Below, in pieces: positions 1-63,713 of a stretch of 63,713 bases of DNA. The DNA is from Anaerotruncus sp. (GTDB lineage: Bacteria > Bacillota > Clostridia > Oscillospirales > Ruminococcaceae), in NCBI GenBank assembly GCA_021770005.1, contig JAETRV010000014.1, positions 1 through 63,713 on the forward strand, read 5' to 3'. The position numbers and the translations under genes are program-made. The notes under the pieces are model-generated. The model had not been told where the DNA came from and ran no database searches. It worked only from the letters and a program-made list of their open reading frames with translations. Numbering within the stretch: the stretch's first letter is position 1; every line of letters begins with the position of its first letter.

Positions 1-128
1 AAGGACTACCGGAGGAGCGCGCCATCACGTTCGCTCACTATATCATCGATCACAATACTACGGTCCGTGCTACTGCAAAGGAATTTCATATAAGTAAATC
101 TACTGTACATATGGATGTTGTAAAATAA
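1..128 (+). pseudogene. spoIIID: SpoIIID N-terminal half, cut by the mobile element
   Basis: The frame opening at base 3 reads GLPEERAITFAHYIIDHNTT and continues through SKSTVH. This matches the N-terminal helix-turn-helix half of SpoIIID, the mother-cell transcription factor of sporulation. The window seems to begin one or two codons after the true start. After the His codon ending at base 110 the host sequence stops. The element then supplies codons for Met-Asp-Val-Val-Lys and a TAA at 126-128, so the protein is cut at about 43 residues. The C-terminal basic region needed for DNA binding lies 29 kb away at 29223-29369. Whether the short product is made or stable is unknown. Confidence 0.85.
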
Positions 129-136
129 AACGGTAT
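98..136. other. attL, left attachment junction
   Basis: Host spoIIID codons run into element DNA at ACATA (107-111). The element arm carries AACGGTAT at 129-136, the exact reverse complement of ATACCGTT at 29193-29200 near attR. In the inferred circular attP these two 8-base arms lie 40 bases apart and are centred on the ACATA core, the symmetry expected of a large serine integrase site. The core also continues as ACATATGGATGT here against ACATAAGGATGT at attR, one mismatch. Confidence 0.75.
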
Positions 137-194
137 GTATGGGTCGTCAAGTAAAAAAATCAACGTGTAAATGAGGATTTTTCTCAAATATGCG

Positions 195-222
195 TTGATT
201 TCTTTGCAGTTATGGGTATAAT
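195..222 (+). promoter_or_regulatory. Sigma-A-type promoter of the RloAB-like operon
   Basis: TTGATT (195-200) and TATAAT (217-222) are separated by 16 bases. Transcription would start near 229. This excludes the upstream ATG at 212 as the start of the first gene and favours ATG 245 (or 239). Confidence 0.6.
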
Positions 223-244
223 GGAAATGAGGATGGTGATGGAT

Positions 245-1498
245 ATGCTAATACAGTTTCGATTTCAGAATTTCAAATCCTTCCGGGATGATACGATTCT
301 GGACCTCTCGGCCACAAAAATCTCGGAATATAGCAATCACATTATTTCATCTGGTAATGAAAAGCTTCTCCCTGCTGCCGCTATTTTTGGGGCCAATGCC
401 AGTGGAAAATCAAATGTAATTGAGGCGCTGCGCTTTATGGCAACATATGTCATTGACTCCTTTATGTACGGTGGTGACAACGAAAAGGAACGGACCGAAC
501 GGCTACGAAACACCCCGTTTATCTTTGATTCCGCCAGCAAGAGGGCAGAGTCTTCTTTTGAGGTCTATTTCACTGGCAATGAAGAGCATGGAGAAAAGAC
601 CTACAATTACGGTTTTACATTAGATAACCGCGGCATTGTTGAGGAGTGGCTGAATACCAAAGCAAAAACCGCAAGAGATTTCCGGAGAATCTTCTATCGG
701 AATCCGAGAGAGCTGCTGTTAGACGGTATTTCTTCAAGACAGGAAGAAAATATCAGACTTTCTTTGGAAAAAGAAGTTTTGGTTGCTTCTCTGGGAGCGA
801 AGCTCAAGATAGACATTTTGAAGACAATCCGGGACTGGTTCTATTTTTTGAATTTTGCAGACTTTGGCGATCCCCGGGAAAACGAATTTTTATCGTCCAG
901 GATTCCCCGTGGGTTTTCTCGAAGTAAACAAGTTCAGAAAGAGGTTGCTTCCTATCTGGCTGCGTTCGATTCCTCTATTGTAGATTTCGAGGTCAAATTA
1001 TTGCGAGAAGACAGCCAAGGTGAGCTTGTACGGATTGATGCCTTGCACCGTACTAAGGATGGGCGTATTGTTTCCCTGCCATTCTCCCAAGAATCCGCTG
1101 GGACACTGAAGATGTTTGCGCTATATCCGTTCCTTCAGGATGCGATGGAGGAGGGTGGCATCCTGCTGATTGATGAAATGAATGCACGCCTGCACCCTCT
1201 TTTGGTTCGGAACTTCCTGTTGGCCTTTCTTAATCCCGAAGTCAATCCTAAACATGCGCAGATCATTTTTACCACGCATGACGCTTGGCAGCTCTCCAAT
1301 AATCTGCTGCGCCGGGATGAGATATGGTTTACAGAGAAGGATGGAGACGGAGCCTCCAGTCTCTACTCTCTGGCTGATTTTATAGATGAGGATGGCTCGA
1401 AAATCCGAAAGGATGAAAATTACGAAAAAAATTACCTCCTTGGCAAATATGGAGCCATTCCAGATTTGCAATACATGGATGTGCTTAGGAGGAATTAG
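245..1498 (+). CDS. RloA-like AAA/ABC-type ATPase (defence pair, ATPase subunit)
   Basis: An ATPase of the AAA15/AAA21 (SMC/OLD-like) class found next to RloB. Walker A is GANASGKSN at about residues 49-57. An SAGT signature lies near 284 and Walker B plus catalytic Glu is GGILLIDEMN near 304-313, followed by a D-loop-like His. It begins with the FRFQNFKSF stretch common in this family. Start ATG 245 is chosen because a promoter -10 box lies at 217-222. It is two bases upstream of the RloB gene, so the pair is one operon. In known ATPase plus TOPRIM pairs (RloAB, PARIS, OLD/Gabija types) the ATPase senses infection and licenses the nuclease. That role here is inferred from family and context, not shown. 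Confidence 0.8.
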   Translation: MLIQFRFQNFKSFRDDTILDLSATKISEYSNHIISSGNEKLLPAAAIFGANASGKSNVIEALRFMATYVIDSFMYGGDNEKERTERLRNTPFIFDSASKRAESSFEVYFTGNEEHGEKTYNYGFTLDNRGIVEEWLNTKAKTARDFRRIFYRNPRELLLDGISSRQEENIRLSLEKEVLVASLGAKLKIDILKTIRDWFYFLNFADFGDPRENEFLSSRIPRGFSRSKQVQKEVASYLAAFDSSIVDFEVKLLREDSQGELVRIDALHRTKDGRIVSLPFSQESAGTLKMFALYPFLQDAMEEGGILLIDEMNARLHPLLVRNFLLAFLNPEVNPKHAQIIFTTHDAWQLSNNLLRRDEIWFTEKDGDGASSLYSLADFIDEDGSKIRKDENYEKNYLLGKYGAIPDLQYMDVLRRN

Positions 1499-1500
1499 GG

Positions 1501-2148
1501 ATGTCAAGAGAACGAAACGGAGCACGAAAGCGGAGAGATAGTTTCCCCAAAAGAGTTCCAGATCTGGGCTACTATTTTGTTGTAACGGATACCAAGGAAA
1601 CCGAGCGGAATTATCTTTATGGCTTGCGGGACGCTCTGCCGGCGGAGCTGCAAGGCCGAATTGTGATTAAGGTCTCATCTGCTAAAACAGAAGAATTGGT
1701 AAAGGCTTGCGAGCAAGCCAGTATTGATCCTCAATATCGTCAGTGCTGGATCGTCTTTGACAGGGACAAAGTAGTTGCCTTTGATGATATTATCAGAGAA
1801 GCAAGAAGTAAAGACATCAAGATTGGCTGGTCAAATCCCTGTATTGAAATTTGGTTTGATGCTTATTTCGGAAAGATGCCTTCAATACAGGACTCTGTAT
1901 CTTGCTGGAAAGGTTTTGCCAGCCTATATGAAAAAGAAACTGGTCAGGAGTACGAAAAATCAAACCAGCAGATATATGCAATGCTGAATCGATTTGGAGA
2001 TGAATCTAGGGCAATACAAATTGCTGAAAAACGTCTTGAAACGCATTTAGCAGGTGGGGAGACAAGACCATCCCAGATGTGTCCCGGTACAACATTGCAT
2101 CATTTGGTGGACGAAATTCGCAAAAAAGTACTCCAAAATCAGAAGTAA
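1501..2148 (+). CDS. RloB-like TOPRIM-fold protein (putative nuclease of defence pair)
   Basis: A 215-residue RloB-family protein. The acidic TOPRIM-type positions are visible as TDTKETE near residues 28-35 and FDRDK near 86-90, with a conserved NPCIEIWFDAYF stretch near 116-127. TOPRIM nucleases of OLD/PARIS-type systems use such Glu and Asp-x-Asp residues to bind metal and cut nucleic acid. The gene starts two bases after the ATPase stop behind a strong AGGAGG, so the two are translated together. The pair sits at the extreme left end of the element, a usual place for accessory defence cargo. Substrate and trigger cannot be told from sequence. Confidence 0.8.
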   Translation: MSRERNGARKRRDSFPKRVPDLGYYFVVTDTKETERNYLYGLRDALPAELQGRIVIKVSSAKTEELVKACEQASIDPQYRQCWIVFDRDKVVAFDDIIREARSKDIKIGWSNPCIEIWFDAYFGKMPSIQDSVSCWKGFASLYEKETGQEYEKSNQQIYAMLNRFGDESRAIQIAEKRLETHLAGGETRPSQMCPGTTLHHLVDEIRKKVLQNQK

Positions 2149-2203
2149 CATAATGGCAATTCTAGAATTTTCTAAAAATTTTCCATGTGTCAAATTATGT
2201 CGA

Positions 2204-2252
2204 AATTTACTTCACATATGGATATAGTAAAATAGAATGGTTCATATGGGCG
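2204..2252. repeat. Imperfect copy of the attL region
   Basis: About three quarters of bases from 2204 to 2252 match 98-144 at the left end. Shared blocks include TACT at -8, ACATATGGAT and GTAAAATA, each at the same spacing. The match covers both the host half and the element half of attL. It may be the scar of an earlier or tandem integration, or a promoter (TCGAAA 2200-2205, 17 bases, TATAGT 2223-2228). Both readings fit the sequence. Confidence 0.5.
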
Positions 2253-2260
2253 ATAAAATA

Positions 2261-2293
2261 GGGAGGACCGATACAGTGTGTATCGGTCCTCCC
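2261..2293. terminator. Perfect 15-bp hairpin downstream of RloAB-like operon
   Basis: GGGAGGACCGATACA (2261-2275) pairs perfectly with 2279-2293 around a 3-base loop. Only a weak T-rich tail (CTACTATTTTC) follows. It is most simply the operon terminator, although it lies 112 bases past the stop codon and downstream of a promoter-like sequence. Confidence 0.55.
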
Positions 2294-2441
2294 TACTATT
2301 TTCGGGGACGATTGTGGCAAACCTGAGATGGTGAATCCTCTGGGTTCGAAACGAAGATATCAAATCCGCGAAATTACAAATTATGCTTCTGATTTTACAA
2401 ATAACACCACTCCATGCTCTAAATAGTGTCGCCACAGGTTG

Positions 2442-3276
2442 GATGGTGTCGTCAATAAAAGTGTGATATAATAGTCCTGAAGATGGCAAGGAGGACAGGA
2501 AAATGGCAGGAGAACAGCGACGGCATGACATAAGCGATAAAGCGTGGGAGAGAATCAGGCCGTACACCATCGGTGAAAAGGGGACGCGTGGCGGCAATGC
2601 CCGTGATACCCGGCGGTTTATCAATGGGGTATTCTGGATTCTTCGCACGGGAGCGCCCTGGCGTGATTTGCCGGAAACGTATGGAAACCGGAAGAATGTA
2701 CACCGCCGGTTTTGCCGGTGGCGTGACAAGGGGATCTGGGAAAGGATTCTGGAAACATTGGTGGAAGACACAGACTTTGAGTGGCTGATGATCGACGCCA
2801 GCCATGTCAAAGTACATCCTGACGCCGCTGGTGCGCGAGGCGGAAATCAGGCGATGGGCCGCATAAAAGGGGGCTCAACACCAAGATACATTTGGCCGTG
2901 GATGCGCATGATATGCCGGCGCGATTCTTTATCACTTCTGGTACCACAGCGGATTGCACAATTGCAGCGCGGCTGATTGAGGGCTTTCAGGCGCAATACC
3001 TTCTGGCGGATCGTGACTATGATACAGATGCAATCATTCTCAAAGCTGTTGACGAGGGAATGATACCGGTCATTCCGCCAAGAAAAAACCGTAAACATCT
3101 GCGGGAATACGACAAATATCCCTACAAGCTCCGCCATCTCGTTGAGAATGCTTTCCTGCTTCTCAAAAGGTGGCGCGGTATCGCTACTCGCTAAGCCAAA
3201 AATCTCGTTTCTTTCACTGCCGCTGTTCAAACTCGTTGTATTGCTATTTGGCTTCTTGTTTATTGACGATACTCTC
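2442..3276 (+). mobile_element. IS5-family (IS427-like) insertion sequence, 835 bp
   Basis: The ends are an 18-base inverted repeat with 3 mismatches: 2442-2459 (GATGGTGTCGTCAATAAA) and 3259-3276 (reverse complement GAGAGTATCGTCAATAAA). It contains one transposase in two frames. The right end interrupts another transposase gene on the minus strand (3277-3522), so the IS inserted into an older IS. A target-site duplication was not evident in the bases at the two borders. Confidence 0.75.
2503..3266 (+). pseudogene. IS427-group transposase, two frames plus a nonsense codon
   Basis: The first frame (2503 onward) carries the N-terminal domain with WERIRPY, GAPWRDLPE and the first catalytic Asp in MIDASHVK. 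Around AAAAGGGGG (2865-2873) the homology moves to the -1 frame, giving KGGLNTKIHLAVDAH, then LLADRDYD with the second Asp and NRKHLREYD. A -1 shift on A/G runs is a known expression mode in this group, so it may be programmed. Codon 3192-3194 is TAA where the family has Tyr (RYAK). The frame then continues as AKNLVSFTAAVQTRCIAIW to 3266, so this copy has also lost its last 24 residues by one base change. Likely inactive or weak. Confidence 0.75.
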
Positions 3277-3522
3277 TAAGTAATCCGCCAAATCGGTGAC
3301 CTGTGAGAAGCCCTCGCATTTCATGACGATAAAAGCGCACACCATGGCTTCTTTGGGGAAGCCACGCCGCCCGGTTGCTGCTCTGGGCAGCGTGAAGTCC
3401 AGATGAGTGAGCAGCTTGTCGTAGAATATAGCGGCGCTTTGGGATGTGAACAGTGTTACATCCTGAACAATTTCCTGTCGGTAGATAGCGGCCAGCCCCT
3501 TTCCGGTTGCGTTTTTTTCCAA
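3277..3522 (-). pseudogene. N-terminal fragment of a DDE transposase, cut by the IS5-family element
   Basis: Reading leftward from 3522, the protein begins MEKNATGKGLAAIYRQEIVQ and includes LLTHLDFTLPR, GRRGFPKEAMVCAFIVMKCE and a D-LADYL motif. This resembles the N-terminus of a clostridial DDE transposase whose exact family I cannot name. Homology ends where the IS terminal repeat begins at 3276; the last residues of the open frame are encoded by the IS end. The rest of the gene is not seen on the other side of the IS, so a deletion probably accompanied insertion. Confidence 0.55.
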
Positions 3523-3663
3523 ATCAATTTTACCAAAAGTGGGCTCTGCTTTCTACATTTTTGGAGTGATTCCCGGTTTCAGCCATGGCCGGAATCCATT
3601 GAATTTACTGCATTTTTAGAGTTTTGCTCATGGCTATTTTACTAATTGATTGGAGTGATAAAC

Positions 3664-4113
3664 ATGAGGGCCTTGCATCCTATGGCGCAGGAGGAACGGG
3701 ACTTTGCGGAGCAGCACCATGATCTGGTAATTGACTTTCTCCGCTACAAACGCCTTCCGATGGGTGATTTCTACGATGTCATGATCTTCGGGTATCTCTC
3801 CGCTGTGCAATACTATTTTCGCAATCCTCCTGCTGGCGTGAAGTTCAAGGCTATGGCGTTCCGGGCCATGAAGGATTCCATTCTCTGGGAGGGTGAGTAT
3901 CATTCCCGTGCCAAGCGTTGCGGTGTCACTGTAGGGCTGGATGATGTCAGCGGCACGCTTACAGATTCCAAGCAGGATACAGAACGGCGAGTTGAAGGCA
4001 GGGCCCTGTTGGAACAGGTCGCAAGTATGGCTACGCCAAGGGAAGCTAAAATCATTCGGCTTCTGGTGGGAGGAAGCCAGCCGATAGAGGAATGCGGGCG
4101 GACAGGATTGTAA
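3664..4113 (+). pseudogene. Truncated ICE-type RNA polymerase sigma factor-like gene
   Basis: The protein begins MRALHPMAQEERDFAEQHHD and matches the sigma-70-like proteins carried by conjugative elements of Clostridia, which share an N-terminal EERRFAEEHHDLV-like block and an FDVVxFGYLxAV-like block (here FYDVMIFGYLSAVQYYF). TTGGAGTG precedes ATG 3664. The region-4-like part ends after REAKIIRLLVGGSQ near 4078. The remaining residues (PIEECGRTGL) come from an IS3-type fragment in the opposite orientation, so the DNA-binding C-terminal helix is missing. Probably nonfunctional. Confidence 0.6.
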
Positions 4114-4157
4114 AAAGCCTCGATATAAGCAAAAGCGTCGGTCATGGCCTGTTTTCT
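4068..4157 (-). pseudogene. C-terminal relic of an IS3-family OrfB transposase
   Basis: On the minus strand the residues DAFAYIEAFYNPVRPHSSIG form the conserved C-terminal motif of IS3-family OrfB (YIE-FYN-xR-HSxxG). Only about 30 codons remain. It abuts the truncated sigma factor on one side and an IS630 relic on the other. Confidence 0.65.
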
Positions 4158-4589
4158 GGAAGCGAACAGGAAGAAACCCATCGAATATTCAAGGTAGTGA
4201 TTGTAACCATAAGGAAATGGGAAAAGCAACTGGAGGAAGAGGGGAATTTAGAAAAGAAGCCATTACACCGCAGATACAAAAAGATCGATCCGGAAAAATG
4301 AAAGGCATATGTGGCAGAGCATCCGGATGCATCCCAAAAAGAGATCGCAGAAGAATTGGGGTGCAGCACAACCGCAATTTATCTGGCTATGAAGCGTCTG
4401 AAAATCACCCGCAAAAAAAAGACCACGAGATACCGGGAGCAGGACGAGAAAAAGGTAGCGGCGTATCAGGAAGAAATCAGCGCCTATCCCATCTTAAAAA
4501 TCGCTTATGTGGATGAATGTGGGATGGATACGTACTTGTACCGTCAATATGGCTATGCAGCTAGAAGGCAAAAAGTGTTCAGTTGCGCT
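4146..4589 (+). pseudogene. N-terminal half of an IS630-family transposase, broken by TGA
   Basis: The reading frame shows IFKVVIVTIRKWEKQLEEEG, then EKKPLHRRYKKIDPEK, a TGA at 4299-4301, and continues in the same frame as KAYVAEHPDASQKEIAEELG through the HTH to AYVDECGMDTYLYRQYGYAA. The YVDE block contains the first catalytic Asp of IS630 transposases. The family reads PEKLKAYV across the stop, so it is a single nonsense change. Homology ends near 4589, where the response regulator gene of the next module ends. The two later catalytic residues are missing. Confidence 0.7.
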
Positions 4590-5300
4590 TCAAATATGCA
4601 GATTCGCCCGCAGGCCCTTGAGTCTGTCCCGGCCGATCGGTAGCTCGGCAGCCGAGCCCCGAACCCGGAGGGCAAAATCGCTCCCGCTCCAGGGGAAAAT
4701 ATCCTGGACGTATTTCAAATGGACCAAGCAGGTCTTGTGAATCCGGTAAAACCTCCGATTGCGCAGGCGTTCCTCATAGACGCCCAGGGCGGTATTGTCG
4801 CTGTACTCATCGCCCGAAAGGGTGTGAATGATGCACCGCTTCCCGGAGCCGTGGGACTCGATATAGGTGATCTCGTTCAGATCCAGCAGGAGCGTATGCC
4901 TCTGGTTGCTGCTGATAGCGATGCGAAGCTCCTCCTGCTCCGGAAAACAGGAGCTGACTTGGCTGAGAATCTGCCGGATGCGGGCAGGATCGTAAGGCTT
5001 GAGGATATAGTCATTGGCCTGAAGCTCAAACGCGGTGACGGCATACTCGGAATAAGCGGTCGCAAAGATGATCTTTGCGTTTGGCATCAACCGCCGGGCC
5101 AGAGAGGCCACTGTAGTCCCCTCCATATCGCCCAGACGGATGTCAATGAACAGAAAATCGAAGGTCTTTTTCTCCAGCAGCTGCATCGCCTGCACCCCGC
5201 TTCCGGCCTCATACACCTCTGACTGGGGGGATATCTCACGGATCAGGCGGATCAACTCCTGACGGGAATTCTTCTCGTCGTCAACGACTGCGATACGCAT
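4590..5300 (-). CDS. LytR/AgrA-type response regulator
   Basis: A 236-residue response regulator. The receiver domain has the acidic pair at D7/D8, the phospho-acceptor in FLFIDIRLGD (D53), the conserved Thr in FATAYSEYA and Lys in YILKPYD. From about residue 130 a LytTR DNA-binding domain follows (EITYIESHGSGKRCIIHT, FYRIHKTCLVHLKYV). ATG 5300 follows AAAGGAG with 8 bases between; a GTG at 5309 is less likely. The start overlaps the end of the kinase gene by 20 bases, so the two are coupled. It probably controls the divergent TAXI-TRAP operon, inferred from position. Confidence 0.88.
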   Translation of the reverse strand: MRIAVVDDEKNSRQELIRLIREISPQSEVYEAGSGVQAMQLLEKKTFDFLFIDIRLGDMEGTTVASLARRLMPNAKIIFATAYSEYAVTAFELQANDYILKPYDPARIRQILSQVSSCFPEQEELRIAISSNQRHTLLLDLNEITYIESHGSGKRCIIHTLSGDEYSDNTALGVYEERLRNRRFYRIHKTCLVHLKYVQDIFPWSGSDFALRVRGSAAELPIGRDRLKGLRANLHI

Positions 5301-6993
5301 AGGATTCACTCCTTTCTGGTCTGGGCCGCAGGCCTCCGGGTGGTGTGAGCGGGAGGGAAAGGGATACGGCAGAGCCTTGCTCCGAGCTATTTACCGAAAG
5401 AACGTATTGGCTACCGTAGACACTTCGCAAGCGTTTCTGCACGTTGAACAGCCCGCTATAACCGGCATCGTTGGGATCGTGGAGGCGTTCGATGATCTCC
5501 GGCGGAAACCCATGGCCTTGGTCTGCAATCCGGATGTCGACCCGCCTGTCGGCCTGGTGGATGGCAATCTCGACATGCCGCTCCTCTACTGCGGTCTTTC
5601 CATGCCGTATCGCATTTTCCACGATCGGCTGGAGAATCAAAGGCGGCAGATAGAGCATCGGAAGCGCGTCGGGCAGCTCCCACACGACATGGATTGCTCC
5701 CTCAAAACGGGCTTCGGTAATGTCCAGGTAGTTCCGCACATTGGACAGCTCCTGCTCTAGGGTGACAAACGGCTCGTTGACCGTGAGGGACTGCCGGAAA
5801 TAGCTGGCCAGCGTCAGGATCGTCTCCTGAGCCCGCTTTGGGCTGGTACTGCACAGAGAGGAGATGGTGCTCAGGGCGTTGAAGAGGAAATGCGGGTCGA
5901 TCTGCAATTGCAGGGCCCGCAGCTCGGCCTGCTGGCGAAGCTGGATCTGGAGCTGGAATTCTCCCAGCTCCAGCATGGAGGAAAACATCTGCGCCAAACC
6001 TTCCGCGATGCGGCAGTCTGCTTCCAGGATCAGGTTTGGCCCTTGGGGGACACAGAGGATGAGCGTCCCCATGATCTCCCCCCGCCAGGCCAGAGGGGCG
6101 GCGATCACCGCCCAATCCGGGCCGCAGGTCTCACAGCCGCCCCGTTCCACCACCAGTTTCCCCTCTTCAATGGCCCGTCGGGCAGGAGGAAGCAGGGGAG
6201 CATCGTCCAACCGCGGGCCGCTGACCGCCACCACCTGTTCCAAACTGGTGAGCGCCACCTGAAACTCTGTCAGTATCTCCTGCACCGTGTCCACCGCTTT
6301 CTGCATCGCAGTACGGTTCTCCATCCCCTCCCGAAGAAATGGAAGGCACTTCTGGGCGATAAAAAGCGCCAGATACTGCTGCTCCGCCAACTCGATGGCC
6401 ACGCTACGGTTCAAGCGGCCCAGCAGCCCCATAAACAGGACAAGCCCCAGAGAATTGACTACAATTTTAGGAAGCAGGATGACCTTTTCCAGATCGACCG
6501 CAGCGGAAAAGGGTTTTGATATCAGCAGAATCAACGCCGACTGGAGCAGCTCGGCCAAAACAACCAAGGCGACCAAAATCAGGTTTCGATGCTTTTTCTG
6601 GGGCAGCCGATGGCAGGCTGCTGCCCCGATCAGGCCAAAGCAGAAGGTACCGATGCCGCAGGCTAGGGAGGTAAAGCTGGACGGGTCATAAAAGATGCGG
6701 TGGATACCTCCCAGCAGGCCGGCACACAGTCCGGGGATCGTCCCGCCCACCAGACCCGCGGCCAGGGTGCTGATCACCCGGGTGTTGACCACCGCACCCT
6801 GAAGCCCAAATCCGGTATAGGTGCCGCTGACAGACAGCGCACCAAAAATCAGACCTAGGCAGAGCTGCTCTGACAGGGATTTGTTCTGTTTTTTGAGCAG
6901 CTGCCGCAGGGGACCCAGCTCGATCAAAACAGCCGCTACCAGGACCAGAAGGCTGACATTGACCAGCAGGTATTCCAAAAGCTCATTTTTCAT
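5281..6993 (-). CDS. LytS/YehU-type sensor histidine kinase
   Basis: A 570-residue membrane sensor kinase. Residues about 5-190 are hydrophobic segments of the 5TMR_LYT type, with the NTRVISTLAAGLVGG motif. A GAF-like region follows at about 230-350. The HisKA_7TM/His_kinase block has the phospho-accepting His in IDPHFLFNALS near residue 368. The ATPase N-box is IVENAIRHG near 458 and the G-box IADQGHGFPP. ATG 6993 is chosen for its upstream AAGGGGG; codons before it are not family-like. Partners of this class sense small carboxylates or pyruvate in known systems, which would fit regulation of the neighbouring transporter, though the ligand is unknown. Confidence 0.88.
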   Translation of the reverse strand: MKNELLEYLLVNVSLLVLVAAVLIELGPLRQLLKKQNKSLSEQLCLGLIFGALSVSGTYTGFGLQGAVVNTRVISTLAAGLVGGTIPGLCAGLLGGIHRIFYDPSSFTSLACGIGTFCFGLIGAAACHRLPQKKHRNLILVALVVLAELLQSALILLISKPFSAAVDLEKVILLPKIVVNSLGLVLFMGLLGRLNRSVAIELAEQQYLALFIAQKCLPFLREGMENRTAMQKAVDTVQEILTEFQVALTSLEQVVAVSGPRLDDAPLLPPARRAIEEGKLVVERGGCETCGPDWAVIAAPLAWRGEIMGTLILCVPQGPNLILEADCRIAEGLAQMFSSMLELGEFQLQIQLRQQAELRALQLQIDPHFLFNALSTISSLCSTSPKRAQETILTLASYFRQSLTVNEPFVTLEQELSNVRNYLDITEARFEGAIHVVWELPDALPMLYLPPLILQPIVENAIRHGKTAVEERHVEIAIHQADRRVDIRIADQGHGFPPEIIERLHDPNDAGYSGLFNVQKRLRSVYGSQYVLSVNSSEQGSAVSLSLPLTPPGGLRPRPERSESYAYRSR

Positions 6994-7160
6994 CGCTTTT
7001 CCCCCTTGCGGTTTTTCTCTTTTTGCACAGGGTAACACTGTTTTTTCTGAAAATCAAGCACTTTTTTCTCTCATTTTTTGCCGGGATCAGACATCCTCCG
7101 CTGTTTATTCCTGAAATACAGCGATTCATTCCTTCTACGGCACAGGATAAGCCAATCCTA

Positions 7161-7188
7161 TTGACGAAAAATTTTTTTACCATAAAAT
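7161..7188 (+). promoter_or_regulatory. Promoter of the TAXI-TRAP operon and nearby palindrome
   Basis: TTGACG (7161-7166) and TAAAAT (7183-7188) are 16 bases apart, 125 bases before the operon. Between promoter and gene lies the perfect palindrome AATCCGCGGATT (about 7228-7239), a possible operator. The rest of the 7039-7312 divergent gap shows nothing further. Confidence 0.5.
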
Positions 7189-7312
7189 CGTACTATAGGT
7201 TGGATTTGATTGGTGATATTAAACAAATCCGCGGATTGCCTGATGCTGTCCCGGAAGATTGCGGATCCGAAATCCGACCCAGTGAAAATGAGTAAAAAGG
7301 AGACGGTATTCT

Positions 7313-8377
7313 ATGAGGCACATGAAACGACTGATGGCACTGGCACTTGCCCTGTGTATGGCATTTGCTCTGATCTCCTGTGGGAGCAGCCCAAGCGCTC
7401 AACCCGCTGACCCCGGAACTGCCAGTAGCCAGTCCGATGCTTCCGGTAGCACCGAAGGAGCCGCTGCCGAAGGCGGTCTGACCGAAGCAGAACGGGCCAA
7501 AGAGTTTGTTACCGTGGCCACCGGCCCCACCTCCGGCATCTATTTCCCCATCGGCGGCGCTTTCGCTACCGCGCTCAGTGATTGGGGATATACCACCAGC
7601 GCCCAAGCCACCGCGGCTTCCGGCGAAAACATCCAGCTGATCCAGGAGAGCGGCGCCGAGATCGCGATCGCGATGCAAGACTCGGTGATGCAGGCCTACG
7701 AGGGCTTCGGCGCTTATGAGGGCAAAGAGCCTGCCAGCAACCTGCGTGCTCTGATGCGCCTCTGGCCCAACTATGTACAGCTGGTCACCACTGCCAATAC
7801 CGGCATTAAATCGGTAGAGGACCTGAAAGGCAAGCGTGTGGGTGTAGGTGCGGCGAACTCGGGCGTGGAGCTGAACGCCCGCATGATCTTCGAGGCATAC
7901 GGAATGAGCTATGACGACTGCACCGTTGACTATCTGGCCTACGGTGAGGCGATCGACAACATGAAGAACGGCCAGTGCGACGCGGTGTTTGTCACCTCCG
8001 GACTTCCTAACGCCACCGTCACCGAGCTGGCTACCAGCTATGATATGGTCATTGTTCCGATCGACGGCGACGGCCGCGACAGACTGATTGCCCAGTACCC
8101 CTTCTATGCCGCTACTACCATCCCTGCCGATACTTACAACAACAAAGAGGACGTCCAGAGCGTCTTCGTATACAACATCATGCTGGTGCGGGACGACCTG
8201 TCCGATGCCATGGTCTACGATATGCTCAACGGCATTTTTGAGAATATCGCTACCATCCAGGCTTCCCACAACGCGGCCAACAAAAACATCTCTCTGGATG
8301 TGGGCATCAGCGACCTGCAGCTTCCGCTGCATCCCGGGGCTGAAAAATGGTGGGCAGATCACGGCTTTACCAAATAA
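7313..8377 (+). CDS. TAXI-family TRAP transporter solute-binding lipoprotein
   Basis: A 354-residue secreted binding protein. It starts with a lipoprotein signal (MRHMKRLMALALALCMAFAL, then ISC-G, Cys at about 23) and a low-complexity Ser/Ala/Gly linker. The mature part has the TAXI features VTVATGPTSGIYFPIGGAFA, a LKGKRVGVGAANSGVELNA block and DAVFVTSGLPN. AAAGGAG lies 10 bases before ATG 7313. The stop codon overlaps the next ATG by one base. It delivers a carboxylate or amino-acid-like substrate to the fused permease. Substrate is unknown; glutamate, C4-dicarboxylates or similar acids are known for the family. Confidence 0.9.
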   Translation: MRHMKRLMALALALCMAFALISCGSSPSAQPADPGTASSQSDASGSTEGAAAEGGLTEAERAKEFVTVATGPTSGIYFPIGGAFATALSDWGYTTSAQATAASGENIQLIQESGAEIAIAMQDSVMQAYEGFGAYEGKEPASNLRALMRLWPNYVQLVTTANTGIKSVEDLKGKRVGVGAANSGVELNARMIFEAYGMSYDDCTVDYLAYGEAIDNMKNGQCDAVFVTSGLPNATVTELATSYDMVIVPIDGDGRDRLIAQYPFYAATTIPADTYNNKEDVQSVFVYNIMLVRDDLSDAMVYDMLNGIFENIATIQASHNAANKNISLDVGISDLQLPLHPGAEKWWADHGFTK

Positions 8378-8868
8378 TGCAGCCTTTGCGACGGTATAGA
8401 GCGGCCGTCCTTCTGATGGCGGCCGCTCTGCTCGCCGCGATGTTCTCTCCGGTTCTGGTGCTGCAGGTGTCTTATCAGAAGACCGGCGAGGTGATCCTCA
8501 CCCGGACGGTCCGGCCCGGAGACGAGGTGTCCGTAACCCTGACCCACTCGTTTGAGCACATCCCCTGGAATGAATATTATCAGGTCCAGGCGGACGGAAC
8601 CTTCCTGCTCAAACGGATCGAAGTGGGCGGTTACGGCGCTGGCATCCCTGCGGAAATGGATGTCCCCACCTATTTGGGGGAGGACGGTCTGGTCCACATG
8701 GACGAGATCAACTCTGTCTTCCTCAGATTCCAGTGGGTGACCTCCCAAATCAACATGAAAGAGCTACTGCTCAACGGACAACCTGTTCTGGAATTCTCGG
8801 AAATTCCCCATCACAGCTTTGTCACCTGCGAAATTTTAACGCAAAGGAGGTTGTTTCACTTTGGCTGA
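8377..8868 (+). CDS. DUF1850 protein of the TAXI-TRAP operon
   Basis: A 163-residue protein with one N-terminal membrane segment (about residues 8-25, rich in Ala/Leu/Val). It has the DUF1850 features VTLTHSFEHIPWNEYYQV and GAGIPAE. ATG 8377 shares its A with the stop codon of the binding-protein gene, so translation is coupled. The end overlaps the permease start by 8 bases. DUF1850 genes are regularly found between TAXI binding protein and permease genes; their biochemical job is not established. Confidence 0.85.
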   Translation: MQPLRRYRAAVLLMAAALLAAMFSPVLVLQVSYQKTGEVILTRTVRPGDEVSVTLTHSFEHIPWNEYYQVQADGTFLLKRIEVGGYGAGIPAEMDVPTYLGEDGLVHMDEINSVFLRFQWVTSQINMKELLLNGQPVLEFSEIPHHSFVTCEILTQRRLFHFG

Positions 8869-10864
8869 AGAAACAAACGTATTGCATCAGGAATTGACAT
8901 CGGAAGAAGCCGCCAAACAGGAGGCCCTTCTGGAAAAACATGAAAAGGCCGCCCGCACCCGAAAATTCAGCTCCCCCGTCCTGAACAAGGCCTTGTCCTT
9001 GTTCTGTTTTCTGTTTACAATCTACCATCTGGCCTATGCTTCCGGCATCCGCATGATGCAGATGGTGAACTTTAAGCATCACGCCATTCATGTGGGCCTG
9101 ATCCTGATCCTCAGCTTTGTGCTCTATCCCGCGTGGGAAAAGGCGTCTCGGAAACGGATCGCGTGGTATGACTATTTCTTCACCGCCATCGCTATTGCGG
9201 AACCGATCTATGTCTTTATTCGGTATGATGCGTTTATCTCCACCGGGTTCAAGCCCTCCACGCTGGACGTCATCATGGGCACGCTGCTGGTGATCCTGGT
9301 GCTGGAGGCCACCCGCCGTATCAGCGGCATGGCGCTGCCCATTCTGTGTGTCATCTTCCTGCTTTATGGCATCTTTGGACGCTATATTCCCGGCCTGTTC
9401 CGCCACCGGGGCTATGACTGGGTTTCGATCATCAAATATCTGACAACCGACATTTACGGTATTTACGGCTCATCCATCAAGGTGTCCGCCACCTATATCA
9501 TTATGTTTATCATCTTTGGTGAGGTAATGAACAAGTGTGGTATGGGGCAGCTGTTCAATGATCTGGCCAGCTCGATTGCCGGCGGCACCAAAGGTGGCCC
9601 CGCTAAGGTAGGCGTTATTGCCTCCGGCCTGTTGGGCATGATCAACGGTGCTGCCGTGGCCGTAGTGGTCACCACTGGTTCCTTTACCATCCCCTTGATG
9701 AAGAAAAACAACTACTCGGACGAATTCGCCGGGGCGGTCGTTGCCACCGCTTCGGTCGGTGGACAGCTGATGCCGCCCATCATGGGTGCCGCTGCCTTCG
9801 TTATGGCGGAGACACTGGGCGTAAAATACGCGATAATTGTTACCGCTGCCATCATACCTGCGATCGTCTACTACTCCGGTATTCTGTTCCAGGTGCAGCT
9901 TCGGGCCAATAAAGAAAAGATGTATGGCCTGCCTAAGGACCAGCTTCCGAAAATCAGTACCGTCCTGAAGGAGCGGGGACATCTGATTATTCCGATCGCT
10001 TTCCTGGTCATCATGATGTTCGCTTCCGGTTGGACCGTGCTGAAAATCGCCTTCTGGAGCATCCTCATTACGATCGCCGTAGCGGAGCTGAGACCCGTCA
10101 GCCGTATGAGCCTGAAGGATGTCTATGACGCCTTTGCCCAGGCTGCCCGGTCCACCGTTTCGGTCGCCATCAGCTGTGCTTGCGTGGGGATCATCGTCGG
10201 TGTCTGCTCTCAGACCGGTTTCGCCCTGAACATCGCCAGCGCAATTATCAGCATCGGACGGAACGCGTTCCCCACCATCCCTGCCCTGAGCCTGTTCCTG
10301 ACCCTGCTGTTTACCATGGTCACCTGCATGATCTTGGGCATGGGCCTGCCCTCAATCCCCTCCTACCTCATCACTGCAACCATCGCCGCCCCTGCCCTGA
10401 TTCAGCTGGGCGTGCCCGATCTGGCGGCCCACATGTTCTGTTTCTACTTCGCCATGTTTGCCAACCTGACCCCTCCTGTGGCGCTGGCCTCCTTCGCTGC
10501 GGCAGGCATCTCCGGCGGCAATCCTATGAAGACCGGCTGGGTATCGGTCAAGCTGGCAATCGCGGGCTTCATCGTCCCTTATATGTTCATCTACAACCAG
10601 GGTCTGCTTCTCTACGATGTCAACCTCTTCAGTGGCGCTTGGATTCTGCTCACCTCGGTGATCGGCGTGGCGCTGATCAGTGTGGCCGCCGAGGGATTCC
10701 TATTCACCAAGGTTCCCATTCCGGTGCGTGTGCTTTCCGGCGCTGCCGCCCTTCTGTTGATTAGCAGCGAGCCGATCAGCGATGTGGTCGGACTGGTTGT
10801 AACCGTGTCGATCGTTCTGCTTCAGCATATGCTGGCAAAGCGCAAACCGCTTGTCGGGGTTTAA
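8861..10864 (+). CDS. TRAP transporter fused permease (4TM plus 12TM)
   Basis: A 667-residue polytopic membrane protein with some 16-18 hydrophobic segments. The first quarter corresponds to the small DctQ-like subunit and the rest to the large DctM-like subunit, with GEVMNKCGMGQLFNDLASSI, ASVGGQLMPPIMGAAAFVMA and GMGLPSIPSYLITATIAAPA. It begins with TTG 8861, 10 bases after AAAGGAGG, inside the end of the DUF1850 gene. It imports the ligand of the TAXI lipoprotein, normally driven by an ion gradient. Codon use and GC resemble the host chromosome more than the AT-richer neighbouring modules, so the operon may have entered the element as a block. Confidence 0.9.
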   Translation: MAEETNVLHQELTSEEAAKQEALLEKHEKAARTRKFSSPVLNKALSLFCFLFTIYHLAYASGIRMMQMVNFKHHAIHVGLILILSFVLYPAWEKASRKRIAWYDYFFTAIAIAEPIYVFIRYDAFISTGFKPSTLDVIMGTLLVILVLEATRRISGMALPILCVIFLLYGIFGRYIPGLFRHRGYDWVSIIKYLTTDIYGIYGSSIKVSATYIIMFIIFGEVMNKCGMGQLFNDLASSIAGGTKGGPAKVGVIASGLLGMINGAAVAVVVTTGSFTIPLMKKNNYSDEFAGAVVATASVGGQLMPPIMGAAAFVMAETLGVKYAIIVTAAIIPAIVYYSGILFQVQLRANKEKMYGLPKDQLPKISTVLKERGHLIIPIAFLVIMMFASGWTVLKIAFWSILITIAVAELRPVSRMSLKDVYDAFAQAARSTVSVAISCACVGIIVGVCSQTGFALNIASAIISIGRNAFPTIPALSLFLTLLFTMVTCMILGMGLPSIPSYLITATIAAPALIQLGVPDLAAHMFCFYFAMFANLTPPVALASFAAAGISGGNPMKTGWVSVKLAIAGFIVPYMFIYNQGLLLYDVNLFSGAWILLTSVIGVALISVAAEGFLFTKVPIPVRVLSGAAALLLISSEPISDVVGLVVTVSIVLLQHMLAKRKPLVGV

Positions 10865-10940
10865 GAACCATCCCGCTCGCGTGTTGTCGCCGTCGGTATG
10901 ACGGAAAGCCGGTTTGATCGCAGGTTCTCAAACACAAACA

Positions 10941-10978
10941 AGAAAGGTCCAGAGCGGATGTGCGCTCTGGACCTTTCT
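10941..10978. terminator. Hairpin after the TAXI-TRAP operon
   Basis: A perfect 16-bp stem, 10941-10956 with 10963-10978, around a 6-base loop. There is no T-run after it, so termination may be inefficient or factor-dependent. Confidence 0.5.
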
Positions 10979-11050
10979 GCCGGGAAAACGAACGATCCTA
11001 TCTCTTTTTCCCTGCCTCTGTGACCGTCATGCTCCCGCCTTCTTCGCATA

Positions 11051-11452
11051 TTCCCCTTTGAGGTCAAAGGCATGGTTCATGGGTCCGCTGCCTTTGACCA
11101 GATCCAACAGGTCGGCCAGGACGCCGGTCAGATACTGTTGATCCAGCAGCTCAACCTGCTGGCGTCCGAGCTTTACGGTGAATATGCATAGGAGCTGCAC
11201 AAAAGTCTATCCGAAATCTTTGAGGAGGGCTGCTACCGCGCAATCTATGACCAACAGCAGTATGCCGGGTTTGGGCAAAACTTTGACACCTTAAATGTCA
11301 ACCAGATCGAGGCGGCGGTTACGACCGCGATGACCGCGCAGCTCCAAAAGGCGATGGGGATAGGCGCGTATGAGGCGCGCCGCCTGATATGCACCGAGTG
11401 CCGCCAAGTCTCTAACCGGGCGGCGGTGCCGGGGTATAGTCAAAGAAGTTGA
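11051..11452 (+). pseudogene. Relic of a phage head-morphogenesis (SPP1 gp7-like) gene
   Basis: One frame reads EVKGMVHGSAAFDQIQQVGQ and DAGQILLIQQLNLLASELYG, a TAG at 11189-11191, then ELHKSLSEIFEEGCYRAIYD up to AMGIGAYEARRLICTECRQV. The last block matches the C-terminal HEARRL-RTE motif of minor head proteins of the SPP1 gp7 family, with Cys in place of the usual Ser or Thr. No start or neighbours of a head module remain, and the frame ends in an IS630 relic. It shows that a prophage once contributed to this element. Confidence 0.5.
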
Positions 11453-11583
11453 AAAGCATCAAACAAAGCGTCGTCGAAGGAAGGAGAAACGGGAAGAACT
11501 CTACGAAGCTGGCGTTTAAGCCAGGCCCAGAAGTGCTCAATAGGGTTGAGTTCAGGAGAATAGGGAGGTTTGAGACAGCGACC
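11440..11583 (-). pseudogene. C-terminal fragment of an IS630-family transposase
   Basis: Reading leftward, the frame gives CLKPPYSPELNPIEHFWAWL then KRQLRRVLPVSPSFDDALFD and a stop at 11440-11442. PYSPELNPIEHFWAWLK is the block with the last catalytic Glu of IS630. It is the complementary part of what is missing at 4146-4589, in opposite orientation. An IS3-like OrfA start is fused upstream of it. Confidence 0.7.
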
Positions 11584-11589
11584 ATCCGC

Positions 11590-11657
11590 ACTGCCCCAGC
11601 CTTAAACGCATCATCGTAGCATTGCGGTGTCTGACGTTTTCGTTCTTTTGTTGTCAT
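11590..11657 (-). pseudogene. N-terminal fragment of an IS3-family OrfA
   Basis: From ATG 11657 the frame reads MTTKERKRQTPQCYDDAFKA GAVRMV, like the start of IS3-type OrfA (DDAFKAGAVRMV). It ends at the IS630 relic after about 22 codons. A good promoter precedes it on the minus strand. Confidence 0.5.
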
Positions 11658-11679
11658 GATCTTTACCCCTTTCTTTTCC

Positions 11680-11708
11680 ATTATACAGAATATTTTTCTG
11701 TCCGGCAA
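11680..11708 (-). promoter_or_regulatory. Promoter of the IS3-like OrfA fragment
   Basis: On the minus strand TTGCCG (11703-11708) and TATAAT (11680-11685) are 17 bases apart, and AAAGGGG lies before ATG 11657. Confidence 0.55.
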
Positions 11709-12170
11709 ATCGGGTATGGGGGCAACCCGTGAGATTGCGTTCAAGGCGACATTTGTCGTTTCCTCAAGCTGCTCCTGGGCCATACCCCGTTCCTTGAAAG
11801 CAGGACGGCAAACTGTGATTCTTAACACGCACGCTTTTAAAGAAACCGATGATGAAAACGTATAAGCCATACCCCCAACTATATATTCTTCTGATGACAC
11901 CACAAGAATCCCTGTGCTACTCGCGGCACGGGGATTTCATTTTGTCGGGGAAGGAGCTGTGAGAAACGTGCATAGCAATGGAATCTATCATCTAAAAAAG
12001 TGAATATTCAATTTTGAAACATCACTATCAACCTTTTAACGACCCATAAAAAGATTCTTTAAAAGGAGAATATAAAGGCCCTTGAAAAGAACCTTTTAAC
12101 GACTGGATTTTGGACACGAGGTGCTGGTAAACTGTGTTTCGGGTAACTTTATTTAGGAGGAGGTTGGTTT
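11709..12170. other. Gene-poor interval with clustered repeats
   Basis: No convincing gene is seen in these 460 bases. ACCTTTTAACGAC occurs twice in direct orientation (12031-12043 and 12091-12103, 60 bases apart). Between them AAAAGATTCTTTAAAAGG (12050-12067) and CCTTGAAAAGAACCTTTT (about 12079-12096) form an 18-base inverted repeat with about 3 mismatches. This may be an operator, iteron cluster or recombination site for the genes that follow. Confidence 0.45.
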
Positions 12171-12512
12171 GTGATTAACATTGACTTGGACAATCTGAAT
12201 GAGGATGTTGTTTATGAAGCCTTTGGGGTTGAGGGGAACGAAGGCGAGGCCCTAAATGACATCTATCTGGAACTTTTTGAACTGATAGGCCGTGAGGGTA
12301 TGCTCAAGCTGTTCAAATACTTCCGTGGAGACAAGATCGACTGCCCTATGCGGCTCTATCGTCCGGAGTTTGTAGCGGATTTGGCAAAGCAAACAACAGA
12401 CCGGCGGGAACGGGCCAAGATTGCCCGAGCCGCCGGATATACTGTCAAGTTTATTGAAACCATGCTCCGTAAACGGAGAGAAGAAGACGAAAGTGAAGGA
12501 GAATCTGAGTAA
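12171..12512 (+). CDS. Small protein resembling Mor-type phage activators
   Basis: A 113-residue acidic-ended protein starting at GTG 12171 after TAGGAGGAGG. The middle has ELFELIGREGMLKLFKYFRG and the C-terminal half ERAKIARAAGYTVKFIETML, which together recall the Mor family (a GxExxxKLxxxFGG segment followed by a helix-turn-helix near the end). If right, it would be a DNA-binding activator of element genes. The match is weak and a plain hypothetical protein is the alternative. The C-terminus is a run of Glu, Asp and Ser. Confidence 0.5.
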   Translation: MINIDLDNLNEDVVYEAFGVEGNEGEALNDIYLELFELIGREGMLKLFKYFRGDKIDCPMRLYRPEFVADLAKQTTDRRERAKIARAAGYTVKFIETMLRKRREEDESEGESE

Positions 12513-12574
12513 TCCATTATGAGGGATTGATCTATTACAGGTGACAGCCTAAATTAACAAGGAGGAGACAAATC

Positions 12575-13390
12575 ATGTTTTGCCACAAATGCGGAGCACA
12601 AATAGCCGATGGAGCAGACTTCTGTCACCAATGCGGTACAAAGGTTATTCGTACAGATAACACATCGGCGGTATCCAATCTAAAACAAACACCCGATTCC
12701 CCCATCCAAACCACCCTTCCGGAAGCTGACAACAGCGGCTTCAAAGCGTTTGTCGATAACCACATCCAAAATGTTACCAATTTCCAATCGGCAGAAGAGC
12801 TGCTGGGCAGCAAGGTGTCCCTCCGGTTCCTGTGGATATGCCTTGGGGTTGCCGCCCTATTAGGGCTCATAACTCTAAACCCCATCCTCCTGCTGTTCTT
12901 CCTGCTCCTCGGATATGCTGCGGCCCGCGTCATATGCGGGGTAAAGAAGGGCCGGTGCGCCTTTCGGTATCAGGGGAAGATGGAGGGCGAAATCGACACC
13001 GACGACCTCATCCGGTTTATGAACACGCATCTGAGCTATCTGCAACCCTATTTCCATGAATGGGGATACATAAAACGGGAGACCTTCAGCGTACGCGGAG
13101 CCGTACAGGAGGCAGCAGCGGATGCCATCCGGGCAAGCACGCAGGAGATCGGGCTCTGCACGCCCTTCGGAGAGGAGCAGCGGCGTATGGCCGTTCTCAT
13201 CATCCGGGCCGACCCCACAGACCGTGATTCCGGAAGAAGGGAATATTTCACGGATGCGGAAAACCGGCTTGAAGGAGCCTCTTTCTTATCGCACGATATG
13301 GGGTTTCAGAAGTATCAATGCGTTGTGAAAACGGCCCCCATATTGCAGGCAGCCATGGAATATTACGTCAATCACTATCAAAGAAGCTAA
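12575..13390 (+). CDS. Zinc-ribbon membrane protein, 271 aa
   Basis: Function unknown. The N-terminus is a zinc ribbon with MFCHKCG and FCHQCGTK (four Cys at 3, 6, 17 and 20). After a Ser/Thr/Pro linker come two hydrophobic segments at about residues 87-120 (FLWICLGVAALLGLITL, LLLFFLLLGYAAARVI). The remainder is a soluble domain with no family I recognise. It is followed after 13 bases by a second gene with the same zinc ribbon, so the two are an operon. Such proteins (zinc-ribbon domain-containing) are common in Clostridia, and no activity can be assigned. Confidence 0.75.
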   Translation: MFCHKCGAQIADGADFCHQCGTKVIRTDNTSAVSNLKQTPDSPIQTTLPEADNSGFKAFVDNHIQNVTNFQSAEELLGSKVSLRFLWICLGVAALLGLITLNPILLLFFLLLGYAAARVICGVKKGRCAFRYQGKMEGEIDTDDLIRFMNTHLSYLQPYFHEWGYIKRETFSVRGAVQEAAADAIRASTQEIGLCTPFGEEQRRMAVLIIRADPTDRDSGRREYFTDAENRLEGASFLSHDMGFQKYQCVVKTAPILQAAMEYYVNHYQRS

Positions 13391-13403
13391 AGGGGAAGAT
13401 AAG

Positions 13404-14756
13404 ATGTTCTGTCCGAAATGTGGCACAAAGGCACTGGATGGCGCCGGTTTCTGCCAAAAATGCGGAACGAAGCTGATCGTTGAAGAAGCCGCCGCACAGC
13501 CGGCAGCACCCAACCCGACAAGTCCTGCGCAGCCGGCCGGCAAGCCTTCCGCGGTCGTTCCAAAGAAAAAGAAACCAAAAAAGCTGTTGATTATTCTGGG
13601 TGCGGTCTTCGCTCTCATCGTGATACTGATTGCGGCAAATGCCGGTAATTTGGCAAAAAAAGGAGAACAGGCAGCAAAAGATGAAGAATATATCAGCTCT
13701 CGGCAGCAATCTTCAGAGGCCAGGGCGGATTCGGAAGTCAAGACGGATGTTGATGATACTGCCGGTAAGCTGCTCTGTAAAAGTGTTCCGGTTGACGAAA
13801 TTATGGAGATGTCGGCGGAAGATATAATCGCGGCCTTTGGGGAACCGGATATTCATGAACCGGATGTTTACTATGATACTGATAGAATCGAATACGAATC
13901 GGATCAGCTATGCTTCATCATGTCCGAGGATGGCAGTGTATTTTGCCTTGACGCCCCCGCAGAAAAATTTACGCTAAACGGCCAAGGTCTTAACCTGTAT
14001 TTTGACGATCTCGTCGGCACACTCGGTGATGATTACTACAGTCTCGGAGGAGCGGGATACCAATGGAGTATCGGCGATCTCTCATATACCTTCCACGTTT
14101 CTACAGACGACTACATTGCCGACATCATTGAGGTTTCCGAAATCGATACCGATGAGCCGGTTGATAACGACGCCTATCTGGGCGACGAAGGCAATGACGG
14201 AGGTTACGCCAATTTGGACCCCGCACTGGTTGGCAGGTGGAGGTCATATGACGGCGGGATGCTTGAATTTGACGGCAGCGGGGTTATCAGCTCCTGCGAT
14301 TTCAAATGCTGGAGCATGAGTTCCGGAAAACCGGAGCGGATATATTGGAAAGCCTTTAACGGCAGAGTGACCTGTTCCGCATACTTTGACCAAAATATCA
14401 CATACGAAATTTCCGAATTACCGGATGGAGGTGAAAGGGCAATTATCACTTTCCCGGATTCCAATAACTGGTCGCTTGGGTACCAGCGTACATCCGGAGC
14501 AACCGGTGACGGGATTGTCGGAACGTGGACCAGTGCATCCAATTCACGCTGGTCCTACCGGTTTAACGAAGACGGCACCGGAATGGAGAGCGAAAAATAC
14601 CCGCTTACCTGGACCGCTGATATAACGGATGACGGCGCCGGTGCATTAAGCTATACCCTGTTGGACAGCACATACTTTGATTATACCGTGGAGGGTGATT
14701 CGCTCGTAGTCTTTCTTTCTGACAGTAGCCGGATATATACCAGAGTCGGAAACTGA
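13404..14756 (+). CDS. Zinc-ribbon, single-span membrane protein, 450 aa
   Basis: Function unknown. The N-terminal zinc ribbon (MFCPKCG, FCQKCGTK) is closely related to that of the preceding gene. An Ala/Pro-rich linker ends in a Lys-rich patch and one membrane helix near 58-76 (LLIILGAVFALIVILIAANA). The outer part is acidic, with two apparent parts: about 110-250 is rich in Asp, Glu and Tyr, and about 265-450 contains two similar halves beginning with VGRWRSYDGGMLEFDGSG and VGTWTSASNSRWSYRFNEDG, like lipocalin/META-type or DUF5640-type beta repeats. A strong terminator follows, closing the two-gene operon. Confidence 0.75.
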   Translation: MFCPKCGTKALDGAGFCQKCGTKLIVEEAAAQPAAPNPTSPAQPAGKPSAVVPKKKKPKKLLIILGAVFALIVILIAANAGNLAKKGEQAAKDEEYISSRQQSSEARADSEVKTDVDDTAGKLLCKSVPVDEIMEMSAEDIIAAFGEPDIHEPDVYYDTDRIEYESDQLCFIMSEDGSVFCLDAPAEKFTLNGQGLNLYFDDLVGTLGDDYYSLGGAGYQWSIGDLSYTFHVSTDDYIADIIEVSEIDTDEPVDNDAYLGDEGNDGGYANLDPALVGRWRSYDGGMLEFDGSGVISSCDFKCWSMSSGKPERIYWKAFNGRVTCSAYFDQNITYEISELPDGGERAIITFPDSNNWSLGYQRTSGATGDGIVGTWTSASNSRWSYRFNEDGTGMESEKYPLTWTADITDDGAGALSYTLLDSTYFDYTVEGDSLVVFLSDSSRIYTRVGN

Positions 14757-14778
14757 CGGATGACTGATAGGATACACG

Positions 14779-14817
14779 GCAAAGAGGGCGGCTTCGGTCG
14801 CCCTCTTTGCTGTTTTT
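14779..14817 (+). terminator. Rho-independent terminator of the zinc-ribbon operon
   Basis: GCAAAGAGGGCG (14779-14790) pairs with 14799-14810, closed by a C(TTCG)G tetraloop and followed by TGTTTTT. Confidence 0.85.
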
Positions 14818-15035
14818 ACGAATGATTAAGGAGACGATCATAATGTACGCAAAACATACAGTACGCAAGCACCGGAAACTTTCTGCCGTGTTTACGGGTA
14901 CTTTGCATCCCAGCCATGGAAAATAAGTTTGATCCCACCGAAGAAATCACCACCCTAAACCTGCACCCCTATGATTCGGACATCGGCAAAGCCGGTTTAC
15001 CTGATGCCACACGATAAATACAGGAGGTACTCCTA
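14818..15035. other. Short gap with two unsupported mini-frames
   Basis: ATG-initiated frames of 27 codons (from 14843) and 33 codons (from about 14919, MENKFDPTEEITTLNLHPYD) exist. They lack good ribosome sites or recognisable similarity. I do not call either. Confidence 0.4.
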
Positions 15036-15203
15036 ATGGAACAAAAAAAGCCGGTTCAACAATTCAAGCTGCCCTGCAATCAATGCCCGTATAAGCTGGG
15101 GTTGGTGCATACCGTAGTCAGTCCCTGCCCTCAGTGCAAGGTGAACGGTTATAAAACCTATGAGCAGTTCAAAAAAGAGCTGTCAAAAAAATATTCAAGA
15201 TAG
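15036..15203 (+). CDS. 55-residue double-CxxC (zinc-ribbon-like) protein
   Basis: ATG 15036 follows AGGAGG at 15022-15027. The protein has CNQC at about 14-17 and CPQC at about 31-34, a spacing suited to one zinc site, then a basic tail KTYEQFKKELSKKYS. The function is unknown; it may be a small nucleic-acid-binding or regulatory protein. It is the third Cys-pair protein in a row in this part of the element. Confidence 0.6.
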   Translation: MEQKKPVQQFKLPCNQCPYKLGLVHTVVSPCPQCKVNGYKTYEQFKKELSKKYSR

Positions 15204-15345
15204 CAGATAGCAATCATGATAGCTTGGTATTAGCGTCCCTGTCCTTTATAAAATCTTATGGAATATAGGAACTGCATATCGTATGGCTCGCTGTTTTAAC
15301 GATATATTCTATCCTTAGATCAAAAAAAGGAATGGGGGTGCAAAA

Positions 15346-15450
15346 TTGTCCTATCGCAGAACCCTTGAAGTGGTGCTAATTGTCCTTACCGCCTTGCTTG
15401 CCATGGCAAAGGCTCTCAGCGAAATGGACAGGTCGCCGGATGCGGCCTAG
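15346..15450 (+). CDS. Putative 34-residue single-span membrane peptide
   Basis: TTG 15346 lies 7 bases after GGGGG. The frame reads MSYRRTLEVVLIVLTALLAM followed by AKALSEMDRSPDAA. A positively charged start and a hydrophobic stretch of about 13 residues suggest a membrane peptide, like toxins or small holin-type peptides. A terminator follows directly. The evidence is limited to start context, composition and the terminator. Confidence 0.4.
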   Translation: MSYRRTLEVVLIVLTALLAMAKALSEMDRSPDAA

Positions 15451-15467
15451 AAAACCGCATAACCGGC

Positions 15468-15510
15468 ATAAACAGAGGGCTTCCTTATACGGGAGGCCCT
15501 CTGTTTATCT
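15468..15510 (+). terminator. Terminator before the DUF932 operon
   Basis: AAACAGAGGGC (15470-15480) pairs with GCCCTCTGTTT (15496-15506), with further pairing inward (TTCC/GGGAG). Only a weak T-run follows. Confidence 0.65.
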
Positions 15511-15564
15511 ATCTCGGCGCAGAAAAAATTCAAATATCCAAATCAAATTCAGGAGGTAAAAGTG

Positions 15565-16500
15565 ATGTCTGCAAACGTTGAAACGATGTTCTATCTCCGC
15601 GAAAAGCCCTGGCATGGCCTGGGTATCCGTGTCGGGACTGCTCCCACGTCCATTGACGCCCTTGTGCTCGCCGGTCTGGATTGGGAGGTTATCCAGAAGG
15701 ATGTCTACACCGAAAACGGCTCCTTGATTCCCGGCTACAAAGTGAACACCCGCAGCACCGACAACGCTGCTCTCGGTATCGTGTCCGACCGGTACAAGGT
15801 GGTGCAGAACGAGGAAGCTTTCCAGTTCACCGACGACCTGTTGGGCAAGGGCGTCACCTATGAGACTGCCGGAGCCTTGCAGGGCGGCAAAAAAGTCTGG
15901 ATGTTGGCACGGATACCGCACCGTTATATCATCGCCGGGGACGAGATCACCCCCTATCTGGTGGTGATGAACAGTCACGACGGCAGTTCCGGTATCAAGG
16001 TCGCCATGACCCCCATCCGTGTTGTCTGTCAGAATACCCTCAATCTGGCTTTGGACAGCGCCAAGCGCATCTGGACGGCCAAGCATACTGAGAACGTCAT
16101 GAGCCGTGTCCACGAGGCCGAGGAGACTTTGGGGCTTGCTGAGCGATACATGGTCGAGCTGGGCCGTGGGATTGATGTTCTATCGAAAATCAGGCTGACC
16201 GATAAGAAGGTGATGGAGTTCATGCAGGAGTTCTTCCCTGTCACACTCGACCTGCCCGAAGTACAGCGCAAGAATAACCTGCGGCTGCTGGAGGATATGA
16301 AACGGCGGTACTGGGAGGCTCCCGATCTCTCCCATGTGGCGAAGAATGCCTATCGTTTCGTCAACGCCGTCAGCGACTTCGCTACTCACGCTGACCCTAT
16401 CCGCAGGACAAAGAACTACAACGAGAACCTGTTCCTTCGTACCGTTGAGGGCAACCCGATGATTGATAAAGCTTACAAGATGGCGCTGGCGGCTGCGTAA
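15565..16500 (+). CDS. DUF932 phage/plasmid protein
   Basis: A 311-residue DUF932 protein. It starts MSANVETMFYLREKPWHGLG, the usual N-terminal FxxREKPWHGLG motif, and contains TPIRVVCQNTLNLAL. AGGAGG lies 8 bases before ATG 15565. DUF932 proteins are widespread on plasmids, phages and conjugative elements, often beside recombination genes; their biochemical role is not settled. It is 13 bases upstream of the YqaJ nuclease gene, so both belong to one operon with the genes to 19090. Confidence 0.88.
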   Translation: MSANVETMFYLREKPWHGLGIRVGTAPTSIDALVLAGLDWEVIQKDVYTENGSLIPGYKVNTRSTDNAALGIVSDRYKVVQNEEAFQFTDDLLGKGVTYETAGALQGGKKVWMLARIPHRYIIAGDEITPYLVVMNSHDGSSGIKVAMTPIRVVCQNTLNLALDSAKRIWTAKHTENVMSRVHEAEETLGLAERYMVELGRGIDVLSKIRLTDKKVMEFMQEFFPVTLDLPEVQRKNNLRLLEDMKRRYWEAPDLSHVAKNAYRFVNAVSDFATHADPIRRTKNYNENLFLRTVEGNPMIDKAYKMALAAA

Positions 16501-16513
16501 AGGAGGTGATGAA

Positions 16514-17458
16514 ATGTCGGCAAAAGTGTTAGTATCTACTGAAAATATGTCTTATGCCGACTGGCTGGAGTACCGTAAGCAGGGCATCGGCGGCTCGGAT
16601 GCTTCGGTGGTCTGCGGTATCAACCGGTACAAGTCCCCTGTCGAGCTGTGGATGGAAAAGACAGGCCAGCTTCCTCATCAGGAGGCCGGGGAAGCCGCCT
16701 ATTGGGGGACGCAGCTGGAACCTTTCGTCCGGGCCGAGTTCATCAAACGCACGGGCATCGAGGTCAGACGCAGAAACGAACTGCTTCAGAGCGAAGATCA
16801 TCCCTTTATGTTGGCGAATCTGGATGGTATCTGTGAGATTCCAAATGTTGGTACCTGTATCTTCGAGGCCAAGACGGCTTCGGCTTACAAGGCCGGAGAG
16901 TGGGAGGATACCATCCCGGACGAGTACGCACTCCAGTTGGCCCATTACATGGCTGTTACTGGCTATGCCGGGGCCTATATCGCCGTTCTCATTGGCGGCA
17001 ATACGTTCAAGTGGAAATTCATCGAGCGCGATGAGGAGTTGATTTCTATGCTCATTCAGCTTGAGACCGATTTCTGGAAGCATGTGCAGGATGGTACGCC
17101 TCCGCCGCTGGATGGCTCCGATGCCTCTGCTAAATTCCTGGCTGAACGGTTCCCTAACAGCAGACCTAAGTCCCACATCATCCTGCCTGACACCGCCGCC
17201 GTTCTGCTGGCGCAATACGATGAAGCCTGTGCGCAGTTGGAGATCGTCACTGAGAAAAAGCAGAAGACCGAGAATCTGCTCAAAGAGATGATGGGCGAGA
17301 ACGAAGTGGGCACTGCCGGTGATCGGGTTATCACCTGGAAGAGTGTGTCTCAGGAACGGCTGGACAGCAAGACCCTGAGAGCCGAGCACCCCGTTCTGTA
17401 CAAGAAATATGTGAATCAAACATCATACCGCCGCTTCACCATCAGGGCGGCAAGCTGA
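16514..17458 (+). CDS. YqaJ-type viral recombinase (lambda-exonuclease fold)
   Basis: A 314-residue nuclease of the YqaJ/lambda Exo class. The N-terminal RKQGIGGSDASVVCGINRYK motif, YWGTQLEPFVRAEF (Glu ligand), FMLANLDG (Asp) and CIFEAKTAS (Glu-x-Lys) form the expected active site of the PD-(D/E)XK fold. A C-terminal coiled stretch near 240-270 follows. ATG 16514 is 7 bases after AGGAGG. These enzymes resect double-stranded DNA 5' to 3' for single-strand annealing, usually with a RecT/Bet-like partner. No RecT is recognised here; the next gene occupies the place a partner would have. Confidence 0.88.
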   Translation: MSAKVLVSTENMSYADWLEYRKQGIGGSDASVVCGINRYKSPVELWMEKTGQLPHQEAGEAAYWGTQLEPFVRAEFIKRTGIEVRRRNELLQSEDHPFMLANLDGICEIPNVGTCIFEAKTASAYKAGEWEDTIPDEYALQLAHYMAVTGYAGAYIAVLIGGNTFKWKFIERDEELISMLIQLETDFWKHVQDGTPPPLDGSDASAKFLAERFPNSRPKSHIILPDTAAVLLAQYDEACAQLEIVTEKKQKTENLLKEMMGENEVGTAGDRVITWKSVSQERLDSKTLRAEHPVLYKKYVNQTSYRRFTIRAAS

Positions 17459-17471
17459 ATGGAGGATCACG

Positions 17472-18239
17472 ATGGATAACGAAAAACTCAAATCCCGTAT
17501 GATCGGAAAAATCCAGGAATTGCAGCAACCGGAGGAATCCACGGCCGACACCGCCCTGTCCCCTGCCTGCTCCGGTTATCTGGCCTTAACGAACAACGCC
17601 TTGGACATCATCCGGGCAAACTTGAAAAGCCAGCCGCTGACGCTGGATCTCTTCGATATCGTGAAGTCGCCCTCCGGCGGCTCCACGGTGTTCTCCGTAC
17701 CGGGACTGGCCGGGGATGAGGCCGCGAAGGAGCTGACGGGAATCATCCTGGACTACACCACCCCGAGAGCCTATTGGGATACTCCCGATCCGGTGGAGGG
17801 AACACCGCCCGTCTGCATGAGCCAGAACAGCATCATCTCCCATGACGGGAAGGCCTGCGCCCTCTGCCCGTTTAATGACTTCGGTTCTAAAGATGGGGAC
17901 AGCAATGCCAAGGCGTGCAAGGAATCGGTGCTGCTCTTTCTGCTGCGGCCGGGTAGTGTTATCCCGCTTCTGGTTCGCGTCCCTGTCACCAGCAAGCCAA
18001 GGTTTCTGAAATACTCCACACGGCTCCTGAGCAGCCTGACGCCGATCTCCAGTGTGGTGACGAAGATCACGTTGGAGAAGGCCACCAGCAAACAGGGAAA
18101 GCCCTATGCCCTTTTTCACTTTGAGGCAGCCGGCACCCTTAGTCCGGAAGAAGCCGCCAACGCCAAGGCATATGCCCAGCAGTTCATGGAGATTGTGAAC
18201 GCTGCCGAAGTGATGCCGGAGTTGGCGGAGGCAAGCTAA
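17472..18239 (+). CDS. Conserved cysteine-containing protein of the recombination module
   Basis: A 255-residue protein that I cannot name. The central block VCMSQNSIISHDGKACALCP then FNDFGSKDGDSNAKACKESV holds four Cys that could bind a metal. The following segment LLFLLRPGSVIPLLVRVPVT SK and a block ending in TKITLEKATSKQGKPYALFHF suggests beta-strands as in OB-like single-strand binding proteins. It is 13 bases downstream of the YqaJ nuclease. By position it may be the annealing or ssDNA-binding partner; this is inference only. Confidence 0.7.
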   Translation: MDNEKLKSRMIGKIQELQQPEESTADTALSPACSGYLALTNNALDIIRANLKSQPLTLDLFDIVKSPSGGSTVFSVPGLAGDEAAKELTGIILDYTTPRAYWDTPDPVEGTPPVCMSQNSIISHDGKACALCPFNDFGSKDGDSNAKACKESVLLFLLRPGSVIPLLVRVPVTSKPRFLKYSTRLLSSLTPISSVVTKITLEKATSKQGKPYALFHFEAAGTLSPEEAANAKAYAQQFMEIVNAAEVMPELAEAS

Positions 18240-18316
18240 CACAGGATGGATATACAAGGCCCGGTGTCCTTGCTTGACCGCAGGGATGCCGGGCTTATCT
18301 TTTGGGAGGGAAACAG

Positions 18317-18697
18317 ATGCGCATTTTAGTTGTAGAACCGGAGTGCAGGCCGGAAGTACGGGAAATTAATGATACTCTGGAAGCCATGCAGGAGATTGTA
18401 GGCGGACTGATTCAGATTGTTTATCCGTTCGATGATCCTGTTGCGCTGGTCTGCAATGATGAGGGAAAGATTTTGAACCTGCCGATGAACCGTGGCCTGC
18501 GGGATGAGAACGACCAAATGTACGACATCGTATTCGGGACGTTCTTCCTGTGTGGTGCTCCGATGGACAGCGACTGCTTCACCAGCCTGACCTCGGAGCA
18601 GATCGAGAGGTATCAAAACCGATTCTACACTCCAGAAGTGTTTTGGGGTATGGACGGACACATTGTCTGCCTGCCGTTGGAGGAGTGTGCAGAATGA
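18317..18697 (+). CDS. DUF3846-domain protein
   Basis: A 126-residue protein beginning MRILVVEPECRPEVREINDT, with LEAMQEIVGGLIQIVYPFDD and the LPMNRGLRD motif of DUF3846. This family is common on conjugative elements and phages; its function is unknown, though an antirestriction link is sometimes suggested from context. ATG 18317 has GGGAGGG upstream. The gene end overlaps the next ATG (ATGA). Confidence 0.8.
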   Translation: MRILVVEPECRPEVREINDTLEAMQEIVGGLIQIVYPFDDPVALVCNDEGKILNLPMNRGLRDENDQMYDIVFGTFFLCGAPMDSDCFTSLTSEQIERYQNRFYTPEVFWGMDGHIVCLPLEECAE

Positions 18698-18903
18698 AAG
18701 TGAGAGCCTATATTCACAGCTTAAAAGACCATGAGCATGACCGTCATGTGATGGGGGAGGCTGAGATCGTCAAGAAGATCGGTGACAACCTGTATCTGGC
18801 CGAGGTCAACGGCGTCCGATGTACGGCGATCTTCAACTGCTTCACAGGAGCTTATTATGTTGACGATGTGTATGGTATCCAGGAAGAGGAATCCGATGAG
18901 TAA
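18694..18903 (+). CDS. Small element protein, 69 aa
   Basis: Starts inside the stop of the DUF3846 gene (ATGA at 18694-18697) and overlaps the next gene by 8 bases. The sequence MKVRAYIHSLKDHEHDRHVM and the later VNGVRCTAIFNCFTGAYYVD are familiar from accessory regions of clostridial conjugative elements. No function is known. The tight overlaps make it a real member of the operon. Confidence 0.7.
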   Translation: MKVRAYIHSLKDHEHDRHVMGEAEIVKKIGDNLYLAEVNGVRCTAIFNCFTGAYYVDDVYGIQEEESDE

Positions 18904-19090
18904 ACGGAATTTCAAGGTGACGATCACCGAGACATTGAAGCGGACGGTTGAGGTGGAGGCAGACGATCGACAGCAGGCAGAACAGATGGTGTCCAATGGC
19001 TGGCACGACAGCAACTACATCCTTGGTTCTGAGGATTTCGTTGATGTGGAGTTTGAGGCCATACCTGCTACTGATGAGGCATCCAAATAG
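18896..19090 (+). CDS. DpnD/PcfM-like small protein
   Basis: A 64-residue protein reading MSKRNFKVTITETLKRTVEV then DRQQAEQMVSNGWHDSNYIL, matching the DpnD/PcfM family found on conjugative plasmids and ICEs. Function is not established. It is the last gene of the operon that begins with DUF932. Confidence 0.8.
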   Translation: MSKRNFKVTITETLKRTVEVEADDRQQAEQMVSNGWHDSNYILGSEDFVDVEFEAIPATDEASK

Positions 19091-19196
19091 TCCCATTCAG
19101 GTACACTCTAACGGCACGACGAAAAACCGTTCTATTGGAGTTGGTTTTTCAGGTTCTGGTACGTTCCAAATTTGAGACCGACTCTAATGGGACTTT
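19087..19196. repeat. Cluster of inverted and direct repeats upstream of the resolvase
   Basis: AGTCCCATT (19089-19097) pairs with AATGGGACT (19186-19194). GAAAAACC (19121-19128) pairs with GGTTTTTC (19143-19150). ACTCTAA occurs directly at 19105-19111 and 19181-19187. The outer pair followed by TTTT may simply terminate the operon. The nested repeats directly before a small serine recombinase gene also fit a resolution site of about 110 bases. Confidence 0.5.
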
Positions 19197-19232
19197 TGCT
19201 TAAACTTATCTTTTATCAGGGGATGATAGAGA

Positions 19233-19802
19233 GTGAAGATCGGCTATATCAGAGTGAGCACCCAAGAGCAGAACACCATCCGGCAGGAAGCTCTTATGCA
19301 GGGGTTAGGTGCGGATGAAGTGTATATAGACCATATGAGCGGCAAGAACACCAACCGACCGGAGCTGCAAAAAATGATGGAGTATGTTCGTCGAGGAGAT
19401 ACCGTGATCGTAGAGTCCATCAGCCGGTTTGCACGGAACACCCGTGACCTGCTAGAGCTAGTGGAGCGCTTGACTACCAAGGTTGTTGAATTCGTCATCA
19501 AGAAAGAAGCTATCGACACCACAACTCCTACGGGGAAATTCATGCTGACCATTTTTGGTGCTGTGGCAGAACTGGAACGAGAATACATCCTCCAACGTCA
19601 ACGGGAAGGGATCGCCATTGCTAAGGAGCAGGGAAAATACACCGGACGGAAACCAAAAGAATCCCCAGATTTCGATAGGGTGGTCAGACAGTGGCAACGT
19701 GGTGAGATTACCGCAGTCGGGGCCATGCGAACATTGAAAATGAGCAAGACCACGTTTTATCGGAGGGTGGGGAAAGACAAAAGAAATATCTCATTAGAAT
19801 GA
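19233..19802 (+). CDS. Small serine recombinase (resolvase/invertase)
   Basis: A 189-residue resolvase/invertase. The catalytic Ser is in MKIGYIRVSTQEQN (Ser9). The Arg-containing ESISRFARNTRDLLELVE, FMLTIFGAVAELEREYILQRQREGI and GRKPK follow. A short C-terminal helix-turn-helix (ITAVGAMRTLKMSKTTFYRR) ends it. The start is GTG 19233. Such enzymes resolve plasmid multimers or cointegrates, or invert DNA, at nearby sites; the repeat cluster just upstream is a candidate substrate. It differs from the large integrase at 27689. Confidence 0.88.
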   Translation: MKIGYIRVSTQEQNTIRQEALMQGLGADEVYIDHMSGKNTNRPELQKMMEYVRRGDTVIVESISRFARNTRDLLELVERLTTKVVEFVIKKEAIDTTTPTGKFMLTIFGAVAELEREYILQRQREGIAIAKEQGKYTGRKPKESPDFDRVVRQWQRGEITAVGAMRTLKMSKTTFYRRVGKDKRNISLE

Positions 19803-20156
19803 AAGAGGAAGGGCTGGCTTCGTTGTTTATTCATCTTTGCGGCAGATTTTGTGCCCAACAAGCTGCCGCAAAGTAGGTGTAATAATTTGCGGGATAATTT
19901 GAAATCGTTTGACCCAAAATCCCCCGCAAAGATATATTGCTATGCCGGCCAGCCCTTCCTCTATCGTGTCGAACACATCATGAATAGGATCAACCCATGA
20001 GGATACTTATTCTCTCGTGGAGCAATTATAATTGACATATAAAGCTCTGAAAATCCTTTCTCGAACGGACAATTCATCTTCAATGCGTAAGTGGACCCCC
20101 CAAGGCCAGCACACTCCTTAAGATCAACTATATAAGTCTGTAACCAGAACTTCGAG
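19803..20156. other. Gene-free interval before the ParB-like gene
   Basis: A 68-codon minus-strand frame (19961-20167) carries STYALKMNCPFEKGFSELYM-like sequence and may be a relic, but it has no ribosome site or clear family. GTTTGACCCAAAATCCCCCG (about 19908-19927) lies near inverted CCGCAAA/TTTGCGG sequences. Nothing else is supported. Confidence 0.4.
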
Positions 20157-20185
20157 TTGAAAGACAATAGAGGAATTGCTATAAT
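20157..20185 (+). promoter_or_regulatory. Promoter of the ParB-like gene
   Basis: TTGAAA (20157-20162), 17 bases, TATAAT (20180-20185), 25 bases before ATG 20211 with AAAGGAGG between. Confidence 0.75.
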
Positions 20186-20210
20186 ACAGGAAAAAAGGAG
20201 GAGTACTTCT

Positions 20211-22160
20211 ATGGATTCATTTGCTCCGATTCCTTCACATGAGGATCAGGTTGAAATTGAACTTGAGAAACTCGTTCCATTTGGCCACTATCCCTTCAGT
20301 TGGTTTCAGGGGCAACGACTGGAGGAGATGGTTGATGAAATCAGCAAGCATGATCCCATCGACATCATTGATGGACATCTTGTGAGAGGAAGTCTTACTG
20401 GCATTAGAATAATTAGTCCGATCATTGTCCGTCCTACTACTGATGACCAATATGAAATTCTTGATGGACACTATCGGGTTGCTGCTGCAAGGAAGTTAAA
20501 GAGAATACTGCAATTACAATCGGTAAAGATTCCAGCGATCATCAAAAGAGATCTGACTGATGAAGAAGCTCTGTCTGAAGTTTCAGACACGAATCCTATT
20601 AGACTACTTTTGAAACACGGTATTGATATTTTTTGTGAAAATTATATCCAGTCTGATGGGTACAAGTGTTTGGCTGGCGCCTTGATTTGTTCAGACGGAA
20701 ACAGCAGCATGGCCTTAGACGAATACATAGAACACTTCCTGCTGGACGATCATAATAGATATGATTTATATGAAAGTATCTACAGTATGGGAAATCCCTA
20801 TGAACTGAATGAAGAAGAATGTAACGATGAGGTTGTGGCCCGTGAGATTCTTCAAATAATCACCCCAGAGTATAAAGAAAAAATGGCTAAGCTGGAAAAA
20901 TCAAAAGAGGAACGTGACATAGATGCTCTAAGTAAACTACAGGCCACAATAGAAGATGAAATACCAGAGTTAGTCCGCACCTTTGTCCGAAAAGACAGTG
21001 GTTATATTCAGCAGCTAAAGGATTATCTGAATTTTGATTTGGATTCCTACGATTATAATGATATTCAATACCAGCGTGAGAGAGCCAAACTTCTCTTTTT
21101 CGTTCATATGGTGAAAAAGAGAATATTTCCCCATGCGAATATCTTACAGTTACTCAGTAGACCTTCTATGGAAAACATTGATAACTCGTTCCTGGGATGG
21201 GAAACGAGCAACGGAAAGTACGTCAAATTTGTGAAGCATGAGATCGAGAAAGAACTTTCATTGACCCGAAAAAGCAACATTAAACAGGCTGTGTCCTTTG
21301 TCGTAAACACATGGGGAGACTACATCAATGCGCTATGCCACGATGTTGCTCTTGTGCTTGCTACCGGAGGAGACTGTTCAGAAGAATTAGAATCAATAAT
21401 AGCCCATATGCAAGCAGTTTTTGTTTATCAGAAACCTGTGGAGTGCAGATTCGCTCCCCTATCTCCATTGGAAGCATTCTACTTGAGGCTCACGCAAAGC
21501 GAGTATCTCGGGCAACTATACGATATACTGGAAATTCACAAAATGAGCTCCGGTGCCGATTATTCCGTCCCTGTGAAATATATAAAGAAAATGAGAGAGT
21601 TTCAGTTAAGAAAAATGAGCACTGAGGACATAGAGAAATTTTTTGAACCCGAAAATATCCAGCAGATTGCAAAATATGTCTATCTAAAGGACGAGACGAG
21701 CAAAGAGGAACGGAGGAAGATACGGAATAGCAAAGACAAGGTGTTTAGGTTCCTTGATTTTTGCAAACTTGCTGATCCTTTGGGGATTTACAATGTGATG
21801 GAGGATGTTACTGAACTGCTGATTATTTCATGCTTACAGAGTATTCTTTTGGACAGCAGCAATGAGATATTCGATTATGCCTTTCATGGATTTGAAGGTG
21901 GAAAAGGATACCGCAAAGGAAAGATTCGTGTTCAGGCCGCATTGAAAAACGACCGTCATACTTATGATGCTTTACAAGTTTACTGGGTTTGCCGGGTTAT
22001 GGATCGTAGCTATGCCAATGTGGGTGACAGCAATATCAGGAAGGCAACGGCAGAAGTTGAAGTAAGATGTATCGAAGTATTATCACGAGTTTTGAACAGT
22101 TCCACGATTGAAGAAATGTTGGAGGCAAGCAGTTTTTATTTGAATAAATCAACGGAGTAG
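20211..22160 (+). CDS. Large ParB-domain protein, 649 aa
   Basis: The N-terminal 110 residues form a ParB/Spo0J-type nucleotide-binding domain: IELEKLVPFGHYPF, RIISPIIVRPTTDDQYEILD and the key GHYRVAAA motif (the ParB box has G-H-R-R). The remaining 540 residues are mostly helical, AT-rich in codon use and match no family I know. No ParA lies nearby, and the protein is about twice the size of ordinary ParB. Alternatives are a transcription regulator or a ParB-fold enzyme. It has its own promoter and terminator, so it is a monocistronic unit. Confidence 0.7.
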   Translation: MDSFAPIPSHEDQVEIELEKLVPFGHYPFSWFQGQRLEEMVDEISKHDPIDIIDGHLVRGSLTGIRIISPIIVRPTTDDQYEILDGHYRVAAARKLKRILQLQSVKIPAIIKRDLTDEEALSEVSDTNPIRLLLKHGIDIFCENYIQSDGYKCLAGALICSDGNSSMALDEYIEHFLLDDHNRYDLYESIYSMGNPYELNEEECNDEVVAREILQIITPEYKEKMAKLEKSKEERDIDALSKLQATIEDEIPELVRTFVRKDSGYIQQLKDYLNFDLDSYDYNDIQYQRERAKLLFFVHMVKKRIFPHANILQLLSRPSMENIDNSFLGWETSNGKYVKFVKHEIEKELSLTRKSNIKQAVSFVVNTWGDYINALCHDVALVLATGGDCSEELESIIAHMQAVFVYQKPVECRFAPLSPLEAFYLRLTQSEYLGQLYDILEIHKMSSGADYSVPVKYIKKMREFQLRKMSTEDIEKFFEPENIQQIAKYVYLKDETSKEERRKIRNSKDKVFRFLDFCKLADPLGIYNVMEDVTELLIISCLQSILLDSSNEIFDYAFHGFEGGKGYRKGKIRVQAALKNDRHTYDALQVYWVCRVMDRSYANVGDSNIRKATAEVEVRCIEVLSRVLNSSTIEEMLEASSFYLNKSTE

Positions 22161-22191
22161 AACTCTTAATCAAAGCAAATAATTTCGGTGT

Positions 22192-22236
22192 AAAAAAGAG
22201 CGTATCCTGCGGTTCGCAGGACACGCTCTTTTTTGT
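22192..22236 (+). terminator. Rho-independent terminator after the ParB-like gene
   Basis: AAAAAAGAGCGT and TCCTGC pair with GCAGGA and ACGCTCTTTTTT around a GGTTC loop, with one internal mismatch, and end in a T-run. Confidence 0.9.
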
Positions 22237-22276
22237 TATGCTATGCCCATATTTAATGTGAAGGAGGCACAGCAAA

Positions 22277-22942
22277 ATGTCTGAACCAGGTGTTTTTCAG
22301 CCTATCCCCAACCCGAACATGGACCCGCCGAAGGAAAGCGGTTCTCCAAGCCTTGAGGAGATCAAGGTTAGGATTTTATCGCTCCAGAAAGATATTGAGA
22401 AATCCTATTTGGAGATCGGACGCCTGTTCTTGGAGGCTAAGAAGGTATTTGGAAAGCACGGGGAGTGGATCGGCTGGCTCCAAGACAATGTAAATTTTTC
22501 CGTTTGTAAGGTCGAGCGGCTAATGAGAGTCGCTCGATGGATGGATAAAAATGAAGCACCAGTGCCGGGTTTAACGTTTTCCCAAGCATATCTGCTATGC
22601 AAAATGTCCCAAAAGCAACTGGAAGAGTTTGGGAAATTTATAAATGGGCTGGATAAAGTCAAGGACATGTCAAAGCGGGAATTGGAGGCCAAAATCCGGG
22701 AGTTTCTGAAATGGAAAAATGGGAAATCATCCACCGATCAAGTCTCCCAGCAGGCAGAACCCCAAACCTCGACTAAGGATGACCTCAGTGAGCGGTTTGA
22801 CCGAATTAGAAATGATGTGTCAGAACTGGCAAGTATTATAAACGGCACTTCCGGTTTATATGACACCTTTGCCTCTGAGCTTTGCGAAGTCTGCCAGACC
22901 ATCCTCCAGCAGTTTTTGCCGGAAGACGTGGACAATATTTGA
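22277..22942 (+). CDS. DUF3102-domain protein
   Basis: A 221-residue protein with the DUF3102 pattern: IEKSYLEIGRLFLEAKKVFG then KHGEWIGWLQDNVNFSVCKV ERLMRVA. This domain is frequent on phages and mobile elements and looks like a helical DNA-associated or segregation-related module, but no activity is established. GAAGGAGG precedes ATG 22277. It stands between the ParB-like gene and the coupling protein and may be the first gene of the mobilization operon. Confidence 0.8.
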   Translation: MSEPGVFQPIPNPNMDPPKESGSPSLEEIKVRILSLQKDIEKSYLEIGRLFLEAKKVFGKHGEWIGWLQDNVNFSVCKVERLMRVARWMDKNEAPVPGLTFSQAYLLCKMSQKQLEEFGKFINGLDKVKDMSKRELEAKIREFLKWKNGKSSTDQVSQQAEPQTSTKDDLSERFDRIRNDVSELASIINGTSGLYDTFASELCEVCQTILQQFLPEDVDNI

Positions 22943-23017
22943 ATTGTTGAGCAGCGGCGAGTCAGCCTTATGACCGGCACTGTTCTCCTTAACTATTATA
23001 ATGGGGTGTTCAGAACT

Positions 23018-24940
23018 ATGGGAAAGAAGCACAAAAAATACAATAGATGGATTGGAGATAATAATTATGATGCCAGAACCGTAAGCCTCCCTGCTACGGA
23101 TTATATCTACCCTCGACAATCACAGGAGCCGGAAGGGAGAAGTCCTCCGAAAGAAATGCTCCTCCCCGTACAGGACGGCCCCGGTTTCTTTTTGGGCCTG
23201 CCAAGCGGGCCCGGAGGAAGTAGCTACATCGGCATACCGCAGAATACCGAAGGAAATTTCATGGTGGTTGGCGGAAACGGCAGCGGCAAAAGCTCGGGGA
23301 TCGCCAAACCAACGTTAAAAACATGGCGGGGGCCAATCTGTGCTACGGATGTCAAAGGCGAGCTGTCCCTGTGTTATGGGGAACTGCACGACCAGGGGCT
23401 TGTCACACGCCCCTATCTCGTTTTTGATCCGACACAGCCAGAGGGCCCCGGTTACGATCCGCTTTGGCTGCTGTCACGCGATGGTGAGGACAACCTTTTC
23501 AACAATGTCAGGGAAATTGCCATGGCGATCGCTCCAGTTTCGCCCGATGACAAGCAGCCCTTCTGGGCCGAAACGGAACAGGGGGTAGTTGCGGCGGCAC
23601 TCCTCTATTATTTCAAACTTGGATTGAGTTTCAGTGAAATCATGTGCAAAATTCTATCTTCGTCAACAAGTGAATTATGTAAAACGCTGGTGCAAAGCCA
23701 AGACGTTTGTGTGCGGATTCTCCTCGGAGAAATGGCCGCCATGAAACCGGAAACCCTTGCAAATATTGATCGGGGATTGCGTAACAAAATTATGTTGTTT
23801 GCTACTGATCCTTACATCAGCCATGCGTTTCGGGGCCAGCGAGAGGGAGCAAGCTGTTTCAATTGGAGCGACCTCGATCATTATAACATTTTCCTGCGTA
23901 TTCCCGCAGATAAAATTGATCAATGGAGTGGAGCGATCAACCTTATGTACACCCAACTGATTCGACATTTGGAACGCCGGCCCGAAAAATACAGTGCGGG
24001 TGGTGCAAGCAATCGTCAAACGCTGCTACTGATGGACGAGTTCGCCCGGTTTGGAAAGCTCCCAATGATTACCGCCGCCATGGCTACCCTGCGCAGCAAA
24101 AACGTCAACATCTGTTTGATGGTCCAAAGCGTTGCACAGCTGGACAAAATCTACGGCGAACATGACCGGCGAATCATCTTTGACAACTGCCAATTTCAGG
24201 CGATCTTGCGGGCCAACGATGCCGACACACAGAAATACCTCTGTGAGTTAATCGGAACCCGCATGAGCATCCAGCGTAGCACGAGTGAACACATGGACGA
24301 AGATTTGGACACCACAAGTTACGGTACGCAAACCAGCGAAATCCGGGAGTGGACCGTGCAACCTCATGAGCTTGCCACACTGGACGATGTGCTTTTGCTG
24401 ACGCCCTATGGGTTCTGCCGGGCAGAGAAATTTCGACTGTACAATGAAGAAATGCGCTCCCTATTATTGGCCGCCCCCAAGATCATTCGTGCAAAAGTTA
24501 TTTCTGTTGTGCCGGCTGAAACAGGCAAACTTCAAGTGCCGCCCGATCATGTCCTACAACCTACAGAAGTTATCTCGTATCATTCTCTCAAAAACGAAGG
24601 AGCGACGATTATGTCTATTGAAAAGCGAGTTGCAAATGCCAACCGGCGCATCGATGCCGCAGAACAGAAACGGCGGCAGGAAGAACGGGCTGCTCAGGAG
24701 GCACAGAGGAAAAAGGACAGCCGCCGCAGCTACGCCATTGGGGAACTGGTTGCTAAGTATTTCCCCCAAGTCTCAGACCTTGAGCAGGAAACAAATGGCG
24801 AGAATACCGATAGCTTTGAACCCTTGGAAGCATTTCTGTACGTCCTATCTACTGATTATGAATTGGTTAAAGAACTGAAAGACCGGGCAGCTCAACTGGT
24901 ATCGGATGACCCGGGTGGAGAGTGGCGCGCACCCGTTTGA
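23018..24940 (+). CDS. VirD4/TraG-type conjugative coupling ATPase
   Basis: A type IV secretion coupling protein of about 640 residues. Walker A is VVGGNGSGKSSG near residues 83-94, and Walker B is TLLLMDEFARFGKLP near 336-350. CLMVQSVAQLDKIYGE and NCQFQAILRANDADTQKY follow, as in TraG. Unlike many VirD4 proteins it shows no clear N-terminal membrane segments, so it resembles soluble TcpA/VirD4-like forms of small elements. ATG 23018 is chosen because the protein from MGKKHKK is plausible; ATG 22970 in the same frame is possible, and neither has a strong ribosome site. It brings the relaxase-DNA complex to a mating channel, here probably one supplied by a helper. Confidence 0.85.
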   Translation: MGKKHKKYNRWIGDNNYDARTVSLPATDYIYPRQSQEPEGRSPPKEMLLPVQDGPGFFLGLPSGPGGSSYIGIPQNTEGNFMVVGGNGSGKSSGIAKPTLKTWRGPICATDVKGELSLCYGELHDQGLVTRPYLVFDPTQPEGPGYDPLWLLSRDGEDNLFNNVREIAMAIAPVSPDDKQPFWAETEQGVVAAALLYYFKLGLSFSEIMCKILSSSTSELCKTLVQSQDVCVRILLGEMAAMKPETLANIDRGLRNKIMLFATDPYISHAFRGQREGASCFNWSDLDHYNIFLRIPADKIDQWSGAINLMYTQLIRHLERRPEKYSAGGASNRQTLLLMDEFARFGKLPMITAAMATLRSKNVNICLMVQSVAQLDKIYGEHDRRIIFDNCQFQAILRANDADTQKYLCELIGTRMSIQRSTSEHMDEDLDTTSYGTQTSEIREWTVQPHELATLDDVLLLTPYGFCRAEKFRLYNEEMRSLLLAAPKIIRAKVISVVPAETGKLQVPPDHVLQPTEVISYHSLKNEGATIMSIEKRVANANRRIDAAEQKRRQEERAAQEAQRKKDSRRSYAIGELVAKYFPQVSDLEQETNGENTDSFEPLEAFLYVLSTDYELVKELKDRAAQLVSDDPGGEWRAPV

Positions 24941-24997
24941 GTGCTCTGTTTTAGTAAGTAGTAATGATGCAAAAGTGTGAAAGGAAGGGCGAGATTT

Positions 24998-25768
24998 ATG
25001 GCAAATTACCATTTTGAGACTAAAATCATCAGTCGTGGCAAGGGTCGTTCCGTTACCGGAGCAGTCAGCTACATCTGCGGGCGGACACTGCGCGACAGTT
25101 ATACCGGCAAGACATACTATAATCATCGGAAAGACGTTGTTTGGCAAAAAATTTTTTTACCAAGCAACGCACCACAGGAATTCCAGGATATTCAATATCT
25201 CTGTGACAAGATTGATCAGGCCGAGATGCGCTGGGATGCCCGCACGGCGCGGCAGTTCATCGGCTCTTTGCCCAACGAGCTGCCACCCGGGGAATTGGTT
25301 CGGATTATTCATGAGTTCATAGAGAGCAATTTCCTGTCCTATGACCTTTGTGCGATTGCAGCTATCCATCGGGGCTGCAACCGTGATGACCCGTCCAAAA
25401 ATAACCCTCATGCCCACATCGTTGTTCCCACCCGAGCAGTCGGCCCGGATGGGTTCAGCCCGAGGAAAGATCGAAAGCACGATCAGAGGAAGTACATTAA
25501 AATCTGGCGGGAGCAATGGGCAGAGGTGCAAAATCGGGCCTACAAGCGAAATGGGCTGGACATCCGCGTCAGCCACGAGAGCCTGGAGGTTCAGGGAAAG
25601 TATGACCGTGAGCCCACCATCCACCTGAGCCGCATCGACTGGCAAAAGGAGCAGCGCGGCGAACGCACGGCCGCCGGCGATCGGAAGCGCGCCATTCGTG
25701 ACCGCAATGATGAGCGCGCCCAAATGCGTCAGCCAAAGCGGGAGCCGGAAATGGAGCTGTCACGGTGA
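24998..25768 (+). CDS. MobA/MobL (MOB-Q type) relaxase
   Basis: A 256-residue relaxase. MANYHFETKIISRGKGRSVT GAVSYICGRTLRD carries the likely catalytic Tyr25. HRGCNRDDPSKNNPHAHIVV has the HxH metal site near 136-140, with downstream WREQWAEVQNRAYKRNGLD typical of MobA/L. It nicks at oriT and leads the strand in transfer. It is short for the family, lacking the helicase or primase C-terminal part, and ends in a charged Arg/Glu tail. The origin of transfer should lie close, perhaps in 24941-24997 or 25769-25900, but I cannot identify it. Confidence 0.88.
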   Translation: MANYHFETKIISRGKGRSVTGAVSYICGRTLRDSYTGKTYYNHRKDVVWQKIFLPSNAPQEFQDIQYLCDKIDQAEMRWDARTARQFIGSLPNELPPGELVRIIHEFIESNFLSYDLCAIAAIHRGCNRDDPSKNNPHAHIVVPTRAVGPDGFSPRKDRKHDQRKYIKIWREQWAEVQNRAYKRNGLDIRVSHESLEVQGKYDREPTIHLSRIDWQKEQRGERTAAGDRKRAIRDRNDERAQMRQPKREPEMELSR

Positions 25769-25910
25769 CGAAATCCGCATCAGGCCGCCGTTCGCTTATA
25801 TATTATCCTTGTGAGAGGGGAAGGCATGACCCGAAGTTGGTACTATTTTCCGCTGGACGCTCATAGATTGTACAAGGAACATCCGCTAAAAAGGAGGTGG
25901 CGATGCCGCC

Positions 25911-26096
25911 GTGAAGGATCGAAAGCTCAACTACCGGTTTCACAACCCCAACTCGGAGGCAGAAACCGCCGACTACATACTGAAAATTTTCATCGAGGCC
26001 AACGCGGGAAAGGTGGAGGCGGCGATACAAGAAGCCGCTGCCACTCTCCCCGCTGCCAGTGAGGAATCGGACTGCTGCCAAGGGCGTTCCGCATGA
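25911..26096 (+). CDS. Small protein following the relaxase, 61 aa
   Basis: GTG 25911 overlaps a mini-frame ATGCCGCCGTGA that sits at the right distance from AAAGGAGG (25891-25898), suggesting reinitiation. The protein reads MKDRKLNYRFHNPNSEAETA then DYILKIFIEANAGKVEAAIQ. Similar small proteins follow relaxase genes in clostridial elements. Function is unknown. A terminator overlaps its end. Confidence 0.7.
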   Translation: MKDRKLNYRFHNPNSEAETADYILKIFIEANAGKVEAAIQEAAATLPAASEESDCCQGRSA

Positions 26097-26118
26097 CGCG
26101 GGGCGCCCCTCTTTTTTT
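26081..26118 (+). terminator. Rho-independent terminator of the mobilization operon
   Basis: GGGCGTTCCGC (26082-26092) pairs with GCGGGGCGCCC (26098-26108) with two G-U pairs, then TCTTTTTTT. Confidence 0.8.
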
Positions 26119-26121
26119 GCC

Positions 26122-27522
26122 TTACGCTTCATAGCTTTTCAGCATACTCTCATATTCAACCAGCGTCACATTACCCAGCTCGTTTGCTTTCTCCATGCAG
26201 CCCTTGGTAAAGCCGGACTTGGAAAACAGAAAATAGCGCACCTTGCTGTACGGGAACAACCGGCTGCGGCGAACTAGAGTTTCCAACACACCCAAATCAA
26301 CCTTTTCGTTTGCCCACTTGCACTCGCCAAAGAGGGCGGTAGTTTTATCCTGCTCGCCTAGAATATCGATCTCTGTCTGCGCCCTTTCAATAGGGTCATT
26401 CCCCCACCAGCGGCCCAGAGAGGCGAACTCCACGGGGGAATTGCCCTCCAGCAGCAGCTTCCACAGGTATTGCTTGCATATCTCCTCAAACACTCTTCCC
26501 ATGTAGTCGGAGAGCTGCGGCGCAATGCGCTGATAGACCAAATCAGCGGCCCCACGGGCGATCAGCGAATTGTTCTCCAGCACAAAACGATGCCAGAAGC
26601 GGAACATATTATCCTCAATGGAGTACAGGGACTTGCGGGAAGCCTTTTCCCCATAGGGTGTCTCCTTCTGCACGATCCCCAGGCTGATGAGATTCTTGAT
26701 ATAGCTCGCGCAGACGTTGGTATCCTCCCCCACCTTGCTTGAAATCTCCGACATCCGGGAGGCCCCTGCTGCGATGGCGGTGATAATCGCCGTGTAGATA
26801 GCCGGTTCCCGCACCTCCTGTTTCAGAAGATTTACCGGCTCCTCATAGAGAAAGGAAATCGGATTGAGAAAGGTATTTTTGATGTTTTCCTCAATGCTTA
26901 GACGGTCGTTGATTTGCAGCAGATATTGCGGCGTCCCACCTACAATTCCGTAGGCCAGCGCCTTGTCCTCGCCCTGGAAGTGGCTGAAATAGCGGCAGGT
27001 CTCCTCAAAATCAAAGGGCAGTAGCTTCATCTGTGCTGTGCGCCTGCCGTAGAGCGGGGCCTTGTATGCCAACACCTGGTCCTCCATGTAGGACATGGAC
27101 GAGCCGCAGAGAATCAACATCAGTCTGGAGGTATCTTTATTCTTGTCGATCAAAAGCTGCAAGGTGGAGGCAAGGCTTTTGGAGGACCGTGCCATATATG
27201 GGTACTCGTCCAGCACAAGAACCACCCGTTCTGTCTCTGCCAACTTGAACACATATTCCAGCGCCGCCTGGAAAGATGTAAAGGAGTTCTCCGCCGCAAT
27301 GCCGCTGGCGTATTCCAAAATGCTCTTGCTGAGGTTTTCCAGATTCTGTTTGGCGTTGCTCTCCACGCCCATGAAGTAGATGGCCTTTTTGCCCCGGATA
27401 AACTGGGTCAGAAGGGCCGTCTTTCCCACGCGGCGGCGGCCATACACAACGGCAAATTCAAACTTGCCCGATGCGTATAGCTGTTCCAACGATTTCAGCT
27501 CCCGCTCTCTTCCAATGAACAT
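26122..27522 (-). CDS. ATP-binding protein with DUF234 nuclease-like domain
   Basis: A 466-residue AAA (ATPase_2/AAA_14) protein. It starts MFIGRERELKSLEQLYASGK; Walker A is YGRRRVGKTALL near 27-38 and Walker B VVLVLDEYPYMA near 98-109. ILCGSSMSYMED and a winged-helix region (ISSKVGEDTNVCASYIKNLI) follow. The C-terminal DUF234 part has EIDILGE and ALFGECKWAN, the ExD and ExK residues of a PD-(D/E)XK fold. Such proteins are common in archaea and anaerobes; no clear role is known, though the nuclease-like end suggests DNA processing or defence. It is read toward the mobilization operon, with its own promoter. Confidence 0.85.
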   Translation of the reverse strand: MFIGRERELKSLEQLYASGKFEFAVVYGRRRVGKTALLTQFIRGKKAIYFMGVESNAKQNLENLSKSILEYASGIAAENSFTSFQAALEYVFKLAETERVVLVLDEYPYMARSSKSLASTLQLLIDKNKDTSRLMLILCGSSMSYMEDQVLAYKAPLYGRRTAQMKLLPFDFEETCRYFSHFQGEDKALAYGIVGGTPQYLLQINDRLSIEENIKNTFLNPISFLYEEPVNLLKQEVREPAIYTAIITAIAAGASRMSEISSKVGEDTNVCASYIKNLISLGIVQKETPYGEKASRKSLYSIEDNMFRFWHRFVLENNSLIARGAADLVYQRIAPQLSDYMGRVFEEICKQYLWKLLLEGNSPVEFASLGRWWGNDPIERAQTEIDILGEQDKTTALFGECKWANEKVDLGVLETLVRRSRLFPYSKVRYFLFSKSGFTKGCMEKANELGNVTLVEYESMLKSYEA

Positions 27523-27547
27523 AGACGCACCTCCATTCGCTGTATTT

Positions 27548-27577
27548 AGTATATCACATCCGCCGCAAATTAGTCAA
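27548..27577 (-). promoter_or_regulatory. Promoter of the DUF234 ATPase gene
   Basis: On the minus strand TTGACT (27572-27577), 18 bases, TATACT (27548-27553). Confidence 0.65.
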
Positions 27578-27615
27578 TTATGATTTACTAAAGATAGCTC
27601 CACTAAATTTCGACA

Positions 27616-27644
27616 TTGATTCTCTGACAAAAGTATGCTATTAT
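27616..27644 (+). promoter_or_regulatory. Promoter of the integrase gene
   Basis: TTGATT (27616-27621), 17 bases, TATTAT (27639-27644), 45 bases before ATG 27689. Confidence 0.65.
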
Positions 27645-27688
27645 ACAGATATAGTAGAACGTTTCGACTTTAACAGAGAGGTTTACCT

Positions 27689-29224
27689 ATGAATATTGCC
27701 GCTTACTGCCGTGTCTCCACGGAAAAGGAAGACCAGCTCAACAGTCTGGAGGCCCAGAAGGAGTTTTTTTCTGAGTACACCCAGCGCACCGGGGACACGC
27801 TCATCCGTCTGTACGCTGATGAAGGGCTATCCGGTACCAAGATCAAGAACCGCAGGGAGTTTCTGCGGATGATGGCGGATGCCGAGCACCACCTGTTCGA
27901 CATGGTGGTGGTCAAGGACATCTCCCGCTTTGCCCGAAACACGGTGGACCTGCTGCAAAATGTCCGCAGGCTGAAAGCCCTGGGCATCGAAACCCAGTTC
28001 CTCACCGCCAACATGACCAGCATGGGCAACAGCGAGTTTGTTTTAACCATCTTCGGTGCGCTGGCCCAGGAGGAGAGTGCCAACACCTCCAAGCGGGTGA
28101 AGTTCGGCAAAAAGCTGAACGCCGAGAAGGGCCGTGTCCCCAACATCGTCTACGGTTACGACAAGACCATCGGGGACTACTTCAACCTGACCATCAACCA
28201 GGAGGAGGCCGCTGTCATCCGGCAGATCTATCACTGGTACACCCAGGAGGGCTACGGCTCCGCCAAGATCGCAAGTATGCTCAACGAGCGGGGCCTGAAA
28301 ACCAAGCGCAGCTGCCAGTGGAGTCAGAACGCCGTGGGGCATATCCTCCGAAACGAGTTATACACCGGGAAGATCATCAACGGCAAGCAGGAGGTCACGG
28401 ACTTCCTCACCGGACAGAGAGCGGACCGGGATGAAACCGACTGGATCGTCGTGGACAAGCCCGAGCTGCGCATCATTGACGATGAAACCTTCCAGCTTGC
28501 CCAAGAGGTCTTACAATCCCGGCACAGCGCCTTCAAGATCACACGGGAGCGGCAGAGCAACAAGCACTTGTTCTCCACCCTCATCAAATGCAAGGAGTGC
28601 GGCTGGTCGTTCCGGCGTACTGTCCGCACCTACAAAAACACCTATGTTCGCTGGGTCTGCTCCGGCCACAACGGGCGGGGAGCCGACAGCTGCCCCAACG
28701 CCGTGACGGTGGATGAGGAGGAGCTGATCGAGGTCTTGCAGGAATATTTCGCCGGGCTGCTGAAAGCGAAGAAATCGGTCATCAGCTATGTGGTGGGCCA
28801 GTTCCAGAAGGTCTACAAGGCCAAAGACGAGAACCTGAACTACGAGAAAGAGTTGACCGCCCAGCTCGCCAAGCTGCAAAAGACCCGGCAAAAGTACATG
28901 GATATGTATGCCGACGACCTGATCTCCCGGGACGAGCTGAATGCCAAAATCGGCGGGATGCGTAAGGAGATCGAGCGGCTGGAAAACGAGTTGAAAATGA
29001 TCTCCTACAACCTGACCAAAGGGGAGCAGCTTGAGAGCGTCCTGAGCAATACCTTCAAGGAGATCGAGGACATCACCGACGTACACCAGATGACCAATAC
29101 ACAGCTGAAGCGCCTCATCCAGAAGATCGAGGTGGATAGAGAGGGGAATGTTGACATCTACCTGCGGCTTTTAGGCGACCTGGGGCTGGACAATACCGTT
29201 CTAATTAGCGATAACCTTACATAA
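27689..29224 (+). CDS. Large serine recombinase (integrase of the element)
   Basis: A 511-residue site-specific recombinase. The N-terminal resolvase domain has the catalytic Ser10 in MNIAAYCRVSTEKEDQLNSL and KDISRFARNTVDLLQNVRRL. The Recombinase domain has GYDKT and AVGHILRNELYTGKIINGKQ. A zinc ribbon near 300-345 has KCKECGW and CSGHNGRGADSCPN. A coiled coil lies near 385-440 (KELTAQLAKLQKTRQKYMDM). It catalyses insertion into and, with a directionality factor, excision from spoIIID. Its TAA stop (29222-29224) is built from the crossover core and host DNA. In the joined circle the frame would run on for 14 codons, YGCCKIKRYVWVVK, to TAA at 152-154 of the left end. No directionality factor is recognised. 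Confidence 0.93.
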   Translation: MNIAAYCRVSTEKEDQLNSLEAQKEFFSEYTQRTGDTLIRLYADEGLSGTKIKNRREFLRMMADAEHHLFDMVVVKDISRFARNTVDLLQNVRRLKALGIETQFLTANMTSMGNSEFVLTIFGALAQEESANTSKRVKFGKKLNAEKGRVPNIVYGYDKTIGDYFNLTINQEEAAVIRQIYHWYTQEGYGSAKIASMLNERGLKTKRSCQWSQNAVGHILRNELYTGKIINGKQEVTDFLTGQRADRDETDWIVVDKPELRIIDDETFQLAQEVLQSRHSAFKITRERQSNKHLFSTLIKCKECGWSFRRTVRTYKNTYVRWVCSGHNGRGADSCPNAVTVDEEELIEVLQEYFAGLLKAKKSVISYVVGQFQKVYKAKDENLNYEKELTAQLAKLQKTRQKYMDMYADDLISRDELNAKIGGMRKEIERLENELKMISYNLTKGEQLESVLSNTFKEIEDITDVHQMTNTQLKRLIQKIEVDREGNVDIYLRLLGDLGLDNTVLISDNLT

Positions 29225-29234
29225 GGATGTAACC
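29193..29234. other. attR, right attachment junction
   Basis: Element DNA with ATACCGTT (29193-29200) runs to ACATA (29219-29223), after which host spoIIID resumes as AGGATGTAACCGATC. The ATACCGTT arm is the mirror of AACGGTAT at 129-136, and both lie 18-19 bases from the shared ACATA. Confidence 0.75.
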
Positions 29235-29369
29235 GATCGATTGAAAAAGATCAACCCCACGATCTATGCACAGGTCAAGCAAGTGCTTGACCTAAACAAG
29301 TCCGAGCGGCATATCCGAGGCGGGATTGCCACGCGGGAAAAATACGCGCGGATCAAAAGCTATGGCTAA
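29223..29369 (+). pseudogene. spoIIID: SpoIIID C-terminal half
   Basis: From 29223 the frame reads KDVTDRLKKINPTIYAQVKQ then VLDLNKSERHIRGGIATREK YARIKSYG and stops at 29367-29369. It matches the second half of SpoIIID, including the RHxRGGxATxxKY block of the C-terminal basic region that contacts DNA with the helix-turn-helix. There is no start codon or ribosome site of its own. Joined to 1-111 it gives a protein of about 86 residues, the normal size of clostridial SpoIIID. Production of full SpoIIID therefore requires excision of the element. Confidence 0.85.
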
Positions 29370-29435
29370 GGATTTGTTTTGCATCTTTTGCAAGAGAAAA
29401 GTTTTTCGGATGTGCAATAGGCGTTTACACGCTAT

Positions 29436-29478
29436 AAAAGGCTGTCCCCCCAGAATTTGGAGGGACAGCCTGATTTTT
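29436..29478. terminator. Bidirectional terminator between spoIIID and the RACo-like gene
   Basis: AGGCTGTCCC plus CCA pairs with TGG plus GGGACAGCCT, with one mismatch. ATAAA precedes it and GATTTTT follows, so it can serve spoIIID on the plus strand and the convergent gene on the minus strand. Confidence 0.75.
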
Positions 29479-31009
29479 ATGGCAGCGGAAACAGCATCTG
29501 TTCGATATATCTTTCATTAAAAAATGGGTCGGACGCCAGTTCCACGACACCGGCCTCCTGTGCAATCCGCTCGGCTTCGTGCAGAGCGGGCTCCGACCGC
29601 GCGCAGAGGCAGGCTCCCATCCCCGCTGCGTTGCCCAACGGGACCACCGGCACGCTGACACGGGGCAGCAACCCGATCCGCATAGCGGCGGCAGCGTCGA
29701 TATAGCTACCAAACCCACCCGCAAGGCCAACGCCCGCCAGCTGGGCAGGCGCCAGTCCCGCATGGTGCAGCAGGGTATCCACACCCGCGGCAATCGCGGC
29801 TTTCGCAAGCTGGATCTGCCGGACGTCCTGTTGGGTCAGCACGATCCCATCCCGCAAAGGAACTTCCCCCTCATACCGTTCGTCGAGCAGGCCGGTTTCA
29901 TCCACCAAGCCCGCTTCCAACAGGGCCGCAATCGCGTGGATTGCGCCAGTGCCGCAGATTCCCTGTGCAGGCCCGCCGCCGATCACCCGGCAATCTAGGA
30001 CACCCCCCCGGATCGAAACCCGGTCGATCGCGCCCAGTCCGGCGGTACGACCGCACCGAAGCCCCGCGCCTTCAAACGCGGGGCCCGCGGCGGTCGAGCA
30101 GCAGAGCAGACCGTCCGGAGTCATCAACGCCATCTCACCGTTGGTGCCGACGTCGATCAGCAGTTCCCACTGGCGCAATGGGGAGGCAAGTAGCGCGCAG
30201 GTCAGGTCCCCGCCCAGATAAGCGCTGATGCAGGGGGCCAGGTAGACCTGTGCCGTAGGAGGCAGAGAGGGAAACCATCCTCGTGCCGCATAGAGCACCC
30301 CGAACAGGCTCTGCGGCGTGTAGGGAGCCGCCGCAATGCCCGACGGGTCCAACCCTGCTGCCAGATGAAGCATGGTGGTGTTTCCGGTAAGCACCACCCC
30401 ACGTACCGCCTGTTTGGGTACGCGGGCCCCTTCGAGCAGGTGATTGAACAGACCATCCAACTGCCGCAGAATCGCCCCCCTTAACGGGGATATCCCCTGT
30501 TGGGAGACGGCGGCAATCCGTGAGATCACATCCGCGCCATAAGGCGCCTGGGCATTCAGCCCGCTTGCGGATGGGCAGCCCCCGCTCAACGGGTCGGACA
30601 AGCTGACCAGATAGGCTGCAACCGTTGTGGTACCGATGTCGGCAGCGAGTGCATACCCTTCCGTCCCGAACAGCGAATCCCCATCCCAACCGCTGATCCG
30701 CCCGGAGGTTTGTACCTGTGCAGATACCGTTTCCCCAACCTCAATCGTGCAATCCCCCACCGCTTCGGCCGCACAGGCGAGCCGCCAGTTTTCGAGCTGT
30801 TCCCCAATCGTCAGCAGCCGGCGTTCCTCCTGGGAGAGCGGGGAGAGCGCGCCATAGGCGCGGACCTTGCACTTTCCACAGGTATGCGCACCGCCGCAGG
30901 GTTTCGCCAGCGGGACCCCGGCCCGGTCGAGCAGGACCGAAAGCAGGGTGGGCGCATCCAATGGGAGGGACTGCCTTTGCCCGGCATACCGGATCACGAC
31001 GTTTGCCAT
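29477..31009 (-). CDS. RACo-like ASKHA ferredoxin (corrinoid reductive activator family)
   Basis: A 510-residue protein with an N-terminal 2Fe-2S ferredoxin domain (CGGAHTCGKCKV and a later Cys in WRLACAAEA) and a large ASKHA/DUF4445 ATPase-like domain. ALAADIGTTTVAAYLVSL, VVLTGNTTMLHLAAG, ELLIDVGTNGEMAL and GLAGGFGSYID are the phosphate and adenosine segments. RACo-type proteins use ATP to return inactive cob(II)alamin in corrinoid proteins to the active Co(I) state. No methyltransferase or corrinoid protein is encoded next to it, so its client must be elsewhere. ATG 31009 follows GAGGAGG by 5 bases. It is 11 bases after the PAP2 gene and probably in one operon with it. Confidence 0.85.
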   Translation of the reverse strand: MANVVIRYAGQRQSLPLDAPTLLSVLLDRAGVPLAKPCGGAHTCGKCKVRAYGALSPLSQEERRLLTIGEQLENWRLACAAEAVGDCTIEVGETVSAQVQTSGRISGWDGDSLFGTEGYALAADIGTTTVAAYLVSLSDPLSGGCPSASGLNAQAPYGADVISRIAAVSQQGISPLRGAILRQLDGLFNHLLEGARVPKQAVRGVVLTGNTTMLHLAAGLDPSGIAAAPYTPQSLFGVLYAARGWFPSLPPTAQVYLAPCISAYLGGDLTCALLASPLRQWELLIDVGTNGEMALMTPDGLLCCSTAAGPAFEGAGLRCGRTAGLGAIDRVSIRGGVLDCRVIGGGPAQGICGTGAIHAIAALLEAGLVDETGLLDERYEGEVPLRDGIVLTQQDVRQIQLAKAAIAAGVDTLLHHAGLAPAQLAGVGLAGGFGSYIDAAAAMRIGLLPRVSVPVVPLGNAAGMGACLCARSEPALHEAERIAQEAGVVELASDPFFNERYIEQMLFPLP

Positions 31010-31020
31010 GCTGCCCCTCC

Positions 31021-31545
31021 TCAATCTTTTTCAATCGGAATCCACAGCTCGAACAGCCAGCGCGCGGCATAGGCGCAACCGGTCCCGAGTAGCGCCCCCG
31101 CGAGCAGGTCGGTGAGATAATGCACCGACAGATAGAGCCGCGAAAACAGGATGAGCAGCGCGGTTGCCAGCGCCACCCTGCCCCACCGCTTGGGGTCCAT
31201 CATCCAGACCACCATTGCCCCCGCAAACGAAACCGCAGCGTGTCCCGAAGGGAAGGAGTAGGAGGATTCCGGCGGGATCAGAAGTTGGAGATTGGGCAGG
31301 TGGGTATAAGGGCGGGCGCGCTGGAACAGGTTTTTCAAGGTCCCTTCCCCAAAGATCAGCATGAGCAACAGCGAAAGCGCCATCACACCGCCCCATTTGC
31401 GGGTAGGCTTATAGCAGAGCAGGAGCAGACAGACCGCTACCCACAGGTAGCCGTTGTCCCCCAGATGGGTGATCCAGATCATCACCCGGTCCAGCACAGG
31501 ATGGTGCAGGTTTTGCGCAACCCACTCGACAATCCTTAAGTCCAT
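31021..31545 (-). CDS. PAP2-family membrane phosphatase
   Basis: A 174-residue membrane protein with about five hydrophobic segments and the three phosphatase motifs: KNLFQRARPY (K-x6-RP), YSFPSGHAA (PSGH) and SRLYLSVHYLTD (SR-x5-H-x3-D). It removes phosphate from lipid carriers, for example undecaprenyl pyrophosphate or phosphatidate. Substrate cannot be chosen. It is first in a two-gene minus-strand unit with the RACo-like gene; the link between them may be only positional. Confidence 0.88.
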   Translation of the reverse strand: MDLRIVEWVAQNLHHPVLDRVMIWITHLGDNGYLWVAVCLLLLCYKPTRKWGGVMALSLLLMLIFGEGTLKNLFQRARPYTHLPNLQLLIPPESSYSFPSGHAAVSFAGAMVVWMMDPKRWGRVALATALLILFSRLYLSVHYLTDLLAGALLGTGCAYAARWLFELWIPIEKD

Positions 31546-31644
31546 AGCAGTTCCCCCAATTCAAAATAGGTATCGTTGGATCATGGAAGTGGTTTGACTA
31601 TACCACATTCCCGGAAAAAAAGATAGGCCCGGGCTGGAAAATCT

Positions 31645-31672
31645 TTTGCCAAAGCCCATTTTGTGCTATACT
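31645..31672 (+). promoter_or_regulatory. Promoter of the phosphohexomutase gene
   Basis: TTTGCC (31645-31650), 16 bases, then an extended -10 TGCTATACT (31664-31672). Confidence 0.55.
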
Positions 31673-31734
31673 GTAAAAAAACAGCGCATAGATGCACAAT
31701 CTGTTTTCATCTATATCTTTTAGGAGGGGTTTTT

Positions 31735-33255
31735 ATGTCGATTACCAGACAGGAGATGCGCCGGCTGCAAAATGGCAGCGATGTGCGCGGGGTCGCGGTG
31801 GAAGGGGTTGAGGGGCAGCCGGTCACCCTGACCGGCGAGGCCGCAAACCGGATTGCCCAGGCGTTCGCACGTTGGCTGTCCGCAAAAACCGGAAAACCGG
31901 CAGTATCCCTTCGGATTTCTGTGGGGCACGATTCCCGTATCTCCGCGCCCGCACTCAAGGCGGCGGTGCTGGGCGGACTCCGGGCACAAGAGGTGACCGC
32001 ACTCGACTGCGGGCTGGCCTCCACTCCTTCGATGTTTATGTCGGTCCTCTTCCCCGAAACCGCCTGTGACGGGGCGATGATGATTACCGCCAGCCATCTC
32101 CCGTTTAACCGCAACGGCTTAAAGTTTTTTGACGCAGACGGGGGGCTGGAACACGCTGACATCACCGCCCTCTTGGAGGATGCCGGCGGACTGGAAGCCG
32201 CGGAAGCGCCTCTAGATGGGGTCGAGCCGGTTGACCTGCTCTCCCTCTACGCCGCAAGCCTGCGCAAAAAAATCTGCGACGGAGTAAAAGCGGAGGACTA
32301 TGCGCACCCGCTGGCAGGGCTGAAAATCGCAGTTGACGCGGGCAACGGGGCGGGCGGCTTTTTTGTGGAACAGGTATTGCAGCCGCTCGGCGCGGACACC
32401 ACCGGAAGCCGCTATCTGGACCCGGACGGAACATTCCCCAACCACATCCCCAATCCGGAGGACAAGCGGGCGATGGAGGCGGTACGGCAGGCGACGCTCG
32501 AGAGCCATGCAGACCTTGGGATTATCTTTGACACCGATGTGGACCGGATGTCAGCGGTCCTGCACGACGGTTCGGAGGTCAACCGGGATGCGATTATCGC
32601 CATGATGGCGGCGATCCTTGCGGACGAATATCCGGGCGGGACGGTGGTCACCGACTCGGTCACCTCCGACCGGCTGACCCGTTTCCTCGAACACGACCTC
32701 GGGATGAAGCACCACCGGTTCAAACGCGGCTATAAAAATGTCATCAACGAGTCCCGGCGGCTGAACGCCGAAGGGGTTCTCTCGCCGCTCGCAATCGAGA
32801 CCTCTGGACATGGCGCGCTCTCGGAAAACTACTTCCTGGATGATGGGGCCTATCTCGCGGTCAAGCTGTTAATCGCCGCCGCAAATGCCCGCCGGCAGGG
32901 CAAACAGGTCGATTCGCTGATCGCCGGCCTGCCGCCCCTCTTCGAAGCGCGCGAATACCGCATGAAGATTGCCGGGGAGGAGTTCCAGAGCTATGGGCAG
33001 GAGGTGCTCAAGGCGTTTGGAGCCCGCGCGAAAGAACAGGGCTACGCGGTCGCGCCGAACTCGTATGAGGGGGTGCGCCTCTCGTTCGATAGTGAAGAGG
33101 TCCAGGGCTGGATGCTGCTGCGGATGTCGCTGCATGATCCGTTGATGCCGCTCAACCTTGAGGGACGCCGGGAGGGCGACTGCGCCCGTCTGGTGGGGAT
33201 CGCCAAAGCGCTGCTTGACGGGTTCGACCGCCTCGACCTTTCCCCGCTCGATTGA
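31735..33255 (+). CDS. Phosphomannomutase/phosphoglucomutase
   Basis: A 506-residue alpha-D-phosphohexomutase. The active-site serine loop is MMITASHLPFNRNG (Ser near 120), the metal loop DTDVDR near 266-271, and the sugar-binding loop ETSGHGALSENY near 355. It moves phosphate between C1 and C6 of hexoses for cell-surface sugar synthesis. TTAGGAGG precedes ATG 31735; an upstream in-frame ATG at 31663 lies in the promoter. The substrate (glucose or mannose phosphate) cannot be fixed from the loops. It has its own promoter and terminator. Confidence 0.9.
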   Translation: MSITRQEMRRLQNGSDVRGVAVEGVEGQPVTLTGEAANRIAQAFARWLSAKTGKPAVSLRISVGHDSRISAPALKAAVLGGLRAQEVTALDCGLASTPSMFMSVLFPETACDGAMMITASHLPFNRNGLKFFDADGGLEHADITALLEDAGGLEAAEAPLDGVEPVDLLSLYAASLRKKICDGVKAEDYAHPLAGLKIAVDAGNGAGGFFVEQVLQPLGADTTGSRYLDPDGTFPNHIPNPEDKRAMEAVRQATLESHADLGIIFDTDVDRMSAVLHDGSEVNRDAIIAMMAAILADEYPGGTVVTDSVTSDRLTRFLEHDLGMKHHRFKRGYKNVINESRRLNAEGVLSPLAIETSGHGALSENYFLDDGAYLAVKLLIAAANARRQGKQVDSLIAGLPPLFEAREYRMKIAGEEFQSYGQEVLKAFGARAKEQGYAVAPNSYEGVRLSFDSEEVQGWMLLRMSLHDPLMPLNLEGRREGDCARLVGIAKALLDGFDRLDLSPLD

Positions 33256-33263
33256 TCTTTCTC

Positions 33264-33311
33264 TAGGGGCTGTTTGAAACATCGAGATTACCGTCCCTTT
33301 GCACAAAAAGC
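33264..33311. repeat. Half copy of a dispersed intergenic repeat (family 1)
   Basis: TAGGGGCTGTTTGAAACATC and the following CCGTC...CAAAAAGC match the right terminus of the full copy at 63133-63297 in reverse complement. The other half is missing here. Confidence 0.7.
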
Positions 33312-33330
33312 GGGAACTTCCCCGCTTTTT
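33305..33330 (+). terminator. Terminator after the phosphohexomutase gene
   Basis: AAAAAGCGGG (33305-33314), loop AACTTC, CCCGCTTTTT (33321-33330). Confidence 0.85.
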
Positions 33331-33332
33331 GC

Positions 33333-33361
33333 TTGACCCGGTCCCCACAACGGGGTATAAT
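33333..33361 (+). promoter_or_regulatory. Promoter of glycyl-tRNA synthetase
   Basis: TTGACC (33333-33338), 17 bases, TATAAT (33356-33361). The 150-base leader contains ATTCTGCCAAA/TTTGGTAGAAT, an 11-base inverted repeat (about 33439-33472), but no T-box motif. Confidence 0.75.
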
Positions 33362-33517
33362 ACCACAAGGTGGCTATTCTACTCGGGTTATGGCCAGAAC
33401 GATCTGCGGGCGGCTGCCCGCCCCCGTTCCAATTGCCAATTCTGCCAAACCGCTCCGCAATTTGGTAGAATCAGGCATATGATTTTTCGTTATTGAGAGA
33501 TTGAGAGGATGACGCGA

Positions 33518-34909
33518 ATGAAGCATAGTGATAAAACGATGGAAAAGGTAGTAAACCTCTGCAAGAGCCGCGGGTTTGTCTATCCCGGTTCCGAGATTTA
33601 CGGCGGCCTTTCCAACTCGTGGGATTACGGCCCGCTCGGCGTTGAGTTCAAGAACAATGTCAAGCGCGCCTGGTGGAAGAAGTTTGTGCAGGAATCCCCC
33701 TACAACGTGGGGCTGGATTCGGCCATCCTGATGAATCCGCAGGTGTGGGTTGCGTCGGGGCATGTGGGCGGCTTCTCCGACCCGCTGATGGACTGCAAGG
33801 ACTGCAAAACCCGCCACCGCGCGGACAAACTGATCGAGGATGTGACCGGCGAGGCTGCGGACGGTTGGACCAATGAGCAGATGATGTCCTACATTCAGGA
33901 ACATCACATCAAATGCCCGGACTGCGGCGGGGAAAATTTCACCGACATCCGCAAGTTCAACCTGATGTTCAAGACCTTCCAGGGGGTCACTGAGGACGCA
34001 AAAAGCGAGCTTTATCTGCGCCCCGAGACCGCACAGGGCATCTTTGTCAACTTCCAGAATGTCCAGCGCACTACCCGCAAAAAGCTCCCATTCGGCGTCG
34101 GGCAGATCGGCAAATCGTTCCGTAACGAGATCACGCCCGGTAACTTCATCTTCCGGATCCGTGAGTTCGAGCAGATGGAGCTGGAGTTCTTCTGCAAACC
34201 CGATACCGATTTGGAGTGGTTCCAGTATTGGCGCGGTTTCTGCGAAAACTGGCTGCTTTCGCTCGGCATGACCAAAGAGAATCTGCGTCTGCGCGACCAC
34301 GCAAAGGAGGAGCTGTCGTTCTATTCCAAAGCGACCACCGATATCGAATATCTCTTCCCGTTTGGCTGGGGCGAGCTGTGGGGGATCGCCGACCGCACCA
34401 ACTATGACCTCGGACGCCATTCGGAGGAATCCGGAAAAGCCCTTGATTACTTCGATCAGGAAGCCAACGAGCGGTATGTCCCCTATGTGGTGGAGCCGTC
34501 GCTCGGCGCTGACCGCGTCGCGCTGGCATTCCTTTGCGATGCTTACGACGAAGAGGTCGTCAGCACGGATGATAAGGGTAAGGAGGACATCCGGGTCGTC
34601 ATGCGGCTGCATCCCGCACTGGCCCCGTTCAAAGCCTGTGTGCTGCCCCTCTCCAAAAAGCTGAACGACGGCGCAGGCAAAATTTACGAAACCCTCTCCA
34701 AAGAGTTTATGGTCGATTATGATGATGCCGGCTCGATCGGGAAACGGTACCGCCGTCAAGACGAGATCGGGACCCCGCTCTGCATCACCTATGACTTTGA
34801 TTCCGAGGCAGACGGCTGTGTAACCGTCCGTGACCGCGATACAATGGCACAGGAGCGCATCAAAATCGAGTCGCTTTTGGAGTATATCCGAGCAAAAATT
34901 CAGTTTTAA
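33518..34909 (+). CDS. glyQS: Glycyl-tRNA synthetase (alpha2, class II)
   Basis: A 463-residue class II synthetase of the dimeric type. It starts [32 protein letters not shown], and has [16 protein letters not shown] (motif 2 region), [20 protein letters not shown] and a C-terminal [14 protein letters not shown] (motif 3). A zinc insert CKDCKTRHR and CPDCGGENF lies near 90-140. The anticodon domain follows [11 protein letters not shown]. It charges tRNA-Gly for translation. GAGAGG lies 9 bases before ATG 33518; ATG 33509 touches that site and is less likely. A terminator and tRNA-Pro follow. Confidence 0.96.
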
Positions 34910-34916
34910 ATCCCTT

Positions 34917-34944
34917 CCGGCGGGGTGAAAAATCGCCCCGCCGG
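34917..34944 (+). terminator. Terminator after glycyl-tRNA synthetase
   Basis: CCGGCGGGG (34917-34925) pairs with CCCCGCCGG (34936-34944), followed by TTTGA. Confidence 0.75.
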
Positions 34945-34945
34945 T

Positions 34946-34974
34946 TTGACACCGCCTTCAGATTCTGCTATACT
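34946..34974 (+). promoter_or_regulatory. Promoter of tRNA-Pro
   Basis: TTGACA (34946-34951), 17 bases, TATACT (34969-34974), 18 bases before the tRNA. Confidence 0.85.
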
Positions 34975-34992
34975 ATCATTATACTGAAAATC

Positions 34993-35068
34993 CGGGGTGT
35001 AGCGCAGTTGGTAGCGCGCCTGCTTTGGGAGCAGGATGCCGTGGGTTCGAATCCCGCCACTCCGACCA
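34993..35068 (+). tRNA. tRNA-Pro (anticodon UGG)
   Basis: The acceptor stem is CGGGGTG pairing with CACTCCG, followed by discriminator A and an encoded CCA. The anticodon stem CCTGC/GCAGG encloses TTTGGGA with anticodon TGG. The T arm has GGGTTCGAATCCC. A near-consensus promoter and a terminator flank it. Confidence 0.97.
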
Positions 35069-35073
35069 GTCTT

Positions 35074-35106
35074 GAGAACCATCGATTTATGTCGATGGTT
35101 CTCTCT
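35074..35106 (+). terminator. Terminator of tRNA-Pro
   Basis: GAGAACCATCGA (35074-35085), loop TTTATG, TCGATGGTTCTC (35092-35103), TCTTT. Confidence 0.85.
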
Positions 35107-35387
35107 CTTTGTAGATTTATATTTGGTGCCTCTTCTGTATCAATACAACCAAAATTTTCTTGCAATTTTTTCAGCTATCTGCTATATTTAAATATAAGTC
35201 CTAATAGCGAGTGCTATTGAGGCATCCAATATTCATATGCGAGATATGAATTTGTGGGCACAACTGAATTGACAGGGCTTTCTCTGTATAACTATATGGA
35301 AGGGTATGTCTGCCTGTACTTCTCTTGATGTTTACATCTTCGTATCTTGTGTGCGAAGGTGTTTTTATTTTTGAAAGGAGTATTAAA
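35107..35387. other. AT-rich gap between tRNA-Pro and the AIPR gene
   Basis: No gene is seen. The base composition falls sharply compared with the sequence on both sides, as expected at the edge of a transferred segment. I found no direct repeat of the tRNA 3' end here or just after the AIPR gene. Confidence 0.5.
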
Positions 35388-36566
35388 ATGCCAAAATTCA
35401 AAATGCACGCAAGAGAATTCAAAACCATGCGCGACCCCAACCGCAAACCAGACGGACATATTAAACACATCTGTTATTTGGAAGCAGCAACCATTCCGCA
35501 AGAATTGCGGGCCTGGTCAGGCACTAACCCTCGCGATCAAAAGATGACGACGGATGTGGCAAAATCCATCATCGACAGCCTGGAAGAAAATGACGATTTT
35601 CATGAATTAAACCGCGGCTTGCTCTTTTCGGTGGAATCCGTTCACTATGACAACAGAACCGAGTTGTTAACAATTGAGCTGACAAACAATGATATCCACG
35701 GCAACATCGACGGCGGGCACACACTTCGGGCGATTTTCGATGCACAGACCGCAAAAAAGAATCTGAATGCCCGCTATGTATTCGCAGAATTTTTTGTCGG
35801 CATTCTCTCTCCAGTAGAACTTGCTGCGGCACGCAATACCTCTGTCCAGGTTGATTTAAAGTCTCAGGAGGAACTTAAAAAGAGCTTTGACGTTCTGAAG
35901 CGTATTCTTGCGCCACTCCCTTTTGAGCCGCGTATTGCCTACCACATGAATCAGCACTATGACGAAGAGGTGCAGATTATTGATGTGCGTGAAATCATTA
36001 CCATTCTGAATATGTTTAATCAGAACCTTTACCCAGTGATGGGGCAGCAGGGCCTTTCCGGTGATGGACAGCCCATCCAAAGTTATACCGGCAAGGAGGT
36101 CAGTCTAAAGAGGTTCCTAAATCAAGGAAAAGAATCTCGCGAGCAGGTTCTGGAAAATATGCGTCCAATTATCGAGGACATTTTCCAGCTCTGGGAAACG
36201 GTAGAGCGAGAATTCCCGCAGAAGGTCAAGAATGGTAAACACCAATATGGCGTAAAAAAGTATGCCAAATATAACAAAGGTGAGATTGTCGGCCGCTCAC
36301 TCTTTTATCAATCTGATCTCATCTATTTGGTGCCTAAAGGAATTCTCTATCCTGTAACTGGCGCGTTTCGTGCCCTAATTTCAATAGACGGTGCCACCGG
36401 AAAGTACACCTGGAAAAAAGACCCTCTGGATGTTTGGAATATCCTGGGCGACCGTCTCGCAGCGATTGTGTGGGATGAAAAGGAAGAAAATCCCGAATAT
36501 CTTGGGAAAAGCCGTAATTTGTGGAGCAATCTTTTTAAAGAAGTTTTGTTATATACTTTGGTGTGA
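35388..36566 (+). CDS. AIPR-family abortive infection protein
   Basis: A 392-residue protein resembling the AIPR (abortive infection phage resistance) family. Features are DFHELNRGLLFSVESVHYDN, NNDIHGNIDGGHTLRAIFDA (the conserved DGGHTLxAI box near residues 105-115), NTSVQVDLKSQEELKKSFDV and a C-terminal RSLFYQSDLIYLVPKGILYP. AAAGGAG lies 7 bases before ATG 35388. AIPR proteins are linked to phage defence, sometimes with restriction genes, but here it stands alone. The AT-rich codon use and location directly downstream of tRNA-Pro suggest horizontal gain. Mechanism is unknown. Confidence 0.75.
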   Translation: MPKFKMHAREFKTMRDPNRKPDGHIKHICYLEAATIPQELRAWSGTNPRDQKMTTDVAKSIIDSLEENDDFHELNRGLLFSVESVHYDNRTELLTIELTNNDIHGNIDGGHTLRAIFDAQTAKKNLNARYVFAEFFVGILSPVELAAARNTSVQVDLKSQEELKKSFDVLKRILAPLPFEPRIAYHMNQHYDEEVQIIDVREIITILNMFNQNLYPVMGQQGLSGDGQPIQSYTGKEVSLKRFLNQGKESREQVLENMRPIIEDIFQLWETVEREFPQKVKNGKHQYGVKKYAKYNKGEIVGRSLFYQSDLIYLVPKGILYPVTGAFRALISIDGATGKYTWKKDPLDVWNILGDRLAAIVWDEKEENPEYLGKSRNLWSNLFKEVLLYTLV

Positions 36567-36594
36567 AACAAGAACCCAGGAAAAACCTCTTGCT

Positions 36595-36780
36595 GACGGC
36601 CTGAAACCGTCAATTCAGAACCTTTACAGAAGGCTTTTTCTCTTGCAAACTTGCAAAAAAACGCTCTTAGGACAGAGCGGCGCTTCTCAGGAGAAAGCGT
36701 TTCGCCTGATCTCCGCGTAAGAGCCGCTTTCGACGGTTGCGCCTCGAAATGCTTCGCTGCGGCCGGCATTTGTTCCCTTT
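36595..36780. repeat. Copy of the structured intergenic repeat (family 2)
   Basis: Contains GGCTTTTTCTCTTG, CGCTTCTCAGGA and GAAAGCGTTTCGCC, then TAAGAGCCGC and CGACGGTTGCGC, in the same order as at 56200-56360. It is more degenerate than the copies at 40496 and 56187. Confidence 0.65.
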
Positions 36781-36805
36781 CATAAAACAGCGCTTATACC
36801 GTAAC

Positions 36806-36850
36806 AGGGCCCGACCAATCAGCTTGATGGTCAGGCCCTGAACATTTTTC
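36806..36850. terminator. Terminator between the AIPR gene and the convergent dehydrogenase gene
   Basis: CAGGGCC and GACCA pair with TGGTC and GGCCCTG, with one mismatch and a 10-base loop, then AACATTTTT on the plus strand. Confidence 0.65.
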
Positions 36851-36851
36851 T

Positions 36852-37811
36852 CTATACCAGCCGGTTCTTTTCGGGTAGATGTCCAGCCAGGAAGTCGAGC
36901 AGGTTCTGTGCGGCGACCTCGTTCAGGCGGGTGAATGCCTCGTTGGTAAACGACGCGGTATGCGGCGTCAAAATCACGTTCGGGCAGCCCACCAGCGGGG
37001 AATCGGTACACGGCTCGTGGTCATAGGCATCCACGCCGGCGCCCGCCAGATGACCGCTTTCCAGTGCGGCGCGCAGAGCGTCCGCATCCATCACCGGCCC
37101 GCGAGCGGTATTGATAAACACGCTGCCCGGTTTCATCTGGGCGAACCGCTCCGCGTTGAACATCCTGCGTGTTTCGTCAGTCAGCGGCATATTGGCAGAG
37201 ACATAGTCGCTTTCCGCCAGCAGCTGGTCCAGCGGGGCATAGTGCACCCGGTACTTCTCCTCCCACTCGGGGCGCGGATGTCGGCAGTAGTAGAGGACCC
37301 GCATCCCAAACGGAACCGCGCGCAGCGCGACCTCTTTGCCGATCCCGCCAAAGCCGACCAGGCCCAGCGTTTTGCCGCTGGTGCCGGATGTATAGTTCCG
37401 CTGCCATACCCCCTGCTGCATCTGCGCATTCTGTTCGGTGACCCGTCGGGCAAAGTGGAGGACATAGGCCATAACCAGTTCGGCACAAGCCCCCTCAATC
37501 GCGCCCAATGCGCGGCACACGGTAATCCCATGGTCCCGGCAGGCGTCCAAATCGACCGAGTCATAGCCGATCGAACGGCGGGAGATCAGTTTCAGGTTGG
37601 GCAGGCGCTCAATCAGCGCGCGCGGATACGGTTCTAGCCCCGAAATTGCGAGGTCGGCGTCTTTCAGGACATCATACATAGTCTCCATACTGGTACTCGT
37701 GCTGAATCCCTCGGCGCTGTGGTCCTCGATCGTAAGGCCGGAGCCATTGAGCAGGGAGAGCGGGCGCGGGTCTCCGGTGGAGAAATCCCGGGCGGTAATC
37801 ACAAGCTTCAT
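36852..37811 (-). CDS. D-isomer-specific 2-hydroxyacid dehydrogenase
   Basis: A 319-residue NAD(P)-dependent dehydrogenase. The nucleotide fold is GKTLGLVGFGGIGKEVALRA. The catalytic Arg is in INTARGPVMDADAL, the Glu in GAGVDAYDHEP and the His in ILTPHTASFT. It interconverts a 2-keto acid and a D-2-hydroxy acid. Beside glycerate kinase, likely substrates are hydroxypyruvate or tartronate semialdehyde yielding D-glycerate, but phosphoglycerate-type activity cannot be ruled out. The start ATG 37811 is 15 bases after the kinase stop, so it is the last gene of the minus-strand catabolic operon. Confidence 0.88.
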   Translation of the reverse strand: MKLVITARDFSTGDPRPLSLLNGSGLTIEDHSAEGFSTSTSMETMYDVLKDADLAISGLEPYPRALIERLPNLKLISRRSIGYDSVDLDACRDHGITVCRALGAIEGACAELVMAYVLHFARRVTEQNAQMQQGVWQRNYTSGTSGKTLGLVGFGGIGKEVALRAVPFGMRVLYYCRHPRPEWEEKYRVHYAPLDQLLAESDYVSANMPLTDETRRMFNAERFAQMKPGSVFINTARGPVMDADALRAALESGHLAGAGVDAYDHEPCTDSPLVGCPNVILTPHTASFTNEAFTRLNEVAAQNLLDFLAGHLPEKNRLV

Positions 37812-37823
37812 GCGTCAGCCCCC

Positions 37824-39059
37824 TCAGCCGTCGAGCAACGCGACCGCAACATCGTTGACGTTGGTGCCGGTGGGCCCGGTCATAATCAGCCCCTCCACCG
37901 CTTTCAAGGCGTTGTAGGCATCGTTCTCACGCAGCACGCCGAATACATCGATCCCCTTGGCGTGCAGTGCGGACTCGGTTTCACCGTCCACATAGCCGCC
38001 CGCCGCATCGGTGGGGCCGTCGGTCCCGTCGCTGCCCACCGAAAAGACAGCCGCGCCTGTCAGGCCCGCAATGCCCGGTGCAGCGGCGAGCGCCAGCTCC
38101 TGATTGCGCCCGCCAAGCCCTTTGCCGGTCAGGTGCACCACCGTTTCGCCGCCCGCGATCCATGCCATGCGGCGTCCGTCATCCGCATGGGTGCGTAGGA
38201 TATTGGCAAGGAAGCCACCAGCCTCCCGCGCCTCACAGCTCAGACGGTCGGTCAGCAGGACCGGCTCATATCCAAGCGCTTTGCATTCAGCGGCTGCCGC
38301 GGTGCAAAGCTCCCGCACGCTGCCGGTAATCTGGGTGGTCACGTTGTCCAGCGATTTCGGGGTTTCCTGCCGCAGCAGTTCCATCGCCTTTTCCGAGAAG
38401 TTGAGGTGGTATTTTTCCACGATCGCCACCGCCTGCTCACAGGTGGAAGCATCCGGACAGGCCGGGCCGCTGGCGATCATGTCGAGCGGGTCGCCCAGAA
38501 TGTCGCTCAGGACGATGCTGAACACCTGCGCCGGAGCGCAAAGCTCGGCAAACCGCCCGCCCTTGACCCGGCTGAGCCGTTTGCGGATGGTATTCATCTC
38601 GACGATGTCCGCCCCACAGGCCAACAACTGGCGGGTGATGTCCTGCAGCTCTTCCCCCGAAACGAGCGGCTGCTCGAACAGCGCACTGCCGCCGCCCGAA
38701 AGCAGGAAGAGCACTGTGTCCTCTGGTTTCAGGTCTTTGACCAGCTCGAGCGCATGGCCGGTGGCGGAAAAACTCCCCTCATCCGGCACCGGGTGCCCGC
38801 CTTCGTAGCAGTCCACGCCGGGAATCTGGCCCATCACATGGTCATATTTGGTGACCACCACACCGCCGTCCACCCGTCCGAGCGCCTGCACTGCAGCATT
38901 GGCCATCTGCCAGGCAGCTTTTCCGGCAGCCACCAGCAGGGTTTTCCCGCCCCGCGGCTGGTAGGATTTCAGCGCGCGCTGTACCGCCGAGTCAGGCAGG
39001 ACCGCTTTCAGGCTGGCGGAGATGATCTTATCCGCATCGTTGCGCAAAGGTTGGTTCAT
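37824..39059 (-). CDS. Glycerate 2-kinase (GckA/MOFRL family)
   Basis: A 411-residue kinase of the DUF4147/MOFRL type. KTLLVAAGKAAWQMANAAVQ, FLLSGGGSALFEQP and NTIRKRLSRVKGGRFAELCA are the N-terminal active-site blocks. The MOFRL domain is GGRNQELALAAAPGIAGLTG then SVGSDGTDGPTDAAGGYVDG. It phosphorylates D-glycerate to 2-phosphoglycerate, feeding glycolysis. TACAGGAGG precedes ATG 39059. It lies 67 bases after the glucarate dehydratase gene. It supports a pathway in which glucarate carbon is cleaved to pyruvate and tartronate semialdehyde. Confidence 0.9.
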   Translation of the reverse strand: MNQPLRNDADKIISASLKAVLPDSAVQRALKSYQPRGGKTLLVAAGKAAWQMANAAVQALGRVDGGVVVTKYDHVMGQIPGVDCYEGGHPVPDEGSFSATGHALELVKDLKPEDTVLFLLSGGGSALFEQPLVSGEELQDITRQLLACGADIVEMNTIRKRLSRVKGGRFAELCAPAQVFSIVLSDILGDPLDMIASGPACPDASTCEQAVAIVEKYHLNFSEKAMELLRQETPKSLDNVTTQITGSVRELCTAAAAECKALGYEPVLLTDRLSCEAREAGGFLANILRTHADDGRRMAWIAGGETVVHLTGKGLGGRNQELALAAAPGIAGLTGAAVFSVGSDGTDGPTDAAGGYVDGETESALHAKGIDVFGVLRENDAYNALKAVEGLIMTGPTGTNVNDVAVALLDG

Positions 39060-39126
39060 CTGTTTCTCCTCCTGTAAAACAGGCAGGCAGGGGGAACCCC
39101 CGGCCTGCCGGTCATTGTTGTTTGTA

Positions 39127-40455
39127 TCAGCGTACCATGCAGGGGCGCTTGTTGTCAAATTTCCAGCCCGGGATCAGGTACTGCATCCCGATCGCGTCGT
39201 CGCGCGCGCCGAGGCAGTTGTCCAGATAGAGCTTGTTGGCTTTCATCACCTGCTCGCGGTCAACCTCGATGCCAAGGCCGCCCTTCTTCGGCAGGTCGAT
39301 GCATCCATCCACAATCTGCATCGGCTCTTTGGTCAGCCGCTCGCGGCCTTCCTGCCAGATCCAGTGGGTGTCGATACCGTTCATCTTGCCCGGGATCGCG
39401 GCCGCGCACTGCACCACCATTGCCAGCGAGATGTCGAAGTGGTTGTTCGAGTGGCAGCCCCACATCATGCCAAAATCGTTGCAGAGCTGGCCCACACGGA
39501 CCGAACCGTTCATGGTCCAGAAATGCGGGTCTGCCAGCGGGATGTCCACGCTGTTGAGCGCGATGCAGTGGCACATCTGCCGCCAGTCGGTGTTAATCAT
39601 GTTGGTGGCGGTGGGCATACCGCTCGCCTTCTTGAACTCGGCCATGACCTCGCGTCCGGAGAACCCGTTCTCCGCGCCGCAGGGGTCTTCACAGTAGGCA
39701 AGGACCTCCTTGAGCTGCGGGGCGATTTCGAGCGCTTCCGCAAGGCTCCAGCAGCCGTTCGGGTCGAGGTCTACGCGCGCCTCGGGGAATGCCGCCTTGA
39801 TCGCCTGGACCGCTTTCAGCTCCTCCTTGGGAGCGAGGACGCCGCCCTTGAGCTTGAAGTCCACAAACCCGTATTTCTCGTGGGTCGCCTTCGCAAGCGC
39901 AACGATCGCTTCGGGGGTCATGGCCTCCTCATGGCGCAGACGGTACCAGTCGCACTCGGCGTCCGGCTCCTCCTCGTAGGGAAGGTCGGTCTTTTTGCGG
40001 TCGCCCACATAGAAGAGGTAGGAGAGGAATTGCACCCGCTCGCGCTGGATGCCGTCGCCCATCAGCGCAGCCGCCGGCACGTCGAGGAATTTGCCCAGCA
40101 GGTCGAGCAGCGGCGCTTCAATCGCGGTCACCACATGTACGCCGGTGCGCAGGTCAAAGGTTTGCAAGCCGCGCACATCGTCTTTGATGTTGGCATCCAG
40201 CCATGCGCGGACCTTGTTCAGGGTCTGCTTGTAATCGGCGATGCTGGTGCCGATTACGAGGTCTTTCACAGCCTCGAGCGCGTTGGTGATCTTCTGGCCG
40301 CCCGGCACCTCGCCCACACCTTCCACTCCGTTGGAGTCGGTGAGAATCACGATGTTGCGGGTAAAATAGGGGGCATGTGCGCCCGAAAGGTTCAGCTCCA
40401 TGCAGTCATGGCCGGCTACCGGGAAAACTTCCATTTTAGCAACGGTTGGGATCAT
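39127..40455 (-). CDS. gudD: Glucarate dehydratase (enolase superfamily)
   Basis: A 442-residue glucarate dehydratase. KLKGG (catalytic Lys near residue 200-205), VDLDPNGCW (metal Asp near 230), [11 protein letters not shown] (Glu), [12 protein letters not shown] and the general acid His in [14 protein letters not shown] near 336 match GudD. It removes water from D-glucarate (and L-idarate) to give 5-keto-4-deoxyglucarate. AAGGAG precedes ATG 40455. It is first of a three-gene run with glycerate kinase and the dehydrogenase; the product is the substrate of the DapA-family lyase encoded just upstream and also the product of galactarate dehydratase at 46681. Confidence 0.95.
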
Positions 40456-41053
40456 AAGATCATTTCTCCTTCTCAAAAAAGATTTGCGTGTTCTGAGCCT
40501 GTTCCGTATCTCTTGCAGGGTGCTTTTTCTCTTGTAAAAAGCACCCTCTTGCCGCCCTTCAGGCAGCAATTCACCCGAAAAATACGCTTCTCAGGCGGGC
40601 GCCCAGCGCCCAAGAGGGAATTCCGCCGTGTGCGCACGGCGGCGGGAGGCGCTGCCCCTCGACCCCGCCACCTTTGACTGCCGCCGCAGCGGCGTGCATA
40701 GGCCAACCGACGCAAAGCGTCGGCTCTTAGGCCGGAGCAAAGGTGGACGAAACTTTTCGTTCTATAAGGCCATAGGGTTCCCCAGCAGCTCAGATGAAGC
40801 GAGCAAGCGCACTCTAATTGCCGGGGTGGGGCCCGCGGGGAGGGGTCGCTGACCCCTAACCCGCGAGACAGCCCGCAGGGGCGTCGCGGCGTATGCCGCG
40901 CTTCGAGCCATAGGCTCGAGCAGCCCCGAGGAGGGCGCTAGCGCCCAGAAGTTTGGTCTGGGGCCAAACTTCTTGCTGTCTCACTGCCCCTCGACCCCGC
41001 CACCTTTGAAAAGGTGGACGAAACTTTTGATTTGGGTTTGATCCTTTGGCGGA
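40456..41053. repeat. 600-base repeat-filled gap in the glucarate operon
   Basis: No gene is supported. It contains a family-2 structured repeat (40496-40610), the CTGCCCCTCGACCCCGCCAC motif at about 40656 and again at about 40985, and a long GC-rich multi-hairpin repeat (40801-41035) shared with 56490-56815. GAAGTTTGG and CCAAACTTC form a clear stem near 40948-40972. Confidence 0.7.
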
Positions 41054-41971
41054 TCAGATCAATTCCATGTCTACAAGCACCTGGCGCAGTTTTTCCTTCT
41101 CGTCAGGACGCAGCTCAGCGATCGGCTCGAGGCATTTCCCAACCGGGATTCCCTGAAGAACCAGGCCCTCTTTGATGACCTCGGGGAAGGTACCCATGCC
41201 ACAGGCGATGCGCAGCGGGGCGAGCCGGTACTGGGCTTCGAGCGCACCTTTCCAGTCCCCATCCATAAATTTGTCGTAGATATCAGCGACCACGCGGGGC
41301 GCTACATTCGCACAGGAGGCGACTGCGCCCGAGCATCCATAGTGCAGCGCAGCATAGATCAGCGTATCGCGGCCCATCATGACGTTGAAATGGTCGCGCT
41401 CGCCCATCGTCAGGCGCAGATACTCGCCAGTGTTGGTCATATCGCCGGTGGAATCCTTCACGCCGATGATGTTGCCGCAGTCTTTTGCCAGGCGCGCGGC
41501 AGTCGCGGGGGTGATGGTCACGTTGGTCTTGGGCTGGTTATTGTACATGATAACCGGCATCGTAGTGCTGTCGGCAATCGTCTTATAGTAGGCATACAGC
41601 TCATCCTGAGTCTGGCTGACGAACATCGGCGTCAGGACGCTGACCGCATCATATCCGCCGACCCCTTCCACCAGCTTGATCAGCCGCACGACCTCGCGGG
41701 TGGTGATATGGCTGCATCCTGCAAGCAGCTGGATGGGTTTGCCGTACCGGTTGGTCCTGCCGGCCACAGCGTCGCGCACCGTTTCGAGCGCTTTGACGTA
41801 CTCCTCATCCGAGACAGCGTAAAATTCCCCGGTGGTACCGAAGGGGAACAGGCCGTGGACACCGTTGTCCACCAGATGGACAGCCATCTTGGCGAGCGCG
41901 GGATAGTCGATGCGTCCGTTTTCATCAAACGGGGTGATAATAGGCGGGATAATGCCATACGGTTTGTACAT
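41054..41971 (-). CDS. DapA-family lyase, probably acting on 5-keto-4-deoxyglucarate
   Basis: A 305-residue DHDPS/NAL superfamily enzyme. PFGTTGEFY, the Tyr in VIMYNNQPKTN near 140 and the Schiff-base Lys in IIGVKDSTGDMTN near 170 are visible. In glucarate clusters such enzymes are 5-dehydro-4-deoxyglucarate dehydratase (decarboxylating, toward 2-oxoglutarate semialdehyde) or an aldolase giving pyruvate and tartronate semialdehyde. Glycerate kinase and a 2-hydroxyacid dehydrogenase nearby and no 2-oxoglutarate semialdehyde dehydrogenase in view make the aldolase reading more likely. AAGGAGG precedes ATG 41971. Confidence 0.85.
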   Translation of the reverse strand: MYKPYGIIPPIITPFDENGRIDYPALAKMAVHLVDNGVHGLFPFGTTGEFYAVSDEEYVKALETVRDAVAGRTNRYGKPIQLLAGCSHITTREVVRLIKLVEGVGGYDAVSVLTPMFVSQTQDELYAYYKTIADSTTMPVIMYNNQPKTNVTITPATAARLAKDCGNIIGVKDSTGDMTNTGEYLRLTMGERDHFNVMMGRDTLIYAALHYGCSGAVASCANVAPRVVADIYDKFMDGDWKGALEAQYRLAPLRIACGMGTFPEVIKEGLVLQGIPVGKCLEPIAELRPDEKEKLRQVLVDMELI

Positions 41972-42197
41972 GATCGGATGCCCTCCTTAATGGTGGCCGC
42001 AGGCAGCGCGGCCTTCACGGTTTTCAGCAGCAGTCTGACAATGCCGGTTCAGGATTTGTGTCGAATCCATCTTTTAGTGTAAGGATTTTGCGCGTGGGAT
42101 ACAATAGGCAAAACCACGAAACCAACCGCTGTTCCCTGTCCAATCTGTTGAAATTTCAAATTTAGAAAGGATATTTTTCATTCTTGAAAATTTCATC

Positions 42198-43052
42198 TCA
42201 TTTTTTCACCGTCAGAGCCTTTGCACAGTTCAAAATATAGTCCAGCTCGGGCAGAGGATCGAATTGCAGAAGTTCGGCTGTGGGCGCGCTTTTCATCGAA
42301 ACCGGCCGCGCCAGAAACCGGTCGCGCAGAAAGACGGTCAGCACATCCCCTTGCAGAGAGAATGCCGCTTTCCCGGGCGTATAGCCCGCCAGCTCGCCAG
42401 CTTTGCGGAGCAGTTTGCCGGACGGCTCCCCCGCCGCGCGGTAGAACACCCAGCGGTCTTCCAGCGTCCCGGCAGGCTCGAGCGCCGACTGGGCAGCATA
42501 AAAATCCTGCCGGATCGGGGTGGGGATTGCATCAGGGTCGAGCAGCCGCCAGTCCTCCCCGGTATCGGCAGGGAGCTGTAGGCGGACCCATACGCCGCAG
42601 GTAAAATGCACCCGTTTGCGCCCGTTTTTCACCAGATGAAACGTCTGTCCAAAGGTGGCGTCGCAGACCGAAACCGGCATCCCGCCTAACCTGCCGGTGA
42701 TCCCCTGTGCCAGCAGGCAGCAGCCATCAGCATCATCAAACGGCATCAGCTGTGCGGCGCGCACTGCACGCGGGGTGACTGTCCCGCCGCCCTGCTCCTC
42801 GGGTGGTTCTGCGTCCAGCTTTTGACAGACGGTGGATTCCAGATTGGCCCGGGTCAGTTCCCGCAGATACCGCTTTTGACGGCGGCGCAGATAGAAAAGC
42901 TGATAGGCGACCGCGGCCCCCAATAACAACAAAGTGAGGGTACGGTTGAAAAAGGCGCAGACCGCCGCCGCGCCCAGCAGCGGCAGGAAAGCCAGTACAC
43001 ATATCCGGTACCGGCGGTACTGCTGGCGGAGTTCCTGGAGTATTTTTTCCAT
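42198..43052 (-). CDS. Putative two-span membrane protein, 284 aa
   Basis: Unrecognised. It has a basic start (RQQYRRYRI), two adjacent hydrophobic segments at about residues 17-52 separated by FFNRT, a basic patch YLRRRQKRYLRELTRA, and a cytoplasm-like soluble domain of about 220 residues with Cys and Trp. AAAGGA precedes ATG 43052. It is read with the glucarate genes but 227 bases from them and may be unrelated to catabolism. The frame is long, GC-biased as its neighbours are, and has no competing frame. Confidence 0.65.
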   Translation of the reverse strand: MEKILQELRQQYRRYRICVLAFLPLLGAAAVCAFFNRTLTLLLLGAAVAYQLFYLRRRQKRYLRELTRANLESTVCQKLDAEPPEEQGGGTVTPRAVRAAQLMPFDDADGCCLLAQGITGRLGGMPVSVCDATFGQTFHLVKNGRKRVHFTCGVWVRLQLPADTGEDWRLLDPDAIPTPIRQDFYAAQSALEPAGTLEDRWVFYRAAGEPSGKLLRKAGELAGYTPGKAAFSLQGDVLTVFLRDRFLARPVSMKSAPTAELLQFDPLPELDYILNCAKALTVKK

Positions 43053-43426
43053 AATGATGTGTTCCTTTCTATATAAACAATAAACAGCTCGAGCCTTACA
43101 TTACAAAATGTGATCTATATTTGTAAACTGGTAAAGTGCATAAGAATACATTTTTATTTTTGTAAAAAATCTGAAACCGTCACCCATCTGCCCATATCCA
43201 AGGAAAAATGATGATAAAATCGAAATAGAAATTTCACAAAAATCCCAAAAATATTTCAACTTGTGAAAAATTGGAGAGGATGAAAAATTTGAGGCTCTGT
43301 TTTTTCTTTTTTGTCAATAGAAACTTTACAAAAAGTTTGTTATTCTTTAATCACAGCGGTCAGGCAGTGTCGATTCCTAACCGTTATGGACCAAACACTT
43401 TATGAAAAAGGAGAAGGAGAAACTCT
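43053..43426. promoter_or_regulatory. Divergent regulatory gap before tctC
   Basis: A 370-base AT-rich interval between the minus and plus catabolic blocks. Promoter-like TTTACA (about 43324) and a TTTAAT-like -10 lie 15-17 bases apart, about 80 bases before the tctC start. No regulator gene is encoded nearby, so the control protein must be elsewhere. Confidence 0.4.
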
Positions 43427-44539
43427 ATGAAACTGAAAAAAATTGTCTCTCTGCTGCTTTCCGGCGCGATGGCGCTCTCTATGGCGGCCTGCACAGTAGG
43501 CGGCGGCTCTAACAGCACAGCACCTGCTGCTTCGGGCAGCGATTCCAATGCCCCGGCGGCAGCGGCCCCGGCCGGCGCAGGAGCAAGCAGCCTGAAAGGC
43601 CAGAATGTCCGTGTGGTCATCGGTTCCACCTCCACCTCCGGCGACTCCTACATGATCGCCGACCTGGTCACCCGTTACCTCTCGGCTGAGATGGGCTTCA
43701 ACGGCAAGGTCGACGCGATCGGCAACGCGGCCGCGCTCGACGAGATTGCCAACGCCAAGGGCGATGGCAAGACGGTTATGATGTTCCATGACATGACCTT
43801 CCTGAGCGTCCTGTTTGGTTCGGTTTCCGAGGACTATGCACTCGAGACCATGACTGTCGGCCCGCGCATCGGCCAGAACCCGGGCGGCTGCTTCGGCGCT
43901 GCGGCGGAGTCCCCGTATGCCAAGCTGAGCGAGGTCACCCAGTACCTGATTGACAACCCGGATAAGACCGTTTCGTTCAACATCGAGTCGGGCGCAACCT
44001 CCCACCTCTGCTTCGCGGCCTACTACCTCTATGTGCAGGAGACCCATGGCGACGAGGTTGCCGGACGGATCAAAGCGATCGTCGGCGGCACCACCGCTGA
44101 GAAACTCCAGCGCCTGTGGGACCGCAATGCGGATGTCATCTACGGCGATACCTCCGCGTTTGCCCAGTACACCGAGGAGGGCGTACAGGATCAGCTCAAG
44201 ATGAATATGTTCGGTTCCTGCGGCACAGTCAACGGCGTTGAGATCGATTCGATGGCGGATGACGGCGTTACCTTCAACGGCGCTCCGTTCGACTTCGCAA
44301 AAGATTTCTGCATGTACTTCCCGAAGGATATGGACGCCTCGGTTCTGGCTGAGTATGAAGCAGCGATGAAGAAGGTCACCGAGGACCCGCAGTTCCAGGC
44401 GGACATGGCGAAACTCTTCTACAATGCGCTGAGCGCTGACGAGGTTGGCGTGGAGGCTTCCCAGAAGTTCATCTACGACAAACGCGAGATGTGCTCCGAG
44501 CTGATCGAGCGCAGCCCCAGCCTCGACTCCCTGACCTGA
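43427..44539 (+). CDS. TctC-like substrate-binding lipoprotein
   Basis: A 370-residue extracytoplasmic binding protein. The lipoprotein signal is MKLKKIVSLLLSGAMALSMA then AC-T (Cys at about 22), followed by a Ser/Ala/Gly/Pro linker. The mature part, VRVVIGSTSTSGDSYMIADL and later ATSHLCFAAYYLYV and DVIYGDTSAFAQYTEEG, fits the TctC/Bug fold, although it is a divergent member. It serves the TctB-TctA permease that follows and probably binds an aldarate such as glucarate or galactarate. AAAAAGGAGAAGGAG precedes ATG 43427. Confidence 0.85.
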   Translation: MKLKKIVSLLLSGAMALSMAACTVGGGSNSTAPAASGSDSNAPAAAAPAGAGASSLKGQNVRVVIGSTSTSGDSYMIADLVTRYLSAEMGFNGKVDAIGNAAALDEIANAKGDGKTVMMFHDMTFLSVLFGSVSEDYALETMTVGPRIGQNPGGCFGAAAESPYAKLSEVTQYLIDNPDKTVSFNIESGATSHLCFAAYYLYVQETHGDEVAGRIKAIVGGTTAEKLQRLWDRNADVIYGDTSAFAQYTEEGVQDQLKMNMFGSCGTVNGVEIDSMADDGVTFNGAPFDFAKDFCMYFPKDMDASVLAEYEAAMKKVTEDPQFQADMAKLFYNALSADEVGVEASQKFIYDKREMCSELIERSPSLDSLT

Positions 44540-44589
44540 TTTTCCCGGATTCCCGGCGCGGGCGTGCAGTTCTGCGCGCCCGCACTTTC

Positions 44590-44690
44590 TAGGCCCTGTT
44601 TCGTATCTGCGCATCGAAGGGGGTTCCCTGATTTTTTCACTGCCGCCGCGGCGGCATATAGCCCAAAGATACGAAACAGACTTTCAGAAT
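44590..44690. repeat. Hairpin-forming repeat between tctC and tctB
   Basis: CTGTTTCGTATCT (44596-44608) pairs exactly with AGATACGAAACAG (44667-44679). The left arm resembles the opening of the family-2 repeats at 40498 and 56189. It could lower expression of the permease relative to the binding protein. Confidence 0.6.
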
Positions 44691-44712
44691 CCATCGTCAA
44701 AGGAGTGTTTTC

Positions 44713-45150
44713 ATGATTCAGGTAGTGTACTCAACCGAACACTGGATCGTCCCGATCATCACGATGGGGGTCCTTGTGGTTCTGCTTGCCGCCATTATCC
44801 TCACCGAGGGCCGCGCCCGCGTGCAGGAGGGCAAGCCGTTCTTCCAGAAGCCCGGCAGGTTCTTTCTCGAGAACTATGACAAGATGAAGCTGTGGGGCAC
44901 GCTGCTCCTGTTTGCAGGCTACATCTTTGCGCTGGACGTCATCGGCTTTACGGTGACCAGTCTGATCTTTGTTTTCCTCTTCAATGTGCTTTACACCGGC
45001 ACCAGCAAAAAGGCGCTGATCGGCAGCGCGGTCATTGCGGTGGTTGCCTCGCTGCTCATCAGCGTGATGTTCGGCATCGTGTTCAATATCACACTTCCAA
45101 GCGGGATGTGCTCGATCACCTTTGCCGACTTCGGCTTTACGATTTATTAA
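44713..45150 (+). CDS. TctB-like small permease subunit
   Basis: A 145-residue membrane protein with four hydrophobic segments (VPIITMGVLVVLLAAIILTE, WGTLLLFAGYIFALDVIGFT, SLIFVFLFNVL, AVIAVVASLLISVMFGIVFN). It is the small subunit of the tripartite tricarboxylate transporter family. AAAGGAG is 7 bases before ATG 44713, and TctA starts 18 bases after its stop. Confidence 0.88.
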   Translation: MIQVVYSTEHWIVPIITMGVLVVLLAAIILTEGRARVQEGKPFFQKPGRFFLENYDKMKLWGTLLLFAGYIFALDVIGFTVTSLIFVFLFNVLYTGTSKKALIGSAVIAVVASLLISVMFGIVFNITLPSGMCSITFADFGFTIY

Positions 45151-45168
45151 GAAGGGCTGGTGAACTGA

Positions 45169-46665
45169 ATGTTGCCTTTTACCATTGGCATTTCGCAGAT
45201 TCTGGTCGCCGCGATGGGCGTCGTTGTCGGCATCATATTCGGCGCGATCCCCGGCATGACCGCCACCATGGCGGTTGCGGTATTCCTGCCGCTGACCTAT
45301 GCCTATGACCTCGAAACCGCTCTTTACCTGCTGCTTGGACTCTATGTCGGCGGCATCTCGGGCGGTCTGATTCCCGCAATCCTCATCAACATCCCCGGCA
45401 CGCCGTCCTCGATCACCACCACCTTCGACGGCTACCCGATGGCCAAACGCGGCGCAGGCGAGCGCGCCCTCAAGGTTGGTATCGTCTCCAGCTTTGTCGG
45501 CGGCATCATCTCCCTGATCGCGCTGGCCCTTTTCACCCCGCTGCTTTCCGCCGCGGCGCTGAAATTCTCCTCAGTTGAAAAATTCCTCATCATCCTCTTT
45601 GCACTCACCGTTATTGCGGCGCTCTCCAAAGGGCAGATGCTGCGCGGCATCTTTGCGGGCTTCTTCGGTGTTCTCATCAGCCTGATGGGGATGTTCAGCG
45701 TCAACAACGCTTACCGGATGGTCCCCGACTTCATGCGGAGCAAGATGCAGGACGGGTTCCAGCTGCTCCCGGTCCTGATCGGCCTGTTCGCGATCTCCCA
45801 GATCTTCGAAGAGGCGGAAGAGGGGATGCGGTTTAAGGTCGAGAAGATGGATAACGGCACCTCTTCGACCGAGAAGTTCTCGTTCGCCGACTTCAAGGGG
45901 CAGGGGGTCAACCTGATCCGTTCCTCGCTGATCGGCACCTTTATGGGCGTTCTGCCGGGCGTCGGCGGTTCGGCTGCTTCGATCCTCGCCTATGCGCAGG
46001 CCAAAAACTTCTCCAAGCATCCGGAACTGCTCGGCACCGGTGCCGCGGAAGGTCTGGTTGCTTCCGAGGCCTCCAACAACGGCCTGACCGGCGGTGCGCT
46101 GATCCCGCTGCTCTCGCTGGGCATCCCGGGCGACTCGACCACTGCGGTCCTCATCTCGGCGTTCATGCTTCAGGGTATCCAGGTTGGCCCGCTCTTCATC
46201 ACCCAGAACCCCAATACCTGGAATACCATCCTTGTGGCGCTGCTGCTCTGCAATATCATCATGTTTGTCTGCATGTTCTACCCGATCAAGTGGATCAGCA
46301 AGATCATCTATATCCCGCGCCAGCGGCTCTATCCGGTTATCATCATGATCTGCATTGTCGGTGCTTATGCCACCAAGAATGGCCGTATCTTCGATGTCTG
46401 GGCGCTGCTCATTTTCGGTATTGTCGGATACATCTTCGGCAAGATCAAGATTCCCGCGTCCTGCTTCCTGATTGGATTCATCCTCGGCAAAGACCTCGAA
46501 AACTATTTCATCCAGTCGATCAGCGCGTCGGGCGGTAGCCTGATGGTCTTTTTCAGCCGCCCGATCGGCTGGTTCATCTGGCTGCTGATTGTCGCATCGG
46601 TCGCCTACGCGCTGTGGGACAATGCCAAAGACAAAAAGAAAAAAGCCGCCGAAGCGGCGCAGTAA
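45169..46665 (+). CDS. TctA-like large permease subunit
   Basis: A 498-residue TctA protein with about 11-12 membrane segments. Characteristic blocks are GAIPGMTATMAVAVFLPLTY, LYVGGISGGLIPAILINIPG TPSSITTTFDGYPMAKRG and LGIPGDSTTAVLISAFMLQG. It forms the translocation path for the TctC ligand using an ion gradient. It precedes galactarate dehydratase by 15 bases, which ties the transporter to aldarate use. Confidence 0.93.
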   Translation: MLPFTIGISQILVAAMGVVVGIIFGAIPGMTATMAVAVFLPLTYAYDLETALYLLLGLYVGGISGGLIPAILINIPGTPSSITTTFDGYPMAKRGAGERALKVGIVSSFVGGIISLIALALFTPLLSAAALKFSSVEKFLIILFALTVIAALSKGQMLRGIFAGFFGVLISLMGMFSVNNAYRMVPDFMRSKMQDGFQLLPVLIGLFAISQIFEEAEEGMRFKVEKMDNGTSSTEKFSFADFKGQGVNLIRSSLIGTFMGVLPGVGGSAASILAYAQAKNFSKHPELLGTGAAEGLVASEASNNGLTGGALIPLLSLGIPGDSTTAVLISAFMLQGIQVGPLFITQNPNTWNTILVALLLCNIIMFVCMFYPIKWISKIIYIPRQRLYPVIIMICIVGAYATKNGRIFDVWALLIFGIVGYIFGKIKIPASCFLIGFILGKDLENYFIQSISASGGSLMVFFSRPIGWFIWLLIVASVAYALWDNAKDKKKKAAEAAQ

Positions 46666-46680
46666 ACGGGGGGTTCGATT

Positions 46681-48201
46681 ATGAGTGCTCCGCTTGTCAT
46701 TAAAGTGACTGACAAAGACAATGTCGCGATTGCCGTTCAGGATATCGCGGCTGATACCCCGGTCCTGCCGGGCCTGACCGCCCGTGAGCCGATCCCGCAG
46801 GCGCATAAAATCGCCCTGACGGATATCCCAAAGGGTGGAGAGATCATCCGCTATGGGGTGGTTTTGGGATATGCAAAGGATGCAATCCCAATGGGGAGCT
46901 GGATCAATGAGCATATGCTCGACCTGCCCGAAAGCCCCGCGCTGGACAACATGCCATTCGGCACAAATCTTGTCCCGGTCGAGGACCTGCCCGACCCGCC
47001 GCATAAAACCTGGATGGGCTACCGCAACAAAACCGGCCCTGCCGGCACCCGTAACCTGTTGGGTATCGTGACCACTGTGCAGTGTGCGGCAGGCGTGGTG
47101 CGGGTAGCGGTCGAGCGGATCAAGAAGGAACTGCTTCCCAAATACCCCCATGTGGATGGGGTGGTTGCGATCAACCATCCCTACGGCTGCGGCGTTGCGA
47201 TCAACGCGCCGATGGCGGTTATCCCGATCCGCGCGATCACCAATGTGATCCGCCATCCGAATTTCGGCGGCGAGATCATGGTGGTGGGGCTGGGATGCGA
47301 AAAGCTGACCTACGACCGGGTACTCCCGCCCGAGGACATCACCCCCGAAAACTGCCTGACCCTACAGGACTGGAAGGGCCATGATGCCATGATGCAGGCG
47401 ATCCTGGACATGGCGGAAACCAAGCTGAAAAAGCTCGATCAGCGGCGGCGCGAGGAGCTGCCCCTGTCCGAGCTGCTCATTGGGATGCAGTGCGGCGGCA
47501 GCGATGCGTTCAGCGGCCTGACTGCCAACCCGAGCGCGGGTTACGCGGCCGACCTGCTGGTCAAGGGCGGCGGTACGGTGATGTTCAGTGAGGTCACCGA
47601 GGTGCGTGACGGCGTACATATGCTCGCCGCGCGCTGCCCGGACGCACATACCCGCGACCGTCTGGCCGAAGAGATGAAATGGTATGACGACTATCTCGAC
47701 GCGGGCGGCGTGGACCGCGACGCCAACCCCACCCCCGGCAACAAGAAGGGCGGCCTGGCGAACATTGTCGAGAAGGCCATGGGCTCGATCGCCAAGAGCG
47801 GCACCAGCCCGATCGTCGAGGTGCTTTCCCCCGCCGAAAAGCCCACAAAGCATGGCCTGATCTACGCCGCCACCCCGGCGAGCGATATTGTCTGCGGGCC
47901 GAGCCAGGTGGCGAGCGGGATTGGGCTCCAGGTCTTTATGACCGGGCGCGGCACCCCGTATGGCCTGGATGTGGCTCCGGTCATCAAGGTATGCAGCCGT
48001 AACGAGATGAAGGACCACTGGTTCGATCTGATCGATGTTTCAGCAGGGCCGGTTGCCACAGGCGAAGCGACCATCGCCGAGGTCGGCACCGAGATCTTCA
48101 ACCTGATTCTGGATGTCGCAAGCGGTGTCAAGGAGCCTTACTCGGATCAGTACGGCTTCCACAACGATATGTGCATCTTTAACCCTGCGCCGATCACCTG
48201 A
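46681..48201 (+). CDS. garD: Galactarate dehydratase (UxaA/GarD family)
   Basis: A 506-residue protein with an N-terminal SAF-type domain (about 1-95, LVIKVTDKDNVAIAVQDIAA to GGEIIRYGVVLGYA) and the large UxaA/GarD domain: GYRNKTGPAGTRNLLGIVTT, HPYGCGVAIN, IGMQCGGSDAFSGLTANPSA and GTPYGLDVAPVIKVCSRN. Length and order favour galactarate dehydratase, which makes 5-keto-4-deoxyglucarate; altronate dehydratase is the alternative. The Cys residues in YGCG and MQCGGSD are likely metal ligands. It sits 15 bases after tctA in the same operon. Confidence 0.85.
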   Translation: MSAPLVIKVTDKDNVAIAVQDIAADTPVLPGLTAREPIPQAHKIALTDIPKGGEIIRYGVVLGYAKDAIPMGSWINEHMLDLPESPALDNMPFGTNLVPVEDLPDPPHKTWMGYRNKTGPAGTRNLLGIVTTVQCAAGVVRVAVERIKKELLPKYPHVDGVVAINHPYGCGVAINAPMAVIPIRAITNVIRHPNFGGEIMVVGLGCEKLTYDRVLPPEDITPENCLTLQDWKGHDAMMQAILDMAETKLKKLDQRRREELPLSELLIGMQCGGSDAFSGLTANPSAGYAADLLVKGGGTVMFSEVTEVRDGVHMLAARCPDAHTRDRLAEEMKWYDDYLDAGGVDRDANPTPGNKKGGLANIVEKAMGSIAKSGTSPIVEVLSPAEKPTKHGLIYAATPASDIVCGPSQVASGIGLQVFMTGRGTPYGLDVAPVIKVCSRNEMKDHWFDLIDVSAGPVATGEATIAEVGTEIFNLILDVASGVKEPYSDQYGFHNDMCIFNPAPIT

Positions 48202-48267
48202 CGTAACACAGCCCCGTCCAGCTCTGCGCAGGGCGGGGCATTTTTTCCGGAAAGGTCGTCGAATCGT

Positions 48268-49176
48268 TTGGAACAGTTTTTCCGCATGGCCGAAATCCAG
48301 TCGGTGCTCTTCCTCTATATGCTCATCGGCTGGATCTGCCGCAAAACCGATCTGGTCAAGGCAGCCGCCCAGCCCAGCTTCACCAACTTCCTGCTTTATG
48401 TCTCGATCCCCTGCATGGTGTTCCAGTCGTTTGACATGGAATTCACCATGGAGACGCTCTACCGGGGCGCTTCGGTGCTCACGATTGCCACGATTTCCGC
48501 ACTGGTCTCACTCGTGTTCGGCAGGTATGCCTACAACTGGTGCAACCCAAGGGAAAAATGCATCATGAAATATGGCACCCTTGTCAGCAATTCGGGTTTC
48601 GCGGGCTTGCCGGTCATACAGGATGCCTATGGTCAGGATGGACTCTTCCTGGGCAGCCTGTTCATCATCCCCAACCGGATCATGATGTGGTCGGCTGGCA
48701 TCAGCCTGTTCACCGATGCGCCGCTGAAACAGCGGATCAAAAATGTCATGCTCAACCCGGGGATCATCGCGGTCGAGCTGGGCGTGCTGCGGATGCTCTT
48801 TCAGCCTGCGATTCCCCAGCAGCTGAACAAGGCGCTTTCGGCTCTGGGGGCGATGAGCACCCCGCTGGGCATGGTGATTATCGGCATGATCCTGTCGGGC
48901 GTCAGCCCCCGTACGGTGCTCGACAAAAAGGCATTTATTCTGGTTGCGGTGCGGCAGTTCCTGTTCCCGCTGGGAACACTGGCGATCCTGCGCCTGCTTG
49001 GGACCGATCTGCTCACCCTCCAGATCTCGGTGGTTCTCACCGGTATGCCGGTCGGCAGTTCTACCGCTTTCCTCGCCGACAAGTATGGGGCGGATGCGGT
49101 GTTTGCCTCCAAGTGCGTGTTCATCTCAACGCTGACCAGCCTGATCACCATCCCGATCCTGACCATCTTTTTTTAA
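48268..49176 (+). CDS. AEC-family (auxin efflux carrier-like) transporter
   Basis: A 302-residue membrane protein with about ten hydrophobic segments in two halves. SNSGFAGLPVIQDAYGQDGL and STPLGMVIIGMILSG are the conserved AEC blocks. These carriers export or exchange organic acids or related anions. The start is TTG 48268 after GGAAAGG; ATG 48286 is an alternative. It lies 67 bases after garD and may move a product or second substrate of the pathway. Confidence 0.85.
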   Translation: MEQFFRMAEIQSVLFLYMLIGWICRKTDLVKAAAQPSFTNFLLYVSIPCMVFQSFDMEFTMETLYRGASVLTIATISALVSLVFGRYAYNWCNPREKCIMKYGTLVSNSGFAGLPVIQDAYGQDGLFLGSLFIIPNRIMMWSAGISLFTDAPLKQRIKNVMLNPGIIAVELGVLRMLFQPAIPQQLNKALSALGAMSTPLGMVIIGMILSGVSPRTVLDKKAFILVAVRQFLFPLGTLAILRLLGTDLLTLQISVVLTGMPVGSSTAFLADKYGADAVFASKCVFISTLTSLITIPILTIFF

Positions 49177-49360
49177 GGGGTTCCGCCGCGTATGCGGCGG
49201 CGGGGGCGCTGCCCCTCGACCCCGCAATTTTTCGAGAAAAATTGAGTAAAGCTTTTGATATCCGACAGCTTTTCAGAGACCGCTTTTACCAAACCAAAAG
49301 TTTCGTCCACCTTTTCAAAGGTGGCGGGGTCGAGGGGCGGAGCCCCCGTTTCCGCGCGCA
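49177..49360. repeat. Intergenic repeat with opposed arms (family 3)
   Basis: CTGCCCCTCGACCCCGCAAT (from 49211) and its mirror GGTGGCGGGGTCGAGGGGCG (49319-49338) face each other across about 110 bases. The same motif recurs near 40656, 40985, 56384 and 56766. No gene is present. Confidence 0.7.
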
Positions 49361-49396
49361 CGCGGCGGAACAAAACTCGAAAGGAAGGTTTTTCAC

Positions 49397-50485
49397 ATGG
49401 AAAAGATCGTATTGGACACCGCAATCAAATTTGGCGCTGGCCGTTACCGCCAGGGTACGGGGATTTTGGAGATCTGCGGGGAAGAAATCTCCAAATTCGG
49501 TAAAAAAGCGTTCATCGTTGCGGGCGCCCGCGCATGGGACGCTGTGAAAGACCGCCTGCTCCCCGGCTTTCAGCAGGCAGGGCTGGACTATGTGCTCGAG
49601 TTCTATTCCGGGCAGTGCAGCTACGAAGCCGCGGAGGAATACGCCCAAAAATGCAAAGCCGCAGGCTGTGACGAGGTAGTCGGCGTCGGCGGCGGACGAA
49701 TCATGGATTTTTCCAAGGCGGTCGCCGAATATGCCGGCCTGGGCACCGTGAACATCCCGACCAGCATCTCGACCTGTGCGCCGTTCACCTGCATGAGCGT
49801 GATGTACACCCCCGAGGGCGCGAAAAAGGACTGCTGGCGTTACAGCCATGAGCTGGACGCTGTTCTGATGGATATGGAGGTCATCGCCAACTGCCCCATC
49901 CGCTATACCGCCGCCGGTATCCTCGACGCGATGGCCAAACGGATCGAAATCCAGAACGGCAAACCGGTCATGACGCTCGACGACAACCAGGTCAACCTGT
50001 TCAGCGCGTTCCGGATGGCGCAGTATACCTATGAGGTGCTCGAGCAATATGGCCCCCAGGCGATCGAGGACAACCGCCAGCACAAGGTCACCAAGGCGTT
50101 GGAGGATGTGGCGTTTATCGCGGTCGCGCTCACCGGTGTGATCGCCAATATCACCCACAGCTTCAGCCAGAGCGCAATCGCACATTCGATGTATGACGGG
50201 GTCCGCACCCACTTCACCCGCGAAGCTGCCGGCGCGCTGCACGGCGAGATTGTTGCGGTCGGGCTGTTCGCCCAGCTCCATTATAACCAGCTTGGCGCCG
50301 AACGGGACGCCCTCAAGGAGTTCATGCGCGGTATGGATATGCCCCTGACCTTGCAGGAGCTCGGTGTCCCCGCCACCGAAGAGAACCTCAAGGTTCTCGA
50401 GGATTACCTCATAGATTCCCCCTATGTGGCCCCGGGCGAGGAGAGCCTCTCACTGCTGCATGAGGCCGTCAGGCAGATGTGCTGA
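49397..50485 (+). CDS. Glycerol dehydrogenase-like iron/zinc alcohol dehydrogenase
   Basis: A 362-residue member of the GldA branch of the group III alcohol dehydrogenases. VVGVGGGRIMDFSKAVAEYA binds NAD, NIPTSISTCAPFTCMSVMYT follows, and metal ligands lie in AAGILDAMAKRIE (Asp), ITHSFSQSAIAHSMYDG (His) and ALHGEIVAVGLF (His). It oxidises or reduces a small polyol or hydroxy acid. In this cluster a substrate such as a tartronate-semialdehyde- or glyceraldehyde-like compound is possible; plain glycerol is the default. It is 106 bases before the IlvD-like gene in the same direction. Confidence 0.85.
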   Translation: MEKIVLDTAIKFGAGRYRQGTGILEICGEEISKFGKKAFIVAGARAWDAVKDRLLPGFQQAGLDYVLEFYSGQCSYEAAEEYAQKCKAAGCDEVVGVGGGRIMDFSKAVAEYAGLGTVNIPTSISTCAPFTCMSVMYTPEGAKKDCWRYSHELDAVLMDMEVIANCPIRYTAAGILDAMAKRIEIQNGKPVMTLDDNQVNLFSAFRMAQYTYEVLEQYGPQAIEDNRQHKVTKALEDVAFIAVALTGVIANITHSFSQSAIAHSMYDGVRTHFTREAAGALHGEIVAVGLFAQLHYNQLGAERDALKEFMRGMDMPLTLQELGVPATEENLKVLEDYLIDSPYVAPGEESLSLLHEAVRQMC

Positions 50486-50591
50486 CCTCCGGTTTCCCCG
50501 CAGGCCCTAGGCAAAATCGGTATGGCAAACGCAAAATGCGGGAGCGCAGCCGTTTTGATACCTCACCAATATCAAAAAGGAGCGTTTAACC

Positions 50592-52298
50592 ATGAACTAC
50601 GAAAAAGAATTTGAAATGAAAGACCCCGGCTACCGCAGCAGCACCCTGACCAACGGGTTAGCCCGCAGCGGGCAGCGCGCACTGCTCTATGCCACAGGCA
50701 TGGACGAAGAAGATCTGAAAAAACCGTTTGTGGCGGTGATCGGTTCCTACAGCGAGATGGTGCCCGGCCATGCCCATCTGCGCGAGCTGGCAGACTATGT
50801 CTGCCAAGGGGTCATCGAAGCGGGCGGCGTCCCCCGCCGCAGTGAGACAATCGCGATCTGCGACGGCCTTTGCCAGGGGCACAAGGGGATGCGCTATCCG
50901 CTCGCCAGCCGCGACCTGATCGCCGATTCGATCGAGATGGTGGTCGAAGCGCACCACTTCGATGCGATGGTCCTGCTGCCCGGCTGCGACAAGATCATCC
51001 CCGGTATGTTGATGGCGGCTGCCCGGCTGGATATTCCGGCGGTCGTCGTGCCCGGCGGCCCGATGCTGCCCGGCAATGTGGGCGGTAACCCGCTCTTCTG
51101 CTCGAGCGAACTGCGGGAATTCCCCGGCCGGGTGGAGGCGGGGATCATCACCCCGGACTATATGAAGGAGGCGGAAAAAGCCACCCTTCCGACCGTCGGG
51201 AGCTGTGCGCATCTGGGCACCGCCAATTCGATGTGTATGCTCAGTGAGGTGCTCGGTATGGCGCTGCCCGGCGCGGGCACTGCACCGGCGGTCTCGAACA
51301 AGCGCAAACGGATCGCCAAAGCGAGCGGACGGGCGGTCATGCAGCTATTGCGGGAGGGGATCACCCCGCGTAAAATCCTGACTCGTGAGGCCCTGCTCAA
51401 CGGCGTTGTCGGCGCGATGGCAACCGGCTCCTCCACCAACCTGGTGCTCCACCTGATGGCGCTCGCCCATGAAGCGGGCGTGGAGCTGAACCTCTCGGAT
51501 TTCGACCGGATCAGCCGTGAGGTACCGTTTGTCTGTAACCTGCAACCGTCGGGGAAATACCCGATTGCCTCGCTCGATGCGAGCGGCGGTATCCCCGCAG
51601 TGCTCAAGACGGTGGAACCCCGCCTGCACAAAGAGGTCATGACAGCGACCGGTAAGACACTGGGCGAGCTGCTGGAAAGCTACACCGCCAATCCCGACGA
51701 TGTGCTCAAGACGCTCGAAGCCCCGCAGAAGCCGGAGGGCGGCATTGCGGTGCTCTATGGAAGCCTTGCGCCGCGCGGCGCAGTGGTCAAACAGTCGGGC
51801 GTGCGGGAATCCATGGCGCGTTTCACCGGTAAAGCGCGGGTGTTCAACTCGATGGAAGAGGCGGACGCCGCAGTCAGCGCCGGGACAATCGAAAAAGGGA
51901 CGGTTATTGTGATCCGGTACGAAGGCCCCAAAGGCGGCCCCGGGATGCGTGAGATGCTCTCAACCACCGCGCTCATCATGGGCCGTGGCATGGATGAGGA
52001 TGTTGCGCTTGTGACCGACGGACGGTTCTCGGGTGCAACGCATGGCCCCTGCATCGGGCATGTGTCCCCCGAAGCAGCAGCAGGTGGCCCGATCGCCTTT
52101 GTGCAGGATGGCGACGAGATCGCGATTGATATCCATGCCCGCACCTTGGAGCTGCATGTCCCGGCGGAGGAGCTGGAGCGCCGCAAGGAGGGCTGGCAGC
52201 CGGTCCGCAAACCCCGCCTGCCCGCATTGGCGAAATATGCCGCACTGGTCAGCTCGGCGGATACCGGGGCGATCCTGGACACCGCTTCCCTTGGCTAG
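50592..52298 (+). CDS. IlvD/Edd-family dehydratase (sugar-acid or dihydroxy-acid)
   Basis: A 568-residue Fe-S dehydratase. [40 protein letters not shown] (Cys near 132), [20 protein letters not shown] and [20 protein letters not shown] are the family blocks, with the Cys ligands visible. The family includes dihydroxy-acid dehydratase (isoleucine/valine), phosphogluconate dehydratase and pentonate/hexonate dehydratases. Its place beside aldarate genes favours a sugar-acid dehydratase. AAAAGGAG precedes ATG 50592. The TAG stop is formed by the first bases of a repeat (52296-52354). Confidence 0.85.
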
Positions 52299-52354
52299 GG
52301 CTTGTTTGAAAATAGAGAAAAAGACGGTGATTTTGATTTTTCAAACAGCCCCTA
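52296..52354. repeat. Short copy of dispersed repeat family 1
   Basis: TAGGGCTTGTTTGAAAATAG opens it and TTTTTCAAACAGCCCCTA closes it, near-perfect inverted termini with 59 bases in total. Its first three bases are the stop codon of the dehydratase gene, as in the full copy at 63133. Confidence 0.75.
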
Positions 52355-52398
52355 ATCCAACTTTTATCAGTCCCCCTTTCCATATCTATAGATATGAA

Positions 52399-52433
52399 GA
52401 CAGGCGGCGGGCCATTTTGGCCTGCCGCCTGTC
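52399..52433. terminator. Terminator after the catabolic operon
   Basis: A 15-bp stem with one G-U pair, GACAGGCGGC at the outside, loop ATTTT, 3' arm ending CCGCCTGTC at 52433. ACTTTGTTG follows, a weak T-tail. Confidence 0.65.
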
Positions 52434-52471
52434 ACTTTGTTGCGGCGGGATACATTAGCCCTGTAAAAGAT

Positions 52472-52485
52472 TCGAAACCGTTTAC
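52472..52485. promoter_or_regulatory. cre-like sequence upstream of the flavin reductase gene
   Basis: CGAAACCGTTTACA matches the catabolite control consensus TGNAANCGNWNNCA at all fixed positions except the first. It is 8 bases upstream of the -35 box. One site alone is weak evidence. Confidence 0.3.
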
Positions 52486-52492
52486 AAGGGCG

Positions 52493-52521
52493 TTGTAGTT
52501 TTTGGAAACCCGTGGTATACT
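52493..52521 (+). promoter_or_regulatory. Promoter of the flavin reductase gene
   Basis: TTGTAG (52493-52498), 17 bases, TATACT (52516-52521). Confidence 0.65.
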
Positions 52522-52561
52522 ATCTGCAAAGTGATTTTCAACGATAAAAGGAAGGGTTCCA

Positions 52562-53155
52562 ATGGCAAAGCTGGTCTGGAAACCGGGCGCACTGCTTGCG
52601 CCATCCCCTCCCGCACTGGTGAGCTGCGGAACAATCGAGGCCCCCAACCTGCTGACCATCGCGTGGACGGGGATTGTCAACACCCGCCCTGCAATGACCT
52701 ATATTTCGGTGCGTCCCGAGCGGTATTCCTACGGCCTGATCCGGGCATCGGGCGAGTTCGTCATCAACCTGACGACGGCCGGGCTGGTGCGTGCCGCGGA
52801 TTTCTGCGGGGTGCGGTCGGGGCGCGAACTGGACAAGTTTGCCCACTGCGGGCTGACCCCTGTCCCCGCATCGGAGGTGTCCGCGCCTTTGATCGAGCAA
52901 AGCCCGCTTTCACTCGAATGCAGGGTGAAGCAGATCCTCCCGCTTGGGAGCCACGAGATGTTCCTATCGGAGATCGTCGCGGTGGATGTGGAGGAACAGT
53001 TGGTTGACCGGGAGGGAAAACTCCATCTATCCAGGGCGGGGCTGGCGGCCTACGCACACGGGGAATACTTCGCGCTGGGGGAACGGCTGGGGACGTTCGG
53101 TTTTTCGGTGCGGAAGAAGCCGCCCCGCAAACAAACGGGCAGGCGGGCCAAATGA
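52562..53155 (+). CDS. Flavin reductase-like (FMN-binding) protein
   Basis: A 197-residue member of the flavin reductase-like FMN-binding family. APSPPALVSCGTIEAPNLLT IAWTG, ISVRPERYSYGLIRASGEFV INLTTAGL and DFCGVRSGRELDKFAHCGLT are conserved. Such proteins bind FMN as a beta-barrel dimer and act in reduction or as stand-alone flavoproteins. The physiological partner is unknown. The C-terminus is a basic tail (RKKPPRKQTGRRAK). It is 34 bases before the NAD synthetase gene and likely in one operon with it. Confidence 0.85.
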   Translation: MAKLVWKPGALLAPSPPALVSCGTIEAPNLLTIAWTGIVNTRPAMTYISVRPERYSYGLIRASGEFVINLTTAGLVRAADFCGVRSGRELDKFAHCGLTPVPASEVSAPLIEQSPLSLECRVKQILPLGSHEMFLSEIVAVDVEEQLVDREGKLHLSRAGLAAYAHGEYFALGERLGTFGFSVRKKPPRKQTGRRAK

Positions 53156-53189
53156 ACCGCGATTTTGATGGAAGGAAGGGACAAGGTCC

Positions 53190-55139
53190 ATGAAAGACGG
53201 ATTCCTAAAAGTGGCAGCAGGGACCCCGGAAATCCGGGTCGCTGACTGTGTTTTTAACGCGCAGGCTTCGATTGCGCTTCTGAAGCAGGCGGCAGAACGG
53301 GGGGTGCATCTGCTGGTGCTGCCCGAGCTGGGGCTGACCGGTTACACCTGCGGAGACCTCTTTTTCCAGCCGTCTCTGCTGGAAGGGGCAAAGAAGGGGC
53401 TGATTGCACTGCGGGAGGCGAGCCGGGCGTATCCGGCGACGGTGGTAGTAGCAGGCCTGCCGCTTGCCGCCGGGGGAAAACTCTATAACTGTGCGGCGGT
53501 GGTGCACAACGGGCTGATCCTCGGGGTTGTGCCCAAGACCCACCTGCCCAACTATGGTGAATTTTATGAGCAGCGCTGGTTCTCGTCCGCTTCCGGCTGG
53601 GGCAGGCTGCACGACTATGTGACCATATCCGACGGTCAGCCGGAGGAAGAGGAGGACTGCATCCCCTTTTCGGCCCAGCAGGTGTTCACCTGCGAAACCA
53701 TGCCCGGCTTCCGGTTCGGTGTGGAACTCTGTGAGGACCTTTGGTCGGTCGAACCGCCGTCGGTGCGGCTTGCGCGGGCGGGCGCAACGGTGATTGCCAA
53801 CCTTTCGGCGAGTGATGAAACGGTCGGAAAGGCTGATTACCGCCGCAGCCTGGTTGCCGGACAGTCGGCGCGGCTGGTCTGCGGCTATGTCTATGCCGAT
53901 GCGGGCGAAGGGGAATCGACCACCGATGTGGTCTTTTCCGGACACAACCTGATTGCGGAAAATGGGGTCCTCTTGGCCGAGAGCCAGCGGTTCAGCACCG
54001 GCCTGACGGTCAGTGAGATCGATGTGCAGAAGCTTGCATGGGAGCGCCGCCGGATGACCACCTTCCCGGCGCATCAGGACGAGGGGGTTCTGAACACCTC
54101 CTTTTCACTCCCTCTCTCGGAAACCCGCCTGACCCGCAGTATCCCAGAAAAACCGTTCATCCCGTCCGACCCAAATGCGTGCAAACGATGCTGTGAGGAG
54201 ATTTTGCAGATACAGGCCCACGGGCTGAAAAAGCGGTTGGCGCACTCCCGCGCACAGACCGCTGTCGTCGGGATTTCGGGCGGGCTGGATTCCGCCCTTG
54301 CCCTGCTGGTCGCGGTGCGGGCGCTCGACCTGCTGGGCCGCCCGCGCGCCGATGTGGTCGCAATTACAATGCCCTGTTTCGGCACCACCGCCCGTACCAA
54401 GGGCAATGCGGAGCAGCTCTGCGAGCGGCTGGGGGTCACGCTCCACCAGATTGACATCAAAGCATCGGTTGATCTGCATTTTGCGGACATTGGGCACGAT
54501 CCCGCCAAACAGGATGTGACATTTGAAAATGCACAGGCGCGAGAACGCACCCAAATCCTGATGGATATGGCCAACCGCACCAATGGCATGGTGATCGGCA
54601 CCGGCGACCTTTCAGAGCTTGCGCTTGGCTGGGCGACCTATAATGGGGATCATATGTCGATGTATGGGGTCAACGGTTCGATCCCCAAGACGCTGGTGCG
54701 GCATCTGGTGGCATACGAGGCGGAACGATGCAAAGACGAAGTGCTGCGCGGCGTGCTGCTCGATATCCTCGCCACCCCGGTCTCCCCCGAACTGCTCCCG
54801 CCCAAAGAGGGGGAGATTCAACAAAAGACCGAGGACCTTGTCGGCCCATATGAGCTACACGACTTTTTCCTTTATTATGTGATCCGTTGGGGATTTGCAC
54901 CCGGTAAGGTGCTGCGTCTGGCGGAGCATGCATTTTCCGGAATCCATAGCCGGGAAACCATCCTTCACTGGCTCAAAAACTTTTACCGCCGGTTCTTTGC
55001 CCAGCAGTTCAAGCGCTCCTGCCTGCCCGACGGCCCAAAGGTCGGGTCGGTTTCCCTCTCCCCCCGCGGAGACTGGCGGATGCCCAGCGATGCCGTCCCT
55101 GCGCTTTGGCTGGAAGAATTGGAGCATCTGGACGCATAA
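53190..55139 (+). CDS. nadE: Glutamine-dependent NAD+ synthetase
   Basis: A 649-residue two-domain enzyme. The N-terminal nitrilase-type glutaminase has Glu46 (LLVLPELGLTGY), Lys near 116 (GVVPKTHLPNYGEFYE) and the nucleophile Cys near 181 (RFGVELCEDLW). The C-terminal synthetase has the P-loop VVGISGGLDSALALLV near 360 and GTGDLSELALGWATYNGDHM. It amidates deamido-NAD using glutamine and ATP, the last step of NAD synthesis. GGAAGGAAGG precedes ATG 53190. Confidence 0.95.
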   Translation: MKDGFLKVAAGTPEIRVADCVFNAQASIALLKQAAERGVHLLVLPELGLTGYTCGDLFFQPSLLEGAKKGLIALREASRAYPATVVVAGLPLAAGGKLYNCAAVVHNGLILGVVPKTHLPNYGEFYEQRWFSSASGWGRLHDYVTISDGQPEEEEDCIPFSAQQVFTCETMPGFRFGVELCEDLWSVEPPSVRLARAGATVIANLSASDETVGKADYRRSLVAGQSARLVCGYVYADAGEGESTTDVVFSGHNLIAENGVLLAESQRFSTGLTVSEIDVQKLAWERRRMTTFPAHQDEGVLNTSFSLPLSETRLTRSIPEKPFIPSDPNACKRCCEEILQIQAHGLKKRLAHSRAQTAVVGISGGLDSALALLVAVRALDLLGRPRADVVAITMPCFGTTARTKGNAEQLCERLGVTLHQIDIKASVDLHFADIGHDPAKQDVTFENAQARERTQILMDMANRTNGMVIGTGDLSELALGWATYNGDHMSMYGVNGSIPKTLVRHLVAYEAERCKDEVLRGVLLDILATPVSPELLPPKEGEIQQKTEDLVGPYELHDFFLYYVIRWGFAPGKVLRLAEHAFSGIHSRETILHWLKNFYRRFFAQQFKRSCLPDGPKVGSVSLSPRGDWRMPSDAVPALWLEELEHLDA

Positions 55140-55155
55140 GCCTACCGGGGCCGCC

Positions 55156-55203
55156 TAGGGGCTGTTTGAAAAATCGAAACCACCGTCTTTTTCTACAAAA
55201 AGC
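55156..55203. repeat. Half copy of dispersed repeat family 1
   Basis: TAGGGGCTGTTTGAAAAATC through CTACAAAAAGC matches the right terminus of the full copy at 63133-63297 (reverse complement) almost without change, then stops abruptly. Confidence 0.75.
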
Positions 55204-55229
55204 AGGAAAACTTTGAAAGGAGCTTTGCA

Positions 55230-56123
55230 ATGGAAGGAATACAGTCCCGAGACAGCCGCTCCCGCCGCAGCCAAGGGCGGCGGAGACGTTTCACATGGAG
55301 GGATACGCTGGCGGCGCTCTTGATGGTTGCGGTTTGTGTATCTGTTTTCCTATCGATCGGTTCACTCGGCAAAAAAGCACCTGCCTCCGATCTTCCCAAA
55401 CCTTCCGTGACAGGCCTGCCTGCTTTGACGATTCCGCGGATGCAAAGCAGAATGCCGGTCGTCTCCTTAACGCGGAACGCCCAAATGGAAAAAAAGGATA
55501 CAGACTGGAAATTGATATTGGTGAATAACCAAAACGCCATCCCCGAAGATTATGAGATCACCCTGGCGGAACTCCCGGGCGGGGAGAAGGTGGATCAGCG
55601 GATCTATGCCCCTCTGATGGCGATGTTGGAGGCGGCAAAGGAAGGCAATGGCGGGCAGTTCCCGATTGTAGTGTCCGGCTACCGCACGCAGGAAACACAG
55701 CAGTTCCTTTATGATGATAAGATCGCCCAGTATCAGAATCAGGGATATTCCCCAAGCAACGCCAAGCAGCTGGCGGAACAATGGGTCGCTGTTCCAGGGC
55801 ATAGCGAGCATCAGATCGGGCTGGCCGTGGATATCAACGGGGCTATCTACGACATCTACCCCTGGCTACAGGAAAACAGCTATCAATACGGCTTTATTTT
55901 CCGTTATCCCGGCAGCAAAACAGAGATTACAGGGGTCGCGGAGGAAGTCTGGCACTACCGTTATGTGGGGGTGGAAGCAGCCACAGAGATGTATGAAAAG
56001 GGCCTATGCCTGGAAGAGTATCTAGCAGAAAAGCAGCGGGAAGGGAACGAACCAAAGAAGGAAAACCGTCTCCGTGTGCGGCGGATGTCCCCCGGGGCAC
56101 AACGCCCGTCGCTTGCCGCATAA
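55230..56123 (+). CDS. VanY-type D-alanyl-D-alanine carboxypeptidase
   Basis: A 297-residue M15B peptidase. A basic N-terminus (RSRRSQGRRRRFTWR) is followed by one membrane helix near 25-45. The catalytic domain has VVSGYRTQETQQFLY near 147, PGHSEHQIGLAVDINGAIYD near 189 (His and Asp zinc ligands) and EVWHYRYVG near 239 (Glu and His). It trims the terminal D-Ala from peptidoglycan stem peptides outside the membrane. No vanA-like ligase genes are near, so this is cell-wall remodelling rather than resistance. A terminator follows. Confidence 0.93.
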   Translation: MEGIQSRDSRSRRSQGRRRRFTWRDTLAALLMVAVCVSVFLSIGSLGKKAPASDLPKPSVTGLPALTIPRMQSRMPVVSLTRNAQMEKKDTDWKLILVNNQNAIPEDYEITLAELPGGEKVDQRIYAPLMAMLEAAKEGNGGQFPIVVSGYRTQETQQFLYDDKIAQYQNQGYSPSNAKQLAEQWVAVPGHSEHQIGLAVDINGAIYDIYPWLQENSYQYGFIFRYPGSKTEITGVAEEVWHYRYVGVEAATEMYEKGLCLEEYLAEKQREGNEPKKENRLRVRRMSPGAQRPSLAA

Positions 56124-56127
56124 AAAG

Positions 56128-56166
56128 AAACCTTCTGTCCGGCCGACGGCACAGAAGGTTTTTCAA
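56128..56166 (+). terminator. Terminator after the carboxypeptidase gene
   Basis: AAACCTTCTGT (56128-56138), with inner CCG/CGG, pairs with ACAGAAGGTTT (56151-56161); TTTCAATTTC follows. Confidence 0.85.
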
Positions 56167-56949
56167 TTTCTGCAATGCGCGGTAAGAGCCTGTTTCGCAT
56201 CTTTTGCAGGGGGCTTTTTCTCTTGTAAAAAGCCCCTTCTTGCCGCTTCGTGGCAATTCACCCCCAAAATACGCTTCTCAGGATAAAGCGTTCCGCCGCA
56301 TCTCCGCGCTAAGAGCCGCCTACGGCGGTTGCGCTCCGAAACGCTGCGCTGCGGCTTGCAGTGCGGAGCGCGGCGGGGGCGCTGCCCCTCGACCCTGCGA
56401 TTTTTTGAAAAAAATCGAGTAAAACTTTTGATTAAGGGAAAAGAAAGGAACTCCCCCGGCAAGCTGAGTGGGAAAACGGATCGGAGCGTTAGATCTTGCC
56501 GGGGTGGGGCCTATGGGGAGGGCCCGGGCGCGCGGCGTTTTGGGTTCCAGACCAAAACGCCAGTTCGCTCGCGGCTTTCTCGCGCAAGCGCGAAGCGCGG
56601 CATCCGCCGCGACAGCCGCTCGGCGCGCCCCGCGAAGCGCGCTCCGGCATCAGCCGGGAAGCGATGGGCGTTGTTTTGGTCGGGATTCCAAAACAACATG
56701 CGCCTTTGAGGAGGGCGCGAGCGCCCGGAAGTTTGGTCTGGGGCCAAACTTCCAGCTGTCTCACTGCCCCTCGACCCCGCAATTTTTCGAGAAAAATTGC
56801 GTAAAGCTTTCGATATGAAACAGGTTCCAAGTTCGCCCATCAGGAAATGTGGGGAGCGGGAGCTATTTTGAAACCGTCAGGGATGCAGTCTAACCAATCA
56901 CTTTCAAAAATTTCGTGGCCGAATCGCCCCTTCCTCCTGCAAACAGAAA
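56167..56949. repeat. 780-base repeat-filled gap
   Basis: No gene is supported. In order it holds a family-2 structured repeat (56187-56360), a family-3 CTGCCCCTCGACCCTGCGAT motif (56384), the long GC-rich multi-hairpin repeat (56490-56815) shared with 40801-41035, and a second family-3 motif (56766). Open frames of up to 126 codons here occur in several frames at once and reflect GC-rich repeats. Confidence 0.7.
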
Positions 56950-56978
56950 TTGACTGTCCAACCGAATCCTGCTACAAT
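56950..56978 (+). promoter_or_regulatory. Promoter of the phosphopantetheinyl transferase gene
   Basis: TTGACT (56950-56955), 17 bases, TACAAT (56973-56978). Confidence 0.7.
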
Positions 56979-57041
56979 ATAAATATATGGCAACCCGGTT
57001 TGAAAAACAAAATTGTGGGAATTGTCCAGAGGAGGGGCCGG

Positions 57042-57626
57042 ATGCAGAATACCGTTTGGTTGGCGTATACCAGCCGCAGGGACCTATCCGCTGCGGCGCG
57101 GGAGCTGCTTGCCTATGTACTGGCGCTCGATGCGCCGCCTATGCTGGCCTATGGTGCGCATGGCAAGCCCGAGCTGGCCGGCGGAGGCCCGCAGATCAGC
57201 CTTTCGCATACCAGAGGCGCAGTCGCCTGCGCGGTATCAGACGCTCCGGTCGGGGTGGATGTGGAGCCGCTCGGCCGGCAGATTCGGGATTGGGGACGGC
57301 TGGCAGAGCGGTTCTATGCACCAGAGGAGCAATCCTATGCCGACAGCCCGGAGCGGTTTCTCGAGGTCTGGACCCGCAAAGAGGCGTATCTCAAGCGGGA
57401 TGGACGCGGGCTTTCTCTGCCGCTCGGGCAGATCAACACCCTGTCTATTCCGGAGATTTCCACCCGGTTTGCAGACGGGTTTGTCATTTCCTTCTGTGGG
57501 GAACCGGCGAAATTTTCGCTGGTGGCCTGCCGTTTGGAGCAGCTTAAAAATCAGGGTTTGCTTGAAAAGAGAGAAACGGATGCGCTTTTCACGGTGGACA
57601 CCGGTCGCTGTGGAAAAAAGACATGA
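57042..57626 (+). CDS. 4'-phosphopantetheinyl transferase (Sfp-like, short)
   Basis: A 194-residue PPTase. GKPELAGGGPQISLSHTRGA, VGVDVEPLGRQ near 71-81 (Mg-binding Asp and Glu) and FLEVWTRKEAYLKRDGRGLS near 108-127 are the three Sfp motifs. It attaches phosphopantetheine to carrier-protein serines. AGGAGG is close before ATG 57042; the longer frame to 56847 crosses the promoter. No polyketide or peptide synthetase is nearby, so acyl carrier protein or a distant synthetase may be the target. Confidence 0.88.
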   Translation: MQNTVWLAYTSRRDLSAAARELLAYVLALDAPPMLAYGAHGKPELAGGGPQISLSHTRGAVACAVSDAPVGVDVEPLGRQIRDWGRLAERFYAPEEQSYADSPERFLEVWTRKEAYLKRDGRGLSLPLGQINTLSIPEISTRFADGFVISFCGEPAKFSLVACRLEQLKNQGLLEKRETDALFTVDTGRCGKKT

Positions 57627-57687
57627 CCTCGTTTTTTGAAACAATCCCTGATCCGAGAAAACAAAACCACCCAAAGGGGGACATGTT

Positions 57688-59178
57688 ATGCTGGAAGAAC
57701 TGGACCTGCATTTGAAGATGGAAAAAGAGGAATGGAATGCCTGCAAGGAAACGCTCTGGCGGCGGCTGAGTGTCCTACAGCAGCGGGCACGCGAACTGAA
57801 AATCCCAACCATTATCCTGTTTGAGGGCTGGGGGGCCTCCGGCAAGGGGTTGATGATCTCCCGCCTGATCCAGAACCTGGACCCGCGCGGCTTTTCGGTG
57901 CACAACATTATTGAGCCGACCGCCGAGGACCTGCGTTATCCATGGATGCACCGGTTCTGGAGGCGGCTGCCGCTCTATGGGGAGATCGCAATTTTTGACC
58001 GCAGCTGGTACTATGGGGTCACGGCCGAGCGGGAAAACGGGAACCTATCCGGGAAGGAGATCGAACGCCGGTTTGACGAGATCGTTGATTTCGAACGGCA
58101 GATGGTCGACGACGGGGCGGTCCTGATTAAATTTTTCCTGCACGTCTCCCAGAAGGAGCAGCGCAAGCGGCTCAAGGGCCTGGAATCGAAAAAGGCCACC
58201 CGCTGGCGGGTGACCCAGGACGACTGGCGCCGGAACCGGCATTACGAAAAAGAGGCGGAGCTATTCGAGGAGATGCTCGGGCGGACCAGCGAATTTGAAC
58301 AGCCCTGGACACTGGTGGAGGCGGAGGACAAACGGTACGCGGTGCACAAGGTGCTGACCACGGTAATCGCCGCCCTCGAAGGCGCAATCGCCCGCCGGGA
58401 GAGCGACAATATGCCCGAATTCGCGGGCGTACGTATCTCGAAGGAGTTGGTTTCCCGCCCGCTGCCGCCCCTCTCGGAGATCAGCCTCGCCCGCCGTACC
58501 CTCTCGATCGAGGAATACAAGCAGGAATTGAAACGCTGTCAGAAGCAGCTGTTTGAGCTGCAAAACCGGCTTTACCAGAAGCGCATCCCACTGATCCTCG
58601 CGTTCGAGGGCTGGGACGCGGCAGGCAAGGGCGGCACGATCAAGCGTGTGACGCAAGCGCTCGATCCGCGCGGGTATGAGGTGATCCCGATCTGTGCCCC
58701 TACGCCGGTCGAGAAAAACCACCAGCACCTCTGGCGGTTCTGGAATGCCCTCCCGCGCGACGGGCACACCGCCATCTTTGACCGCACCTGGTATGGCCGG
58801 GTCCTGGTCGAGCACATCGAAGGGTTCTGCACCATGGAGCAGTGGGGGCGTGCCTATGACGAGATCAACCGGTTCGAGCAGCATCTGGCCGACTGGGGGG
58901 CGATCGTCCTGAAGTTCTGGCTCCAGATCGACCAGGAGGAGCAGCTCCGGCGGTTCATCGAGCGTCAGCGGATTCCCGAGAAACAGTACAAGATCACTGA
59001 CGAGGACTGGCGCAATCGGGATAAATGGGACCAATACGAAGAGGCGGTCAATGAGATGCTCGCCCGCACCAATACCAGCTATGCGCCGTGGACGGTCGTC
59101 GAATCGAACGATAAGCGATATGGCCGGATCAAGACAATGGAAACGATCATCCGGGCAGCGGAGGAACGTCTGGGATGA
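57688..59178 (+). CDS. pap: Double-domain PPK2, polyphosphate:AMP phosphotransferase
   Basis: A 496-residue tandem PPK2 protein. Each half has a Walker A-like loop (EGWGASGKG near 46, EGWDAAGKGG near 307), a matching DPRG segment and a Walker B/lid segment (IAIFDRSWYYGV, TAIFDRTWYGRVLVEHIEGF). Fused PPK2 proteins of class II phosphorylate AMP to ADP using polyphosphate. In these the first half is usually the degenerate one; here its loop has Ala-Ser-Gly-Lys, so both P-loops look intact. AAAGGGGG precedes ATG 57688. The stop overlaps the next start (ATGA). Confidence 0.93.
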   Translation: MLEELDLHLKMEKEEWNACKETLWRRLSVLQQRARELKIPTIILFEGWGASGKGLMISRLIQNLDPRGFSVHNIIEPTAEDLRYPWMHRFWRRLPLYGEIAIFDRSWYYGVTAERENGNLSGKEIERRFDEIVDFERQMVDDGAVLIKFFLHVSQKEQRKRLKGLESKKATRWRVTQDDWRRNRHYEKEAELFEEMLGRTSEFEQPWTLVEAEDKRYAVHKVLTTVIAALEGAIARRESDNMPEFAGVRISKELVSRPLPPLSEISLARRTLSIEEYKQELKRCQKQLFELQNRLYQKRIPLILAFEGWDAAGKGGTIKRVTQALDPRGYEVIPICAPTPVEKNHQHLWRFWNALPRDGHTAIFDRTWYGRVLVEHIEGFCTMEQWGRAYDEINRFEQHLADWGAIVLKFWLQIDQEEQLRRFIERQRIPEKQYKITDEDWRNRDKWDQYEEAVNEMLARTNTSYAPWTVVESNDKRYGRIKTMETIIRAAEERLG

Positions 59179-59741
59179 CCGGAAAACCGGCTGCACAGCG
59201 GGCCAGCACCCAGCGGACGGTGGGGAGCATCACCTATGAGCTGACCCGGAAACGGGTGAAAAACCTCAACCTGCGGGTGGTGGAAGGGGGCGCGGTGCGC
59301 GTCTCGGCGCCCACCCGCACCCCACTGCGGGAGATCGACCGGTTTGTCGCTTCGCACGAGGCATGGATCGGGCAGGCGCGGGAACGGGTGCATGTCCGGG
59401 AGGCGTCCGCAGACCAAATGCAGGACGTTTATACCGATGAGGAATGCTTGCGGGTGTTTGGCGAGGTGAGCGACCGCATCTACCCGCTGTTCGCCTACTG
59501 CCTGCCCATCCAGCCTGCCCTCCGGGTGCGGTGGATGAAAAGCCGCTGGGGGGTCTGCCATGTTGCCAAAAATTATATCACCCTCAACAAACAGCTGATG
59601 GGCAAACCGCGTGCAGCGCTTGAATATGTGGTGCTTCATGAGTATGTGCATTTTCTGCACCCCAACCATCAGGCGGGGTTCCATGCGGAGATGGCGCGTC
59701 TGATGCCCGATTATCTGGCGCGCCGCGCGCTTTTAAAGTGA
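59175..59741 (+). CDS. YgjP-like metallopeptidase (DUF45/SprT-like)
   Basis: A 188-residue protein of the YgjP/DUF45 family. It contains RVRWMKSRWGVCHVAKNYIT LNKQL and the zinc motif VVLHEYVHFLHPNH (HExxH near 155-159), with a downstream His in AGFHAEMARLMPDY as third ligand. Such proteins look like metal proteases; their substrates are unknown. It overlaps the PPK2 stop by 4 bases and is translationally coupled. Confidence 0.9.
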   Translation: MTGKPAAQRASTQRTVGSITYELTRKRVKNLNLRVVEGGAVRVSAPTRTPLREIDRFVASHEAWIGQARERVHVREASADQMQDVYTDEECLRVFGEVSDRIYPLFAYCLPIQPALRVRWMKSRWGVCHVAKNYITLNKQLMGKPRAALEYVVLHEYVHFLHPNHQAGFHAEMARLMPDYLARRALLK

Positions 59742-59907
59742 GCTGTCCCGACCTTTTTCAGGTAAAAAAAGCGCTTCTGCAAAGGATATGGGGTAGCTTC
59801 CATCCGCTCGCCAAGCTGGTTTCATCAGAATTGACAAAATTATCACAAAATTTTGGCTGGAGAATTTCCGGATGTGGAATTGAAAAAAACCGCACTTTAT
59901 AGTATGC

Positions 59908-59913
59908 TATAAT
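59908..59913 (+). promoter_or_regulatory. Extended -10 promoter of the hydrogenase-like sensor cassette
   Basis: TGCTATAAT ends at 59913, about 90 bases before ATG 60005. The -35 region is A-rich and poor. The preceding 59742-59900 stretch shows no gene. Confidence 0.5.
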
Positions 59914-60004
59914 CAAAACAAGGTCATAAAAATGGGGCGGTTTGGGATTTTGGCCCGGGCGGCTCCTGAAAGCCGGAATTCGGCAGGAAGGGGATTTTTG
60001 TTTT

Positions 60005-60250
60005 ATGAATATTTCTGTATGTATCGGAAGCTCTTGCCATCTCAAAGGCTCTTACGATATTATCAACGTCTTTAAGCGGATGATCGCTCAAAACCAGCTG
60101 GCGGACAAGGTCAACCTCAGCGCGTCGTTCTGCCTGGGGAAATGCCAGCAGGGGGTCGCGGTCCGGATCAATGACGAGATCGTGACCGGCGTCAACCCGG
60201 AGAACGCCGAAGAGGTCTTCATGGAAAAAGTGATGAAGGAGCTGCAGTGA
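60005..60250 (+). CDS. Thioredoxin-like [2Fe-2S] ferredoxin
   Basis: An 81-residue protein of the thioredoxin-like ferredoxin family. MNISVCIGSSCHLKGSYDII and ASFCLGKCQQGVAVRINDEI hold the four cluster Cys (6, 11, 41 and 45). It carries electrons to or from the Fe-S protein encoded four bases downstream. This small ferredoxin, hydrogenase-like sensor and phosphatase trio is a recurring arrangement near [FeFe]-hydrogenase genes in Clostridia. The longer frame to 59942 has no start support. Confidence 0.88.
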   Translation: MNISVCIGSSCHLKGSYDIINVFKRMIAQNQLADKVNLSASFCLGKCQQGVAVRINDEIVTGVNPENAEEVFMEKVMKELQ

Positions 60251-60253
60251 GGA

Positions 60254-61960
60254 ATGACCGATGTACTCAGCCTGAAAAAAGCAAACTGTAAAAACTGCCA
60301 TAAATGCATCCGGGTCTGCCCGGTGAAGTCAATCCGCTTCGCCGACAATCAGGCCAAAATCATCAATCAGGACTGCATCCTCTGCGGGCGCTGCGTGGTC
60401 ACCTGCCCGCAGAACGCCAAGAAGGTCCGCAACGACCTCACCGAGGTGATCGGTGCAATTGGCAGCGGCAAAAAGGTGGTCGCGAGCGTTGCGCCGTCGT
60501 TCATCAGCGAGTTCCCGGTTGAGGGGATCGGGCAGTTTGAAGCGCTGCTCAAAAAGCTGGGCTTCTTTGCCGCGCGTGAAACCGCCGAGGGCGCTTACAT
60601 CGTCAAACGGGAATATGAGCGGATGATCCGCGAGCACAGCCAGGAGGTCATCATCTCGTCCTGCTGCCCGACCGTCGTTTCCCTGATCCAAAAATATTAC
60701 CCTGCTGCGCTGCCGTATGTCGCGCCGGTCATCTCCCCGATGCTCGCCAGCGCACGCCAGATCAAGGCGGAGTTCCCCGACGCATACGTCGTCTTTATCG
60801 GGCCGTGTATCTCCAAAAAAGAGGAGATGCACAAGCTGCCCGGCTACATAGACTGCGTGCTGACCTTCGACGAGCTGGAGCAATGGCTCACCCGGCGCGG
60901 AATCCAGATCGAAGCTGAAACGTCCGAAGCCGAAAGCCAATCCGGGGAGGGGCGCCTGTCCCGGTTCTTCCCCAAAACGGGCGGGATCATCGAATGCATG
61001 GACCTCGATTTTGAGAGCGGCTACGAATATCTGCCGGTCGATGGGGTGGAAAACTGCATCAACGCGATCAAAGAGATCGAAAACGGCAACCTCAATGGTT
61101 ATTTTGTCGAGATGAGCGCCTGTGAAGGGAGCTGCATCAACGGCCCGTTCACCCGCCAGTATAAAGATTCGATCCTGCGGAGCCGCCGCCGGGTCAACCA
61201 GTATGCCCAGCCCGACCGCTCCAAGCGGACCGATTTCGGGACCGAGCCGGGCTTTGGCCTGATGCGTCCGCTGCCGGTTGAACTGGTGCGGGAGAACCGC
61301 CCATCCGAGGCGCAGCTCACCGAAATCCTCGCCAAGATGGGCAAGACCCGTCCGGAGCATGAGCTCAACTGCGGAAGCTGCGGCTACCCGACCTGCCGGG
61401 ACAAGGCGGTTGCGGTGTTCAACGGCAAGGCAGACGTTGCCATGTGCCTGCCGTTCATGCGGGAGAAAGCGGAGTCGTTCTCGAACAACGTGTTCAGCAT
61501 CACCCCCAACGCGATTATCGTGCTGGATGAGGACCTCTGCATCCAGAAGATGAATATGCCGGCAAGCCATCTGTTCGGGATCAGCAGTCAAAAGCTGATC
61601 GGCTCGATGATTATTGAGCTGATGGACCCGACCCCTTTTCAGGATGTGCTGGACACCGGGAACGATGTCATTGACAAGCACATCTATCTGCCTGAATTTG
61701 AAAAGCATGTTGAGCTTTCGATCGTACGCGATGAGGAGCATCATCTGCTGTTTGGGATGATTAAGGACATCACCGCGGAGCACAACCGTCATGAAAAATA
61801 CAAGACCCGCCGCGACCAGACGATCGAGATCACCGACAAGGTGATTGAAAAGCAGATGCGGATTGTTCAGGAGATCGCTTCGCTGCTCGGCGAGACGACC
61901 GCCGAAACCAAGGTGGCGCTGACCCAGATCAAGAATACGGTCCTGTCGGAGGAAGCGTGA
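60254..61960 (+). CDS. Sensory [FeFe]-hydrogenase-like protein with PAS domain (HydS-like)
   Basis: A 568-residue soluble protein. Two [4Fe-4S] motifs (CKNCHKCIRVCP near 12-23 and CILCGRCVVTCP near 42-53) precede an H-cluster-type domain with SSCCPTVVSLIQ near 134, GPCISKKEE near 189 and MSACEGSCINGP near 290. These match the three H-cluster loops with substitutions typical of sensory rather than catalytic enzymes. A further Fe-S site (CGSCGYPTC and a later MCLPF Cys) lies near 373-400. A PAS domain (NAIIVLDEDLCIQKMNMPAS) and a coiled end follow. It is expected to sense H2 or redox state and signal to the phosphatase encoded by the overlapping next gene. Confidence 0.88.
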   Translation: MTDVLSLKKANCKNCHKCIRVCPVKSIRFADNQAKIINQDCILCGRCVVTCPQNAKKVRNDLTEVIGAIGSGKKVVASVAPSFISEFPVEGIGQFEALLKKLGFFAARETAEGAYIVKREYERMIREHSQEVIISSCCPTVVSLIQKYYPAALPYVAPVISPMLASARQIKAEFPDAYVVFIGPCISKKEEMHKLPGYIDCVLTFDELEQWLTRRGIQIEAETSEAESQSGEGRLSRFFPKTGGIIECMDLDFESGYEYLPVDGVENCINAIKEIENGNLNGYFVEMSACEGSCINGPFTRQYKDSILRSRRRVNQYAQPDRSKRTDFGTEPGFGLMRPLPVELVRENRPSEAQLTEILAKMGKTRPEHELNCGSCGYPTCRDKAVAVFNGKADVAMCLPFMREKAESFSNNVFSITPNAIIVLDEDLCIQKMNMPASHLFGISSQKLIGSMIIELMDPTPFQDVLDTGNDVIDKHIYLPEFEKHVELSIVRDEEHHLLFGMIKDITAEHNRHEKYKTRRDQTIEITDKVIEKQMRIVQEIASLLGETTAETKVALTQIKNTVLSEEA

Positions 61961-63135
61961 TGGACAGACTGTTTATGGAGAATGGCTTCATCAGCCTGAT
62001 TAAATATGGGGAGGAGCTTTGCGGCGACCGGGTGATGGTCAAGGCGCAGAATCCCAAGGGTGACTTTACCATGGTGCTGGCCGATGGTTTGGGCAGCGGC
62101 GTAAAGGCCAACATCCTTTCCACCCTGACCTCCCAGATCATCGCAACGATGATCGACTCGGATATGTCGATCGAGGAGTGTGTCACCACGATTGCCCAGA
62201 CCCTTCCGGTCTGCTCGGTGCGGCAGGTTGCCTACGCAACCTTCTCGATCCTCAAGGTGCATGACGGCAACCAGATCGACCTGATCCAGTACGACAATCC
62301 GGATATTATCGTGCTTCGCAACGGGAAAAACTACGAATATGAGCGGGAGGAACGGGTTATCTCGGGCAAAAAAATCCTGGAATCCCACTTTGAGGTCCAG
62401 CTCGGGGACATCTTTATCGCAATGAGCGACGGGGTGATCCATGCCGGGATTGGGCAGTCGCTCAATTTCGGGTGGGAGCGTCCAAACGTGATCGAATACG
62501 CCGAAACCCACTGTAAAAAAGAGATGTCAGCGAAATCCATCGCGAGTATGCTCAGTGACGCCTGCCGGGAACTGTATATGGATAAGCCGGGCGATGATAC
62601 TACGGTCGCGGTACTACGCATCCGGGAACGTCAACTTGTCAACCTGATGATCGGCCCGCCGGTCAACAAGGAGGACGACGAGCGGATCATGGGGGAATTT
62701 TTTGCACAGGGCGGCAAACGGATCGTCTGCGGCGGTACCACCTCCTCGCTGGTCGCGCGGTACCTCAATACAACAGTCGAAACCCGTCTGGACTATCTGG
62801 ATGCCAACATCCCGCCGATCGGGTTCATCAAAGGGGTGGACCTCTGCACCGAAGGGGTACTCACGATGGGCCGGGTGGTCGAAATCGCAAAACAGTATGC
62901 GTCGGCGTCGGACAAATACGCCGAATGGCTGGACAAAAAGGACGGCGCTTCGCTGATTGCGCAGATGCTGTTTGAGGAAGCGACCGATGTCAACCTGTTT
63001 GTCGGGCGGGCGATGAATCCCGCGCATCAGAACCCGGACATGTCGATTGATTTTTCGATCAAGTTGCGGCTGATCGAGGACCTCGCGAAATATCTCGAGG
63101 TTATGGGCAAGCATGTCCACACCAATTATTATTAG
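61960..63135 (+). CDS. SpoIIE/PP2C-type serine phosphatase of the hydrogenase-sensor cassette
   Basis: A 391-residue protein. The N-terminal half has the SpoIIE/PP2C signatures LADGLGSGVKANILST near 40-55 and IAMSDGVIHAGIG near 150-162, with GDDTTVAVLRI near 211, giving the metal-binding Asp residues. The second half (about 225-391) is a domain usual in this family but without known function. ATG 61960 overlaps the TGA of the sensor gene. The likely job is dephosphorylation of a regulator in response to the redox sensor. Its TAG stop is the first three bases of a dispersed repeat. Confidence 0.88.
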   Translation: MDRLFMENGFISLIKYGEELCGDRVMVKAQNPKGDFTMVLADGLGSGVKANILSTLTSQIIATMIDSDMSIEECVTTIAQTLPVCSVRQVAYATFSILKVHDGNQIDLIQYDNPDIIVLRNGKNYEYEREERVISGKKILESHFEVQLGDIFIAMSDGVIHAGIGQSLNFGWERPNVIEYAETHCKKEMSAKSIASMLSDACRELYMDKPGDDTTVAVLRIRERQLVNLMIGPPVNKEDDERIMGEFFAQGGKRIVCGGTTSSLVARYLNTTVETRLDYLDANIPPIGFIKGVDLCTEGVLTMGRVVEIAKQYASASDKYAEWLDKKDGASLIAQMLFEEATDVNLFVGRAMNPAHQNPDMSIDFSIKLRLIEDLAKYLEVMGKHVHTNYY

Positions 63136-63297
63136 GGCTTGTTTGAAAATAGAGAAATTGACGGATTTTTCGCAAAAAATGAGCAGCTGCGAGGAAAAAA
63201 GCACAGGAATACTGGATGTATTCCGAGCATTTTTGACGCAGCAGATGCCGCTTTTTGTAGAAAAAGACGGTGATTTCGATTTTTCAAACAGCCCCTA
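63133..63297. repeat. Full copy of dispersed repeat family 1 (165 bp, MITE-like)
   Basis: TAGGGCTTGTTTGAAAATAG at the left and TTTTTCAAACAGCCCCTA at the right are inverted termini. The interior has GGAATACTGGATGTATTCC, a hairpin. Shortened or half copies occur at 33264, 52296 and 55156. It codes for nothing recognisable and provides the stop codon of the phosphatase gene. Confidence 0.8.
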
Positions 63298-63311
63298 GAT
63301 GGGTTCTAATC

Positions 63312-63352
63312 AGAAGCGCCCGCCTCGTGGCAGAGACGGGCGCTTCTTCTTT
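63312..63352 (+). terminator. Terminator after the phosphatase gene
   Basis: AGAAGCGCCCG (63312-63322) pairs with CGGGCGCTTCT (63337-63347), followed by TCTTTTTC-like T-rich sequence. Confidence 0.8.
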
Positions 63353-63405
63353 TTCAAAAAGCTTTCTCGGCGGAAGTGGTCTAGCACCCTAGCGCAGGAA
63401 AAGAG

Positions 63406-63439
63406 CAGGGCGCGCTGCGAAACCCCGCAGCGCGCCCTG
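63406..63439 (-). terminator. Terminator of the etfA gene
   Basis: CAGGGCGCGCTGCG (63406-63419) pairs with 63426-63439. It lies 14 bases beyond the minus-strand etfA stop, with CTCTTTTCC on its distal side. Confidence 0.8.
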
Positions 63440-63452
63440 AAAATAACCAGGC

Positions 63453-63713
63453 TTATTCTTTTTTCGCAAGCTCTTTCTTGACCGCTTCGGTCAGCAGCGG
63501 CAGGATTTTATGTACATCCCCGACGACGCCGAAATCCGCAACCTCAAAGATCGGAGCGCCCGGATCCTTATTGATCGCAATGATGATCTCCGAGTCTTCC
63601 ATGCCCGCCAGATGCTGGATTGCACCCGAGATACCGCACGCGATATACAGGTTTGGACGGACTGTTTTACCGGTCTGGCCGACCTGACGGTCTTTCTCGA
63701 CCCAGCCCGCATC
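63453..63713 (-). CDS. etfA: Electron transfer flavoprotein alpha subunit, C-terminal end (partial)
   Basis: Reading leftward from the window edge, the frame gives [40 protein letters not shown], then [24 protein letters not shown] and a stop at 63453-63455. This is the FAD-binding C-terminal domain of Etf[12 protein letters not shown], [11 protein letters not shown] and NxDPxAPIF. EtfA with EtfB passes electrons from acyl-CoA dehydrogenases or in flavin bifurcation. Only 86 codons are inside the window; the start is beyond it. Confidence 0.93.

Follow-up and report, generated by a model that had tools for sequence, protein, structure and literature searches.

The window analyzed here, namely the whole stretch of 63,713 nucleotides, contains a spoIIID gene that is interrupted after its STVH codons by an element of 29,112 bp (112-29223; table 1). 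Both ends of the element coincide with the same core, TACATA (106-111 and 29218-29223), and the first base past this core differs between the two ends (T112 vs. A29224). An earlier reading of this DNA, based on its letters alone and hereafter called the sequence-only reading, had placed the N-terminal half of SpoIIID in the first 111 bases; the Pfam profile of SpoIIID, PF12116, indeed matches there (12-125, profile positions 5-42, 49.8 bits with a cut-off of 27). The C-terminal half, which had been assigned to 29223-29369, is likewise present (29214-29351, profile positions 35-80, 74.1 bits, same cut-off), but its start lies inside the core, with CAT at 29220. When the halves are joined at the core, the sequence STVHKDVTDRL is restored in frame, as had been proposed. 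The same junction recurs in relatives, including 74 of 80 named loci, and thus does not reflect chance. The 5' end of the gene falls outside the window, which begins at base 1 of the contig. The search for an intact second spoIIID, suggested as a check, returned no third PF12116 match in the source genome (2.93 Mb in 155 contigs, 96.5% complete).

Table 1. Features of the split spoIIID gene and of the intervening element (window coordinates)
Feature	Position	Strand	Basis
spoIIID 5' half, incomplete at contig start, to attL core	1..111	+	PF12116 5-42
attL: core TACATA 106-111 and P' arm	106..154	+	Junction comparison across relatives
AbiL-like defence pair, cargo: AbiLi 212-1498, AbiLii/RloB 1501-2148	212..2148	+	Pfam, PADLOC
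Insertion-sequence transposase remnants, nested cargo	2503..3194	+	Translation only, family named by eye
Response regulator and sensor kinase pair, cargo	4590..7038	-	Translation only
TAXI-type TRAP transporter, cargo: NMT1_3 binding protein 7313-8377, DctM permease 8861-10864	7313..10864	+	Pfam
DUF932, YqaJ-like and DUF3846 genes	15562..18697	+	Pfam
Small resolvase	19233..19802	+	Pfam
ParB-N domain protein	20157..22160	+	Pfam
Type IV coupling protein, TraG/VirD4 type	22970..24940	+	Pfam
MobA/MobL relaxase	24977..25768	+	Pfam
Putative sigmaE-type promoter of candidate RDF: TACTATT 25841-25847, 14 bp, CATAGATTG from 25862	25841..25870	+	Motif
Candidate recombination directionality factor (RDF), 61 residues, GTG start	25911..26096	+	Conservation, size, position
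ATPase_2/DUF234 protein, PADLOC PDC-S27	26122..27522	-	Pfam, PADLOC
Recombinase sigmaA-like promoter TTGATT, 17 bp, TATTAT, then TAGTAGAACG	27616..27661	+	Positions counted by hand
Large serine recombinase, 511 residues	27689..29224	+	Domain search, structure match
attR: core TACATA 29218-29223 with P arm inside recombinase 3' end, outer boundary approximate	29180..29223	+	
spoIIID 3' half including stop	29220..29369	+	PF12116 match, junction comparison

The integrase anticipated by the sequence-only reading is a large serine recombinase, a single protein bearing the Resolvase, Recombinase and zinc-ribbon domains (Pfam); its best full-length match among solved structures is the SP-beta integrase YokA. 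The window element carries both this integrase and a relaxase (Pfam), as expected for an integrative mobilizable element, and the Pfam scan of its interval, which covered 20 open reading frames (ORFs), detected no phage structural or packaging genes among them. We take the response regulator and sensor kinase pair to be LytT/LytS-like.

The stop codon of the recombinase straddles the attR junction, its last base being contributed by the host. At the opposite end, positions 110-154 of attL encode, in the frame of the recombinase, the 14-residue tail YGCCKIKRYVWVVK followed by a stop, which is used in the circular form only. In its free state, the integrase gene specifies a conserved tail at the C-terminus of the protein, and this tail is lost upon integration. 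The joined tail arrangement was observed in viral contigs only; four of them carry an unrecombined attP with two types of recombinase (three share one recombinase sequence); near the integrase, one viral contig (L136) has endolysin and tail genes and another (L137) endolysin and DNA polymerase genes. No junction was obtained in this comparison for the extra fragmentary halves G130b and G148a. A similar situation is described, in the available portions of PMC9262239, for the integration-dependent immunity of mycobacteriophages, where attP lies inside a gene and integration strips the C-terminal end of its product; that system involves a repressor tail and tyrosine-type integrases, whereas here a serine integrase loses its own tail. 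The spoIIID element offers a testable case of integration editing the integrase itself.

The split is not confined to the window. Among the 80 best relatives of the recombinase, 74 sit immediately 5' of the C-terminal half of spoIIID, whereas those of L061, L068 and L074 are not at this gene. Both halves are found in 42 of 50 of these genomes and an intact gene in one (these counts cover 50 of the 80 named genomes), and in 33 of the 42 the halves share a contig and a strand, at a distance of 4 to 70 kb. When the halves of 20 cases were joined at the core, an open SpoIIID resulted every time, although these halves had been chosen by an open-frame pattern. A half in G078 was dropped from the split count, as its junction differs and the P' arm is lacking, and G012 and G054, which have an att-bearing N-terminal half together with an intact gene, were not scored as split. 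The distance between the halves reaches 125 kb in G005; since the nearest recombinase in this genome is 48% identical and has an internal stop, the strain may be unable to excise its element. No close recombinase was found in the broken assemblies of G001 and G010. At this site, spoIIID of related genomes is either intact or split in the same way, the split affecting 6 of 11 genomes of the window's genus and sparing the other 5. A survey of 100 genomes contained 12 with the split and 18 without any SpoIIID match. Genome surveys may wrongly score carriers as lacking spoIIID. Judging from record titles, carriers include many Lachnospiraceae and Oscillospiraceae.

An assembly or binning chimera might be invoked, given that the contig begins 111 bases before the junction and that the genome is fragmented. 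The identical split, with the same orientation and att arms, is nonetheless found in a one-contig genome of 3.0 Mb (G068), and also in two isolates, Blautia massiliensis GD8 and Schaedlerella arabinosiphila (with an element of about 5.1 kb in the latter), where the contigs concerned measure 3.5 and 6.3 Mb, which refutes a chimera as the general explanation for this class of elements and renders it exceedingly improbable here. That the contig should begin at precisely this distance from the junction might reflect a branching of the assembly where integrated and empty copies diverge, but no second contig carrying bases 1-111 was found in the source genome.

Another possibility is that these hosts can do without spoIIID, or have replaced it, and that its halves are relics, as might be suggested by the 18 surveyed genomes without a SpoIIID match, 10 of which keep spoIVA. 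Against this, the differences between half-genes are exclusively silent in three pairs (silent to changing 5:0 in G144/G149, 7:0 in G132/G133 and 27:0 in G000/G002); in two of these pairs the split itself appears to have been inherited. In wider pairs, protein-changing differences amount to 10 of 54 (G000/G005) and 16 of 56 (G000/G007), far below the neutral expectation. This pattern shows the spoIIID halves to be under apparent purifying selection in the five pairs tested, and relics are accordingly a highly unlikely explanation. Of the 335 pairs for which pairwise dS was calculated, few have comparable host genes; since the recombinase is less diverged than host genes in many of the pairs listed, many insertions are recent, and the selection may have acted on the halves before these insertions arose. 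In the 100-genome survey, spoIVA is kept in 12 of 12 split genomes (in pieces in 5) and lacking in 8 of the 18 genomes without spoIIID and in 5 of the remaining 70. In the corresponding spoIVA search of 50 of the 80 named genomes, no match was found in G128, for which only the C-terminal half was found, or in G130, which has both. In some relatives, spoIVA is similarly interrupted.

On the basis of its conservation, size and position, the ORF at 25911-26096 is likely to encode the RDF. An RDF-like ORF of about 60 residues is present in 72 of 82 loci and absent from the search result in the other 10. The candidate has no meaningful match in Pfam and NCBIfam, and its predicted structure is a single long helix (pLDDT 76.9, pTM 0.40). 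A sigmaE-like box is present in 43 of 64 unique RDF upstreams, the other 21 failing the test, vs. a background of 176 and 126 hits when random windows were drawn twice, 20,000 each time; a promoter of this type was also looked for before the recombinase itself and discarded, none of 77 upstreams having one. Conversely, a sigmaA-like box is found in 43 of the 77 recombinase upstreams vs. 7 of the 64 RDF upstreams and 1,280 of 20,000 random windows. These rows are related, not independent, sequences, and L099, L115 and L118 were excluded from the counts (recombinase start missing or not entered). The sigmaE test is no sharp detector in these hosts, because 17 of 47 spoIIID upstreams pass it at one mismatch (30 at two); in the window's genus, five other species carry the split, and four of these show no sigmaE-type match. 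Of note, TAGTAGAACG downstream of the recombinase promoter resembles the attP arm.

The sequence-only reading likened the element to skin, and its recurrence across gut families, the viral attP, the conserved candidate RDF with its sigmaE-type promoter and the selection on the halves all lend support to a skin-like element that would be excised during sporulation. Altogether, we consider it probable that this spoIIID-intervening element is an integrative mobilizable element with phage-type integration, which would use a codon of spoIIID as attB and restore SpoIIID by excision at sporulation. Its logic would be the same as that proven for the skin element of Clostridioides difficile, moved to spoIIID. 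The sigmaA-like promoter would supply the recombinase in growing cells, while the element would stay integrated since excision would need the RDF. During sporulation, sigmaE would switch on the small RDF gene in the mother cell, and the RDF with the recombinase would then recombine attL with attR, releasing the circle and rejoining the halves into an intact SpoIIID that would regulate late mother-cell genes. The forespore would retain the element, which would thus be inherited.

Some of the same data could be accommodated by a merely parasitic element that lands in spoIIID and excises at random for transfer, its carriers being unable to sporulate until cured. The relaxase and coupling protein of the window element, the mobility of the recombinases between hosts, the vegetative appearance of their promoter and the patchy insertion within the genus would all fit a parasite. 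Yet there is a sigmaE-type promoter on the other gene that most elements have in common, and no half is frameshifted among the printed junctions, if the additional, fragmentary copies of G130 and G148 are set aside. Moreover, amino acid changes are absent from the three pairs mentioned above, and elements of only 3.8-5.1 kb (L133, L110, L076 and L091), in which no transfer genes were seen by eye, retain the recombinase and the RDF-like ORF. We thus regard simple parasitism as rather unlikely in comparison with programmed excision.

SpoIIID acts between sigmaE and sigmaK, and its rearrangement would thus place a DNA switch at an earlier gate; we know of no sporulation-gene rearrangement that gates earlier. 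The spores of Lachnospiraceae and Oscillospiraceae aid passage between hosts. With moderate confidence, we propose that in gut spore formers of these two large families the mother-cell regulator that acts first after sigmaE is controlled at the level of DNA, by elements that would tie their RDF to sigmaE and switch the C-terminus of their integrase with each integration and excision (long in the circle, short in the chromosome); together with the spoIVA elements, rearrangement of mother-cell genes would then be common. Rearrangements of this kind have so far been known from few sporulation genes, and our literature searches found no report of a split spoIIID. Through these elements, nature also provides numerous replicates of a recombinase/RDF pair whose att sites are known.

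The closest known systems include the skin element of C. difficile in sigK: as described in the available portions of PMC5025042, it has a large serine recombinase beside the 3' half of the gene, with a proven sigmaA-type promoter, and a small RDF under mother-cell control by sigmaE and SpoIIID. The spoIIID element differs in hitting a gene one step earlier, and whereas the RDF CD1234 depends partly on SpoIIID, its own RDF cannot. The skin element of Bacillus subtilis also rebuilds a mother-cell gene, sigK, via excision, but its recombinase is under sigmaE and SpoIIID (PMC5025042, same portions), unlike those at spoIIID, which lack a sigmaE-type site. The SP-beta prophage in spsM is comparable in being of phage type and in pairing a large serine integrase with a small RDF, even if it occupies another gene in other host families and the window ORFs scanned include no phage structural gene. 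According to the accessible text of PMC5595907, gin is a non-prophage mobile element that interrupts a small sporulation regulator gene, gerE of Bacillus; gin and vfbin (in spoVFB) nevertheless belong to Bacilli and other genes, and their recombinases are expressed at sporulation. Finally, yin in yabG of Clostridium botulinum has a putative RDF preceded by a presumed sporulation promoter, and coexisting circular and integrated forms, and is reported, in the sections at hand of PMC10747680, as unique to one strain, whereas the spoIIID elements are widespread.

As the sequence-only reading had proposed, the mobile element of the Anaerotruncus contig splits spoIIID: a profile search gives two partial SpoIIID matches in the window, covering profile positions 5-42 and 35-80, and no further match, hence no second intact gene, in the window's own genome. 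The hexamer TACATA is common to both sides, the base that follows it being different, and excising the element in silico yields ...ISKSTVHKDVTDRLKKIN..., the same sequence as in intact relatives of the genus; deletion between the shared cores thus restores the reading, as had been claimed. The relatives also provide the empty site, since within the genus spoIIID is intact in 5/11 genomes and split at the same place in 6/11. No paper on an interrupted spoIIID was found in a search by titles and abstract openings, which left subscription papers mostly, and preprints almost wholly, outside its range; the interruption is therefore without earlier report in the literature searched, which does not prove priority. 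The interrupted sporulation genes named in the available text of two papers are sigK, spsM, spoVFB, gerE and yabG (PMC10747680, PMC5595907).

Positions of the features discussed (C, contig of the genome given)
Feature	Locus or genome	Position
SpoIIID profile match, N-terminal half	window	12-125
Shared TACATA, left	window	106-111
Element	window	112-29223
Transposase remnants	window	2503-3194
RDF-like ORF	window	25911-26096
Letters resembling the attP arm	window	27652-27661
Recombinase	window	27689-29224
SpoIIID profile match, C-terminal half	window	29214-29351
Shared TACATA, right	window	29218-29223
Extra spoIIID N-terminal half with att arm	L049 (G012)	C2:60781-67552
Extra spoIIID N-terminal half with att arm	L055 (G054)	
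Extra spoIIID N-terminal halves with att arm	L145, L147, L184, L185	
Split spoIVA	L152 (G005)	C2:445076-451735
Split spoIVA	L154/L155 (G010)	
Split spoIVA	L156/L157 (G061)	
Split spoIVA	L158/L159 (G039)	
Split spoIVA	L160/L161 (G109)	
Split spoIVA	L166/L167 (G007)	
Split spoIVA	L168 (G008)	
Split spoIVA, different place	L162, L163 (G106)	C20:236830-237279, 489488-490534

SpoIIID is present in 82 of the 100 genomes first surveyed (the window's own and 99 relatives), and 12 of them, the window's own included, have only halves, with a common breakpoint; in four of these genomes (G001, G036, G039, G077) a single half is seen, the contigs ending nearby. The halves lie 6.7 kb apart in G068, a single contig of 3.0 Mb, and 125 kb apart in G005, while the truncation of spoIIID in G078 differs from the others. 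G012 and G054 hold an intact spoIIID plus an att-bearing half. Extra N-terminal halves with an att arm (see table) accompany the intact gene in these two genomes and occur in tandem in G132, G133 and G148. Among 245 genomes sampled evenly across the class, 176 have SpoIIID, and, besides the window's own, G196, G207, G209 and G282 have two matches each with half-like best E-values, judged by match count and E-value alone.

The large serine recombinase defines the element family. Eight recombinases from relatives are 51-97% identical to that of the window; seven of the nine have 511 residues, and in the other two, of 515 and 526, the frame continues past the junction. When the alignment of the nine was scanned against the genome collection, 426 relatives were retrieved, and in 74 of the best 80 the C-terminal half of SpoIIID directly follows the recombinase, as in Blautia massiliensis, B. 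schinkii, [Ruminococcus] torques ATCC 27756, Schaedlerella arabinosiphila, Extibacter muris, Agathobaculum butyriciproducens and Angelakisella massiliensis. Among the remainder of these 80, the contig ends at or just past the junction in L056 and L107, and a text test for the adjoining half was negative in L061, L068, L074 and L113, the half lying 137 bases further on in the genome of L113. The recombinase relatives of L061 (Christensenella) and L074 are located elsewhere, and their genomes give no match to SpoIIID; either this type of integrase accepts further sites, then, or its target has been lost. The L056 contig, from an uncultured Eubacteriales genome, ends at 3494, one base past the att core, and integrated and circular forms might both have been in the sample. 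A SpoIIID search in 50 of the 80 genomes gave a match in 48: both halves in 42, the C-terminal half only in five (G102, G104, G128, G129, G145) and an intact gene in one (G108), G103 and G113 being without a match. The two halves share contig and strand in 33 of the 42, spaced from 4 kb (G135) to 70 kb (G133).

As a serine-integrase site, the one in spoIIID is ordinary. At left junctions there is a P' arm resembling ATGGATGTAAYAAAATAGAACGGTT; right junctions have the P arm within the 3' end of the recombinase gene, bearing inverted ACCGTTCTAATT; G005 has different arms and a right end without recombinase. In the IMG/VR contigs L136 and L137-L139, attP is unrecombined and is accompanied by the small ORF and an integrase of the spoIIID type. 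Their recombinases are 69% (L136) and 72% (L137-L139, one recombinase in three samples) identical to that of the window and pass straight into P' without any spoIIID; therefore, forms not integrated at spoIIID exist, which bears on existence and not on sporulation. A gene scan of L136 and L137 found endolysin, tail protein and DNA ligase near the integrase of the former, and endolysin and DNA polymerase near that of the latter, which identifies both as phages.

In the window's attR the recombinase stop is ACA-TAA, its final A coming from the host side, whereas in attP the frame continues into P'; from these sequences, integration would edit the C-terminus of the integrase. Read in the recombinase frame, the P' arms of 55 left junctions (including G012, G054 and two copies of G148) encode a tail resembling YGSNKIERFVWVIE-stop, of exactly 14 codons in 34 and of 12 to 20 in 17 more; the four exceptions are G005, where no stop appears within the 40 codons read, G123, with 4 codons, and G144 and G149, with none. 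The tail is coding, because 50 of 53 unique arms have 12 or more open codons in the recombinase frame, vs 6 and 3 in the other two frames and 29% of shuffled arms, all three stops are used (18 TAA, 15 TAG and 2 TGA in tails of 13-15) and variability across codon positions is 0.91, 0.53 and 1.07 bits in 32 unique 14-residue tails. In mycobacteriophage immunity systems, as described in the accessible part of PMC9262239, attP lies within the repressor gene and tags control stability, an analogy suggesting that the tail may govern stability or direction.

In 72 of 82 loci the recombinase is preceded, on its own strand, by an ORF of about 60 residues with consensus KKRKLNYRFHNPN....TADYILK.LIEAN..KVE.AIQ; four of the 72 (L100, L102, L107, L114) are truncated by a contig end, and in the other ten loci (L057, L058, L083, L094, L095, L105, L112, L120, L131, L132) the ORF was not found. 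This candidate recombination directionality factor (RDF) is preceded by a motif of two boxes, GGACTATTTT followed by CATAGWWATGG, TATT and CATA being separated by 14 bases; the alignment was anchored on CATA, which is thus conserved by construction. The sigmaE consensus of Bacillus subtilis is KMATATT-N13-15-CATA. Its promoters are described with an 8-base -35 element and the -10 at positions 21-30 (PMC517825, in the text available). With at most one mismatch to the B. subtilis consensus in unique upstream 90-mers, 43 of 64 RDF upstreams pass (42 with the 14-base gap; viral loci and loci not at spoIIID included), and none of 77 recombinase upstreams does; the background is 176/20,000 random 90-mers, 126/20,000 in a second draw and 68/12,800 shuffles. 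The test is imperfect, since upstreams of spoIIID itself pass in only 17/47 (30/47 with two mismatches); a looser pattern gave no match in four genomes of the window's genus (G001, G002, G005, G007). The RDF promoter could also be read by sigmaK, but sigmaK acts after SpoIIID. A sigmaA-type box pair occurs in 43/77 unique recombinase upstreams vs 7/64 RDF upstreams and 1,280/20,000 random sequences. Letters resembling the attP arm, TAACAGA[AG][CT], occur in 44/77 recombinase upstreams vs 104/20,000 random, which suggests that the recombinase may autoregulate, as if repressing its own gene; in the window they stand just after the recombinase promoter. A constitutive recombinase with a mother-cell RDF, the arrangement predicted here from promoter motifs, is proven for the skin element of C. 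difficile in the available text of PMC5025042.

Elements move between hosts, because in many of the pairs listed the recombinase is less diverged than the neighbouring host genes, or these have no match; L091/L092 show the reverse, and divergence is about equal in L104/L106 and L125/L134. Over 33 N-terminal and 44 C-terminal codons, silent and protein-changing differences number 5:0 in G144/G149, 7:0 in G132/G133 and 27:0 in G000/G002; changing ones are 10/54 in the wider pair G000/G005 and 16/56 in G000/G007. The halves of G144/G149 and G132/G133, pairs in which both members share the arrangement beside the junctions, look inherited with the split, and those of G000/G002 likely were. Cargo differs from element to element: the one in the window carries a relaxase and a coupling protein together with an AbiL-like pair and a TRAP transporter, genes for type II restriction or methylation are present in L065 and L067, and L133 (3.8 kb) and L110 (4.0 kb), inspected by eye, have little beyond recombinase and RDF-like ORF. 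Between the AbiL-like pair and the TRAP genes lie remnants of transposases, distributed over at least two reading frames, which suggest that nested insertions built the left 12 kb; most of this part has no DNA match in the related element of G002.

The sporulation gene spoIVA is present in all 12 split genomes of the 100-genome survey (in pieces in G005, G007, G010, G039 and G077), and absent from 8 of the 18 without spoIIID and from 5 of the other 70. It is matched in 47 of the 50 genomes with recombinase relatives, the exceptions being G103 and, both with spoIIID halves, G128 and G130. In several genomes spoIVA, likewise a mother-cell gene, is itself interrupted, in most cases around residue 404-411, and a different large serine recombinase adjoins or runs into its C-terminal part in L152, L155, L157, L159 and L161. 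In G106 the break falls elsewhere, around residue 147; 252 kb separate the two parts, and the second is preceded by yet another serine recombinase.
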